Shown here: in pieces, positions 1 to 64,000 of the stretch
Position numbering within the stretch: position 1 is the first letter of the stretch
Layout of the letters: each line of letters begins with the position of its first letter
Origin: Nymphaea colorata
Lineage: Eukaryota > Streptophyta > Magnoliopsida > Nymphaeales > Nymphaeaceae
DNA: 64,000 nucleotides
NCBI RefSeq assembly: GCF_008831285.2
Contig: NC_045145.1
Span: 21,406,040 to 21,470,039 of the forward strand
Direction of reading: 5' to 3'
Notes under the pieces: generated by a model
Told to the model about the DNA's origin: nothing
Databases searched by the model: none
What the model saw: only the letters and a program-made list of their open reading frames with translations
Made by a program: the position numbers and the translations under genes

Positions 1-926
1 CACAAAAATCTAAATCGTTGTCACTTAAAATTCCATCATTTTACGTTACTTGAAACTTTAATTGGAGACAGACCCACTAAGGCGGCTTCCCGTGCATGTC
101 GGATTGGATTTTACCTGGATGTGAACGTAAACTAACCTATAATCTTGACTAGGGTGACTTTGAATCTGAAATTATCACACCGTATAAGTACTTCTTCAAG
201 CATGCAAGTGGATATTCACGGAAGTATCCATATCCAAGAAAATGGAGGCCCGATGGATCCAAAGGGCTGTTTAGTACACTCCTCCTCAAGTTGAATAAGA
301 CAGATCGAACTGAAACAAATTTCTGGATCTGAAACACATTTGTAATTGGTCATTGATTCTTTAAATAAATATAATTGATGGAGTGAGAGATAATACATGG
401 ATTGGACCATCGAAGGGCTTAAGCACATCCACCGAAAAAATAAAATGCTCCTTTTTTCACTCAATTGATTCACTCATTATATGTACAACTTCTCCACATT
501 CAAGACCTGCACACACATAAAGAAACATGTATATCTTGTGAATTTCGAGGAGGACAGTATTAAAAAAATAGATTGACATGAATCGTAAAGATATTACCCA
601 ATCAGGAGAATTTTAATAGACAATCCTTAGATTGATTTCTTTTCCTTTTCCCGGCAACGCCTCACGAGTATTCCTTGTCTTTCCCATCAGACGTCCAATC
701 ATATTAGGATATAGAAACCAAAGAGATTTATAAGTTTCACAGAAATCAAATTGGACCAAATTAGATCATATGTGAGAGAGAGATGGGCGAGGGAAGGATC
801 TTCTCTCCGTTTACATGAACAACAGCAAGAGGAAGAGTCGGCTCTTCTAAGATTTGAGAGTTAAAAGATAGCCAAGAGGAAGAAGAGGAGGAGGTGGACG
901 CTGTGCATTGATCAGAGAAGGGAAAC
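1..926. other. Intergenic DNA upstream of the lipase gene
   Basis: No gene is supported here. Short open frames on the minus strand (about 149-473 and 761-1030) have no recognisable domain, and the second overlaps the lipase first exon in antisense. A weak TATA-like TTATAAG lies at 729-735, about 190 bases before the lipase start codon. It could be the core promoter, but nothing else in the sequence supports it. Confidence 0.5.
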
Positions 927-3900
927 ATGGAAAGTAAGAGGCTTGCGAGAGCAGCAGCAGCAATGGTCGTCATTCTCCTCGGCTTGTTGACGTTGAACGA
1001 TGTAGCAGACGGCACCAGCGACGTCTGCAAGACTGTGCAATCATATGGCTACCAGTGCAGTGATAACGAGGTAACCAATTTCTGCACCATCCTTCTTCCT
1101 TCTGTGCTTTCCGCATACCCGCACAAACACCCGATGAGTATACGTTTCAAGTTCTTTGCTCTATTTAAAATCTACCAATACATTTTAAGGTTAGAGATGA
1201 CAGTTATACCAACAAAAAGAGACAGAGATAGTGAGTGAGTGTGTGTGTGTGAGTAGGCGAAAAAATGACGACGGAAAAAAAAGATTGAAATAATAAGTTT
1301 CAAATTGTCGAAGTCATAGCCCATCATTTTTTTTTATATATCTTGAAACATCATATGAAGTTCATTTTTTCTTTTAATCCAATGAAGCCCATTTGAAGTC
1401 CATTAGGAGAGGGATGTTTTCTTTCCTTCCTGTCGGATGGTGAAATGATGATTTTAATTATAAAAAAAATAAAGAGAAAAAAACGTGAATTAATATTAAA
1501 TAACAAAAACAGGGATGACTACTTGTTTTTCTATTGACGGGCCATCATGTTGAATTAGATAATTTTAATTGAATGGTTAGATAACTCTAAAAACTGAAGT
1601 CACTGTTTAATTTTATTTTATATATACACACTGAATTATGACTCGAATGAACAACTAATCAGAACCACCATCCTATCTAAGCTTTCCACTTTTTGTTTTT
1701 TGTTTTTTTTTACCTTCCCTCTCTCTCCCCGAGATGTGGAGGCTCGGCGGCTGCCGGCATCGGTGAATACAGCCGGCGGCCACCTGGTTGATGGTAAAAG
1801 TGGTGAGAGGGAGGGAGGAGTGAGGAAGAAATGGGTGGAGTTTCCACCCTTTCTCCCTTAAATGAGGGGGAGTTGGGAAAGAAATGAAGGCGGTCGCCAG
1901 TGCCCTGCCCTATTGCCGGCTGGCCCGCCAGCCCTCCGTGGAGACGCATAGGTCTGGCAGGCCCGTCGTCCTCGGGGAAGGATGCTGGTGGCCGCTGTGT
2001 TGGAAGAAATTGGAAGAGTTGGGAGAAGGAGAAGCCACACGCCACTGGTGTTGGCATGGTTTGGAAGAAATTGGAAGAGTTAGGGGAGGGAGGTGAGGAA
2101 GGAAGCAGTGGCGTAGCTACTGTGTTGGCATAGTTTGCCTACGTACAATCTTTAAGTACAATGAGAATTTTATATGTATATATAAACAAGTGCCCCACAG
2201 CAAATTTTTTGGACTCCGCTAGTGAAAGGAAGGAAGGGATAGATGGAGAAAATGAATTTAGAATTAAAAGTGAAAATAAAGAAAGGAATATGAAATATAG
2301 CTAACAAGGTGAAGATGATTTTGAAAAACCCACTTCCTTTTAATAATAATAAGAAAAAAAAAAGCAAATGAGATATTCCTAAAATCACTACCAACCATAT
2401 GTCATTCTGTGTGTGGGTGCAGGTAACAACGCAGGATGGGTATGTGCTGGGCCTGCAGAGGATCGCTAGCAACACAACTAGCGAGAAGAAACAACCACCC
2501 GTCCTTCTGCAACACGGCCTCCTTGTGGTAATTACCGCAGATGATACTTATTAATGCAAAGTATAGTTTAGTTTAGTGGGTCTTTCTTCTATCTTCTTGG
2601 ATGATTATCGGGAGTTCTGACCAACCGCATCCATGGGTGGTCAATGCAGGATGGGATGATATGGGTGCTGAGCAAACAGGGTCTGGCCTTGGCCTTGTCT
2701 GATGCAGGATTTGAGGCATGGATCGTCCATTCACGCGGAACCAAATCCAGCAGACGTCACACATCCCTCAATGCTGATACTAACCAGGTCTCTTTCTATT
2801 CTTAAGATCGATTGTCGCTAACAATACAGTCATAAATATCATTTACAGGATTTAAATAGCGAGGTTTTTCTCATAACTGGCAGCTCTCTCTTTTCTCTTG
2901 CTTGTGTTCTATTTGTTTTTGTTTCTTCTGCCAAATTTTGTGAAGTAATTGATAACTTGTTGCCCAATTTTTTTGGTTCAATGCATCTTTCCATTTCATA
3001 GTCTCTCCCTCTTTCTCTCCATGGCTTACAAAGGAACTGTTTCTGCAGAGCTACTGGGCATGGACATGGGTAGAATTCGCAGAATTTGATATTCCTGCAA
3101 CTGTTGATTTTATATACAATACCACCGGGCAAAGGGTGCATCTTGTTGGCCACTCGTTGGTGAGTTCTAGGATACATGCATGTATCTCTCTCCATAATAC
3201 CATATATAGATATATATATGTATGTATTTCTCCTACGGCCAATTTTACTCCTACGATCTCTTTCTAAGCGATGGCTTCTATACATCCTTTTCTTGCTGTT
3301 AAATGGTAGGGTGCTCTGACCATCTTGGCTTCCTTATCTCAAGGCAAGTTGGTAGACAAGACTGGTGCTGTTGGTCTCTTGGCCCCTGTTGCTTACATGA
3401 GGCATGTCACTTCTCCACTGCTCCTATACGGCGCCAACTTCTATGCTGATAAAGTATGGCCCCAATATTCTTCAATTTCTTCTCCCCAAGCAAGTGCAAA
3501 TGCATGCATATATGTTTGTAGACTTGTGTATCTTCATGGTAGTCAAATTTTGTGAAGAATTGATCTAACATCCTAGTACATGTCTTGTATCAGCTCCTTG
3601 TTTCGTTGGGAGGTGCCGAGTTGCTCCCACATAGGTAAGCGTGTCCTTCTCTTCCATGTGCTCTTAAATCTTCAAGCTTTTCTTCTCAATGGTGTTCTCC
3701 TTCCTGATTAATTCTGCTTTGTTGTTTTTGACAGTGGCGCAGTAGATTTTGTCCTCAAAACTGTCTGCTCTTTTGGCCTGAACTGTAGCGATCTTATGTC
3801 TATTTTGACTGGTATGTTTTTTTGGTCTATTCTGTCATCTCTGCTAGCTTCGAGTCTGTTTTGATCATTCCAGAAAGTGATTACTCTTTTGTTCATCTCC

Positions 3901-4590
3901 TTCAGATTGAGCCTGTGATTAAGTGGCTAACTTTATGAAACAAAATTGTGATTGCAAGGAAATAATTGTTGCCTCGACTCAGCCGAAATGAAGAATTTCC
4001 TGACTTACGAACCACAATCAACTTCGAAAAGGGCCGTGATGCACGTAGCACAGAGTAAGTTATGATGTCCAGGGAGATTTAGTTACGAATATATGCAGAG
4101 ATCCTATATGAACAGAGAGAGAAGCATCTACTGATCGAAGAGTTTACCTTATAATAGAGAACAATAACCAACGCACCTCAATGTGCAGTGTTGCATAAAG
4201 ATTAAATAAAACTTGATCTTCCTTCATTAAGACATGAATTGATTAAAGTTCGAGTTTGATGCAGTGGTTCGAAGCGGAACAATCGCCAAGCATGACTATG
4301 GCAGTGCCTCCACCAACAATCAGATGTATGGTCAATCCACGCCACCGGTTTATGATCTGTCCAGTGTTCCCGTCGATGTTCCTCTGTTCATCTCACGCGG
4401 AGAAGCCGATTCACTTACAGACGTTCAAGATTTCAACTCCCTGGTCAGTTCACTTGGGAATCACCAGCAGAGCAAGCTCACAGTTCATTCAATTCCCGAA
4501 TACGCACATGCAGATTTTGTGATGGGATCCAATGCTGGACAATTGCTTCATCCACCTCTCATTGCGTTCCTTAGCAACAGCACCAACTAG
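927..4590 (+). CDS. Secreted acid lipase (triacylglycerol lipase 2-like), 9 exons
   Basis: Exons by frame and GT..AG borders: 927-1070, 2423-2527, 2650-2787, 3049-3159, 3310-3453, 3594-3634, 3735-3811, 3959-4054 and 4265-4590. They encode 393 residues, the usual size for this alpha/beta-hydrolase family of plant triacylglycerol lipase 2 / gastric-lipase-type enzymes. The start gives a hydrophobic signal peptide (about residues 8-27). The mature protein begins with the family's Cys-containing segment ending GYQC, then VTTQDGYVLGLQRI and the oxyanion-region LLQHGLL. The nucleophile motif GHSLG (Ser165) is split by intron 4. Asp334 in RGEADSL and His367 in YAHADF complete the triad. NNCCLD is a conserved cysteine motif. 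All phases join cleanly and there is no internal stop, so the gene looks functional. The predicted role is hydrolysis of acyl esters in the secretory pathway or apoplast. The Arabidopsis relative MPL1 is linked to aphid resistance, but whether that applies here is inference. The next gene is 4.6 kb away. Confidence 0.9.
2001..2081. repeat. Two-copy tandem repeat in lipase intron 1
   Basis: A 20-base word beginning TGGAAGAAATTGG occurs at 2001-2020 and again at 2062-2081, a period of 61 bases. It lies in a GC-rich patch (about 1730-2110) inside the otherwise AT-rich 1.35-kb first intron of the lipase gene. The patch has open frames on both strands but no recognisable protein motif. Confidence 0.6.
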
Positions 4591-6507
4591 TTCATGTTTT
4601 TTTTTTCCTTCTTTTTTTCATGCTCCCTAAGAAGTATCAACTTAATTATATCTGTTAAGGGACTAGGGTTCCTTGTTAGCGTCGGGATGTAACCCAAACA
4701 ACAAGGGAAATTAAAAACTTTAGGGGATTCTTTCTGTAGTTATGACGCAAGAGAGGAGCAACCAGATTTATTTTCATATATTGGATTTTCATTTGTCATT
4801 CTCTTTTGTTTGGTTCCAAATCCACAGCTATGTTTTTAGCCTATTTAAGGGCGTTTAGGCCTTATTTGTAATCAGTTTCTGAGTTAATGAAAAAATCTCT
4901 AATGGTTATTTGTGTTTTTGCTTCCCTTTTACATTTCCTTTTGCATTTCTTTCATTTATTAATTAGTTAGGTGTTGATCGTGGATTATAGGAGAAATCCA
5001 CTTTTCCACTGCATCAAGTTACTAGATACCTTTTCTTCTTAATTTTTTTTTGCCTGATGCAATTTCAAGAATTTTTTTTCTATAATAGAAGACAGATGGT
5101 CAGAGAGATCCTATAAGACATGACATGAGGCCAGACCTAAGATTAGATTCGATCAGTTAATTTATATTTTACATGGAAGGGAGTCCTAATTATGCAATTC
5201 AATATATGTTGGCTACTCGTTAGAGGGTTGTCCCTTTCATGAGCACATTGAAATTTGACCTTTGAGGAACAATGGTTTTCCAAATGTCGAGTCCTAAGTT
5301 GGGCATCTAAATATTAATGTTATCGGATAATCTCTAAACTTTGGGTTCTTAGACTTGCGTAAGGGTACCAACTAAATGTCTTTAAGCAGTTTCCATAATA
5401 CCCATAAATTTTAGTTTCATATTTAACATTGTGAACAATCTTGGTAGATCTATAAAAAAGAGAAGTTAACTGATTAATTGTTCTGGTTCTTAACTTTTTA
5501 GATGACAGACGGAAGCTACTAGAGGATGGGCCTTTACATTTTCCTCTTTCCCAAAAAAAGTCTAACTGCAAAGAGAATGTAAGATACCTTTAAAGCTTAG
5601 TTGAAACTCGTGAACTTGGCTCTCATCTCAGACCACCAATTAATCTTCCAAGGAGTGTCACATATGAATCGTTATCAGAGATGGGGGGCAGCAGAAATTG
5701 AGTTCCGCACGTCTTGATCGACAGAATGGCTTGATAAGACTTTTACACGCAACAATAAGTACACGGTTTAGTATCAAAGATCTTGGTTTATGTATAGATG
5801 ATGAGCCTGTGGGCTCATTCCCTTGTGGGTCCTAAAGACGTCGATGGAGGCCAGCGGGGTTCGCTTCATGCAGCGTTTGAATTCCTGGTTCTGAAAAGTC
5901 AGATTTTGGACAGCCGCGTCCTTGACATAAGGCTTCTGGGGAGATACATGATATTGAAGCTGTTGCTGTCCAATTATTCAAGATTTTAGTCCTTTGAGAA
6001 GTATCGTGATCATCTGAACTACAAGGTTTTATTAGTTACAGAACGGCACCCAATAACTTTTAATGTTATAATTTATTTCTAGATGTTAGAAAGCAGTCCG
6101 GATTGCACTTTGTACAAACTTTACTTACAACACTAGAGTGATTATGGAATGTAGACTTGGCTTTTTTGCGGACGATGAGAAGGATGGAGGCTTCGACTTT
6201 CAATTATGTCGTAGGATGAAATATTCTTTCTGGTCACCCATTAAAACAACATAGTGAAAGTGGTTATATGGGTCACCCCTATACATGAAAAACTACAAAA
6301 GGGATGCAAAACTAATTTAACTACCCCAGCTGCAAGAACAAAAAAATGAAAGTGAAAAACAAAAAAGTCCAAAATAGACATTCCTTGTTTAAAAATCATT
6401 AAAATACTCCCATTTGCCTTCTTTTTGTTTGGAGCATATTCATTATGCGCAGTGGCCCTTATAAATGCAACTCTCTCTAATGCTGAACAAACTGTTCGAG
6501 TACCTTA

Positions 6508-6806
6508 AAGAAGCTGTTTGTGAATGGTAACAGTATGTTACTATTTCATGCATTTACCTTGAAAAGTGGAGCAAATACATGAAACATTTTTTAAAATATC
6601 TAATGAATCTAACCAATTTTTTAGTTAGATACGTAGGACAGTAAGAAAATGTTCATATTCCCAAACGGCCTCTAAGGGATGTTTGACAACAACAAGTTGT
6701 TACTGTTTTATGAATTTACCTAAAAAATGAGAATAGATTTATGAAACACTATGTAGCAGCATTTTATGAATTTACCTCATTCTTGTTATTAGCAAATGAC
6801 CCCTTA
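6508..6806. mobile_element. Possible pair of small hAT-type MITEs
   Basis: A left end AAGCTGTTTGTGAATGG near 6510 is matched by an inverted right end CCAAACGGCCTCT near 6660. Directly after it, AAGGGATGTTTGACAA near 6675 is matched by TTAGCAAATGACCCCTT near 6790. Short inverted ends of this TTTG...CAAA type with about 130-160 bases between them resemble plant hAT MITEs. Target duplications are not clear, so this is a tentative call. Confidence 0.3.
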
Positions 6807-7439
6807 ATGACCAAAATATATTTGTTAAGAAAAAGTGGAAGCACTTTTTTTTGTGATGACAAAAATGAAAAGGTAAAAAAAAATGAAGTGCGTGCTCGTG
6901 GGTTACATACGCCGAAGCGGGTTATATATATGCGCCACCAAACAAGGAACAGCCGGTGTGCATGCTTTGTAGGTAAAACTCTCATAATTTTTATGAACGA
7001 GATCAAGGCTTTTCCGGAGGTCTCGAGATTGTTTACTACCAGAAACGATTCGATGAAGATGCTTAGTTAAATTTTTAAGTATTTTGAACGTGAATTTTCC
7101 AAATCATTGTGAGCATCAAAATCTTATACGTCCGCTTGGATGGACTTCACCAACGTTAGTTTAAGTTTGAATGGTTCACTGGATGCGACCGAGGGTGAGA
7201 ACAACAAGTTTCCGCCTTCCAATCCAACCAATGGCAGGAGAAGAAATCTAATGGTTCAAACAAATTAAGCATTTTAAGATTTTTAGCTACTTTGAATTTA
7301 TAAAAAATATTTTGCAGACGATGAGTCCTATGATATTCGTTATCAAAGAATCCATTGATTGTACAAGAATACTTCATTGGAGTGGATTGAATTCTAAATA
7401 GTATATATAAGTATAGATGGTGAGCAGGATGAGTATTTC

Positions 7440-7680
7440 ATTCTAACGTCAGAGGAAAGCTGATGTCCCACCCAACCATCTCGCATGATGAACGACGATT
7501 AAGAGAAAAACAATGAAAAAATGATGATAGATATGTTCGTCATTTAGTATTAGTTTCCATAGTGTTCTTAATATTTTTCTCTCAACCATCCATATCTGAT
7601 GGACTGCCTTGGTTAGATGGCTAACCAAACATTTTAAGGTTTCATGATCAATTATTACATGATTATTCACGTCCTGTCAA
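7440..7680 (-). mobile_element. MITE copy, same family as in TNL introns
   Basis: Read on the minus strand this segment has a TAACCATCTAACC-type end, a core with GAGAGAAAAATATT and ACTAATACTAAATGACGAA, then TTTTTCTCTTAATCGTC. The same order of words is seen at about 36560-36660, 43380-43620, 46360-46560 and 62510-62690. No coding capacity. The ends and target duplication were not resolved. Confidence 0.45.
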
Positions 7681-8274
7681 CTGATAAGTTGGTGAGGATT
7701 ATTACTTATTTTTCCCTTTAAAAAAGAAAGAGCATGATTAACATACCAAATTTAAGAATACACTTAGTTTTCCTGTATAACTTTATAGAAGAGAAATGTT
7801 CACCTAACTGATTTTGATATTAACAAAAATAAATAATTTTCATATACTTAAATCAACGTTAATTAATAAAATTATTTGGTTTGTAAAAAAAGCTAATGTG
7901 GGCAAATCAACAAAAAATTTGTTCATACAAAAGTATGTTGATCATTTTATATTATCTCAATAGCTAGTCCACATTAAAAACTTGATATTTAATCGGCGGG
8001 TATTTTTGTCGCACAATTTAAAACTTAAGGTCCGTCTTTGATTATTGCGGCTTTTTCAAATCTCCTTACATCTAAAATAATGTGTTCATACAATCTTGGC
8101 ATGAACACCATGGATGGGATCTTTTCTATTCTTTAATCATAACAGGGAATTTATGTGGCCGTTTTAGTTACCGGGAGATGGAAAACGAAATTCCACGGGA
8201 GGGCCAAACTTTTGTCGAAATTTCAAAAACTGATTTCTAATTATTTCTGACTTTGTTCATATCCTATTAAAAAA

Positions 8275-8445
8275 CACAGTTGGCAAACTCACTTATCCGA
8301 GTCACAATCCGAGTCACAAGTTACCCAAGTATGCTAGGATCGTTTATTTATTGGGTCACGAGTCAACTAATTATATGTTCTCTTTTGTCATATGTTATTG
8401 AATATTGAAGTTTGTTATTTTTTAACTTGTGAAATATCACAAACT

Positions 8446-8490
<45 letters not shown>

Positions 8491-8677
8491 ATGTTATTCA
8501 GTTTTAATTAATAAAAAAATAAAAATGAAGCCTCAACAAACTTGCCTCCTTCATCTATTTATAAAGAAAATGCTCTATAAAAATTATGACCTAATTATCC
8601 AGTCAAGTCACCGAATAAATTCCCTGATCTTTAGTTTTTAACTCATCCTAATCCAAGTGAAGAGTTTGCCAACTATG
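8275..8677. mobile_element. Non-autonomous DNA element with inverted ends
   Basis: The left end CACAGTTGGCAAACTC (8275-8290) is matched in inverse by GAGTTTGCCAACTATG (8662-8677), which reads CATAGTTGGCAAACTC on the other strand. The inverted identity continues loosely inward. The element is about 403 bases, AT-rich and non-coding, with a TA microsatellite at its centre. The flanks are A-rich and no certain target duplication can be read. Confidence 0.55.
8449..8487. repeat. (TA)n microsatellite
   Basis: Uninterrupted TA dinucleotides over 39 bases, inside the small element at 8275-8677. Confidence 0.9.
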
Positions 8678-8988
8678 ACAAAAACACAAAAACAAGTCCT
8701 CCATAATATTGCCTGAAAAATAGAAATGCTTAACTTTAGACAATTCAGTTAGTTGACTCGGTATAAAGTGATCAAATTTGAAGTCTATTGAACAATCTTA
8801 ATAGGAGACCATCTACTAATTTAATTCATTGGATGATCACTAGAAAATCCACAGCCGGTTTCAAGAAATTCAAAAACATGTAGCCCCAGCCGTTCAAGGC
8901 TAGCAGAGAAAGCACGCCCATGAATATGGAATTTTCTAAAGGGAGATGCGAAGAACACCGTAGCAACGGACAAGGCGTGTTTGATCAG

Positions 8989-8998
8989 TATATATAAG
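8989..8998 (+). promoter_or_regulatory. Likely TATA box of the first XTH gene
   Basis: TATATATAAG lies about 180 bases before the XTH start codon at 9179. This fits a transcription start near 9025 and a 5' leader of about 150 bases. Position and sequence are the only evidence. Confidence 0.5.
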
Positions 8999-9178
8999 CA
9001 GCCTAGGATTATCTGTCACACGATAGGTGCTTGTTTCTTGCTTCACTTTTCCACGGAACTGTGATGCATACATCTTTCGTTTTCTCACATCTTGATCTAT
9101 ATAACTAAGCACCGAGAGAGGAAGGCCATAGAGACACCCAGCGTAGCCTTCTTCTTTTCAATATTTCATCAATCAATC

Positions 9179-10621
9179 ATGGCTTCCATGGCATTTCAAG
9201 TCTTTGCTGCCATCCTCTTGTTTTCCTTTCTTGCCAGTGTTCTGTCCGTTACCAATGGATCCGGCGATGTAGCGTTTGATGTGAACTACAGCATCTCATG
9301 GGGAGCAGACCATGTTGTTTCGCTAAACCAAGGCAGTGAAATCCATTTGACGATGGACAGTAACTCTGGTAATTATCTGTGATTTGAGTTGTTTAGTTTC
9401 TGAGTTTCTTTTCACAATATTATGCTTAATGAAGTACTTTGCTTTAAATGTTTTACAGGGTCCGGCTTTCAGTCTAAATTGGAGTACGGCTCTGGGTTCT
9501 TCCATGTGAATTTGAAGACTCCGAGCAGAGATACTGCAGGAACAGTGACGGCTTTTTATGTAAGATGTCCCGATCTTCTTCTTCCTAATTAGTTAGAGGA
9601 TCATCAAAGCTTGGTTACATGACTTATATGCATGAAGAGTACCCTATAAGATTGAGCCAGGGGTTTCTTGAGAGTGGGCAAGAAAGATACATGTCATGCA
9701 CCAAGAGCTGTACATGGTGCGCCGTCAACAGGAACATATGTCATGCTAATGAAGGAAGAAATATATGTCATGCTAACTCGGATGCAATATTGACTACAAA
9801 TAACTTATTTAATTTAGTTGGCATATAGGCTAAGATTTTTTTTGTGTAGACATCGAGCATTTGGCAACTACCAGCTGAAAGCATAGTTTCTCAATAGCTT
9901 AATTTATGCATGATATCACAGAGAATTGAAGAAAAGGGCTTATTCACTTTAATTTGCAGTTGACATCTCACACAAATGCTCATGATGAACTGGACTTTGA
10001 GTTCTTGGGCAACCTAGAAGGGAAGCCAATCACACTCCAGACAAATGTTTTCGTCAACGGAAAAGGTGGTAGAGAGGAAAGAATAAACCTCTGGTTTGAT
10101 CCTTCACAAGATTTCCACTCTTACAAAATACTGTGGAACCGAAACCTGATAGTGTGAGTCTCTCTCTCTCTCTCTCGTTCTCTCTCTCAATCATACAACA
10201 ACTGAACAAGTTTGGTGGGACATGCAGGTTCTTTGTGGATGATACTCCGATCAGGGTGTTCTTGAACAAGTCAAACAAAGGTGTGGACTACCCAACGCAG
10301 CCGATGCAGGTAATAGCAAGCCTGTGGAACGGTGAAAACTGGGCAACCGATGGAGGGAAGATAAAGATCGATTGGAGATATGCACCATTTGTTGCAAGTT
10401 TCAGAGGCTTCTCCATCGATGGCTGCCCTGCTAATGGCCATGGCACCCAGCAATGCTCTCTCCCCAAGTACTGGTGGAACACTGGAACATACACCAGCCT
10501 CAGTGCAACCCAAAAGATTGCCTACCAACAAGTGAGAAGAAAGTATCTGACTTATGACTATTGCAGTGATAGAGCTAGGTACCATGTCCTTCCTCCTGAG
10601 TGTCCTCAGCTGAGTTCTTAA
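9179..10621 (+). CDS. Xyloglucan endotransglucosylase/hydrolase (XTH), first copy
   Basis: Exons 9179-9368, 9459-9559, 9960-10153 and 10228-10621 encode 292 residues, normal for GH16 XTHs. The start at 9179 is preferred over an upstream in-frame ATG at 9092 because it gives a clean signal peptide (about residues 1-24). The active-site motif [11 protein letters not shown] carries the nucleophile Glu107 and acid/base Glu111. The C-terminal XET_C extension has paired cysteines and the YDYC and PPEC motifs. XTHs cut and rejoin xyloglucan in the growing cell wall. The sequence around the active site looks closest to the Arabidopsis XTH1/2/11 type. The N-glycosylation sequon usually found just after the active site is absent (NLE instead of N-x-S/T). 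The gene is in tandem with a paralogue 1.9 kb downstream that has the same exon phases. Confidence 0.93.
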
Positions 10622-12435
10622 AGAGTATGAAGTTTAATTTGAAAGTGAAGGCGTCTTTCTTTGACTGGAAACTTTGAATGAGATATTATGAAGAAAGTGA
10701 TGAGTTTATTATCTGTTGAATCACGATCATAATTCGTCTAGTAAAAAGTTTTGTATCCCTGATTATTTGCCGATAATTAAAAGAAGTAAATAAATAAATA
10801 AATGGAAATGATCAATCTTCTAACCAGTAGAACCGTCAGTAAGTGTGTTCAAAATTCATACTCGTGGACCCCTGTGGCCTCGGATTCAATCTGAGCATTG
10901 AATCATTGATCAGTCAAGGTCCAAAATGTTGGAATAAAGACTTCCCTTTTTTTTGACAAGCAAGCTGAGGTTAGGCAGACAGTTAAAGCCAGTTTATGCC
11001 AAAATTAAGGTGTGTTCTGAGTATTGAACTCTTGACCTCCATGACTTTGATTTTCCTACCTTGGATCAGATGAACTAATCAAATTAAGAATCAGGAAACC
11101 ATCTAGCTGGATTCAGAAAAACATAGTGGTACATCCAAAATGTTACATTTTTACTACTTAACACATGTTACGTATATATACACACAGGTCACTGTCAAAT
11201 CCAAAACAATTACACACACACACACACACACCCACACACACACATATATATATAGGAGAATATTCCAAGTAGAAAATCAGTTGGTGACCCAAATAGAATA
11301 TATGGCAGAACCAATGTGGTTAATTTAATCCAATCCTCTACACCTCAAGTAATCTATAACCGCATCCTTTTCATTTGGATTTGGGTATGGATGTATCCGG
11401 TTCATTCATTAATAATTAACCAATGAACATTTGGGATCCAAGCAAGGCTGAAAATGGATCAATTCCATATATATCAGTCAGAATGGGGCCAAGAAAAGGA
11501 TATCTGAACGGTAGTCGAAAATTTTATGAAAGTGGTCATGCTTATTTAATGGCAATTCCAAGAGAAGCCGTTGACGTTTTCTGAGAAAGTGTTCAATACA
11601 TAATTTTTGTACTCAAGGGGGCCAACCTCTCCCCCATCCGGACTTAGTCCAAATCCAATCTTAAGTAGTCGCTATCCACTCACAACCCAAAATGTGAAAA
11701 TGAGTAAATGATGGGTCTGCTTCGGATCCCTTTTCTGATCAAATCCGAACCATTCGAATCCCAACATTTCGAATGATTTCAAAACAAATTTCCCAATGGA
11801 GCTTCTGACCATCAAAACGAGCCCATATATGTCAAGACAGTTTTTTCTTGAAAAAATACCATATTTTCTTCATTCCACAATGACAAGAATCTAAAGTTAT
11901 ATAAATTTTATATGACAGAATTCAGACACATGTAGTAAGTGTGGATGGACGGACTAAAGTATTCCCCTTCTGTATTATTGTCCCTATTGGCATGCATTGG
12001 GATTACCTCGATATGTTAAAAGCCGATTATATAAAATCGAACAGGACATTAAAAAAATGAGCTAAAATTGTTAAATTCCAGACAAGGTTGATAATTATAT
12101 ACCCCTTATATTGCTCCATTAATCGTCACGCCAACAGGAAAGTTCAACAAAATTTGATATATGGAAAGAAAGTTGGCGTCCTTAACAGAATACTTTATTT
12201 ACTTCACTCAGTTAATCCATATTTGGACACAAGTTAATTCATTTACTGCAACCAACAGAAGTGTGATTAGATTAATGTGTCGACTGAGCATCACCAATGT
12301 GGATTACGTGCTATGCTTACATGAAGATTTGAATATGACCACCGGAATATTGTGGCAAACTATGCATGACACTCAGCTCTAGGCAGATATGGAAATCTTA
12401 GACGCAGCCATGGTAGGCATAAGAAAGCAGAGCAG
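10622..12435. other. Spacer between the two XTH genes
   Basis: No gene is supported. A CA-rich microsatellite occupies 11212-11243, followed by a short TA run. The rest is AT-rich unique-looking sequence. Possible polyadenylation words (AATAAA-like) occur near 10790 after the first XTH. Confidence 0.6.
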
Positions 12436-12443
12436 TATATAAA
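12436..12443 (+). promoter_or_regulatory. TATA box of the second XTH gene
   Basis: TATATAAA, a canonical plant TATA box, lies 56-63 bases before the start codon at 12499. It predicts a short 5' leader of roughly 30 bases. Confidence 0.7.
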
Positions 12444-12498
12444 GCCCCCAAAAGAAGCGTTCATCTCTGTTTCATTGTGAATACTACTGAGATTCAGC

Positions 12499-14073
12499 AT
12501 GGCTTCGTTTTACCTCTTGGCTTCCATTCTTCTTCTTATTATGCTAGAGCTATCGGGAACTGGAGCTCAACCGCCAGCCACTCCTCCTTTTAGTGACGAA
12601 TATAGCATCACATGGGGACAAGACCATGTTAAATTCTTCGATGATAGACAGGTTCAACTCAGTTTGGATAATTCATCCGGTAATCTCTCTTTCTCTCTCT
12701 TTTTCTCTTCATAAATGCAGTTTAATTACCTCAATTTAATAGATGGATCATTAATTTGTTGCAGGCTCAGGGTTTGCGTCTAGAAGCTATTATGGTTCTG
12801 GCTTCTTTGATATGGATATCAAACTTTCGAACAATTCAGCAGGAGTGGTTACGGCTTATTATGTAAGTTCATTATTAGAATGGCAGAGACAAATTCATTA
12901 AGCTTCGTCTAGTGTCTAGTCTGCCCATCAAAAACCATTTCAAGGCATGTTCGACAGTAATCAAGCGCAGTATCTAATTTTTCCCCTCATTTTTGGGTGG
13001 AGATCATCTCTGCATCTTCTCATAGTCAAACCAGTCAGTCATTATTTTTTTCTTTTACATACAAAGTTAAGTTGGTATTTGAAAGTATTCGATCATAGTT
13101 CTTTAATGCATTCAACATACTTCAGTCGATCAAGGGACAGATCATAGTTGGTGCTTTTATTTAGCAATATGAAATGCTATGAAACCATTCATTTCATAGT
13201 TTAATTGTTGACAGAGAAACCAACATGGATCGATGTCATTCTCGAAGTAGTCAATCTATAACTATTTTTCTTCTTCACTCTATTTGTTAACATATGCTTT
13301 TGTGATAATAAATTATTTAGCTTCTTCTAACTACTTGTTTCCATGATCATGCAGCTGACTTCCCACACAACTGCACACGACGAGTTGGATTTCGAGCTCT
13401 TAGGCAATGACGAAGGAACGTCGATCATCGTACAGACGAACGTCTTCGTCAATGGCGTCGGGGGAAGGGAGCAGAAGATGAGCCTGTGGTTCGATCCAAC
13501 GGAGGCTCTCCATAACTACACCATCCTGTGGAACTACAAACACATCGTGTAATCTCTCTCTCTCTCTCTCGTTATTAAATGGGGACTTCTTGTCCCCAAC
13601 TTTTGATATAGATTCCCTTTTTTTTCTCTCTCTCTCTCTCTCTTTCTTTAGCTCGCTCTCTCTTTCTCATATGCTAAGAATGGTGCAGGTTTTACGTAGA
13701 CGACACACCAATCAGGATCTTTAGCAACAAGTCACCCATCGGAGGGTCCTACCCAACACAGGCCATGCAGGTCACGGCGTCCATTTGGGACGGCAGCTCG
13801 TGGGCGACGGACGGGGGCCGGAAGAAGGTGGACTGGAGACTTGCGCCTTTTAAGGCCACCTTCCAGGGCTTCTCCATCGATGGCTGCCAATCATGGGGCT
13901 GGAGCTCCAGCAACTGCTACAGTGACACTGACTGGTGGAGCCAGGAAAGCTTCATCGATCTCCCTGCCGATCAGTTGGCCAAGTACAAGCAAGCCAGGAA
14001 GAAGCATCTTGTGTACAATTACTGTGATGATCGGGAAAGATACCCTGTTCTTCCTCCTGAATGTCCAGAGTGA
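12499..14073 (+). CDS. Xyloglucan endotransglucosylase/hydrolase (XTH), second copy
   Basis: Exons 12499-12679, 12765-12862, 13355-13548 and 13689-14073 encode 285 residues. Residues 1-23 form a signal peptide. HDELDFELLGN holds the nucleophile Glu103 and acid/base Glu107. One position in the motif (FEF to FEL) differs from the usual HDEIDFEFLGN. Exon 3 is 194 bases in both copies and all intron phases are the same, so the two genes are tandem duplicates, although the proteins have diverged clearly. As in the first copy, the sequon after the active site is missing (NDE). The C-terminal XET_C region ends with YNYC and PPEC. The predicted role is xyloglucan remodelling in the apoplast. Intron 3 contains CT runs and a TTGTCCCCAA word shared with repeats downstream at 14946-15090. 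Confidence 0.93.
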
Positions 14074-15968
14074 TCCCGTCTTAGATATTTCTTTTTTTCT
14101 TCCTCTTCTTTTTTGTGCCTTTTGTTCTCGCAAGAGGATTTAGTCCCAAGAATGAATATTAATGGCAATTCATCTTCTCCTGTGTTTTAAAATCTGAGTG
14201 AAGAAGAAAAACTTAGAAAAGCATATACAGGATTGATATCTCGAGCAATATAACGTGGTTGCCTTTAACTCCCCAGCCTTGTTTGACCACTTTTTTAAAT
14301 AAATAATTAAAATTGATAAGTTTCATAAACAGCTATCCAATTATTAAAAAATCATAAAAAAAGAAAAGCAACAACACTTAAAATTTTCCTTGAGACTTTG
14401 AATATTTTATTGCGACTGACAAGTTCAAATTTTATCTGTCGAGAGGAATCCATTCTTTTCCCATTTATAACCTTGGAAAGTTCGCATATTTTGCACCATA
14501 CCATTTCCATGAATTCATTTCTTGCTTCCCTTTTAAAGGGTGTTTACGTAAGGGTCTAGGCGGAAGATTATTTTTAGGTAATAAATTTTGCGTCGAAACA
14601 CTAATTTGAAGCATACAGTTAAAGTTAAAGATAGATAATCATTTTATCAACAGCAACAAGGCATATATGAATTTTCTCAATAAATTGAGAGTCACCCTCG
14701 GCACTTTCCCAGCGAAAAAAACAAGGCGCATATGAATTTGGCAGTAGGTGGTCCATAATAAGGTTGACGAAAAGCCTACTAAAATGAATTTTCTTTTCCT
14801 TTATACTGTCCTTCTTCTGTAGTATTGTATATTTATTATTTACAGAGTCTAGTAATGAAATATGACTTTCACTTTAATTAAACCTCTTTCTCTTCTTCCT
14901 GTTTCTGTTTTTGTGGTTTGTTTTTTGCGGATTGTTTTTGTACTTAGGGAATCTCTTGTCCCCAAATTTTGTTATATATTTCTATTTTATCGGCTCTCTC
15001 TCTCTCTCTCTTTTGTATCTAGGAGACTTCTTGTCCCTAAATTTTGTTATATATTTCCCATTTTATCGGTCTCTCTCTCTCTCTCTCTCCATAGCCAACT
15101 TCTATCTTCACTACAAAGGGGACCAAACCGGGCAATACAAGACACGGTCGCGAGCAAGGCCCTACTATTGAAGAAGGAAGAAAAAGACAAGGAAAAAAAG
15201 GGATTTGATGCTTTTGGGCGAGGCTGGAGAATATGTGCCAAGACAAGGAAAAGAAGGGATTTCAATCCATAGAGAGAGTTGTTACCCAATTCGAGAAGCA
15301 GGTGCTTGAATGGCTCGAAAGTAACTGGAAGAAGCTGTGCTCTCTGAATCGCCCACCTTCTCAAAATGGTGGAACATGTTACCAGAGAGCCACAGGGAAA
15401 AGGAGGAACCCGAGATCTCTCGTATTCGAATTCTCATGAACAAAGCCAGTTCATCTCCCGTGAACTAGACCATAAGTTCCGGCGAAATCATGAATCCTGC
15501 CGTGATGCCAAATGGGGAAGATTGTTTTCTGGTAACAACCGCGATCTTGTCACCATGCAGGTCGCGCTAAATAAATCATGGAAGTGAATGTTTTATACAT
15601 CAAGAGGACAAAAACCAGTGAAACTTAGACTGGTAATTACAAGGAAGAAAATATAACAGCCGCATCGTATCAAGGGTTTGTTTAAAAGATAGAAAATCTA
15701 TATCTAGCAGCTGAAATGTTAGGCTAGAATCAAGGGTAGTCCACGCTGCTCTCCAAAAGTTTACTAAACCAATTAAGTCAGACTTTGCCGCTAACAATCA
15801 ACTGAATATTCATCTAGTTGATAGCAACAAAATTTTGAATAACTTCTTCTAAGACGATGGATTCTGCACGGATTTTTCTTGTACCTAACCCAAAAAAAAG
15901 GGAGGGTTGACCTTACCCAACTTAATATCAAAAACCACCAACTTGCTTTGGGGTTTAGAGCCCGTCAC
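14074..15968. other. Intergenic DNA after the XTH pair
   Basis: No gene is supported. An open frame near 15233-15439 is lysine-rich and matches no family I know. Part of it repeats a nearby word (ACAAGGAAAA near 15188 and 15242), which suggests local duplication and not coding sequence. A two-copy CT-rich repeat is listed separately. Confidence 0.55.
14946..15090 (+). repeat. Two-copy CT-rich repeat, third copy in XTH intron
   Basis: Two units of about 70 bases (14946-15011 and 15021-15090) share the words TTGTCCCTAAATTTTG, TTATATATTT and TTTTATCGG, followed by a CT run. A related unit with CTTCTTGTCCCCAACTTTTG followed by a CT run lies at 13583-13660 in intron 3 of the second XTH gene. No coding capacity. 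Confidence 0.7.
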
Positions 15969-16415
15969 TAGGATGTCAACGAATCAGATTCGGATCGGAT
16001 ACATCTTCAATCATATCTGCTTTTTCGGATATTCATATATTCGGATTCGGATTCAGATTCGAATTCGAATAAATCAAAGTCATATCCGAATCCAAAATCC
16101 GATTTTACAATTTGAATCCGATCCGAATCTGATTTTTATATTTATATCCGAATCCGAATCCGAATTTTGAACCGGATTTTGCCATTTTCTAAGTATTAGA
16201 TAGAGGATATTTATCTAAAAATGAATCCCATCTGAATCCGTATCCGAATCCGATCCAATATTTATGTATATCCGAATCCGAATCCTATCGGATGTCATTT
16301 ATTAAATCCGAATTCGATCCGATTTCTTAATCAGATATTAAATTTTTATCCATATTCGTTTTTCGGATCGGATCGATCGGATATCCGATTCAAGTCGGAT
16401 ATATTGACATCCCCA
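15969..16415. mobile_element. hAT-like element built of degenerate TCCGAA repeats
   Basis: The element is 447 bases. It is bounded by the identical 8-base direct repeats CCCGTCAC at 15961-15968 and 16416-16423, the target-site duplication length of hAT transposons. Its ends are inverted: TAGGATGTCAA on the left and TGGGGATGTCAA (minus strand) on the right. The interior is almost wholly made of variants of TCCGAA / TTCGGA in both orientations. There is no open frame for a transposase, so it is non-autonomous. More diverged relatives occur at about 18170-18600, 42440-42840 and 51830-51950. Confidence 0.75.
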
Positions 16416-16423
16416 CCCGTCAC

Positions 16424-18169
16424 CAACTGTAGGCAAACGTCTCTGTCAAAAATATCAGGCCAATCATGATTTTAACCAACTGTATTTTTATATTAACAAG
16501 GAGAGCTGATTTCCCTTTTGCCCTCACAAAATTTGGCAACCAGTATGGTTTAGCGTTGCAACGATGTGAGTTAGAAACTTAGAAAGGAGAGTGAGTTGCG
16601 AGCACCAGAGGTGCATAAACCAGATGTGCACCAAAAAATAAAGGGGTTGAGATATTTTGGTAAAATTTCAAAAATTAATGTTTTTTTTATTTTTTAATTC
16701 TTTATTATATTTTTATCTTTACAAAGGGCTTGTCTTTTTAATGACTAAAAATATTTGGATCATTACATGCACATAACCAGCTTTCATTGGTGAGAGCAAA
16801 AAAACCTACAAAGACTAATCTAAATACCAAAAAGGGTGACTACGAGGAGATGAGCGAGAAAGGGTTATGGACATGACATGAATTTTTTTTAGGGTGAGTG
16901 ATTCATTCCACCATCCTAAGAGAGGCCACCGGCCCCCCCTCGTCACCCTTTCCTGTGAGTTTCGAGCTTGCTTCGGGCCCTTTTACGGGCCAGGGACTGA
17001 AGCACGTTTGGAGCGGGCATGTGATGCCCAAAGACTCGACCCAGGTTCTTAGCGAACAGAGCACAGAGCACTTTCCCCGCACCAGTGCACTACAACCCCT
17101 TGGGGTCCTACCTTTCTCTTTTATTGCACTAGAAATGTAGACAGCATAATAAAGCAAAAGAGATGGATGACTGAAAGGGGATGAATAGGGCTGGAATAAA
17201 ATGGGAATAAAGTAAATGGGAACGCTTAAAGTCGAAAGTGAGGTTTCCCCAAGAAACTTGAAGGAGAAGTTTTGACATTCGATATGCCTCCCAAATTCTT
17301 CCTTGGTTTTCATGTATTGTGAGCACATGTTCAATAATCTTATAAGACTAAAAAATACATGCAAGTACGGCATGTATAAATTCAATTCTATAAAGTTTAA
17401 TTGTTTTAACTTTATTGACTGGCTTACACAAACCAATCTAGACATCAGAATTCCAAGGTCCTTTTTTAATTATATTTATCATTGTACGCTTCCTACTTTT
17501 CCACAAATATGTGGATATTGAGAACGCTTAGTTTGTCCGGGAGTAGTGAGTTGGGCATTTAGCATTGAATTAGACCACAAATAGACCTAAAAGACACGGT
17601 TATCCGGACTGCGGACCTACCATACTTTTCTTTTTTTATTTTTAGTTCCGCATAAGGTTTGCCTTGTGCCTTTTCCTTTCTTCCATTCCTATTAATTTAA
17701 TTTTTATGCCCATTTGATACCTTGGAATTTCACTGTAGATGGGGAAAGAAGAAGATTCAAATTTTTAGAATGCATTCTACTCGAAAGCACAAATTTTCTA
17801 CCCATTGGCACTTTAATATATATATATATATATATATGGGGTTTAAGTGTGACTTATGCTTTAGGGAGCCCATTAGAAAACCTTACATTTTTTCCAGTGA
17901 TTGGATATTCCAGTGATTGGATATTCGTGAAGGAAGATCCAATTATACGGGTCAACTCGGCCCGAGTCATTGCCTCAAAGTTAATTGAAAATTTGTTAAC
18001 TATATGTTTAATGTCTCATAAACGAAAAAAAAAATTCTTTTCATTGACTTGAAAAATGAATGGCATAGGTCGGCTACTCTTGGAGAATTATTTGTCCTTA
18101 TCATTTAGCACCTATCGCTATTTTGTTCCCATCTTGTAAAGAATCTTTGGAGTGAACTTTTAATATATC
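16424..18169. other. Intergenic DNA with assorted repeats
   Basis: No gene is supported. About 16560-16810 contains, in inverted orientation, words found at 43776-43850 (for example AACTCACTCTCCTTTCTAA and CTTTGTAGG), so it is a dispersed repeat. A TA microsatellite covers 17815-17837. The word CAGTGATTGGATATT is directly repeated at about 17896-17926. A candidate SINE is listed separately. Confidence 0.5.
16872..17145 (-). mobile_element. Candidate SINE-like retroposon
   Basis: Read on the minus strand, a GC-richer stretch contains GGGTCGAGTC, which resembles a tRNA-type B box. It ends in ATCACTCACCCT followed by a run of eight A residues near 16872. That arrangement is what a tRNA-derived SINE would show. 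I see no target duplication and no clear A box, so the call is weak. Confidence 0.3.
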
Positions 18170-18600
18170 ATATAAAGAAATCAAGCCCAAGGCAGTTCAA
18201 TTTTTGCTGAACCTCATCCCTAACACGGTTGCATTATCATCAGGTACTATGCCAGATCCAACACTGAACTGGTTCAAGTAACGAATCTGGATCTGCTCCA
18301 ATAACGTCTCTAGCTATCCCACTTTTTCCAATCTGATTCCGACTTTTATTTTTCACATTTGAATCCGAACACCAGCTTTTAAATACAGAACCAAATCGAA
18401 ACCCATGCACTATGATACGTTAAGGACTGACTTCAAAAATATGTATGGACATTGAATATAAGATGCTTATTTGTAGTTGGGATTGAATTATATCGCACAG
18501 TTTTTTCATACTGACCCGAATCCAAATGTAATTAGATGTCATTTCTTAAATCTCAATTTGATTTGATTTCCTAATTTGATCTTCTTAACCATAAAATAAT
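18170..18600. repeat. Diverged relative of the TCCGAA element
   Basis: Shares with 42600-42840 the ordered words GTTAAGGACTGACTTCAAA, ATTGAATATAAGATGCTTATT and ATTAGATGTCATTTCTTAA. The last also matches the right part of the element at 15969-16415. Non-coding dispersed repeat with unclear ends. Confidence 0.5.
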
Positions 18601-18647
18601 GGAATCATATGTTAAGAAAGGAACTCCATCGCCAACAGCATAGCCTT

Positions 18648-18845
18648 TGTTAGGAACTCAGCTCTCTCACACTCTCTTAACACACCAAGAGAATAAAAAT
18701 CAAAGAAAGAGAAAGAGAAAAAAAACACACAGATTTAAGTAGTTCAGAGACAAAGTTCGCCTACGTGACTATTGGGGTTTTTCATTTGTCGGTGCTTTGT
18801 CAGGTTGTCCTGGAAAGCACTAATTTTGGGATTGGATAGAAGTAC
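18648..18845 (-). mobile_element. LTR fragment, copia-like, minus orientation
   Basis: Begins TGTTAGGAACTCAG, which is the inverse of an LTR end in CA. It contains GATTTAAGTAGTTCAGAGA and CGCCTACGTGAC, the layout seen near the R/U5 region of many plant copia LTRs. No internal retrotransposon domains follow, and the right limit is unclear. Confidence 0.4.
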
Positions 18846-19584
18846 AATGCATGTTTTTATATCCACTTGAGCAATCTACTTTTTTTTTTTATAATTTTAT
18901 GAGACTTATTATATATATTTTCTTTTTCGAGCTTAAATGAGTTTAACTGAGTGGAGCCCAGTTAACTGAGTGGAGCTTAAAATTGCAGAAAAAATTTCAT
19001 TCAAGTGCTCACCTTCTGCCCTTAACATAAAATGTTGAAAAAAAAATCACATCTTAATATTGTGAAGATTTTCACTAGCGTGACATTTGTTTGTATATAT
19101 TTCCATTTTTGCGGGTTGAATCCATTTTTTTGCTCGTATATATGTCCATTCTTGCTCAATAAAGGCCAAAGGCTGATCATCACCAGGTTTTTTTTGCTGG
19201 AACTTATTCTTTAGTGGCAGTGGTAGAGTCACATATAAAAGCAAGTGTGAGCAGTTGTCCACACCCACCTCACAAATATTTTTGTTTTAATACAAAGTCT
19301 TTCACATATAAAAAGCTTATGGATTTAGTGCGCCTCAACCCAAATTTCCTAGCTCTAGTTAGTCTAATCCAAATCTACGTCGGGCATTTGTTAGTCTTGG
19401 ATCTCCGCAGATCCGAGATATGGTATCCCACTTCCAAACAAACAATGGATCTAAAATCCGTAGATCGATACTGCTCTAAGAATCCACAGGTGCTGTCCAG
19501 TATTGGTGTATGGAACTTGATCCATACTGGACACTCATTTTGTACAAATGCGGGTTTGTCTTAATCCTTATGTTTTGAGGATGG
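18846..19584. other. Non-coding stretch between two LTR fragments
   Basis: AT-rich DNA with no supported gene. It contains a small inverted repeat, GTCCAGTATTGG against CCATACTGGAC at about 19495-19542. This could be what remains of the interior or flank of the elements whose LTR pieces border it. Confidence 0.4.
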
Positions 19585-19764
19585 CCGCCACTTGTTAGTG
19601 TCTGTGTGTGTGTTCTTCTGAGAGAGAGAATACAAGAGATCTGTGCGACCGTGAACGTAGGAGATTATTGCTCTGAACCACGTAAATCGTTGTCTTCTTT
19701 CTTATTGCTTCTAACCCCCTCTTGAGAGTGTGAGAAGAGAGTTTATTGTGTGTTGTTTCCAACA
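19585..19764 (+). mobile_element. LTR fragment, copia-like, plus orientation
   Basis: Contains GTGAACGTAGGAG and GAACCACGTAAATCG, then ends TTTCCAACA. It is the mirror image of the fragment at 18648-18845. The CA end lies 236 bases before the start codon of the first SAG101-like gene, so that gene's promoter sits directly against the LTR end. No primer-binding site follows, as expected for a solo or truncated LTR. Confidence 0.45.
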
Positions 19765-19898
19765 CCCAGACCAGTGCATATTGCCAGCTTCACCCGAATT
19801 CTCAATATTCAAATGTTTGGTGATAGACCCGATCCCTCTGCCGAAGCAAGTCAATTGTCATGAGCATGGGCTGGCAGAAAAATATCGACGTGCTGTCA

Positions 19899-19905
19899 TA
19901 TATAA
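19899..19905 (+). promoter_or_regulatory. Possible TATA box of the first SAG101-like gene
   Basis: TATATAA lies 96 bases before the chosen start codon at 20001, downstream of the LTR fragment. Position alone supports it. Confidence 0.45.
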
Positions 19906-20000
19906 CAATGAATGTCCAGCTAGCAACAAGCAAGTCTTTAACATTTCCTGCCTCTTCCTGCAGTTGGATCGTCAACACCTCTCTCTCTTGAACGGTGGCA

Positions 20001-23000
20001 ATGGCTATAAGCGGCCCATCTTCTTCCCCTCAGTAAGCATCTCTCTCTCTCTGAATCTCTCCCTCTGAATACTAATAATTATCCATGGCGTCCAAAATAT
20101 CTGTGTGGTGCCTTGGATCGGATGCAGGTACAGCAACAGCAAGGCAAATATCGTGCCTTCTTCGGGGATCATCCAGAAAGCATGGGCCTGCATCTCAGGC
20201 ACTACCCAACAGCCTTCTTCTTCTTCAACGACCCAATTGCCCTTCCCCTGCTGGGAGTTCTCCAAGTCGACGATCGTGGTATTTAAGAACGCAACTACAC
20301 CGCCCGCACCAGTTATCGATGGCTCCAGCAGTAGTGCTCCTCTGGTTCCAGTGGAGAGATCAGGCCACTTTGGATTCCTCCTCACCGAAGACAACAGCAG
20401 TATCAGCCTCCACAACGCCGCTCTTTCCTGCTTCAATTCGCTTCTCCCCAACTTCAAGGAGCAATTCCTTCCTTACCTGCAAAAACGAGAGGTACTATGA
20501 GAAATCATGCATCAGAAAATTATTGTCAGTATCTTTTGCTTGCATCCCCATCACTTCATGTTCAATACCCTTCTGGAATTTTAAACCTCCATGTTCAAAA
20601 TCGTTAATTTTAAGCAAAATTTTCGTTAAGATATGTGAATTTGAGGTATAATAAGGATTTCAGGTTCACGGTTTTCAAATTTTTAATCTTGAATTTAAGT
20701 TGAGCCTCAGTTTATATCAGACCTTCCAATTTAAGATTCAAAGTAATCAAACGCCTGTTCTAAGTTAAAACAAAAAAAAAAGCCCTTGAAACTTGGCCCA
20801 TTTTATGATGCATGTAATTTCAAATAGCTTGGTGGTTCAATTATTTGTATGCTCATGCACATAAGAACATTACCCTTCACAATGGCTCCTTGGACTTACT
20901 TGTGTGGATTGTCTCCAAGGACATCAAAGCCGAAGAATGCGGTAAGATTAATCCCATTAGAAACGGCTGAAGCTTTGAAGGAGGTTTCCTTGCTGAGCAA
21001 GAGACTTGCATATGGAAGGCTTTTACAATGTTTTGGACTGGAAATTTTCATTTTCAGGCTTACCTTTTTCCAATAATGTTTAAAAGAAGATCACTTTCTG
21101 CCATTTTCTCAAACGCCGCACTTTTTATAAAAACTGTCGAATAAGGGTATGGACTGGTTTTCTTTTTGGAAACCTACGAAGCAAAAGACATAGCTAAAAT
21201 GGTAAAAATGGTCGTCTAATGATTGAGACGAAAAATATTAGAAAAGTTGAGGCTGATATTTGATACTTTTTAATTAATGAAACTTCATTTCTGGCCTTTA
21301 TTCGAAAGTTGTGATGAAAAGTATGGCCTACGATTATTAATAAAGAAGATACTCTCTTCCGAGAAGTTATGGGCAAACATTAAATTTGAAAATGAAAATG
21401 TTAAGAAATGATCTTCTTCACTTTTTTTTTTTACCGATTCAGCTGAATCAATGAACCGGCCGATTCATCCAATGGGCAGCCTCACCAATTACGTGACAAT
21501 TAGTTCTCTAGCTTGTAACAGTTACTGAGCTGACGTTCCATTTTCCTTCCACATTGTAGAAAAATCAGCCACCGCTCCGCCCGCTCATACTGGCGGGACA
21601 GTCGCTCTGGGGCTCCGTCGCTGCCTTGTTCACTCTGTGGCTTTTGAACAACCGGCACAAGTCTGCACCCAGGCCCTTGTGCATCACCTTTGGCTCCCCT
21701 TTCATAGGAGACGAAGGTCTTGCGAAAGCCATCTGCAAGTATGATCTGTGGAAGGTTGGATTCTGGCATGTCCTCTGCTTATACGGACACGACTTCCGGC
21801 GAATTTCCACCAGCATTGAACAACAATTCAGGCCATCCGGCACCTATTTTCTCTGCCCAGAATTAGCTGCTTTCGTATGCGTTAGTGACCCGGATTTGGT
21901 CGTCCAGTTGCTGCAACGTTGCTCAGAGGAATCAGCAGGAAGATCTCATGATCAGATAAATATTGAATATGGTGGGTTGTTAACACGACACAAAGAGAGG
22001 GCAATTAATGGAGAGCGAGATGAACCACGCAGCGGTGAGTCAAGGCCGGCAACCGGCGTGGTTCCACAGCTAGTAGCGATGGGAATCAAGGACGATCATC
22101 CGGTATGTATACTAGCTAATTTTTGGGTATTCGAAATTTCTGCTCGTGAAGTATTAATTTAAACCCCAAAAAGGTTCTATTTCCTTTTTAAGAGAAAAGA
22201 GAAATATAGTCGGAATGGCTGGTATTAGAAATTCTTTTTCTAGTAGAATCTATATCTTATCTGCAATATTGAGAGCTTGCCTTTTTTGCCTACCCATCTT
22301 CTGCAATCTTTTCCTTCGCCCTTCCTTCAAAACTACGGTTGGAATTCTTACTTAGCTGATTCTGTTGGCTCTGGCATCATGAACTGTTAGGCTTATGCTT
22401 CTATTGCTGAAGCCTTGAAAGTGGAGCACAGTGTGCCGCAAAATGCTCCTTCCTCTCGGGCTCTCTACAAAGTTAAGAAGAACATGGCCCAGTTGGAATG
22501 GTACAAGAAAGCCTGCGAAAAGGAAGGCGATAACTATTATGACGCTTACAAGAGGCGAAGCCAAGAACAGGACATAGATGCTCAGATCCCCATGAGCAAA
22601 CTCATGAGCTACTGGGAGAAGGAGGTGATGAGAGCCGAAAAAAAGCCGCACACACCGGATTTCCCCCTCCGGGACAAGTATCTGTTCGCCGGAACGAACT
22701 ACAGGCGACTGGTCGAGCCACTAGCCATTGCCAAATATTATAGGAAAGGCGATGAGACGAGTTCTTACATGACCGCTGGTCAAAGGGATCACCATTTTGA
22801 GAAGCTTGAACAATGGGCAGGGATACATTCAGCGAGGGGAAGGAGGGACGAAGCTGCGAGCCTAACCGAAGACTCGTGCTTCTGGGCTCGTGTGGAGGAG
22901 GCCAGACGGAGCATGAACAAAGAGGCTGAAGGAGCCATGGATGAATTACAGGAATTTGAGAATCAAGTGATGAACCTGATTGGCAGGCTTGCGCTATCGC

Positions 23001-23155
23001 CGGAGGTATTCCTAGAGAAGAGCACATTCATGAAATGGTGGGAAGAGTATGATCAGAAGCGCCTTACTCCCAATTCACCTTTCACTGAGTTTATGAGGGA
23101 AGAGAGGAACCGTCATTTGTTCTACTCACCAGAAGCAGTTAATAGGTACAGGTAG
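20001..23155 (+). CDS. SAG101-like: SAG101-like EDS1-family protein, first copy (4 exons)
   Basis: Exons 20001-20032, 20128-20491, 21560-22102 and 22391-23155 join in frame to 567 residues (Arabidopsis SAG101 is about 540). Residues 1-313 form the lipase-like domain, with FTLWLL and LCITFGSPFIGD typical of the family. Residues 314-567 form the EP domain, with MAQLEWYKK, YYDAYKRRS, NYRRLVEPLAIAKYY, DSCFWARVEEA and FMKWWEEY, all diagnostic of SAG101. SAG101 binds EDS1 and, with helper NLRs of the NRG1 type, carries signals from TIR-domain receptors. The protein is a signalling partner and is not expected to be an esterase. The nucleophile elbow reads GQSLWG, so Ser147 is kept but the following Gly is replaced by Trp149. 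The gene converges on the TNL at 24499-29018. The start is set by the short first exon, which needs transcript proof. Confidence 0.88.
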
Positions 23156-23941
23156 ACCTTCTCCCTAACGATGATGAACCATCTCTCTCTCTCTCTCAGT
23201 CTCTCTCTTAAGTCTCGCCATATATCTCCCCATTTTCGCCTCTCTCTCTCGGTTAAGGATCCGTCTTTTCTTCTATCCTCATTCACTGTCTCAAACTTTG
23301 CTTTGCATTCACGGAAGAGGGCTGACTAGACAAGCTTCAAAAGAGCCTAAACTTACTGGGGAATCAAGGTGATCAGCAGATTGTGTTTCCCCTCTACCCT
23401 GCGCTTTAATCAAATCGTGTATGATGATTAGTCTTTCATTTTCAGAATTTTATTGATTTGAACTCTGTTTTTGTACTGGTTTGGTGAGGGCTTTATTGAC
23501 TGTTTATTAAATAGATGGGATTTTGGGTTCTAAGAGTGTTCAATGGACGCATTGTTTGTCATCAATTATTGACTTTATGTCTTGCTCTTGCCCTCTCTCA
23601 CTGTACTGTGCTGCCGGAGGACGCCTCTATGCCATGTCCCCTCTTTGGTTTCCCCTTCCCCTTTCGTGTTTACTTTTTGCCCCCAGTGATATTGCCGGAA
23701 TCCTTTGCCCTTATTGATATTCAAAGGGTAGGATTTGAACTGCAGATGATAAATTGTTTCATGCGTGAAGAGCCCCTCTTGGCAAAGGAATGAAAGCGGT
23801 GTAAGAACCCCACTCTTGGCTAGCTGCCATTTTAATTTAACAATTTCTAGAGCGATTCTCTGAAAATGAGGATTGATTTCTTGCTTAAGAACACACAAGA
23901 GAACAATATGTATAATAGCCGATATTAATACATGCACATAC
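23156..23941. other. 3' flank shared with the other SAG101-TNL units
   Basis: Follows the SAG101-like stop codon. It has CT runs and then sequence that recurs at 31190-32850 and 57180-58810: GAGGACGCCTCT near 23618, CAAAGGGTAGGATTTGAA near 23724, and ACACACAAGAGAACAATA near 23890. Frames within it are short and inconsistent between copies, so I treat it as non-coding. It marks the junction of the repeated unit. Confidence 0.65.
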
Positions 23942-24413
23942 TGTTGGGATTTCTCCCCTTATGCATATACAAAAGTATATGCTCTAAACAAAACAGGATC
24001 ATGCTCATGCTAAATCATTGAAATAAACATAACCTTAAATTTAAAGCGGAAGCGTACCTGAATCCATCTGAAGAACTGGACGGTAGATCGCGGTAGGATC
24101 TTCCAGGGTCTTTGCGGTGCGCTTGAGGTCTCTCTCAGATGGGGAAGAGAAAAACCCTAGAAACCAATGTTTTAGGCAACCATTGCACGACCCCAGGGAC
24201 CACTACCATTTTATAGTGAGGACAATTACGAATTCCGTCCATCAAAGAGTCCGTAATTGCGTACTGGTATCTATACATTTTAAAATTACCCCATACCATC
24301 TAAAATGACGTAATATCCTAAAATGCAATCACTTAAGCGGATATTTACGTTAAGACAGCCATAATGTCTGAAATTTCTAATTGACATATGCCGGTCCACC
24401 AAATGATCTTACA
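23942..24413 (-). mobile_element. Solo LTR between SAG101-like and TNL 3' ends
   Basis: This 472-base insert is absent from the matching flanks of the other two units. It begins TGTTGGGATTTCTCCCC and ends ATCTTACA. Read on the minus strand it runs from TGTAAGATCA to AAATCCCAACA, a typical copia-type LTR with a TATAAAA box inside. It is flanked by CATAC (23937-23941) and CATAT (24414-24418), a five-base target duplication with one change. No internal domains are present, so it is a solo LTR. Confidence 0.65.
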
Positions 24414-24498
24414 CATATATGTAAGGAAATCTGTTTACATAAAGTCGTAAACTATCATATCTTTATTAATCTTCTATTCATTAAAGATGTGAACCCCA

Positions 24499-27400
24499 TC
24501 AACCCGTCGTCTCTGGTCCTTCAAACCATAAAGAAATAGTACCATTTACGACATGATCAGCGATCCGCAGGAACCTCAACTTTGGAAGAAAACGAATGCT
24601 TTCAGGGATTTTGTTGACTCCAGTTTGTGAGAGATCAAGGTGAAGTAGATTTTCCAGTTGCGCTAGTTTGGCATCAGGGGGCGCTTCAATTCTGCTACAC
24701 CCTCTTAATGATAATTCCTGAAGTTCTCTCAGCGACCAAACACAATCAGGCAAACTTTTTAGATCCTTGCAACTCAATGAGAATTTATTCAGCTTCTTCG
24801 GCAGCGTAGTTGAGTCGGATAGAGCGGTAGGATTATCGATCTGCAGTTCTAATTTCTCAAGTCCTTCCAATTGTTTGATTGAATCAGGTATGGCTGTGAT
24901 CCTGGAGCACTTAACTTTCAATTGTCTAAGACTTCTTAGAGAACCAATCCACTGGGGCAACTGTTCAAGTTTTCCAGTTGCAAATTCAAAGATCTCAAGG
25001 CCTTTTAGTTTTTCAATCGCGTCAGGTAATGATTCAAGATTTTCACACACTAGTTTCAGTGTCTTCAGTCCTTCCAATGACTCAATTGTGTCTGGTAGAT
25101 TCTTGAGACTCTTGCTCTCAATTTCCAATTCTGTAAGCTTCTCTAGTCGCCTACCCTTAACCCAAGCAGGCAAAGCTCTGAGTTGGTCGCATTTTAGCGA
25201 GAGAATGTCCAGATTTTGTAGTCTTATGATGCTATGTGGAAACTCTTGAACCATATGATCTGTTAAATAGAATTCTCTTACTGCTTTACATGATTTATCA
25301 GATAGAAAGTCAAGCACCATGCATGATGAAACTCTCCGCACTTCCACTTCTTTACTTAAGTCAACCTCATCCCCTATCATTCTCAAGGGAGTTCCAAACA
25401 TTTTCAGCTTCCCTGAGGAGAACCAACCAGTTAATGAGTCAGGTAATGGCCCCAACCATTTGCAGCGTTGTAACGGTAGCTCAGAGAGGCATGTCAGCTG
25501 CCCCACTGAAGCAGGTACTTTTCTTATCGCTGTATCATTAAGGCTAAGCTCCTTCAATGATCTCAAGTTCCCTATTTGTTCCGGCAAAGATGAAAGTTTT
25601 GCACACCATCCAAGATGAAGGACTTCAATTGACCCTAAATTGCAGATTGTATCAGGTAGCTCCTCCAATAATGTGCATGTTCTCATATCCAATGCTACTA
25701 AGCTTTTCAGTTCTCCTATGGATCGATGAACACTAGTAAGTTTTTCACACCGCCGGAGTGTCAAGTCCACCAGGCAGCGGAAGTTGCAGAAATCTGGTGT
25801 CCTTGTCAGATCCGTGGAACTCAGATCAAGAACTTTTAACTTCTCAAAGACCTGCAAAATTTTTCATTTTGATTAAATTTCAAGATTGGGAACTTGAAGC
25901 TATCTGATACGTGTCTACATAACCAGAAAGAAACAGCACCAACCATGTCTCCAAAAAAAGATAGGCTTGCCAAATTGCAATTAGATAAGTTGAGTATCAC
26001 AAGCTTGCGAAGGTTAAGGCCCGACGGTGGAGACTCAAAGGAACACCTTGGCAGTCCCAGCCACAACAATTCCTTGGGAAAATAATGAAAGTTGTTCTTG
26101 AAGTTTATTCCCTCCATGTGAAGCAATCTTAGATAATGCATGTTTCGAAAACATTCAACACGTTTATGTAGTTCTTTCCCTTCCTCCACTTCTTTATTGA
26201 GAATGATCCCTGTTACTTTACTGCAGTCCGGTACCTGAAGATAAAACTAGCATGGCCGTCATGATGTCGTCTCCTATTGTTACGGGAAAATCCATCGGCA
26301 AAGAATTGTCTCCCTACTTCAAAAACCACTTGAAATGAGGGGGTGCGAGAGAGAGAGAGAGAAGAGAGACTTACCTCATCTCTTTCCAGTAGATCGAAGA
26401 TGTCATCCGTAGTCCAAACCCTGCTTAATTTCCAACTCGGCGGTACCTCGCTCCTTCGCAGAACTATCTCCCTTCCCATATTTCTGAGGAGATCGTGCAT
26501 GTGAAATCGGTTTTGCTTATCCAGACTAATGAGGGACCTGTCCTGGAGGAGTTTAATTGCAGATTCCGAATGAAAACGGCAGGCCTCCCAGTAGTAGTGA
26601 GTCGATCTTCCGCAGTCTGCACCAACAAAGAAGCAGCATATGTCTAAGAAAATCTCCTTCTCTACGTCCGGAAGTCCATCATAACTAATTTTTAGTTTGC
26701 TCTCAACATCTTCAACTGGAATCTCTTTTAGTTTTTCTAGTTCACGTCTCCAGACTTCCATGTTTCTTTTGCAAGACAAATGAGGACCAAGCACCTCAAT
26801 GGCTAAGGGCAGACCTCCAGCAGTTTTAGCAATCTCTCTTAACATGTCGAGCTCCTTTTTTGTTGGTTGCCTTCCCTTAAGGACATGGCGCACCAGAAAC
26901 TGGAACGATTCTTCCTCGTCCAATAACTTGGGCTTATAAATTTGACTTTCCTCGATATCCTGTTTCGACAGTAGACTCTTATCTTTCGTCGTGATGATGA
27001 TCACGCTCCCTAGACCAAACCAATCTCGCGCGCCAGCCAATGCTTGTAGTTGTTCTACACGATCAATGTCATCTAGAACAACCAAGACCTTCCTACACCT
27101 TGTCGTCTCTTTGATCTTGTTTATTCCAGCGTCGGTGCTGCCTATGGAATGTTTGAAACGGTCTTCTTTGCCCATTATGTCATAGATAAGTTGCTCCTGG
27201 CATTTGACGCCTTCGCCTTTCCGAAACTTCTCCCCTACATCTGAAATGAAAGTGGAAGCGCCATGAAAATCATGGAACAATTCATTGTAAACGGCTTTGG
27301 CAATTGTGGTCTTTCCGATGCCAGGCATTCCTTGAAGCGCGATCATGTTTACGCCCTGTCCATCTTTCTTCAAGAGCTTCCTTACTTCTTGAACTTGACC

Positions 27401-28129
27401 TTCCATTCCAATTGGGTACTTCGCAACGTGCAGGGGACTCTTGCCTAATTTTGATTGCACCTCCTCAACAATAATGTCAACTAATTCTGCTTCGTCCCTG
27501 CAGTTGATAGAAGCGAAGAGATTATGTAGTAAGTGATGAGGCAATCAATGAAGGCATGTATCAGCAAAAAATTGGCACTTGGAGACATCCATTGGCTATG
27601 CCTAATTGTTTATGGGGGGTCGTATATACTTTATAAATATTTATACTTTACAGTTGCATTACACGGAATAAAATTAGATAGAAGGACGAGAACCAAAAAT
27701 CAAGAACCAGTTATTTCAAGATTTTGATGAATCCAGGAATCCGGAAGAAAGTAGAAAACTGCTCAATACTTAAAGCTGATGTAAACTCAAGTTGGTTAAA
27801 GACTCTGGCCATGTTTTCTCTGAACCACAAAGGCACAGATGTAATTTAAGTTGTGCATCTCTCAATCTCTAAAACTGGCTTGCAACCAGATAGCAGGCAA
27901 TAATGAACTTGTCAATATTTGAAATTGCCTTTGGCAGTCATGTCATCTCTGGTATGAGCTGCCCATCTCTATTTCTCTTACGGTGATTCTAAAGCTAGTA
28001 GACATTAAGAGACGCCAAGGCTGGGTGATCACATTTTTTTTTATCCTTCTCTTTTAGTCATCCATCGTGAAGGATCAGATGACTCTAATGAGAAAGTTGG
28101 GTGACTTTGCTTTGTACAGTCACTATTTA

Positions 28130-28182
<53 letters not shown>

Positions 28183-29018
28183 GAGTGAATCTAAAAAGTT
28201 AGTCATTTAATTTTTTAAATATATTTGTTATTTCGTACTTATTTATTATTTCACGTAAATGTGGTAATGGTTCTCTTTACATGCTTAAAAGGACACATGG
28301 CACCGGTCAACCCAAAGCAACTGGTAAAAATTGAAAATGTGGGAACTAGGAGAGAAACTAAGAGGAAGAGAAAGACAAACCCGTTGGCGTTACTCTTGAG
28401 AGTGAACCCATGAATGCTGGTTACTTTCCGCAACGCTTTCCTCCACTTCTTCTTCTCATCCGCACTCGCACTTCGGAACCGACCCTCAGAATGCCTGTAC
28501 CAGCACCGAACGTCGTCCGGTTCTACGTCGAAGAATATGGGCACGATATCCACGCTCTGGTCCGTCTTCATCACCTCCACCATCTCAGTGATCTCCTTCA
28601 GGCACCAAACGGAGTCGGCGTAATTCTTGGAGAATATGGGCAGCAATATCATCGATTCTTTGATGGCCTTCAACAAGTTTTCGATAGGTTCCCCCTTCCC
28701 TAAATCGCGGTTGTCCATGAAAGCGCTCACATTACTCTGTTTAAGGGCCCTATACAGATGGCTGACGAATCTGTTTCTGGTGTCTTTCCCTCTGAAACTC
28801 AAAAAAGCGTTGTACAGGAATCGCTTATCATCATTCTCATGTGCTGACGAAGAAGCGGCTCCAATAGGTGGTGACGGTACATCGCCTTTAAGCTCGGTAG
28901 CTCCCTCATCCGATGGAGAGACCGGCGAATGGTTGTTCCCTACGGCCAGTGCCCTGATCATGACAAGCAGGAGGCCGATGAAGATGATACTGGCCTCCAG
29001 TGTTGTAATGCCGTCCAT
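24499..29018 (-). CDS. TIR-NBS-LRR immune receptor, first copy (TNL-1)
   Basis: Exons (coding order) 29018-28381, 27497-26375, 26234-25944 and 25851-24499 give 1134 residues. The start at 29018 matches the starts of the other two copies. An in-frame ATG at 29066 would add 16 residues. Domains: hydrophobic segment (about residues 7-25, predicted membrane anchor), acidic linker, TIR (about 67-205, with AFLSFRG and the putative NADase Glu142 in WCLKE), NB-ARC (P-loop GMPGIGKTT 269-277, kinase-2 LVVLDDID, IIITTKD, GLPLAIEVLG, MHD at 546-548), then LRRs to the end. TNLs detect pathogen effectors, and their TIR domains make nucleotide signals read by EDS1-SAG101 or EDS1-PAD4. The LRR exon is the most divergent of the three, at roughly 80% identity. 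No extra domain follows the LRRs. Intron 1 holds a MITE and a TA run. The gene converges on a SAG101-like gene 1.3 kb away. Confidence 0.92.
28010..28270 (-). mobile_element. MITE with TA run in TNL-1 intron 1
   Basis: Contains TTTTAGTCATCCATC, GGGTGACTTTGCTTTGTA and a TA microsatellite at 28132-28179. The same words recur in intron 1 of the other TNL copies and in the broken TNL. It lies in the first intron between the TIR and NB-ARC exons. Non-coding, ends not resolved. Confidence 0.45.
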
Positions 29019-29171
29019 TCCTTGATCTCTCGGCCGGCAATTAATTATCTCACCGCCAACCAGCACTTTCGAGCAGGCGAGGCGAGCAATCGGGCGGCAA
29101 CTGTTGCTGCAATCGAGGGAGAGAGAGAGAGATGTGGCTTGAGTTAAGCCGCAGCTGGGGATGGTGCTAAT

Positions 29172-29178
29172 CTATATA
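29172..29178 (-). promoter_or_regulatory. TATA box of TNL-1
   Basis: TATATAG on the minus strand, about 155 bases before the start codon. It lies in a flank conserved with the second TNL copy, where the same place reads TATAAAT. A CT-rich 5' leader follows. Confidence 0.5.
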
Positions 29179-30777
29179 ATAAGATAAGGGAAGATCAGTT
29201 GAATCTCCTGCCATGGGTTCCACGGGCAGAATCTCGTAAGGGGGAAGAAGAGATGCATATATATACGGCAAGATCAACGCCTGCCGTACGTAGGAAGGAA
29301 GAAATATAGAGGAGGAGAGAGTCTTCCACTGCATCTGCCAGGCAGCTTCGTCAATGGCAAGACCTCGATTAATCAATACCCACAACGAAATAATGGCTCG
29401 GCTCCACAGATCAGCAGCCAGGCAGTCCTAGCAACTCCCACCTCCCTTCTCCCACGGGAGACAAGAAGACCATTACTCCAACTAATTACATCTTCCGGTG
29501 AGATGACAACTCATTTTCCTTCACAATTAATAGCACCATCTGGCTCGAGTGTGGTTCAACTTTGCCTCGAGGAATAACTGTGAAAAGAAAACTTAAAAAG
29601 TTTAATTTATCTACAAATTTTCTAAGTTACCTCTTTATTTTTATCTTTTTTTTTTTTTTCACTGGCATTGGCAGCCAAGGTTTCAAAACCTTTGTGGAAG
29701 CAGAAGAGCCTTAATGGGAGAAATAAATTCCTTCACATGTACCTATCAGGTTCCCTCGATTTACAGAAGAGAAAGAGGATTCCCATTGACGATTTGGGTC
29801 AAACAATGTAATATTTGCACGTTAAATTCGGTCGTTTTCTCAAGTCGGTGAAGTTTGTCGTTTCCTGCGACAGAGTTCACAGACTTCACGTGGTGCCAAT
29901 CTTAGTGGGGCATTTTAATGGGAAGGCCATCTCTTGGTAAGTTTCTTCTTATGGGCAGGGCAGTTTCGTCTTTTGATAAAAAAGAGAAAAGGGATTAGGG
30001 AGCGTCTCCCTATTGGCCAGCCTACTGGGTTGGGGCTGCTTTCTTATTAATTCATGTTTATTCTTATATAAATATTTTATATTCAAGTCCACTAACTCGA
30101 TTCAAACGAAAAAATATTTTTTTAATATAAAATAAAGATTTTTTAATACAAAATATATTTTTAATAATAAAATATATATTAATATTAAATAAAAATAATA
30201 AGAAAATTAATTGAACCGAATAGAAAAATTTTTTTTGGGCCCAAACCCAATCAAGCAAAGGGCCGACTACTCGTCAAGTACTAGGCCGTTGCCCAAGCTT
30301 AACTACCATATGTGGTCTTCCAATTAAAATTTCTTACGTTTTGATATGATCATATGCATTCTCCAATCTTTTGCAGACTCTTTTTCTCTCTCCCTCTTTC
30401 TATTTCTTGTCCTTATGCATTTTCATTTTATCGACTCTTAGATAATAAGAATCATGTGACCATAATTTAATTTCATACTGTGATGCTTGTAACGCAATTA
30501 AGGTTGAAATGTGCAAGTTTATGGCAATAAAAAGTAGAGAAAGCTCAGGCACATATTCAAATTAACAAACAATCAATCATTCAACAGTTGCATTTCCCTT
30601 CCTCTATCCACCTGTCTTTCAAAATTTATCGACCCAAGTTCAGTTTGGACTTGACGTCGGAGTTTTTGTATGTTTTACATCTCTCTACTTTTCAGAGCTA
30701 GGCCTAATTCCACATGCAAATTTTATTGGCATAAAATTTGAGGGTTTTCACGATTCTGGTTAACGATGGCAGTTTCA
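29179..30777. other. Inter-unit DNA: upstream-like remnant of a SAG101 unit
   Basis: About 29490-29830 is homologous to 38590-38960, upstream of the second SAG101-like gene (shared words CATC.TCCGGTGAGATG, AGTTTAATTTATCT and ATTCCCAT.GACGATTTGG). About 30330-30440 matches 39540-39640 (TTCCAATTAAAA, GATATGATC, ATGCATTC), also upstream of that gene. The SAG101 coding body that should follow is absent, which marks a deletion derivative. The open frame interrupted here has no known domain. Confidence 0.55.
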
Positions 30778-30960
30778 GGTTTGTCATGATCATGCTTCCA
30801 TTTCACGAACATATAGAATTTGAAGAGTTGAAGTCCCTGGCCACAGAGGCGTTACTGAAAATGAAGAGCGATGGAGAGAGGCAGCCTGCACCTTACCTCG
30901 ACAGAGGTGTGGAAGAGGAGCTGCTGCGAGAGTGATCTTCAGGAGAGCTGCTGTGAGATG
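30778..30960 (+). pseudogene. Unassigned exon-like remnant, copy 1
   Basis: After a TTTCAG acceptor-like site, an open frame reads VMIMLPFHEHIEFEELK and continues to VEEELLRE before a stop at 30933-30935. A second copy at 51434-51600 keeps the same frame with HEHIEFEELK and VEEELL but lacks about 60 bases in the middle. I do not recognise the family. The two copies sit in the same place, between SAG101 upstream-like DNA and a SAG101 tail, so they were duplicated together. It may be a fragment of an unrelated gene captured in the cluster. Confidence 0.4.
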
Positions 30961-31038
30961 ATGATCGAGTGCGAGCCTTTTCCATGGGCCAAAAAAAAGC
31001 CCCTGTTGGTTATGGGAAGGGGATATAAACAACCATCA

Positions 31039-31112
31039 TTTTCACTGAGTTTATGAGGGAAGGGAGGAACCATCATTCGTTCTACTCACCACAAGCAGTT
31101 AAAGAACATATT
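31039..31112 (+). pseudogene. SAG101-like 3' tail remnant, unit 2
   Basis: Matches the last codons of the first SAG101-like gene (23086-23150). The words TTTCACTGAGTTTATGAGGG and GTTCTACTCACCA are shared, along with AAGCAGTTAA and AACGATGATGA from its 3' flank. The rest of the gene is missing. It is the breakpoint scar of a truncated SAG101 copy, placed before the flank and convergent TNL just as the intact gene is in unit 1. Confidence 0.75.
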
Positions 31113-31133
31113 CTGCCGAACGATGATGAGCCA

Positions 31134-31134
<1 letters not shown>

Positions 31135-31190
<56 letters not shown>
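31135..31190 (+). repeat. (CT)n microsatellite
   Basis: A nearly perfect CT run of about 55 bases in the shared 3' flank. Shorter CT runs occupy the same place at 23180-23210 and 57180-57200. Confidence 0.85.
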
Positions 31191-31192
<2 letters not shown>

Positions 31193-32951
31193 ATCTCTCT
31201 TGTGTCTCGCCATATCTCTCCCCATTCTCGTCTCTCTCTCTCTTGGTCTCTTTGATTCCTTCCTTCCCTCATTCAGTGTCTCAGATTTTGCTTTGCATTC
31301 ACAGAAAAGGGCTGATTAGACGAGCATCACAAGAAGCCTAAACTTATCGGTGAATCAAGGTGAGCAGAGATTGTGTTTCCCCTCTATCCTATTCTTTCAT
31401 CAAACCGTGTATGATGATCAGTCTTTTGTTTTCAGTTTTTTATTGATTAGAACTCTGTTTTTATATGGGTTTGGTGAGAGCTTTTTTTATTGTTTATATG
31501 GGATTTGGTTTCTAAGACTGTTACAATGGAGGCATTATTTGCTGCACTTCAATTAATGACTTGATCTTTTGCTGTGTCCCCTCTCTCCGTGCTGCTGGAG
31601 GACGCCTCTCTCCCATCTCCCCTTTTTGGTTTCTTCCTTCCCCTTTTCTGTTTCCCCTTTCCCCAAGTGATATTGCCGGCATCCTTCCCCCCTTCCTTCC
31701 CTCTCAAGGGTAAGTGTTGTTTCCGGTACTTAGCCTCCGTCGGTTCTCCTCCTCCTCCGGTTCTTCGTCCCCTTTTCGCCCTCAGATTCATCCATTCGGC
31801 TCTGGCTTCCTTGCCATGCTGCGTCTAGAGCAACTTGCAGGATGCCGTCTTCCTCTGCGTGTCTTAATTTCTGCCGACTCGGCGACTCCCATCTGCCCGC
31901 GCGGGTTATCTTCTACCGCTTCCATTTATTTCTTTACCCTTTATTAATCTCGAAATTTGGTCATTGTTCTATTGACGCACAGAAGGAAGAGCCTTCTATA
32001 CCTTTTCTGAATTGTCTGTAAATTTTCAAAATAGTACTAGCTACCATGCAGTTTCTTCTCACAAGAATTTTTTTTTTTTTCATCACCTTTTAGATGCCAT
32101 GGCAGACAATGGCAAACACATGCACAAAACAGTGTATAATAATTTGATCATTCACAATAAACTCATATAATACACAAGAATAAGCAAGGTGATAACTGCA
32201 AATTGAACTGATGTTGGGATGGGGTTAATTCTTTAATTTGTTGTTTTGATCAATGACATGGTGAAAGTTTTACCAAGTCCATTTTTTGGCTTTTAGAGAC
32301 TTGTGGGGTCATCAATTCGCCCATATGAGTCAACTTCTGTAGTACCTCAAAGTTTTTTGTTTTCTCGGATAATTTTTCCAGTGATAACTTGACCGGAAAT
32401 GAATATTATACGAAGTTGCTATTATGTGATGTTGTTGATATTCAAATGGTAGTTTTCGAAGTGCAAATGATAACAAGCGGAAGAGCTGAAATTGTTTCAA
32501 GCTTGAAAAGCCCCTCTTGGCTTGCTGCCATTTTAATTCACAACTTTGAGGACCTTTCCCAAAATACACCATATGATATGTTGATGCTGAAGAGTTTCAT
32601 TTCTAGCGATATCGTTTTTGTGGTAGAAGACATCTCCCACAAAATGCAATTATGTTGCGCCCACCAGACAAACGAATTTATCTGAACGGCTACGTCTTCT
32701 AGCAAATTTATGCAGAAGGCATGCGTATCTCATTTCCATGACTAATATATCTTTTGAACAATAAAAATCACATTTATCTGATAATAACGATTGATTTTTT
32801 TTTTTTTTGTTTTCCTTAAGAACACACAAGAGAACAATACAATATATTAATGCAGACACAAATACACAAGGAAGTCCGTTTCAATAATCATAATCTATCA
32901 TATCTTTATTAATCTTCCATTCTTCAAGGACGAGATCCCCATCGTCTGCAA
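31191..32951. other. 3' flank of the SAG101-TNL unit, second copy
   Basis: Closely similar along its whole length to 57200-58933 and more loosely to 23210-24498. It contains GCTGGAGGACGCCTCTC, TCTAGAGCAACTTGCAGG and AAAGCCCCTCTTGG. Open frames are short and interrupted differently in each copy, so no gene is called. The high similarity to unit 3 continues into the adjoining TNL LRR exon. Confidence 0.6.
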
Positions 32952-34761
32952 TCATTCAAACCAGAAAGTACTATCATTTCCAACATCAGTGATTTGAAGA
33001 GACCTCAATTTTGGAAGGCAACAAATGTTTTTAGGGATTGTCTTGACCCCAGTTCGTGAGAGATCTAGGTGAAGTAGATTTTTCAGTTTCCCCAATTTGT
33101 CATCTGGGAGCGCTTCAATTCTGCCACACCCTCTTAATGAGAATTCCTCAAGCTCAACCAGTGACCAAACACAATCAGGCAAATTTTCTAGATCGTTGCA
33201 ACTTAAAGAGAATTTCTTCAGCTTCTTGGGCAGCGGAGCTGAGTTGGATAGAGCTCTAGGATTGTCGACATGCAGTTCTAATTTCTCAAGTTCTTCCAAT
33301 TGTTTGATTGACTCAGGGATACCTTTGATACTGGAGCACTCCACTTTCAAGTTTCTAAGACTTCTCAGAGAACCAATCCAGCGGGGTAACTGTTCAAGAT
33401 TTCCAGTTGCAACTTCAAAGGTATCAAGGCTTTTTAGCTTTTCAATCGAGTCAGGTAATGATTCAAGACTTTCACACACTAGTTTCAGTGTCTTGAGTCC
33501 TTCCAACGACCCAATGCTCTCTGGTATATTCTTGAGACTCTTGCTCTCAATTTCCAATCCTCTAAGCTTCTCTAGTTGCCTACCATTGATCCACACAGGC
33601 AAAGATCTGAGTTGCTCGCATTTTATTGTGAGAATGACTAGATTTTGTAGTCTTCTTATGCTATGTGGAAACTCTTGAACTGTAGGATCTGTTAAACAAA
33701 ATTCCTGTACTAATTTACAGGATTCATCAGGTAGAACGGCAAGCAACTTGCATGATGAAACTCTCAGCTTTTGCACTCCTTTACTTAAGTCCATCTCGTC
33801 CTCTATTCTTCTCAAGGGAGTTCCGAACATTTTCACCCTCCCTGAGGAGATCCAACCAGTCAATGAGTCAGGTAATGGCTCCAACCATTTGCAGCGCTGT
33901 AACGGTAGCTCCAGGAGGCTTGTAAGCTGCCCCACTGAAGCAGGAACTTTTCTTATCGCTGTATCATTGAGGCTAAGCTCCTTCAATGATATCAAGTCTC
34001 CTATTTGTGCGGGCAAAGATGAGAGTTTTGCACACCATCCAAGATGAAGGACTTCAATAGACCTTAGATTGCATATTGTCTCAGGTAGCTCCTCCAATAC
34101 TGTGCATGTTCTCAAATCCAATGTTACTAAGTTTCTGAGTTTTCCTATGGATGAATGAACTTTAGCAAGTTTTTCACACTGCCGGAGTATCAACTCCACC
34201 AAGCAAGGGAAGTTGCCGAAATCTGGTATCGTAGTCAGATCCGTCGAACTAAGATCAAGAACTTTCAAATTCTCAAAGACCTGCAAAATTTTTCATTTTG
34301 ATTAAATTTCAAGATTAGGAAATTGAAGCTATCTGATACACCGCTACGTAACAAGAAAGAACTACACCAACCATGTCTCCAAGGATGGATAGGCTTGCCA
34401 AATTGCAATTAGATAAGTTGAGTATCACGAGCTTCCGAAGGTTGCCCGATGGTGGAGGCTTAAAGGAACACCTTGGCAGTCCCAGCCACAACAATTCCTT
34501 GGGAAAATAATGGAAGTTGTTCTTGAAGTTTACACCCTCCATGTGAAGCATTCTTAGACGATGCATGTTTCCAAAGCATTCGACACTATTACCTAGTTCT
34601 TTCCCTTCCTCCACTTCTTTATTGAGCATGATTCCTGTTACTGCACAGCTCGGCACCTGAAGATAGAACAAGCATGGCAGTTATGATGTCTCCTTACCAG
34701 AAGGTAAAAATCCATCGGCAAAGAATTGTCTCCCTAGCTACTTCAAAGACCACTTGAAATA

Positions 34762-34820
<59 letters not shown>

Positions 34821-36466
34821 TGAGAAAACAGAGCTTTACCTCATCTCTTTGCAGCAAATGGAAGATATCATGCCTAGACCAAAGCCTGCTCATCTCCCAA
34901 CTCGGCCGTACCTCTCTCCTTCGCAGAACTATTTCCCTTCCCATATTTTTGAGGAGATCGTGCACGTGAAATCTGTTTTGCTTATCCAGACTGATGAGGG
35001 ACCTGTCCTGGAGGAGTTTAATTGCAGATTCCGAATGAAAACGACAGGCCTCCCAGTAGCAGTGGGTCGACCTTCCGCAGTCTGCACCAACAAAGAAGCA
35101 GCATATGTCTAAGAAAATCTCCTTCTCTACGTCCGGTAGTCCATCATAACTGATTTTCAGTTTGCTTTCAACATCTTTATCTGGAATCTCTTTTAGTTTC
35201 TCTAGTTCAATTCTCCATTCCTCCATGTTTCTTTTGCTAGACAAATGAGAACCGAGCACCTTAAGGGCTAAGGGCAGACCTCCAGCAGTTTTAGCAATCT
35301 CTCTTAACATGTCGAGCTCCTTTTTTGTTGGTTGCCTTCCCTTAAGGACACGGCGCACCAGAAACTGGAACGATTCTTCCTCGTCCAATAACTTGGGCTT
35401 ATAAATTTGGCTTTCCTCGATATCGGACAGTAGATTCTTATCTTTGGTCGTGATGATGATCACGCTCCCTGGACCAAACCAATCTCGCGCGCCAGCCAAT
35501 GCTTGTAGTTGTTCTACACGATCAATGTCATCTAGAACAACCAAGACCTTCCTGCTTATTGTCGTCTCTTTGATCTTGTTTATTCCAGCGTCGGTGGTGC
35601 CTATGGAATGTTTGAAACGGTCTTCTTTGCCCATTATGTCATAGATAAGTTGCTCCTGGCATTTGACGCCTTCGCCTTTCCCAAACTTCTCCCCTACATC
35701 TGAAATGAAAGAGGAAGCGCCATGAAAATCATGGAACAATTCATTGTAAACGGCTTTGGCAATTGTGGTCTTTCCAATGCCAGACATTCCATGAAGGGCG
35801 ATCATGTTTACGCCCCGTCCATCTTTCTTCAAGAGCTTCCTCACTTCTTGAACTTGACCTTCCATTCCAATTGGGTACTCCGCAACGTGCAGGGGAGTCT
35901 TGCCTAATTTTGATTGCACCTCCTCAACAATAATATCAACTAATTCTGCCTCGTCCCTGCAGTTGGTATCCACAACCATAAGATGTGGGAAAGATGGAAG
36001 CGAAGAGATTATGTAGTAAGTGTTGAGGCAACCAATGAAGGCATGTATCAGCAAAAATTTGGCACTTGGTGACATCCATTGTATGCATACTTGTTTATGG
36101 GGGATTGTATGTACTTTATTAATATTTATACTTTACAGTTGCATTACACGGAACAAAATTAGATTGCGGGACGAGAACCAAAAATCAAGAACCAGTTATT
36201 TCAAGATTTTGATGAATCCAGGAATCCGGAAGAAAGTAGAAAACTGCTCAATACTTAAAGCTGATGTAAACTCATGTAGGTTAAAGACTCTACTAGCTTG
36301 CAACCAGATAAGCTGATGTAAACTCATGTAGGTTAAAGACTCTACTAGCTTGCAACCAGATAGCAGGCAATAATGAACTTGTCAATATATGATATTGCCT
36401 TTGGCAGTCATGTCATCTCTGGTCTGAGCTGTCCATCTCTCTTTCTCTTGAACGGTGATTCTAAAG

Positions 36467-36505
<39 letters not shown>

Positions 36506-36855
36506 AACTATCTAAAGTCACTCATGCATCTAATGAGTCCATCCATCTAAAACACATATATGATTGAGAGGAAAACTTGAAGCAAAAGGTGACAACTAAT
36601 GCCAAATGACGAAAATATCAATTTCATTTTCTCTTTATTTTTCTCTCTTAATCATCCATCATAATCGATCAGATGACTCTTATTAAAAGGCTGAGTGACT
36701 TTAAAAAGCCATAGTCATTATTCAATTTTCATATATATCTATATATATAGCTTTTTAGACTCATCCAGCTACCTAACATATTGAATAGTTAGATTCACCC
36801 AACAATCTAATAAAATCTTGATAATGAGTGATGGTTAGGAGAAAAAATAAAAAGA

Positions 36856-36937
<82 letters not shown>

Positions 36938-38002
36938 GACTGGGTGACTCTAGAAAACTAGAGTCGTCATTCAATTTTTTTATATATATTTGTTATTTTA
37001 TACATATATGTTATCTCACATACATACATATTTAATATTTGGTCACAAAAAAAAGTATACATATTAATTGTAAAGTTTACATCCAACATTATTTGTTATT
37101 TCATACATATGTTATCTCACATACATGCATATGTAATGTTTCGTCATAAAAGAAAATGTACGTATTAATTGTAAGGTTCACATCCAACATAATAAGCTAG
37201 TTAGCTAGTTGCATACACAAAACGACATGCAAAACTCTTTCATGGCACTGGTCAACCCAAAGCAACTAGTAAAAATTGAACAGGGATGATCCACAATGTG
37301 GGAACCCGTCCACCCAGTTAGGCTACATATCATTTGGCAAACTAGGAGAGAAACTAGGAGGAAGAGAAAAACAAACCCGTTCGCGTTATTCTTGAGAGTG
37401 AACCCATGAATGCTAGTTACTTTCCGCAATGCTTTCCTCCACTTCTTCTTCTCACCCGCACTCGCACATCGGAACTGACCCTGAGAATGCCTGTACCAGC
37501 ACCGAACGTCGTCCGGTTCTACGTCGAAGAATGTGGGCACGATATCCACACTCTGGTCCGTCTTCATCACCTCCATCATCTCAGTGACCTCCTTCAGGCA
37601 CCAAATGGAGGAGGCGTAATTCTTGGAGAATATGGGCAGCAATATCCTCGATTCTCTGATGTGCTTCAACAAGTTTTCGATAGGTTCCCCCTTCCCTAAA
37701 TCACGGTTGTCCATGAAAGCACTCACGTTACTCCGTTTAAGGGCCTTATACAGATGGCTGACAAATCTGTTTCTGGTGTCGTTCCCTCTGAAACTCAAAA
37801 AAACGTTGTACTGGAATCGCTTATCATCATTCTCATGTGCTGACGAAGAAGCGGCTGCAATAGGTGGTGACGCTACATCGAGCTCGGTAGCTCCTTCATC
37901 CGATGGAGAGACCGGCGGTTCCCCTGTGGTCACTACCCTGATCATGTACATCAGGAGGCCGATGAAGATGAGAAAGGCCACCAGTGTTGTAAAGCCGTCC
38001 AT
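32952..38002 (-). CDS. TIR-NBS-LRR immune receptor, second copy (TNL-2)
   Basis: Exons (coding order) 38002-37377, 35956-34840, 34656-34372 and 34280-32952 give 1118 residues with the same intron phases as the other copies. Residues about 6-24 are hydrophobic (FTTLVAFLIFIGLLMYMI) and are followed by basic and then acidic residues. The TIR domain has VFLSFRG and WCLKE. The NB-ARC has P-loop GMSGIGKTT, LVVLDDID, IIITTKD and GLPLALKVLG, and lacks two residues (KQ) found in the other copies before DIEESQ. The MHD motif reads VHD (about residues 540-542). In NLRs this motif holds the inactive state, although Val at the first place occurs in nature. The LRR exon is about 97% identical to that of TNL-3 (58934-63507), while the TIR exon is only about 85%. 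Upstream lies a good TATA box. Intron 1 carries a MITE and long TA runs. Confidence 0.92.
34762..34817. repeat. (GT)n(GA)n microsatellite in TNL-2 intron 2
   Basis: GT then GA dinucleotides fill the region just after the NB-ARC exon donor. On the coding strand it reads as a CT/CA tract. The same tract is present in the same intron of TNL-3 (60745-60801) and, shorter, in TNL-1 (26347-26368). Confidence 0.9.
36470..37200 (-). mobile_element. MITE copies and TA runs in TNL-2 intron 1
   Basis: Contains TAATGCCAAATGACGAAAATA, TTTTTCTCTCTTAATCATCC and TAGAGTCGTCATTCAATTTT, the marks of the MITE family also present in the other TNL first introns. TA microsatellites lie at about 36470-36500 and 36860-36938. 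At least two element copies appear nested or adjacent. Their borders could not be fixed. Confidence 0.45.
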
Positions 38003-38175
38003 TACTTGATCTGTCGGCCGGAAATTACTTATCTAACTGCCACCCAGCACTTTCGAGCAGACGAGCAATCAGTCGGCGACTGTTGCTGTAAGGCCTCAAT
38101 GGAGGAGAAGGCAGAGGGGGAGAGAGAGATGTAACTTGAGTTAAGCCGTAGATGGGAATGCTGGGGATGGTGCTA

Positions 38176-38182
38176 ATTTATA
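38176..38182 (-). promoter_or_regulatory. TATA box of TNL-2
   Basis: TATAAAT on the minus strand, about 175 bases before the start codon, in a flank conserved with TNL-1. The matching segment is deleted in TNL-3. Confidence 0.6.
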
Positions 38183-39087
38183 CAAGTGAAGATCAGTTGA
38201 GTTACTTGCCATGGCGTATACGCGGCCACGGGTCCTGCGCAATTTCTCGTAAGGGGAAGAAGAGATGCATACGACAAGATCAACGTCGCAGAGTCTTTCA
38301 CTGCATTCGGCGGGCACCTTCATCGTCAATGGGAAGGATGCGAGCACCTTCGTCGTCAATGGGAAGACCTCAATAATGCTACCCACAAGTAAAGTAAGTA
38401 AATGGCTAAAACACCTTTACTTGATACGGTAAAAAACAACTTTTGTGTAAAAACAATAATAAAAAATAAAAAATATATATATATAAGATATTTTTTAACA
38501 AATTATTAAAATGTCCTCCCCTTATTTACCACGGCACAACTGAAGAAAAACAAAACAACATGACTACTATTTCACCAACCGAGTGCTGTTTGAAGCCATC
38601 ATCCGGTGAGATGGCAACTCATTTTCCTTGTCAAGGCTTCATGGCGCTATTTGGCTCATGTGTGATTCATATTTGCCTTTAAAATAAGGAAAAAATGTGG
38701 AAAGATCGTAAGAAGTTTAATTTATCTCCAAATTTTTCCAAGTGACCTCTTTATTTTTAGTTTTATGATTATTTTCCCAGTGTCCTGGCAGCTAAGAGTT
38801 TCAGAACTTTCCTTCCACCTCGGCGTTAGTGGAAGAAAAAGAGCCGAAACATGTGTTTGATGGGACCAAGAAATTTCTTAACGTGTACCTATGTATTTAA
38901 TTACACAGGAGAAAAGATTCCCATCGACGATTTGGTCAAACAATTTTGGAACGCTGAGTCATTAAATTCCGTCGTTTCTCAAGTCTCCCCAGTCAATGGC
39001 CCAAAGTCATTGGTCGTTGGCGTTTACGCGCCCGACCCATCATCTCGCTCCTTTAAGTACATTGTACGTTCAATCCAGTGTCGTCTA
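38183..39087. other. DNA upstream of the second SAG101-like gene
   Basis: About 38590-38960 is homologous to 29490-29830. An open frame at 38851-39113 contains IPIDDLVKQFWNAESLNS and SLVVGVYAPDPSSRSFKYI. It looks protein-like but matches no family I can name, and the copy at 29750-29830 is broken by frame changes. I treat it as a possible gene remnant. The window's last bases (63950-64000) begin another copy of the same flank. Confidence 0.45.
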
Positions 39088-39515
39088 AGGGTGGTTAGGG
39101 TTAACACCAACTGAGTGTTAATTCAATCAGTTCGACTTCGGCTTCATTAATGAAACTTCAAGCTTTGGTTCGGCTCGAGTCGACAAACTCTTTTGAATAA
39201 AGTTAATATTTAGCGGAGCTAAACTCGATTAAAGCTCAATAAACTCTTTTGAATAGAATTGATACTCATTGTTACATGTTGAACTCAAGCTCGACTCGAT
39301 TAAGGTTTGACAAACACGTAAACTCGTTTGAATATATCGACTTAATTAAGACTCGACAAACTCGATTAAAGCTTGAGTTTGACTCGACAGTTACCTATTG
39401 AGCTCGAACTCAACTAGATTATAAATTATTTAAACGAGTCAACTCATGAACTCAAGCTCGACTCATCAGTTTCAACTTGTTAATGAGTCTTGACCTAGGT
39501 CGAGGTCGTTGTTCA
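39088..39515. mobile_element. Element of degenerate CTCGA/AGCTCGA repeats
   Basis: The interior is a string of variants of AACTCGAC, CTCGATTAAAGCT and AGCTCGA. The ends TAAGGGTGGTTAGGGTTAAC and GTTGTTCACCCTCA are partly inverted (A/G AGGGTG...AAC), like other non-autonomous hAT ends. No target duplication was found and there is no coding capacity. It lies about 220 bases before the second SAG101-like start codon. Confidence 0.5.
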
Positions 39516-39735
39516 CCCTCAGACTGGTGCATGTGAACTCGCAATTAAAAATCTTTTAAGTTGCGATCTGATCTTATGCATTCCCCAACGTTAGGCAGAC
39601 TCTCCTTCTCTCTGTGGCCCAATAATTGTGCCCTTCGGCTCTCTCTCTCCCTCTCTCTAATAAATGTGAAACTACTGAGTTGGTTCGGCCGCCTCACACA
39701 CACACACACACTCTCTCACACACACACTGATACGC

Positions 39736-42334
39736 ATGGAAGCATCGTGGAAGTTCAGTGGTGGAGTGGCGAAGGCCAATCTGATACTGTCCAGTACTCG
39801 GATCCTCCACCGAGCGTGGGAGTTCATCTCACAGATCCAACAATCTCCCAGATCAATCAGCTTCGCCATCAGGGAGCTTCCCCGCTTCACGATCCTCGCC
39901 TTCAATTCACCGAGTCGACGGCAAGACGTGCTGCCAAATCTCGAGTCACTGGTTGACTCCCATCCTCTGAGCTTCCTCATCACCAAGGATAACCCCTCCG
40001 TTGCTCTCGACAGCTTCCCTCTTTCCACTTTCTGCACACTCTTAAAACGCCCAGATCTCACAGACAAGGTATTCCGCCTTCCTCCCTTTTCCCCTCCATA
40101 TTTTAATCACACTCGCCGGAATCACTTTCAAGAAATTACCAGAAATCTTAATTCCAGACGATTATCAGCAAAATCCTTCGTATAATTCCGTTCTCCCAAG
40201 CTTAAACTCTTTACCTGACCGTTCGTTGCCAAGTATTAATGACGAAAAACAACCCGCGGGGCTTGTCTTTGTGGCATTTAATTTTTTTCTCTCTCTCTTT
40301 TTTTATAATATATATATATAGTAATAAAATTACATATTGCTTTCTAGCATAAATTCATGGAGTGAGCCATCGCATGGAAGCATATTAAGACACGTATACG
40401 AAAACAGTGTTATTATTGCCGATCATTTTGCTTCCTTATTTATGTATGGTGCCCTTTAATCATGTTTGCAATGTGTTTAAAGGTTCCAATTATATATTTG
40501 AAATTATGTTGTTGTTATTGCTGGTGTTTGATTTGTTTGTGTATGGTAGAGAAAGAATAATGTTCTCTTTCCACCACCAGCTGCTTCATTGAAAGGTACT
40601 CGTTCCTTGAGGCTGGTCTGCAAGAACTTGTTTTCCTATCTAAGCAAGACAATGGCCTCTCATTTAGTTTCCATGCCACAAGCAATAATCTTTTTACAAG
40701 TCCACAAAGGTGGGACTACCACATAAAAGAGGGAAACTTTTCGCAATTCCATGACGGCTACTTCTCTGTTTCTTTTCTTAGAACAGGTAGCTCCTGATAT
40801 GTACTGATCTCCAGGAGGCACAATTGGCTAATGGTATGTATGTCTCTTTTCGTGGAACAGCTTAAGACACTAACCGCCAAAAATCAACCAAGGCTCATAG
40901 TTGTTGGTCACGCGGAAGGGGGAGCAGTGGCTGCCTTATTCACGCTATGGCTTCTGAAGAACAGGTCCTCCGCAGCACTGCCCTTATGCATCACCTATGG
41001 ATCCCCTTTTATTGGAAACAAAGGACTCCAGACAGCCATTGGCAAGATGGAGCAATCGAAGTCTCAATTCTGGCACGTCCTCAGTCTTGACGATCCCGTA
41101 ATTTCCTCCTGCGGCTTCCTTGAATCAGCCGAACTACAGTTCAAACCTTTTGGCACCTATCTTCTCTTATCAGAATCAGGTTATGCTTGTATCGATGACC
41201 CCGATTCGGTAATCGAGCTGTTGAGATCAGCAGATTCAGCTCAAACGGAACCCAAGGATTATGGAGCCATGCTTCAGCAACAAGAGCAGAGCACCAAATA
41301 CAGAAAATGCAACGTTCTGCTCACTCCTTCCTATGACAGTCAAAAAGTGGATTTGGCTCTTCAATTACAAACATTGGAAATTGGCAACAATCAGCAGGTA
41401 TTCTCTCTTTGTCTCTTTCTCGAATATTTTGTGTGTGTGTGTGTGTGTGTGTGTGGAACCATTAAACGTGAAAACTGATTAAGTATTGTTTTGAAAGAAG
41501 CAGGGTGAGGATGCCCTTCTTCAAGCAATGGAGAAAAGGCACAGAAGCGAATGGAAGAAACCGACTCACAACCCGAAGAAGCTCAATAACATGAAAAAGA
41601 AAATGGCCCAACTTGAGTGGTTCATGAAATTCTGCAAGAAAGGAGGCTACAACTACTATGATTATTACAAGAGATCACAGACCTTTGGACGTGAAGAAGT
41701 AAACGTTCGGACTGATATCAAGACCTTCCTTGTCGACTACTGGGAGAAGGAGGTGAAGAAAGTAGAAAACAAGCCACAAACACAAGAAGCTCCGTTCCGA
41801 GACAGTTGGCTCTTCGGAGGAAACAACTGCAGAAGGATGGTGGAGCCTCTGCACATTGCTGAATACTACACAAAAGGTGGTAAGGACTATCTGAAACACA
41901 GAGAGCCTCACTTTGCAAAGCTGGAGGGTTGGGAACAAGCGGATTCTGCAAAGAAGGAGAAGACGGGCGCCGCTCCAATGAAGGAGGAGCCGAAGGGGAA
42001 GAGCGCGCCTCCCAACGTCACGCACGACTCGTGCTTCTGGGCTCACGTGGAGGAGGCAGCGCTCAAGTTGCCTGATCTCGAAAATGGTGGGGAGGCCAAG
42101 AAGGAAGAGATAAGGCAAGAATTGAGAGAGTTTGAAGACTACGTCATGAAACTGGTGAACGACTATTGGTTGTCGCCTGATGCTTTCTTTGAGGGAAGCT
42201 CATTCATGGTGTGGTGGCGACGCTACTGGGAGATGTTACAGAGGGTAGAACCAGATTCTGATCGAGATTCCCGCCCGTTTATTGTTTTCATGAGCAAAGA
42301 CGGATATCTCAATTACGTAAATTCAGCTCAGTGA
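39736..42334 (+). CDS. SAG101-like: SAG101-like EDS1-family protein, second copy (3 exons)
   Basis: Exons 39736-40068, 40861-41397 and 41504-42334 join in frame to 566 residues. The first exon here corresponds to exons 1 and 2 of the other copy. The lipase-like domain (1-290) has FTLWLLKN and LCITYGSPFIGN. The elbow reads GHAEGG, so the catalytic serine position is Ala129. This matches the non-catalytic nature of SAG101. The EP domain (291-566) carries MAQLEWFMK, YNYYDYYKRSQ, NCRRMVEPLHIAEYY, DSCFWAHVEEA and FMVWWRRY. The predicted role is to partner EDS1 in signalling from TIR receptors. Protein identity to the first copy is moderate, so the pair is old compared with the TNL copies. A GT microsatellite lies in intron 2 (41430-41453). 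Upstream CT/CA tracts (39640-39725) may be promoter elements. Confidence 0.88.
40592..40785 (+). other. Open stretch inside SAG101-like intron 1
   Basis: This 190-base open frame reads LEAGLQELVFLSKQ and later SFSFHATSNNLF, with AG before it and GT after it. Splicing from 40068 straight to 40861 already gives the expected protein, so it is not needed. The first gene's corresponding intron (about 20960-21005) has a stretch reading ETAEALKEVSLLSK, which looks distantly similar. It could be a cassette exon, an old exon or chance. Confidence 0.3.
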
Positions 42335-44661
42335 AAACAATATCATCCCTTTCTTGATATGCATGGATCAAAAAAATAAGAAATGTACAACGGAAATGAA
42401 ATCGAATGAAAAATTGATCCTGAAGAGCATGAGCGCACAGACACTAACGTCTAGCTCCCTTTGCCAGACATGTCAATAAACCAAGATTGAATAAGACGCG
42501 ATATTTATCATGTCCGATTTATTAACATTCAGATATTAGAATTTGAGTCTGGGTTCATATTAAAAGGCTGTATATGTCATATATTAAAAGGCTGTATATG
42601 TTTGAAATGCTACTTCAAGTTCACAATCAGAATCTAATCTAATTCATATTAAATGATATGTTAAGAACTAACTTTCAAAGTGCATGTGTGGGTATTGAAT
42701 ATGAGATGTTTATTCCGAATTGAACGTTGATGCAAATCCAATTATGATCGGAGGGATCTATTTAATAGTAGATTCGATTTAAATGTGATTGGATGCCATT
42801 TCTTAACTCTAAACTTAAATGAAGTCTCTCGCCAAGAGTTTTTGCCCTGTCCGGATAGACATTGGTGGCTTGTACTTAGCGCTGGAGGGAATGGGGGAGT
42901 GGGGCTTGAAACTTGAAAGAATCCAAAAATTTACATATAAATTTTGAAAAAATTAATTTAATCTATATAAAAATTTTGAAAAATTAATATTCGGTCGCTA
43001 TTAAAACTTTAAAACTATATTTCAGCCCCTGCAACAAATTTTGATGGCAATATACAAACACTCCAAAGACATAGTTTTAGAGGCAAAATAAGGTCTTGCT
43101 TATAGTTTTGAAGTGTCATCAAAACAGCCATTAAATAATTGAAAAAAATCATGAGAGTGACTTTCATTTTGTAGAAAGGTTGTGCATATTTTAATTTATA
43201 TTGAAGAAGACTTAATTAATTAAAGACCTTTTAAATTGAAGTCTTGAAGAGCAACATTATTTGAATTGCTAGAAGTATCCCTTTATTTTCGTAATTTATC
43301 AGGAGTTTCAGTGCCTCAAATGGCATAGTGAGCATTAGGTGGTGTAGAAAGCCCCATCTTCATTTTATATATGACGAGAGAGAGAGAATGGTGACCCTTA
43401 TTATATCCAGAGTCATCCAGCTCATGCCTATGAATGATCATGTTTGTTTGATTCATTATGATGTACGTTTGAGAGAAAAACAAGGAAAAAAAAAATATGT
43501 AAACTAATACTAGATGATGAAAATGCTACCACAACATTTGATCTACTGAGTCGTGAATAGATTAGCCTCCCATATGACCGAAGTCTTGGGAATTTCCGAT
43601 TGATCCTTTTCATTCTATAAATTCAAGTATGTTGGGGAATATAGTTTAACCATAATTTTCTATAGCATTTATTAGGAGAGAGCAGGAGATATGTTGGTTA
43701 GAGAGCTTCCTTTGATTTGGTCCTTGTATATATATATATATATATCACGTCCACAGCCCTTTCACTTTTTTATTTATATTAATCTTTGTAGGTTCATTGC
43801 TCTCACCAATCAACAACTCACTCTCCTTTCTAACTCAAGCAAGATCTAAATAGACCAGCGGTTGGCCATTGTAGGTTCATGGAAGATGGCTTTTTTCTAT
43901 AGAGACCAACGAAAAGCGAAGCCGGCGTTGCCGGAGAACTAATAGCGACTTGTTTAGGGCGTTGGAAATTAGTAACTCACTCTTCTGGATCCTGCAGGCA
44001 AAGTGGAAAAAGAAATCCCCTCCTGACTTACTCAAGCGACTTGGTTTCCCACCTGAAACCGCGCCTAGCTAGGTGGGTCTCAGCCGTTGACTCGGGTTAA
44101 TGCTCATTAACTGCAACCGAGCCATTGCAATCGTTCTGTTCATGACTTACTCGGGTCCCTCCAGTCTACCACTTGCCGGTTTGACTCGGGTGCTAGCTCT
44201 TAATTATCCATCCGCAGGGTCAAGCGAATTAAATCGTCGGTCTTTGCACAGTCGAGCCAATCGAATCTCCAGGGCCGCGGCTGGCTCGGCGAGCTCGACA
44301 GTGGTTCGATAGTATTTTAGTCAATCTTGCTGATCAAAAGTAGCAAAATGATTCGTATTGGAGTGACTATTGACTGGCCCAACGTTGGCCTAACCCACTA
44401 TTGAAAGACTTTGACTGAGACCTGCTGACCGTCCAAGTGAGTGAGTGAGTTCGTTCTGTCCATACGGTCTTTGCGTTCATAATACAGTACTAGACGACGT
44501 TAGGTAAACTCCCAAATTAAATGGGTCTCACTGGTGGAGCCAGCCAGAAACTTTTGGTTAAGAGGCACTTTTGATTTAAATTTCAAAGCACTTATATTTA
44601 AAAACAGTAAAAGGAATAAAATATTAATAAGTAAATAAAACAAATTGGTGTGAGCAATTGT
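42335..44661. other. Intergenic DNA with dispersed repeats
   Basis: No gene is supported. About 42440-42840 is a diverged relative of the TCCGAA element (words GATTGAATAAGACGC and GGATGCCATTTCTTAA). About 43380-43620 is a copy of the MITE family of the TNL introns (AAACTAATACTAGATGATGA). About 43776-43850 matches 16560-16810 in inverse. A TA run sits at 43726-43745. 43900-44400 shows many ACTCGGGT words but no frame I trust. Confidence 0.5.
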
Positions 44662-44937
44662 CTACAAGCCACGGGAAGCTCTGCCAATGAGGGCCAAATA
44701 GAAGTTGGCTATGTCGATGGGCTCCATCAAGAGGCGGATCTTGGTGCCCAGCTCCACCCACTCGGTCTCCACCTCGAACGAGTCGGGTAGCTCAAACACC
44801 TTGAGCAATTCCCGGACCTCCTCCCAGAGGCCAACCAGCTTCAGCCTACGCACATTAGCCTCGAAGTCCGCCGGACTTTGCTGCAGCTTGAATGCATCGT
44901 AGTAGCCCGTCCCGTGGCTGGATGCGGGGGCACACAA

Positions 44938-45205
44938 GGCTCCATATTAGCCTGGGCGTGGGGCCAGGCCGCCGCCAGGCCGGGCCTGTGCCCAATAGGC
45001 CGGCCCGGCCCGTTTAGATTAACAACTTATATTTTTTTTATTTTTTTTGTTTCAATAATATATATTTATTATTAATAAATATATTTTCTATTTTAAAAAA
45101 TTATTTTTTAATTTTAAATGGGCCAGGCCAGGCCGGGCAGAGACCCGGGCTATCGGGCCAGGCTCACCGACCTGCCGGGCCGGCCCGGCCGGATACCCAC
45201 CGGTA
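44938..45205. mobile_element. GC-rich GGCCCGG-repeat insert in the PAD4-like exon
   Basis: Two clusters of GGCCAGGCCGGGC / GGCCCGGCC words flank an AT-rich core (45020-45115). The insert splits an EP-domain exon between LEKYR and GTGYYD and shifts the frame. Related designs, AT core with self-similar GC words, suggest a non-autonomous element. Target duplication was not identified and the limits are approximate. Confidence 0.5.
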
Positions 45206-45429
45206 CTCGGTATTTCTCCAGCTTTCCCAGCCTATTTCTGATGCGCTCTTTGTACCCTTCCACTCTCCTCAAGTTATTGGATCTTTCCACTTCCATTTCC
45301 GGGGCACCTATTAGGTTTAGCCTGGCTTCGGTGCTCTACAAGTTATAAGGACAAGTTAGGTTAATTTTAGCTAAAAAAAAAAAGAAGACAAACTAATGAA
45401 CAAGAAAGGCAATCTAGATAACGCAGCAT

Positions 45430-45720
45430 AAGACCTGAGTCCAGCAGCGCAAGCTCAACTCGACCCACCCAGAAAACTCAGTATTTGCTAGCTCAAACTC
45501 AAGTCGATCAATATATTTATGTTCAAGCATGTTGTGTTTCTTTTAATTAGATCAGCTTGTTTTGTTGCTACTCTCTCAATATATTTTGACATTTATTATA
45601 TAATCTCAGCTTTTTACAACTCGAGCTCTATTCTACTCGTTTAACATTTTGAGCATTGAACTCAAGTTTGACTCGTTTATAAAAAGTAGAGTTTTGACAA
45701 GCGAGTTTCAGCTAGCATGA
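45430..45720. repeat. Diverged CTCGA-type repeat in the PAD4-like intron
   Basis: Scattered words CTCAACTCGACC, CTCAAACTCAAG, ACTCGAGCTC and AACTCAAGTTTGACTCG resemble the element at 39088-39515. It lies in the intron between the two recognisable PAD4-like exons. Confidence 0.4.
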
Positions 45721-46199
45721 CCAATGATACACACAAATAGCAATAGAAGAATTGTAAACGAGAGAGAGACTTACAAATCCAAGTGCAAGGAATGCAAGGT
45801 TGACACCACTTTCGGTGGAGAGGGGGAGTTTATTCAAATTATCCAAGAGAGATATGCTGTTCAAATCTATCGTCTTCCTTTCGTAGTTCAGATGCTCTTC
45901 CACGCTTTCTAGCACAGAGCCGTGCAGCTGAAGGGAGTAGAACAGGAGCTGCAGCACGGCATCATGGTTGTCCACCCTTAACAATGGCTTCCCGTCATCG
46001 ACACAGAAGTAGAAGCTCCCAAAGGGCCGGTAGGGACACAGCTTCCAAGAGAGAGCCGCCACTGGCAGCGCTCCTCTGTGCGCAGGAGTAGTAGCTGAAC
46101 TTGTCAATATATTAAATTGGTTTTGGCAGTCACGGCTTCTTTGTTATGAGCTGTCCACCTCTCTTTCTCTTGAACGGTGATTCTAAAGCTAATAGACAT

Positions 46200-46653
46200 T
46201 ACGAGACACCAAACCTAAGCTAGGTGATCACTTTTTTTTTTATTGTTTTTTTTCAACCATTCATTACAATAGATCAAATGACTAATGAGAAAGTTGGGTA
46301 ACTTTGCTTTGCTTTGTAGAGTCACTATTTACTTTTCATATATATATATATATGTATTGGGTGAATGATGACTTTAGCTATTCAAAGTCACCCAGCCAAC
46401 CAATTAGGTCATCTATCCAAAACATATAAATAGTTGAGAAAAAGGTGAGAATTAATGTTAAATGATAAAAATACCAATTACCGTTTTTCTTTATTTTTTC
46501 TCCGTTGATCATAATTGATCAAATAACTCTTATTAGATGGTTGGGTGACTTTAAAAAACCTGAATCTGGCTTTTTAGAATAACTCAACTACCTAATAAGA
46601 GTCGTTTGAGATCATGATCGACGATTAAGAGAAAAAATAAAAGAAAATGTAAT

Positions 46654-46688
<35 letters not shown>

Positions 46689-46890
46689 GTCTGGGTGATT
46701 CAAGAAAGCTACAATCATCATTCAATTTTCCAATATATATTTGTTATTTCGTGTTTATTTGTTGTTTCACACATATATGTCAGTCGTCATTCAATTTTCC
46801 AATATATATTTGTTATTTCGTGTTTATTTGTTGTTTCACACACATATGTTATCTCACATGCATGTATATGCAATGTTTGGGCACAAAAGA
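46200..46890 (-). mobile_element. MITE copies in the broken TNL's intron
   Basis: Carries the family words GGGTAACTTTGCTTTG, TTAATGTTAAATGATAAAAATA and a TA run (46654-46679). A 66-base stretch beginning CATTCAATTTTCCAATATAT occurs twice (about 46719 and 46789). Confidence 0.45.
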
Positions 46891-47243
46891 AAACATGCAT
46901 AACGTAAGCTCATCACATATATAAAATGACATACAAAACTCTCTCATGGCACCCGTCAACCCAATGTGGGAACCTATCCACCCAGTTAAGCTACACATCA
47001 TTTAGCAAATTAGGAGAGAAACTAGACAAAAGAGAAAGACAAACCCATTCCCGAGATTGAACCCGTGAATGCTGGTTACTTTTCACAATGGTTTCTTCCA
47101 CTTCTTCTTCTCATCCGCACTTGCACCACTTCGGAACAGACCCTGAGAATGCTTGTACCAGCACCGAACATCGTCCGGTCCTATGTCGAAGAATATGGGC
47201 ACAATATTCACCATATGGTCCATCTTCATCATCTCCACCATCT

Positions 47244-49647
47244 GTTTGCATTTCTAAAAATCTTTTGGTTTTGGTTTTGGTTTTTGGAGTGCTTCAAAAA
47301 AACGAGGTTTTATTTTGAAAATAAGAGAGAAATGGACTCACTCATTGGTACGAAGATTGATCATGGTCGGTGCCTTTACCGGGGATAATTAATCCAAGGA
47401 CTATGCTTATTATTGATGCATTTCATTTTTGCTTAAACATCTTTTTTATTTTAAATGTGGTATTGTGTTCGAGAAAATATTGAAGATTTGATGTTTCAAA
47501 CTTTTAAAAAAGTTCTTAAAGAATTACTTGAGAATCTTAAACTTTTTGATTTGGGAAAAACTTGAATTGAGAAGTCTTTATAAATATTGTTTAGAAACAT
47601 TTGAAGATCATCTTTTAAAAATTACTTTGGTGTTATCTTAAGACTTTAAGTAAGTTTGATGTTTTGCTATAATTCGGTTACTACCTAGTTAGAGTTTCGT
47701 CTCATCTTGCTTAAGTTTTTTGGAGTAGTACTTATAATCATAAGTGATATCAAATGAGTGTGAATGTCTGAATGTATTCATTCTATATGATTATAAGAGA
47801 ATAAAACATTTCTACCATAATATTCATCTAAAAACATTCTTACCATAACATACATCTAAGATTTTTGTTTTGATAACTATCATAAATATTTTAACAAAAA
47901 AAAATTGAAATTGGATTGGGGTTGTAGACCATCAAACATGAATCTAATATTAGGTCATTACTTAGAGGAAAAATATGTTCAAAAGAAAAAGGTAAAAACT
48001 CCCAAAGAAAGAAAGAATGAGAGAAAGAGAGAGAAAAAGATGTACATATACGTGTGCATACCATCACATATGTACGTATATGAAAGTTTGTAAAAATGAT
48101 TTTGATTTGAATAGGAAAAGATATTTTCAAAGAAAAAGAAATAGGAAATTTTATATGCAAACACATATATATCGTCATACAAATATATGTATATACATAA
48201 GAAATTTGTAGGAAAAGACATTTAACTTGAAGAAAAAAATAAAAGATTCAAGAGAGAGAAATAGAACACATGGATATACGCATTCATGTGTATATGAAAA
48301 TTTATAAGATAGAATGTGAAAACATAGGGAGAAAAGAATAAAGGGAATCATCATGTGCACATATATGTATATAACATGTATATACACATGTGTCTTCATG
48401 AGATTCAAAATCAAGAAATGACATAATATAACCAACTTCAAGTTTGATATAAGCTGCAGGAGAGCTTGGACTCATGCAAGAGCCTAAGCAAAGTCTCCAA
48501 AGCCACATTAGAAAGGGTTCTTTCGAAAATATTTTGGAAAACATGATTTCAAATATTATATATGAACATAAAACATAGTTACTTCGTTTATTACAAGGGA
48601 ATATGTTTCTTCCACCGTTGGGTATGGAAGAAAATTAAACAACACGATAAGATGTTCATTAAGGTTCTTAATCGGATGATTACAAAAGAAACTAACACTA
48701 AATGACGTGAAAATGCATATTAACATGTGCATATTCGTGAATAAAGAGACAATCCCAAACCGCAGTCTCGTTCTCGCTGCACATTCACATATAAATGAAA
48801 AATCAAACAACTATGCATGGATAATATCTCAAAACAAAGCAATATTAAAAAAAAAAGAACATGATTCAATCATAAAATAAAATATCATCTCATCTTCTCA
48901 TGCTCTCGGCACATTCGAGTATAGCTTCTTAACTCTAAAATAGAGATTTGAGAGCTATCTCATATGGACATGAGAAAATGAGGATGAGAGCAAATAAAGA
49001 AACCAAAATAACGCAACATTCAAGAAAAGAACATGTTCCAGTCATAAAATGAAATATCACTTTACCATCTCATGCTCCCAGTGCACTCAAGAATAGCTTT
49101 TTGATTCCGAAAAAGAGATTTTAGAACTATCATGTATGGCCATAGGGAGATGAAGAATAGAGAAAATGAGGACTACATTCAAGAAAAGAAAGAATATGTT
49201 TCAATCATAAAATGAAATATCATCTCATCTTTTCATGCTTCTGGTGCATTGGAGCATAGCTTCTTGACTCTAAAATAGAGATTTGAGAGTTATCTCCTAT
49301 GGCCATAGGGAGATGAAGAGGAGAGAAACAATGAAAAGAATGAAGTGAGATGTTGATTACATACTTCTAATGAGAATGATTTTAGGGAAAAATGATCACC
49401 CCTGCTTCGAATGATCTTAGATTTATCTTGAATGAAGCTCCAAGATGATGAAGAGGAGGCCTCCAAGAGATCTTTGGTGCATTTGCGATGCTCAAATTTT
49501 GTCGTCTCGAACTCGATTCAAATTTTGGGTTTGAAATGCTTGATTTAGATCTAAAAATTTGGATTTTGGACTTAAATCTCACATCTAAAGTTGAGTTTTG
49601 TGTTTTGGTAAAAGAACGCAGCCTTTTGGAAAAGTTTGAGGTGATTA
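47244..49647. mobile_element. 2.4-kb DNA element in a TIR exon, 8-bp target duplication
   Basis: The intact TNLs read CTCCACCATCTCAGTGA at this place. Here CACCATCT occurs on both sides (47236-47243 and 49648-49655) with 2404 bases between, an exact 8-base target duplication. The insert is AT-rich, has no transposase frame I can see, and contains tandem and interspersed repeats. Terminal inverted repeats are not obvious (GTTTGCATTTC on the left, GAGGTGATTA on the right). An 8-base duplication suggests the hAT superfamily. A MULE with a degenerate 9-base duplication is the alternative. It includes a fragment with ACTAACACTAAATGACG, the MITE family word. Confidence 0.7.
48858..49325. repeat. 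Three-unit tandem repeat inside the 2.4-kb element
   Basis: Three units of about 165-170 bases start near 48858, 49030 and 49195. Each has TCATAAAATGAAATATCA, then CTCATGCT, a TAGCTTCTTGACTC-type word and AGAGATTTGAGAG. They are diverged from each other by substitutions. Subterminal tandem repeats like these are common in non-autonomous DNA elements. Confidence 0.7.
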
Positions 49648-49945
49648 CACCATCTCAGTGATCTTCTTCAGGCACCAAATAGTGTCGGCATAACTCTTAG
49701 AGAATATGGGCAGCAATATCCTCGATTCTCTGATGTTCTGCATCCAACAGGAATCGCTTATCATCATCCTCATGTGTTGATGAACAAATGGCTCCAATAG
49801 GTGGTGACGGTACATCGCCTTTAAGCTTGCTAGCTCATTCATCCGATGGAGAGACCGGCAGGTTCCCTATGGTCACTACCCTGATCAAGTACAGCAGGAT
49901 GCCGATGAAGATAATAAAGGGCAGCAGTGTTGTAAAGCCATCCAT

Positions 49946-50080
49946 TGCTTGATCTGTTGGTCAGCAATCAATTATCTTACTGCCACCCATCGCTTTCGAG
50001 CAGACGAGCAATTAGTCGGCGACTGTTGCTGCAAGTTTGGATTGGAGGAGAAGAGAGAGCATAATACTCCAAAAATTTAG
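49946..50080 (-). other. 5' flank of the broken TNL
   Basis: Retains the upstream sequence conserved in front of the intact TNLs (GCAGCAACAGTCGCCGAC on the minus strand, with a CT-rich leader). It is cut off near 50060 by the TRIM-like repeats. Confidence 0.55.
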
Positions 50081-50531
50081 TGTGTATTGAAGATTGTAAG
50101 AGATCTTTAAAGGCTTATAAAGGGGGTTATTAAATAGATGGTTGTCTTGGTTCTTGGACTTTTGAAATTGGAACTTAAACTGCTAAGGGTGGGTGGGTTG
50201 GAATCCATCGGACCTTGCTCCCGAGCCTAAAAGTGGATTAGATTGTTACAATGGTATCAGATCCAGTTCAACACTCGGACCTAGGGTCCCACACGCGCAG
50301 ACGCGTGTGCCTTAATCGAGTGGATTGTAACACAAAAAAAAAAAATTAGCCCCGTATTTAAGATTGTGAGGGATCTTCAATGGCCTTTTATAAAGGGGGT
50401 TATTAAATATATGGTTGTCTTGGTCCAAGTTTTTTTGCGGTTGGAGCCGAAACTGCTAGGCCCGATTTGGATCCACCAAACTAGGGGCTTGCACCCAAGA
50501 GTGGGTTGGGTTGTTGTTGTGGTATAAGATT
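50081..50531 (+). mobile_element. Tandem TRIM-like LTRs with Met-tRNA primer sites
   Basis: Two LTR-like copies (about 50081-50250 and 50350-50518) share GATTGTGAGGGATCTTCAA-type and TATAAAGGGGGTTATTAAAT words and GGTTGTCTTGG. Each is followed by a primer-binding-site word: TGGTATCAGATC at 50252 and TGGTATAAGATT at 50520. The first LTR ends TTACA, one base before it. LTR, primer site, short spacer, LTR, primer site with no coding sequence is the layout of a tandem TRIM array. Exact left ends are uncertain. Confidence 0.5.
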
Positions 50532-50759
50532 CGGTTCAATATTCGGCCCTAATTGCCAACATTTACACCAACCAAATGTGCGATGTTGCACTCATCACCC
50601 AACAACTTTGAAACAAAGAGACACACAAACCAGTGGCATGGTTATGTTTGGGCTGGTGTGTCCAATTGCCCATATCAACTCATACAAATTCATGTATTTA
50701 TATATTGGTATCTATTTACATATAGGTGTCTCTTTACAAAATTTAAAACTTAAGCTCAT

Positions 50760-50929
50760 AATACTTTTCTAGTTCCACCACTTGAAATTAAAAATCCTTA
50801 AGTTGTGATATGATCTTCTGCATTCCCCAACCTTATGCGGACTCCCTCTCTCTCTCTAGCTAATAATTGTGCTTTCTTCGGCTCTCTCTCCCTCTCGCTA
50901 ATAAATGTGAAACTACTTAGTTGGTTCAG

Positions 50930-50966
<37 letters not shown>

Positions 50967-51433
50967 AAAACTAACAACGTTACTTTTGGCAAGATAACAA
51001 AAATCAGATAACCAAAATTTCCTAGTGCAATGCTTGTAATGCAATAAGGTTGAAAGGTAAAAGTCAATGGAAGTAAAAGGTAAAGAAAGCACATATTCAA
51101 ATTAACAAACCAATTGATCATTCAATAGTCACATTTCCCTTCTTCATGCATGAAGAAGCCTTATTATCCATCTCTCTTTCAAAATATATCGACCCAAGTC
51201 TTAAGATGGAACTTGACGTCAGTGTTTTTGCATGTTTTACATGTCTCTCTACTGATTTGGGAAGATTCAACAGTTTCAGAGCTAGGCCTAATTCTGCATG
51301 CAAATTTTATTGGCATAGCTACCAAGACACCAACAACCTATTTTTAGAAATGAACATATATACCTACAGAAAACACGTAAATCCCTATAATTTTTAGGGT
51401 TTTCACGAATCTGTTTAAAGATAGCAGTTTCAG
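50760..51433 (+). other. SAG101 upstream-like DNA, unit 3
   Basis: About 50770-50930 matches 39540-39690, directly upstream of the second SAG101-like start. The words TAATAATTGTGC, CTAATAAATGTGAAACTACT and AGTTGGTTC are shared. The ATG and coding body do not follow. 50990-51430 instead matches 30480-30777 of unit 2 (for example TTCAAATTAACAAAC and AGAGCTAGGCCTAATTC). A CT run covers about 50933-50966. Confidence 0.6.
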
Positions 51434-51600
51434 GTTTGCCATGATCATGCTACCATTTCACGAACATATAGAATTTGAAGAGTTGAAGTCCCCCGATAGA
51501 GGTGTGGAAGAGGAGTTGTTGCAAGAGTGTTCTTCTGCGGAGAGCTGCTGTGAGATGAAGATCGAGTGCGAGCCTTTTCCATGGACAAGAAAAAAGCCCT
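51434..51600 (+). pseudogene. Unassigned exon-like remnant, copy 2
   Basis: The frame after TTTCAG reads MIMLPFHEHIEFEELK, then VEEELLQECSSAESCCEMK and stops at about 51599. It is the counterpart of 30778-30960, with an internal deletion but a longer open end. I do not recognise the family. Its position between a SAG101-like promoter copy and a SAG101 tail is the same in both units. Confidence 0.4.
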
Positions 51601-51954
51601 AACGAGTAGAATTTTTGTCTGCGGATCACTGTCGGACCTATTGATAATCACAGACAAAGGTATGCTCTCTCACCCTTAAGTGCATGCATTTTCCTTCAGC
51701 CTTTGAATTGGAGAGTCTAAAACTGTACAGAGTGGATATACATCCACCTGCTTCAGTGATGTATGTGTGATTCAAACATCTTCTTAGATACAAGCTAGAA
51801 AGGGGCGCTTGCTCCCGTTTCCAAAGACGTCGACAGATCATGATTGAATAGGATGCAACATTTACCATGTTTGGTTTGCTAACATTCACGTACTATAATT
51901 TGAGTTTGGATTCGAAAGGGTGATGAAAAGTCTATATTAAATTAAATTATACTT
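51601..51954. mobile_element. Insert of about 350 bases absent from unit 2
   Basis: In unit 2 AAAAAAGCCCC runs straight into TGTTGGTTATGGGAAGG. Here about 350 bases lie between. Its right part (51838-51900) matches 42485-42545 (ATTGAATAGGATGCAACATT-type words), so it belongs to the dispersed family related to the TCCGAA element. Target duplication is not clear. Confidence 0.45.
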
Positions 51955-51971
51955 GTTGGTTATGGGAAGGG

Positions 51972-52309
51972 TGTAGAAGATTATTCACTATGAATTTTAA
52001 AAATTATGCTTATATGACTCAGTCTCCATGCTGAAATATTTGTTAGATGACCTGCTGTCTTGTAAGGCTGGCTCAAAATATCCCTAATAGAATTGATGAT
52101 GTGGCAGATTGCGGAAGGATCCAGAACTATTCGGTTTCTTTTGGAATATTATTGTAATTTCCTGTATCAAAATATAAATAATTTTATTTTCCATTCATTA
52201 TTTCTTAGCAGTGTATAGATATCTATTCGTCAAATGAATGAAAGGGTGTGGCACTGTTTTCACTCGCCTTCAACTTTTCATACTCTGTTTTTGTTAAAAT
52301 CTGTCTGCA
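51972..52309 (+). repeat. Left LTR of the copia element
   Basis: 338 bases, starts TGTAGAAGATTATTCAC and ends AAATCTGTCTGCA. Contains a TATAAATAATTTT promoter-like stretch near 52170. Confidence 0.88.
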
Positions 52310-52321
52310 TGGTATCAGAGC
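52310..52321 (+). other. Primer-binding site (initiator Met-tRNA type)
   Basis: TGGTATCAGAGC directly follows the left LTR. It is the standard site complementary to the 3' end of initiator methionine tRNA in plant copia elements. Confidence 0.9.
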
Positions 52322-52505
52322 AATTGCTGTTTTTGTGCAAATTCTGTTGCACCTGAATTTTCGCAGGCTTTTTTTCAGTCTTTCATCCTTCCATTCCAAT
52401 GTGCAGTACATTTAATCTTTTCAAATTCCTTGCAATATCTATCTTTGGCATTCTATTGCATCAGTTTTTTTTTTTCTTTTGTTGTTGCTTTACACTATTT
52501 CCATA

Positions 52506-55500
52506 ATGGCTCAAAACACACCTATGATTCTGACAGATGATTCAAATGCCATCGAGATTTCAAATCCCTTTTGTGTACACCATTTGGACAACCCTGCTGT
52601 TATGCTTATGTCCCAGCCCCTCACGGGAGATAACAATCCCACATGGAGAAGGTCCATGACAATGGCGCTCTCTACTAAAAAGAAGTTGGGATTTGTCAAT
52701 GGTAGTATTCCTAGACCTCTTGCCTTAGCTATACAGTATCAGTCATGGGTGTGATGCAATGACTTGGTTCTTTCATGGATCATTAACTCATTATCAAAGG
52801 ATCTGGTGAGTAGTATTATCTATGCCACCACTGCGATGGAGGTCTAGCTGGACCTGCAATAACGTTTTACACAAAAGATGGCTCCCTATAAATACCAATT
52901 GAAGTCTGAAATCAATTGTCTCTCTCAAGATATGCTTTCTATTGCTGCTTATTTCACCAAATTTAAGGCATTGTGGGATGAGTTGGGATCTTATGAACCT
53001 TTGCCACCATGCACATGTGGTGTGTTGAAAGAAGTATCAGGTAGAGAACAAGAAGAAAAGTTAATACATTTTTTGATGGACTGAAATGAGACATATAATG
53101 TGATTCGTGGACAAGTTTTGTTGACTGAACCACTACCTACAAATGGGAAAGTATATAATCTAATGTTACAGAAGGAAAAACAGAGAGAAGTGAGAGTTCA
53201 ATTTTGCTACTGATCATGTTAGTCTAGCTGCTAATTCAGATTTTAGAGTGAACAAAAATAGAAATTGGAAGAGACCACAACTCAATTGTTCTTTTTGTCA
53301 AGCAATAGGGCGTACTAGAGATAGGTGTTATAAGTTAAATGACTTTCCACCTGATCATGTTAGTCTGGCTGCTAATTCAGATTTTAGAGTGAACAAAAAT
53401 AGAAATCAGAAGAGACCACAACTCAATTGTTCTTTTTGTTAAACAACAGGGCGTACTAGAGACTTTTTGTGCAATTCTCTAGTATGAATGATGTTGTTGT
53501 AGGGAGTGTTCATAGTGATGTAGAAGCAGTAAGTCATGGAAAGGAGGCCATCAAAGATGCGGCGCCTACCAACAGTTCAAACAACTTCTTAAGGAGAATT
53601 TTGTCCCGATTTCTTCTTCATCTCAACTTAACCTTGTTGGTATGTCTATTTCTGATCCAAACCTTTGGATATTAGATAATGGTGCCAACGACCATATGTC
53701 CTCCTCTGTGAACTTCATGACCAGTGTTGATGAACTTCACTCTCCTTATCCCATTCGTTTACCAGATAATAATCTTGTTCATGCAACACATAAGGATGAA
53801 CCTAAATTTTTTGATCAACTACTTCTTAAACATGTTTTCTACATACCTCAATTTAGGTATAATCTATTGTCCATTAGTCAACTGACCAAGTCATCTACCT
53901 GCTATGTATGCTTTGCTTGTGACAAATGTTACATTCATGACCAGAATCCAAGATGATGATTGCAGTATGTGAAATGCAAAATGGACTCTACTTCCTTAGA
54001 CCAACTGTGAGCAAACCTATAGCTTTGTCTCTTACCAGCACACAAACTGAAATTTGACATTTAAGGCTTGGTCACCCTTCAGCTTGCAAAAATATAATGT
54101 TTTCAGCTCTTGATCCTTGCATAGAAATGTCAAAAACTACTTGTGAAGTTCACTTGTCCAAGCAAGCTTGCTTGCCTTTTCCGATTAGTAATACCAAATC
54201 TGAGTGCTTGTTTGTTCTAATTCACTGTGACATTTGGGGTCCTTATAGTCAAGCGTCTATTTCAGATGCACAATACTTTTTCATAATTGTTGACGATCAT
54301 TCAAGAGCCACATGGGTCTATCTCATGAAGCACAAGGATAAAACAAAGTACCTTCTTCAATGTTTCTTTAAAATGGTTGAAAATTAGTTTCATATATCTA
54401 TTAAAAGGATTAAGACAGATAATGGAGCTGAATTCTTTTCAAATGAAATGCAAAAATTTTTACTTGTTGAAGGTACCTTGCATGATCACAGTTGCGTCAA
54501 CACGCCTCAAAAAAATGGGGTGGTTGAACGTAAACATAGACATTTGTTAGATGTCGCTAGATGTTTAAGAAATCACACATGCTTGCCTTTGAAATTTTGG
54601 GATTAATGTATACTTACAGTTGTGTATCTTGTTATCACCCCCGTGTATTCGGGTGTCTTTGTAATGTCATCTCGAAATCCAAATTTGATCATAGAGTTCG
54701 AAAGTGCATTTTCATGAGGTATCCATATGGCCAAAAAGCATACAAAGTATATCTTGAGTCTCACAAAATTATGTCAGGTCATGATGTAAAATTCTATGAA
54801 TCTGTCTTCCCATTCAAAGACCATAATGATGAAAAACATGTTGTTGTGTTACCTCTTTCTATTCCTGATAAAGAGCTGGATAACATAGTTGATGCAACAA
54901 ACATAAGTTTAGACATTCGCACATCTGAATCTTTCCAAACTCAGCCTGAACGAAGTGAGAATGCCCATGAAATTTCATCAAATTTGATCTTGGTCGCTCT
55001 CAAAGAGAACGCAGACCATCAATCCTACTCGAAGACTTTTATTGTGGAATTGGAATTGCTTATTGTAACAAAACATAATAGTAAATTTCCTTTATCTAAG
55101 TACATGTCCTTTGAGAGTTTCTCTACACCTCATAAAGCATTTCTAGTGGCCATCTCTAAAGATTTTGATCCATCTTCCTTCAGTCAAGTGTTAAGCATCA
55201 ATGTTGGCGTGACGCCATGGCTATTGAACTTAAACCACTTGAAGAGAATGAAACATGGGATCTGGTGCATGCTTCAAAAGGCATAAAACCCATAAGGTGT
55301 AAGTGGGTTTACCGAATTAAATACAATTCTAATGGAATAGTTGAGAGGTTCACAACAAGGCTTGCGGCCAAAGGAGATGTCCAAGTTGAAGGCCTTGACT
55401 ATCATGACATTTATGCTCCAGTGGTGAAGCTTGTCACAGTGAGGACTTTGCTTGTTGTTGCAGCCCAAAACAATTGCGTGCTGCATCAAATGGATGTCCA

Positions 55501-56650
55501 TAATGCATTCTTACATGGCGATTTGGACGAAGATGAATATATGACATTGCCATCCAGCTATGGCAATGAAGGGAGACTAGAATATGCAAGCATAAACAAT
55601 CTTTATATGGGGGCTTCAAGTGCCAAGAAACTGGTTTTCAAAGTTTTCCACAACACTTATAGACTATGGTTTTAGTCAATCAAAAGCTGATTGTTCTCTC
55701 TTCACACTGCTCAACAAAAATTGCTATATGGCTGTCATTGTCTATGTAGATGGCTTCATAGTAGTAGGAAATGATGAAAATCAGATCAGGTTGTTTAAAA
55801 AATACTTAAGCAACAAGTTTCATATGAAGGACCTTGGTTTACTTAAGTATTTTTAGGCATCGAATTAACAAGAACAAAGCATGCATTTTTTCTATCACAG
55901 TGTAAATATACATGTGATATCCTAGATGAATTCAGCCTTTTAAATGTCAAGCCAGTTGGCTGTCCTTTAGAACAAAAACAGAAGTTTTGTGATGAAACAG
56001 ATGAAGCTCTTAAGGAACCATCTGCATACAGAAGCATTGGAGGAAGACTTATATATCTAACCATCACTGGGTCAGATATAGGTTTTGCAGTTCATGTGCT
56101 TAGTAGGTATATGCACAATCCTAGACAGGTTCATCCAAATGCAGCTTTGCAAGTTGTTAGATACTTGAAGGCTAATCCTGGTCAAGGAATCATGTTATAT
56201 GCTAATACTAAGTTGCAGCTGGTTGCTTATTGTGATGCAGGCTGGGGCATGCAAAGAAACTGGGAGATGAGTAAGTGGCTACTGCATTTATTTGGGTAAA
56301 AGTTTGATTTCGTGCAACACAAAAAAGCAACAATCACTATCTCAATTTTCAGTTGAAGCTGAATATCGAGCTATGGCTAATATGGGTTGTGAGATAGTGT
56401 GGTTAAAGGTGCTTCTTGTTGATTTACGGGTCGTTCATAATTGTCCAGCATAATTGCATTGTGATAGTAAAGCGGCACTACACATATCTGAAAATCCAAT
56501 ATTCCATGAGTACAAAAAGCATGTTTAAATTGACTGTCAATACGTGAGGGATCTAGTTAAAAAACATATAATTCAAGCAGCAGATATATCATCAAAGCTT
56601 CAACCTGCCAATTTATTTACAAAATCTCTAGCGAAGGAGCAGTTTCAGTT
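52506..56650 (+). pseudogene. Copia gag-pol remnant
   Basis: Gag-like sequence begins at the ATG at 52506 (NPFCVHHLDNPAV, TGDNNPTWRRSM). A zinc-knuckle region at 53280-53335 has CSFC...C with the expected His replaced by Arg, and is followed by a second, broken copy 145 bases on (53357-53462). The protease site reads LDNGANDHM (Ser replaced by Asn). Integrase core words CDIWGP, VDDHSRATWVY and KTDNGAEF lie at 54220-54440. Reverse transcriptase words CKWVYRIK and [13 protein letters not shown] lie at 55300-55520, and the catalytic YVDD is changed to YVDG near 55747. RNase H words AYRSIGG, YCDAGWG and AEYRAMAN lie at 56020-56380. Several in-frame stops and frame changes separate these blocks. 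Confidence 0.88.
53213..53462 (+). repeat. Tandem duplication in the gag zinc-knuckle region
   Basis: A block starting TGATCATGTTAGTCT at 53213 recurs at 53357 with few changes, including the CAATTGTTCTTTTTGT zinc-knuckle coding segment. The period is about 144-145 bases. In the second copy the knuckle frame ends in a stop. Confidence 0.8.
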
Positions 56651-56672
56651 TTTAAAATCCAAACTAGAGGAG

Positions 56673-57053
56673 TGTTGAAGATTATTCACCATGAATTTTA
56701 CAATTATGCTTAGGGAGTGTTGAAGATTATTCACCATGAATTTTACAATTATGCTTATATGACTCAGCCTCCATGCTGAAATATCTGTTAGAATACTTGC
56801 TGTTTTGTAAGGCTGGCTCAAAATATCCCTAACAGAATTGATAATGTGGCAGATTGCGGAAGGTTCCACAACTATTGGTTTTTCTTGGAATCTTATTGTA
56901 ATTTTCTGTATCAAAATATAAGAAATTTTATTTTCTATTCATTATTTCTTAGCAGTGTATAAATATCCATTCGTCAAATGAATGAAAGGGTGTGGCTTTG
57001 TTTTCACTGGCCTTCAACTTTTCATAATCTGTTTTTGTTAAAATCTGTCCACA
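56673..57053 (+). repeat. Right LTR of the copia element with duplicated start
   Basis: The LTR proper is 56718-57053 (TGTTGAAG...TCCACA). The first 45 bases are tandemly repeated just before it (56673-56717). A purine-rich polypurine tract AACTAGAGGAG (56661-56671) precedes the first copy. The duplication may come from slippage or mispriming during reverse transcription. Confidence 0.85.
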
Positions 57054-57077
57054 AAGGAGACATAAACACCAATTATT

Positions 57078-57142
57078 TTTACTGAGTTTATGAAGGAAGG
57101 GGCGAACCTATCATTTGTTCTACTCACCACAAGCAGTTAAGA
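57078..57142 (+). pseudogene. SAG101-like 3' tail remnant, unit 3
   Basis: TTACTGAGTTTATGAAGG and TTGTTCTACTCACCA match the final codons of the first SAG101-like gene. It corresponds to the scar at 31039-31112 in unit 2 and lies 20 bases after the copia element. The rest of the SAG101 body is absent. Confidence 0.72.
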
Positions 57143-58933
57143 AGTACTGGTCGATATTCTGCCTAACGATGATGAACCATCTCTCTCTCTCTCAGTCTCT
57201 CTCTTGTGTCTCGCCATATCTCTCCCCGTTCTCGCCTCGCCTCTCTCTCTCTCGGTCTATGTGTCCCTCTTTTCTTCTACCCTCATTCACTGTCTCGGAT
57301 TTTGCTTTGCATTCACAGAAAAGGGCTGATTAGACGAGCATCACAACAACCTAAACTTATCGGTGAATCAAGGTGAGCAGGGATTGTTTTTCCCATCTAT
57401 CCTATTATTTCATCAAACCCGTGTATGATGATCAGTCTTTTGTTTTCAGTTTTTTATTGATTAGAACTCTGTTTTTATGTGGGTTTGGCGAGAGCTTTTT
57501 TATTGTTTATATGGGAGTTGGTTTCTAAGACGGTTTAATGGAGGCACTATTTGCCGTACTTCACTTATTGACTTGACCTTTTGCTGTCCCTTCACTCCGT
57601 GCTGCTGGAGGACGCCTCTCTCCCCTTTTCTGTTTCTCCTTTCCCCCCAGTGATATTGCCGGCGTCCTTCACCACTTCCTTCCCTCTCAAGTGTAAGTGT
57701 TGTTTCTCCGATGCCGGTAGTTAGCCTCCGTCGGTTCTCCTTCTCATCCGGTTGTTCGTCCCCTTTTCGCCCTCAGATTCATCCATTCGGCTCTGGCTTC
57801 CTTGCCATGATGCGTCTAGAGGATCTTGCAGGATGCCGTTGTCCTCTGCGTGTCTTAATTTCTGCTGCCTCCCATCTGCCTGCGCGGGTTATCTTCTACT
57901 GCTTCCATTTGTTTCTTTACCCTTTATTAATCTCGAAATTTGGTCATTGTTCTATTGACGCAGAGAAGAAGAGTCTTCAATACCTTTTCTGGCTTGTCTG
58001 TAAATTTTCAAAATGGTACTAGCTACCATGCAGCTTCTTCTCACAAGATTTTTTTTTTAGATGCCCTGGCAGACAATGGCAAACACGTGCACAAAACAGC
58101 GTATAATAATTTGGTCATTCACAATAAACTCATATACACAAGAATAAGCAATTTGATAACTGCAAATTGAACTGATGTTGGGATGGGGTCAATTTTTTAA
58201 TTTGTTGTTTTGAGCAATGACATGGTGAAAGTTTCATCATGTGTAGATTCCTCCATTTTTTTGGCTTTTAGTGACTTGAGGGGTCCTCAATTCGCCCATA
58301 TGAGTCAACTTCTGTAGTACCTCAAAGTAAAGTTAGCCTTTTTTTCTCGGATAATTTTTCCGGTGATACCTTGACCAGAAATGAATATTATAAGAAGTTG
58401 CTATCATGTGATGTTGTTGATACTCAAATGGTAGGTTTCGAAGTGCAAATGATAACAAGCGGAAGAGCTGAAATTGTTTCAAGCTTGAAAAGCCCCTCTT
58501 GGCTACCTGCCATTTTAATCACAATTTTGAGGACCTTTCCCAAAATACACCATATGATATGTTGATGCCGAAGAGTTTCATTTCTAGCAATATCGTTTTT
58601 GTGGTACCAAGACATCTCTCACAAAATGCAATGTGTTGCGCCCACCAGACAAACGAATTTATCTGAATGGCTACGTCTTCTAGCAAATTTATGCAGAAGG
58701 CAGGCGTATCACATTTCCGTGACTAACATATACTTTGAACAATAAAAATCACATTTCTCGGATAATAACGATTGATTTTTTTTTTCCCCTTAAGAACACA
58801 CAAGAGAACAATACAATAGCATATATTAATGCAGACACAAATATATAAGGAAGTCCGTTTACGCAATAATCATAATCTATCATATCTTTATTAATCTTCC
58901 ATTCTTCAAGGACGAGATCCCCATCGTCTGCAA
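57143..58933. other. 3' flank of the SAG101-TNL unit, third copy
   Basis: Nearly the same sequence as 31113-32951, with small deletions. Frames are not conserved between copies, so no gene is called. The close match continues across the end of the TNL into its LRR exon. Confidence 0.6.
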
Positions 58934-60743
58934 TCATTCAAACCAGAGAGTAGTATCATTTCCAACATCAGTGATTTGAAGAGACCTCAATTTTGGAAGG
59001 CAACAAATGTTTTTAGGGATTGTCTTGACCCCAGTTCGTGAGAGATCTAGGTGAAGTAGATTTTTCAGTTTCCCCAATTTGTCATCTGGGAGCGCTTCAA
59101 TTCTGCCACACCCTCTTAATGAGAATTCCTCAAGCTCAACCAGTGACCAAACACAATCAGGCAAATTTTCTAGATCGTTGCAACTTAAAGAGAATTTCTT
59201 CAGCTTCTTTGGCAGCGGAGCTGAGTCGGATAGAGCTCTAGGATTGTCGACATGCAGTTCTAATTTCTCAAGTTCTTCCAATTGTTTGATTGACTCAGGG
59301 ATACCTTTGATACTGGAGCACTCCACTTTCAAGTTTCTAAGACTTCTCAGAGAACCAATCCACCGGGGTAACTGTTCAAGATTTCCAGTTGCAACTTCAA
59401 AGGTATCAAGGCTTTTTAGCTTTTCAATCGAGTCAGGTAATGAATCAAGACTTTCACACACTAGTTTCAGTGTCTTGAGTCCTTCCAACGACCCAATGCT
59501 CTCTGGTATATTCTTGAGACTCTTGCTCTCAATTTCCAATCCTCTAAGCTTCTCTAGTTGCCTACCATTGATCCACACAGGCAAAGATCTGAGTTGCTCG
59601 CATTTTATTGTGAGAATGACTAGATTTTGTAGTCTGCTTATGCTATGTGGAAACTCTTGAACTGTAGGATCTGCTAAACAAAATTCCTGTACTAATTTAC
59701 AGGATTCATCAGGTAGAACGGCAAGCAACTTGCATGATGAAACTCTCAGCTTTTGCACTCCTTTACTTAAGTCCATCTCGTCCTCTATTCTTCTCAAGGG
59801 AGTTCCGAACATTTTCACCCTCCCCGAGGAGATCCAACCAGTCAATGAGTCAGGTAATGGCTCCAACCATTTGCAGCGCTGTAACGATAGCTCCAGGAGG
59901 CTTGTAAGCTGCCCCACTGAAGCAGGAACTTTTCTTATCGCTGTATCATTGAGGCTAAGCTCCTTTAATGATATCAAGTCTCCTATTTGTGCGGGCAAAG
60001 ATGAGAGTTTTGCACACCATCCAAGATGAAGGACTTCAATAGACCTTAGATTGCATATTGTATCAGGTAGCTCCTCCAATACTGTGCATGTTCTCAAATC
60101 CAATGTTACTAAGCTTCTGAGTTTTCCTATGGATGAATGAACTTTAGTAAGTTTTTCACACTGCCGGAGTATCAACTCCACCAGGCAGGGGAAGTAGCCG
60201 AAATCTGGTGTCGTAGTCAGATCTGTGGAACTAAGATCAAGAACTTTCAAATTCTCAAAGACCTGCAAAATTTTCCCTTTTGATTAAATTTCAAGATTAG
60301 GAAATTGAAGCTATCTGATACACCACTATGTAACAAGAAAGAACAACACCAACCATGTCTTCAAAGAAGGATAGGCTTGCCAAATTGCAATTAGATAAGT
60401 TGAGTATCACAAGCTTCTGAGGGTTAAGGCCCAATGGTGGAGACTCGAAGGAACACCTTGGCAGTCCCAGCCACAACAATTCCTTGGGAAAATAGTGAAA
60501 TTTGTTCTTGAAGTTTACACCCTCCATGTGAAGCAATCTTAGACGATGCATGTTTCGAAAGCATTCAACACTATTACCTAGTTCTTTCCCTTCCTCCACT
60601 TCTTTATTGAGCATGATTCCTGTTACTGCACAGCTCGGCACCTGAAGATAGAACAAGCATGGCAGCTATGATGTCTCCTTACCATAAGGTAAAAATCCAT
60701 CGGCAAAGAATTGTCTCCCTAGCTACTTCAAAGACCACTTTAA

Positions 60744-60801
<58 letters not shown>

Positions 60802-63507
60802 TGGGGAGAAAGGAGTGAGAAAACAGAGCTTTACCTCATCTCTTTGCAGCAAATCGAAGATATCACGCCTAGACCAAAGCCTACTCTTCTCCCAACTTTT
60901 GGGTACCTTGCTTCTTCGCAGAACTATCTCCCTTCCCATATTTTTGAGGAGATCGTGCATGTGAAATCGGTTTTGCTTATCTAGACTAATGAGAGACCTG
61001 TCCTGGAGAACTTTAATTGTAGGTTCTGAATAAAAACCACAGGCCTCCCAGTAGTAATGAATTGCTCTTCTGCAGTCTGCACCAACAAAGAAGCATGATA
61101 TGTCCAAGAAAATCTCCTTCTCTACGTCCCGAAGTCCATCATAACTGATTCTCAGTTTCCTTTCAACATCTTCAACTGGAATCTCTCTTAGATTCTTTAG
61201 TTCAATTCTCCATTCTTCCATGTTTCTTTCGCAAGACAAAAGAGAACCAAGCACCTCAAGGGCTAAGGGCAGACCTCCAGCAGTTTTAGCAAACTCTCTT
61301 AACACGTCGAGCTTCTTTCTTGTTGGTTGCCTACCCTTAAGGACATGGCGCACCAGAAACTGGAACGATTCTTCCTCGTCCAATAACTTGGGCTCATAAA
61401 TTTGGCTTTCCTCGATATCGTGTTTCAACAGTAGACTCTTATCTTTTGTCGTGATGATGATCACGCTCCCTGAACCAAACCAATCTCGCGCGCCAGCCAA
61501 TGCTTGTAGTTGTTCTACACGATCAATGTCATCTAGAACAACCAAGACCTTCCTACTCACTGTCGTCTTTTTGACCTTGTTTATTCCAGCATCGGTGGTG
61601 CCTATGGAATGTTTGAAACGGTCTTCTTTGCCCATTATGTCATAGATAAGTTGCTCCTGGCATTTGACGCCTTCGCCTTTCCGAAACTTCTCCCCTACAT
61701 CTGAAATGAAAGTGGAAGCGCCATGAAAATCATGGAACAATTCATTGTAAACGGCTTTGGCAATTGTGGTCTTTCCGATGCCAGACATTCCTTGAAGCGC
61801 GATCATGTTTACGCCCTGTCCATCTTTCTTCAAGAGCTTCTTTACTTCTTGAACATGACCTTCCATTCCAATTGGGTACATCGCAACAGGCAGGGCAGTC
61901 TTGCCCAATTTTGCTTGCACCTCCTCAACAATAATATCAACTAATTTTGCCTCGTTCCTGCAGTTGGTATCCACAACCATAAGATGTGGGAAAGATAGAA
62001 GCGAAGGGATTATGTAGTAAATGATGAGGCAATCCCTGAAGGCGTGTATCAGTAAAAATTTGGCAGTCGGCCACATCAATTGGCTATGCCTACAAGTTTA
62101 TGGGAAAACTGTTCAACACTTAAAGCTGATGTAACTCATGTAGGTTAAAGACTCTGGTCGTCAGAGTGATGCTTTTTTCTGAACCACAAAGACAAATGTA
62201 ATTTTAAGTTGTGCATCTCTCAATCTATCTGTAAAACTGGCTTGCAACTAGATAGCAGGCAATAATGAACTTGTCAATATATCGTACTGGGTTTAGCAGT
62301 CATGTGATCTCTGGTATGAGGTGTCCATGTCTCTTTCTCTTGAACGGTGATTCTAAGGCTAATGGACATTAAGAGACACCAAATCTAGGTGATCAATTTT
62401 TTTTATTGTTTTTTCTCAGAGCCACCGATCATGATAAATCACCACAGTTGAGTAACTTTGCTTTGTTTCAAGCTTTGATGGAGAAGGAAAGGTTGCAATA
62501 TATATATATATATATAACTTTAGCTATCAAAGTCACTCAACTATGTTCATCCATTTAAAATATATAAATGGTTGAAAAAAAAAGTGAGAGCTAATATTAA
62601 ATGACAAAAATACAAATTACCTTTTCTCTTTTTAATTTTTTTGTTAACTGTTGATCATTGATCGAACGACTCTTATTAAATGGTTAGTGATTCGCATACA
62701 TATTTATGCATATTTGTTATTTTATACTTATTTGTTATTTCATATAGATATATGCTATCTCATAAACCCACAGTAGCTAGTAAAAATTGAACAGATGGCC
62801 CACAATACCGAAACCCGTCCACCCAGTTAAGCTACACATCATTTGGAAAATTAAGAGAGAACTAGGAGGAAGATATAGACATACCCGTTCGCGCTGTTCT
62901 TGAGACTGAACCCATGAATGCTTGTTACTTTCCGCAACGCTTTCCTCCACTTCTTCTTCTCATCCGCACTCGCACTTCGGAACCGACCCTGAGAATGCCT
63001 GTACCAGCACCGAACGTCGTCCGGTTCTATGTCGAAGAATATGGGGACGATATCCACACTCTGGTCCGTCTTCATCACCTCCACCATCTCAGTGACCTCC
63101 TTCAGGCACCAAATGGAGTCGGCGTAACTCTTAGAGAATATGGGCAGCAATATCCTCGATTCTCTGACGTGCTTCAACAAGTTTTCGATAGGTTCCCCCT
63201 TCCCCAAATCATTGTTGTCCATGAAAGCGCTGACGTTACTCCGTTTAAGGTCCTTATACAGATGGCTGACGAATCTGTTTCTGATGTCTTGCCCTCTGAA
63301 ACTCAGAAATGCGTCGAACAGGAATCGTTTATCATCATTCTCATGTGCTGACGAAGAAGCGGCTCCAATAGGTGGTGACGGTACATCGCCTTCAAGGTCG
63401 GTAGGTCCTGGAGAGACAGGCGGCTCCCGTGTGGTCACTACCCTGATCGTGTACAGCAGCAGGCCAATGAAGATGATAAAGGCCACCAGTATTGTAAAGC
63501 CGTCCAT
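58934..63507 (-). CDS. TIR-NBS-LRR immune receptor, third intact copy (TNL-3)
   Basis: Exons (coding order) 63507-62885, 61957-60835, 60641-60354 and 60262-58934 give 1120 residues. Residues about 5-23 are a hydrophobic stretch (LVAFIIFIGLLLY) and are followed by Arg residues, as for a signal anchor with the rest of the protein in the cytosol. The TIR has AFLSFRG and WCLKE. The NB-ARC has GMSGIGKTT, LVVLDDID, IIITTKD, GLPLALEVLG and an intact MHD. FLDISCFF replaces the FLDICCFF of the other copies. The LRR exon differs from TNL-2 at only about 12 of 443 residues, while the rest is much less alike. About 20 bases holding the TATA box are missing upstream compared with TNL-2. Predicted role as for TNL-1. 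No domain follows the LRRs. Confidence 0.92.
60745..60801. repeat. (GT)n(GA)n microsatellite in TNL-3 intron 2
   Basis: Same position and composition as the tract in TNL-2 intron 2, but with a longer GT part. Confidence 0.9.
62390..62790 (-). mobile_element. MITE copy in TNL-3 intron 1
   Basis: Family words AGCTAATATTAAATGACAAAAATA, a TA run at 62497-62515 and TTTGTTATTTCATATAGATATA. Shorter than the copies in TNL-2, apparently by internal deletion. Confidence 0.45.
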
Positions 63508-64000
63508 TACTTGATCTGTCGGCCGGCAATTAATTATCTAACTGCCACCCAGCACTTTCGAGCAGACGAGCAATCAGTCGGCGACTGTTGCTGTAAGGCT
63601 GCAATGGAGGAGAAGAGAGAGGGAGAGAGAGAGATATGTGGCTTGAGTTAAGCCGTAGATGGGAATGCTGAGTGAAGATGAGTTGAGATACCTGCCATGG
63701 CATATATGCAGCCACGGGCCCTGCGCAATTTCTCCTAAGGGGAAGAAGAGATGCATACGACAAGATCAACGTTGCAGAGTCTTTCACGGCATCCGGCAGG
63801 CACCTTCGTCGTCAATGGGATGGATGCAGGCACGTTGGTCGTCAATGGGAAGATAAATGACTAAAATACCTTTAGTTGATACGGTAATGTAAAAACAATA
63901 ATAAAAATTTTAAAAAAACTATAGAAGATATTTTTTTAACAAATTATTAAAATGTCCTTCTCTTTGGCAACTCACTTTCCTTGACAAGAGAAGGCCTAAT
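63508..64000. other. 5' flank of TNL-3 and start of the next unit
   Basis: 63508-63880 is conserved with the upstream flanks of TNL-1 and TNL-2 (CT-rich leader, AAGCCGTAGATGGGAATGCTG) but has a gap at 63670/63671 where the TATA box of TNL-2 lies. From about 63895 the sequence matches 38450-38640, so another copy of the SAG101 upstream-like flank begins at the edge of the window. A copy of ACCTTCGTCGTCAATGGGA occurs near 63801 as in TNL-2's flank. Confidence 0.6.

Follow-up and report, generated by a model that had tools for sequence, protein, structure and literature searches.

Linked TNL Receptor and SAG101-Like Genes in a Repeated Array of Nymphaea colorata

Introduction

The conventional picture of TNL receptors and the EDS1 family is that of a many-to-one network whose members are unlinked. 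Pto and Prf are a linked kinase and NLR, of which the Pto kinase meets the effector; the locus described here, located in a window of 64,000 nucleotides of Nymphaea colorata DNA that was analyzed as a whole, likewise has NLRs adjoining a non-NLR immune partner. It also resembles the NRC0 helper-sensor cluster of asterids, in which, according to the available part of its description, receptor genes are grouped with a required signaling component in an old linked state (PMC11371149). The head-to-head NLR pairs CHS3/CSA1 (PMC12856790) and RPS4/RRS1 (named in PMC11371149) are, in the accessible text, co-inherited divergent neighbors with a common upstream region, and this layout recurs here. In addition, SAG101 and EDS1 genes can be tandem, as they are at this locus: the available portion of PMC12069366 describes soybean SAG101a/c with one gene between them, three linked soybean EDS1 genes, and the Arabidopsis EDS1 pair. 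Among the matches listed from the titles and abstract beginnings of the open-licence literature, there was no report of TNL-SAG101 linkage, which does not imply its absence.

Gene Content of the Block

All TNL and SAG101 gene models are predictions built by eye from the genomic sequence (Table 1). TNL-A, TNL-B, and TNL-C have four exons each, with GT/AG splice sites and without internal stops, and the Pfam domains TIR, NB-ARC, WHD_ROQ1, and LRR were all present in each. Thus, TIR, NB-ARC, and LRR are combined within a single open gene in all three, which assigns them to the TNL class. WCLKE, which we take to be the site of the TIR catalytic Glu, and GIGKTT, presumably the P-loop, were recognized by eye in all three proteins; the presumed MHD motif was seen in TNL-A and TNL-C, with VHD in TNL-B. 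At the broken TNL-D, no NB-ARC or LRR match was obtained, only TIR pieces, and its TIR exon is split by ~2.4 kb.

Table 1. Features of the TNL/SAG101 array (window positions unless a contig is named; C8 is the contig that carries the array).
Feature	Position	Strand	Description
Second EDS1 piece	15090-18764	+	EP end 15090-15594, then downstream stretches matching the EDS1 cluster
SAG101a	20001-23155	+	Exons 20001-20032, 20128-20491, 21560-22102, 22391-23155; 567 aa; open predicted model
TNL-A	24499-29018	-	Exons 29018-28381, 27497-26375, 26234-25944, 25851-24499; 1134 aa; open predicted model
b-type SAG101 relic	30310-31002	+	5' leader 30310-30391 matches SAG101b 39531-39613; head-to-head with TNL-A
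a-type SAG101 remnant	31040-31109	+	23 near-terminal codons; 3' flank match to 31686; tail-to-tail with TNL-B
TNL-B	32952-38002	-	Exons 38002-37377, 35956-34840, 34656-34372, 34280-32952; 1118 aa; open predicted model
Upstream region common to TNL-B/SAG101b	38003-39735		Head-to-head pair
SAG101b	39736-42334	+	Exons 39736-40068, 40861-41397, 41504-42334; 566 aa; open predicted model
Broken EDS1-like gene	44698-46096	-	Lipase-domain end and first part of EP domain
Broken TNL-D	46096-50059	-	TIR-exon pieces 47047-47244, 49648-49743, 49751-49945, and intron-1 sequence
b-type SAG101 relic	50780-51913	+	Matches SAG101b 5' leader (50780-50958) and 3' flank (51808-51913); head-to-head with TNL-D
Copia LTR retrotransposon	51972-57053	+	LTR divergence K2P 0.083
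a-type SAG101 tail	57077-57147	+	3' flank match to 57645; tail-to-tail with TNL-C
TNL-C	58934-63507	-	Exons 63507-62885, 61957-60835, 60641-60354, 60262-58934; 1120 aa; open predicted model
SAG101b2	Start C8:21471102, just beyond the window edge		Open; head-to-head with TNL-C, starts 1,556 bp apart

Both SAG101a and SAG101b carry an N-terminal lipase-like domain (Lipase_3, 6e-9 and 2.5e-14, respectively) and a C-terminal EP domain (EDS1_EP, 1e-63 and 1.7e-56), the domain combination of the EDS1 family. Their best PDB match was Arabidopsis SAG101, with 216 bits versus 133 for PAD4 in SAG101a and 222 versus 130 in SAG101b. On the EP-domain tree, the two proteins grouped with AtSAG101 with support of 99/99, although the tree left the branching order inside the group open. 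The first-pass annotation had counted three intact TNLs, one broken TNL, and two intact SAG101-like genes in the block, and these models bear out that count.

In contrast, the gene that it had described as a broken PAD4-like gene proved to be EDS1-like. PAD4 was rejected for this gene on the scores of its EP piece (83.9 bits with EDS1 versus 51.1 with PAD4) and of its lipase piece (55.9 versus 20.6), and its DNA was 78–97% identical to the EDS1-type gene at C8:21.83 Mb. No PAD4 locus was found in the 408-Mb genome; each of the 25 matches to the PAD4 query fell on a SAG101 or an EDS1-type locus. The piece at 15 kb was identified as EDS1 because of its DNA match of 80–91% to the EDS1 cluster. 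A scan of one of its frames against PDB and Pfam gave no EDS1-family match. A three-part tblastn run without low-complexity filtering reached 3e-9, and 200 shuffled queries reached 0.008 at best; the match disappeared once filtering was switched on. The 15090 piece and the 44698 piece each match the EDS1 cluster and break at a common 16 bp of the EP exon; they may represent one EDS1 copy broken in two, whereas two separate EDS1 relics appear less likely. Inverting 15.09-44.71 kb would bring both pieces back together, but gene orientation is uniform on either side of the break, which would tend to favor cut-and-paste over inversion.

Organization of the Array

A b-type SAG101 or its relic lies head-to-head with every one of the four TNLs, with homologous junctions in all cases, and an a-type SAG101 or its relic stands tail-to-tail with three of the four, SAG101a itself facing TNL-A. 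Two tails of a-type SAG101 and as many b-type relics, which the first-pass annotation did not list (nor did it list the second EDS1 piece), make the block a repeated array; its three tail-to-tail units can be aligned across the SAG101 tail, the TNL, and the sequence between them, with overall identities of 81.7, 80.4, and 90.9%. From the repeat pattern, a b-type SAG101 was to be expected past the end of the window, and SAG101b2 was indeed found there in an open state. The array continues past the window end, where three more SAG101 loci follow SAG101b2. A stretch of ~560 bp (30440-31002), located between a b-type leader and 3' flank, matches 50992-51599.

The upstream region between a TNL and its b-type SAG101 or relic measures 1.3–1.7 kb, or 0.8 kb at the broken TNL-D. 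Both members are open in two of the four head-to-head pairs, TNL-B/SAG101b and TNL-C/SAG101b2, which have 1.6–1.7 kb of common upstream sequence; there are two such whole pairs because SAG101b2, past the window edge, is open. The TNL-B/SAG101b upstream region is homologous in parts to those of TNL-C/SAG101b2 and of TNL-A and its b-type relic. These genes are therefore divergent neighbors with a common upstream region that were kept through duplication, as is characteristic of linked pairs; the locus is not classed as an NLR pair, since the partner is SAG101 and not a second NLR. W-boxes were not clearly enriched in the TNL-B/SAG101b upstream region, as 55 of 500 shuffles reached the W-box count and 31 of 500 the core count.

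The Copia element is flanked by a target duplication (51967-51971 and 57054-57058, with one mismatch), and its empty site is kept at 31017-31021 in the sister unit. Because the sister unit retains the empty site, the insertion is younger than the unit duplication. As the maker of the TNL/SAG101 juxtaposition, the Copia element alone is thus ruled out, and a transposon-driven origin, which had been named as the counter-case to meaningful linkage, is unsupported for this, the one element recognized.

Genomic Context

TNL-A, TNL-B, and TNL-C were the only TIR matches on C8 (3 of ~150, among the matches listed). Other TNLs in the genome were 39–47% identical to them in NB-ARC, and none was located elsewhere on C8 (41 scored of 1,521 candidates); among the candidates scored, the lineage seems confined to this locus. 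Further along C8, at a distance of 0.33 Mb, there are five EDS1-type loci. Six of the seven open-looking SAG101 loci and all five EDS1-type loci found fall within 0.44 Mb of this contig; a SAG101 is also present on C3. The 20 RPW8-type (helper) matches are on C3, C4, and C9, with none on the array contig.

Within this genome, TNL neighbors were observed at one of four EDS1-family loci. After merging of 149 TIR matches (among the matches listed) at 200 kb into 46 TIR loci, the chance of at least one lying near any of the four EDS1-family loci was P = 0.014 (2 kb), 0.021 (10 kb), 0.030 (20 kb), and 0.056 (50 kb), under a rough uniform placement that ignores gene density and was computed after the result had been seen.

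Origin and Meaning of the Linkage

The first-pass annotation had proposed that TNL and SAG101 genes are linked within one block and that such linkage would allow receptor and partner alleles to be inherited jointly. The linkage is real and takes the form of a repeated array of homologous units; the TNL/SAG101b pair was duplicated and has two open copies, and its TNL lineage was not found elsewhere among the scored matches. The linkage thus arose by descent and is older than the TNL copies. Since all repeats apparently stem from one arrival, the array counts as a single linkage event, for which chance placement as the origin has a rough P of about 0.01–0.06.

Across 563 aligned residues, SAG101b and SAG101b2 show 45 differences. 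Nonsynonymous changes make up 46 of 59, the fraction expected without selection (w 0.96), and no purifying selection was seen between these two copies; such a value near 1 is as would be expected of redundant or recent copies. These neutral-like changes agree with neutral hitchhiking, in which the chance arrival of a TNL beside clustered SAG101 genes was followed by tandem duplication of both, the linkage having no functional effect and the TNLs using any SAG101. The chance estimate, the existence of further SAG101 copies, and the loss of the a-type SAG101 body at an identical point in two units that retain their TNLs point the same way. However, two whole pairs are still open after duplication, and the TNL lineage was not found scattered among the 41 scored candidates despite ~46 TIR loci in the genome; we regard this history as possible but somewhat unlikely.

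It is distinctly unlikely that each TNL signals best via the SAG101 across its upstream region, like paired NLRs, with linkage holding matched alleles together. Such co-adaptation would suit the head-to-head layout, as in the NLR pairs of the available text of PMC12856790, the duplication of whole pairs, and the residue differences between their SAG101 copies. Against it, TNL-A is kept open beside a b-type relic, w near 1 gives no directional signal, and exon 4 of TNL-B and TNL-C appears to have been homogenized recently (dS 0.027, versus 0.135 in exon 2), which would have erased receptor differences specific to a pair. The relic that is the b-type partner of TNL-A, the neutral-looking SAG101b/b2 differences, and the chance estimate all speak against selected one-to-one pairing, and the co-adapted alleles and specific pairing suggested at first pass are hypothetical. 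The fast protein change between SAG101b and SAG101b2 could also reflect adjacent SAG101s serving as baits or decoys for effectors that attack the EDS1-SAG101 node, watched by the linked TNLs, and the many SAG101 copies (seven open-looking loci) and tight receptor linkage would fit; yet neutral drift of redundant copies accounts for identical numbers, SAG101b retains its lipase-like and EP domains, and SAG101b2 has an EP match of 194.5 bits, which makes guarding highly improbable.

On balance, it is probable that the locus is a tandem array formed from a co-duplicating receptor-partner unit that signals via EDS1-SAG101, with linkage persisting mainly because unequal crossing-over would copy the unit whole. 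The structure, the homology of the repeated units, and the order of events are shown by the sequence. The unit, b-type SAG101 (+), a-type SAG101 (+), and TNL (-), by its order and orientation gives each TNL an upstream region in common with one SAG101 or relic, and co-regulation from it would be a likely benefit. Signaling would follow the usual route: once activated, a TNL would make nucleotide signals through its TIR domains, and these may be bound by an EDS1-SAG101 heterodimer, with SAG101 supplied by the array and EDS1 by the candidate EDS1-type loci on the same contig, and the dimer would then engage an RNL helper whose gene lies on a different contig (steps drawn from the available parts of PMC12856790, PMC9153377, and PMC8185089). 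Partner choice is probably not private to each TNL, because SAG101 copies are gained and lost whereas the TNLs persist.

A stronger version of the tandem-array reading, which we consider unlikely, is a receptor-relay module in which private TNLs and SAG101 relays, transcribed from common upstream regions, evolve as matched units, PAD4 has been lost, signaling is wholly EDS1-SAG101-dependent, and the adjacent SAG101s are dedicated relays or guarded baits. The locus makes it possible to ask whether EDS1-family proteins can act as dedicated relays of TIR receptors or be guarded by them, and whether crosses transmit receptor and relay alleles jointly. The absence of PAD4, if true, would leave EDS1-SAG101 as the sole EDS1 dimer available and offer a clean test of relay dependence.

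Comparison with Known Systems

In Pto/Prf, the partner is an effector-meeting kinase, whereas here it is the presumed post-receptor relay SAG101. Unlike the members of CHS3/CSA1 and RPS4/RRS1, SAG101 does not belong to the NLRs, and because its action follows that of the TIR enzyme products, the arrangement does not imply that it contacts the receptor directly. In the NRC0 cluster, as far as the available part of PMC11371149 describes it, both partners are CC-NLRs, the linkage occurs across numerous species, and dependence has been put to the test, whereas the partner at this locus belongs to the lipase-like EDS1 family and is described from the sequence of one genome. The EDS1-family tandem clusters differ in that no TNL is mentioned among them in the accessible text of PMC12069366. 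Beside these systems, the linked and co-duplicated TNL/SAG101 arrangement looks unusual.

Organization of the TNL–SAG101 array

In the 407.8-Mb assembly (783 contigs), three TNL genes and two SAG101 genes were predicted to be open in the window (C8:21406040-21470039), as the first-pass annotation had reported. The gene models were stop-to-stop frames and splice models built by hand or by eye, all predictions from one genome. TNL-A, TNL-B, and TNL-C each comprised four exons encoding TIR, NB-ARC, ROQ1-type winged helix, and LRR domains, and their proteins were 81–91% identical (926 of 1118 aligned residues for A–B, 908 of 1120 for A–C, and 1010 of 1115 for B–C). About 60 residues, including a hydrophobic stretch that is possibly a membrane anchor, were seen by eye before the TIR domain at all three N-termini (29018, 38002, and 63507, minus strand); the C-JID family was absent from the Pfam matches after the LRRs. 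SAG101a and SAG101b shared 223 of 519 aligned residues (43%). Their synonymous divergence was saturated (dS 1.67; dN and dS by Nei-Gojobori), with a dN/dS ratio, unreliable at saturation, of 0.32 overall and 0.18 in the EP half, which suggests old paralogues under long-term constraint.

Features of the array and loci of the EDS1 family (unprefixed positions, window; C3 and C8, contigs, the window lying on C8)
Feature	Position	Description
SAG101a	20001-23155 (+)
TNL-A	24499-29018 (-)
TNL-B	32952-38002 (-)
TNL-C	58934-63507 (-)
TNL-D	46096-50059	broken TNL
Unit 1	23080-29846	SAG101a end through TNL-A
Unit 2	31017-38985	recurrence, with TNL-B
Unit 3	57054-63964	recurrence, with TNL-C
b-type SAG101 relic	30310-30391	5' leader; head-to-head with TNL-A
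SAG101b	39736-42334 (+)	whole b-type gene; head-to-head with TNL-B
b-type SAG101 relic	50780-50958; 51808-51913	5' leader; b-type 3' flank; head-to-head with TNL-D
SAG101b2	C8:21471102-21473036	open, 563 aa; head-to-head with TNL-C, just right of window
Copia element	51972-57053	in unit 3 relic
TNL-B, TNL-C exon 4	32952-34280; 58934-60262
EDS1 relic in window	44698-46096; 15090-15594	two pieces, probably of one copy; remaining EDS1_EP place
EDS1-type loci, five in tandem	C8:21822950-21860050	0.33 Mb beyond array; matched by pieces within window
SAG101 c, d, e	C8	SAG101 loci, with a, b, b2
SAG101 gene and SAG101 relic	C3	one each

Self-comparison and a three-way alignment revealed the three repeat units, with overall identities of 81.7% (units 1 and 2), 80.4% (1 and 3), and 90.9% (2 and 3). 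All four TNLs lie head-to-head with a b-type SAG101 (resembling SAG101b) or its relic, and two of these pairs are open on both sides. The repeat required a b-type gene for TNL-C beyond the right window edge, and SAG101b2 was present there; it matched SAG101b at 518 of 563 aligned residues, its start lies 1,556 bp from that of TNL-C, and the upstream region of this pair is homologous to that of TNL-B and SAG101b. Tail-to-tail, an a-type SAG101 (resembling SAG101a) or its relic adjoins three of the four TNLs (A, B, and C), and at TNL-D an EDS1 piece adjoins instead. Units 2 and 3 retain just the last codons of the a-type gene, and because both SAG101a matches start at 23080, a single loss probably preceded the split of these units.

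A common stretch of about 560 bp (30440-31002 and 50992-51599) occupies the expected place of the b-type body. The segment 39228-39463, in the TNL-B/SAG101b upstream region, was 79% similar to DNA downstream of an EDS1-type gene (C8:21841993-21842220), possibly as a dispersed repeat.

EDS1-family and receptor genes in the genome

The broken gene at 44698-46096, previously described as PAD4-like, proved to be EDS1-like, with 97% (245 bp), 87%, and 78% DNA identity to an EDS1-type gene of the cluster at C8:21.82-21.86 Mb. This identity rests on PDB searches as well as on an AtEDS1 probe, which is also among the 15 rows of the EP tree. The two pieces lie in opposite orientation and share 16 bp, which form the end of the first and the start of the second; stretches downstream of the second, as far as 18764, match DNA downstream of EDS1 genes. 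From this shared junction, a single EDS1 copy probably lay within the array at an earlier time and was split afterwards, as if by inversion or cut-and-paste.

The EDS1_EP profile matched 14 places, which were sorted by probe scores and the EP tree (12 of the 14 places and three Arabidopsis rows). SAG101 c, d, and e and the C3 gene had no stop in the matched exon parts, full models covering a, b, and b2 only; the c and d matches each contained one stop before exon 2. The EP exons of the five EDS1-type loci were free of stops, and single stops occurred in the lipase-side matches of two. A whole-genome PAD4 query, with all 30 of 30 candidates scored, gave 25 matches; every one of them was to a SAG101 or EDS1-type locus and no PAD4-specific locus was recognised, so PAD4 looks absent from the assembly, suggesting loss in the plant or an assembly gap. 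In parallel, Eucalyptus grandis is reported to carry only a PAD4-like fragment (PMC9806590).

The TIR search gave at least 151 matches, a lower bound because 150 of 256 candidates were scored; among those listed, the C8 matches were TNL-A, TNL-B, and TNL-C only. Against the TNL-B protein (41 of 1,521 candidates scored), other TNLs showed 39–47% identity in the NB-ARC, rising to at most 49% over short stretches of the LRR; among the matches scored, C8 carried no further one. The TNL-B protein also had no match in 10 kb to the left and 40 kb to the right of the window, in 50 kb at the EDS1 cluster, or in 10 kb per C3 locus. NB-ARC matches of other NLRs exist on C8, the nearest among those listed at 22.24 Mb (123 of 672 candidates scored). 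RPW8 matches (n = 20, NRG1 and ADR1 types undistinguished) were located on C3, C4, and C9, with none on C8.

Left of the array, two tandem XTH-type gene stretches (GH16, XET_C) occupy 9065-14073. Fragments resembling an acid lipase gene were seen by eye at 2372-4590; Pfam scans of two pieces of them gave no match.

Origin and maintenance of the linkage

The receptor–partner unit is older than the split of TNL-A from TNL-B and TNL-C (dS 0.165-0.187), and the a-type truncation is probably older than the TNL-B/TNL-C split (dS 0.085 overall). The Copia element then entered the unit 3 relic; its LTR divergence was 0.083 (K2P), and its 5-bp target duplication had one mismatch. Unit 2 preserves the uninterrupted insertion site, so this element did not make the linkage. 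In TNL-B and TNL-C, exon 4 had a dS of 0.027 versus 0.135-0.137 in exons 1 and 2, with 94–99% identity over the tract in the three-way alignment; on these values, the LRR exons, where the greatest diversity would be expected, were recently homogenised.

The role of chance was estimated by placing 46 TIR loci at random relative to any of four EDS1-family loci, repeats by descent being counted once. The probability of at least one TIR locus nearby was 0.014 (2 kb), 0.021 (10 kb), 0.030 (20 kb), and 0.056 (50 kb), a post hoc estimate that gene-rich regions would raise. As a selected trait, the TNL–SAG101 linkage is suggestive, not compelling. The specific, co-adapted pairing proposed in the first-pass annotation was not supported: TNL-A persists beside a b-type relic, and the difference between SAG101b and SAG101b2 shows no sign of constraint or directional change. 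Of its 59 changes 46 are nonsynonymous, against a fraction of 0.72-0.78 expected under neutrality (P 0.31-1.0), numbers that fit redundancy or a bait role as well. Upstream regions common to TNL and SAG101 could give co-expression; W-boxes showed no clear excess over shuffled sequence upstream of TNL-B/SAG101b, where 55 of 500 shuffles reached the W-box count and 31 of 500 the core count.

Putative signaling and comparison with known systems

Activated TNLs are described as generating nucleotide products through TIR activity, of which ADPr-ATP or di-ADPR is bound by EDS1-SAG101, which associates with NRG1 (PMC12856790, PMC9153377, PMC8185089). The same route, from TNL-made products through EDS1-SAG101 to NRG1, would be the most likely working here, with open TNL and SAG101 genes in the array, EDS1-type loci 0.33 Mb away, and unlinked RPW8-type genes.

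Tandem SAG101 or EDS1 genes are reported from soybean and other plants (PMC12069366). TNL–SAG101 linkage was not found in the titles or abstract openings of the open-licence papers among the matches listed. The nearest concept is a receptor–helper gene cluster, such as NRC0 as described (PMC11371149), or a head-to-head NLR pair; the Nymphaea array differs from both in pairing the receptor with a relay that is not an NLR.
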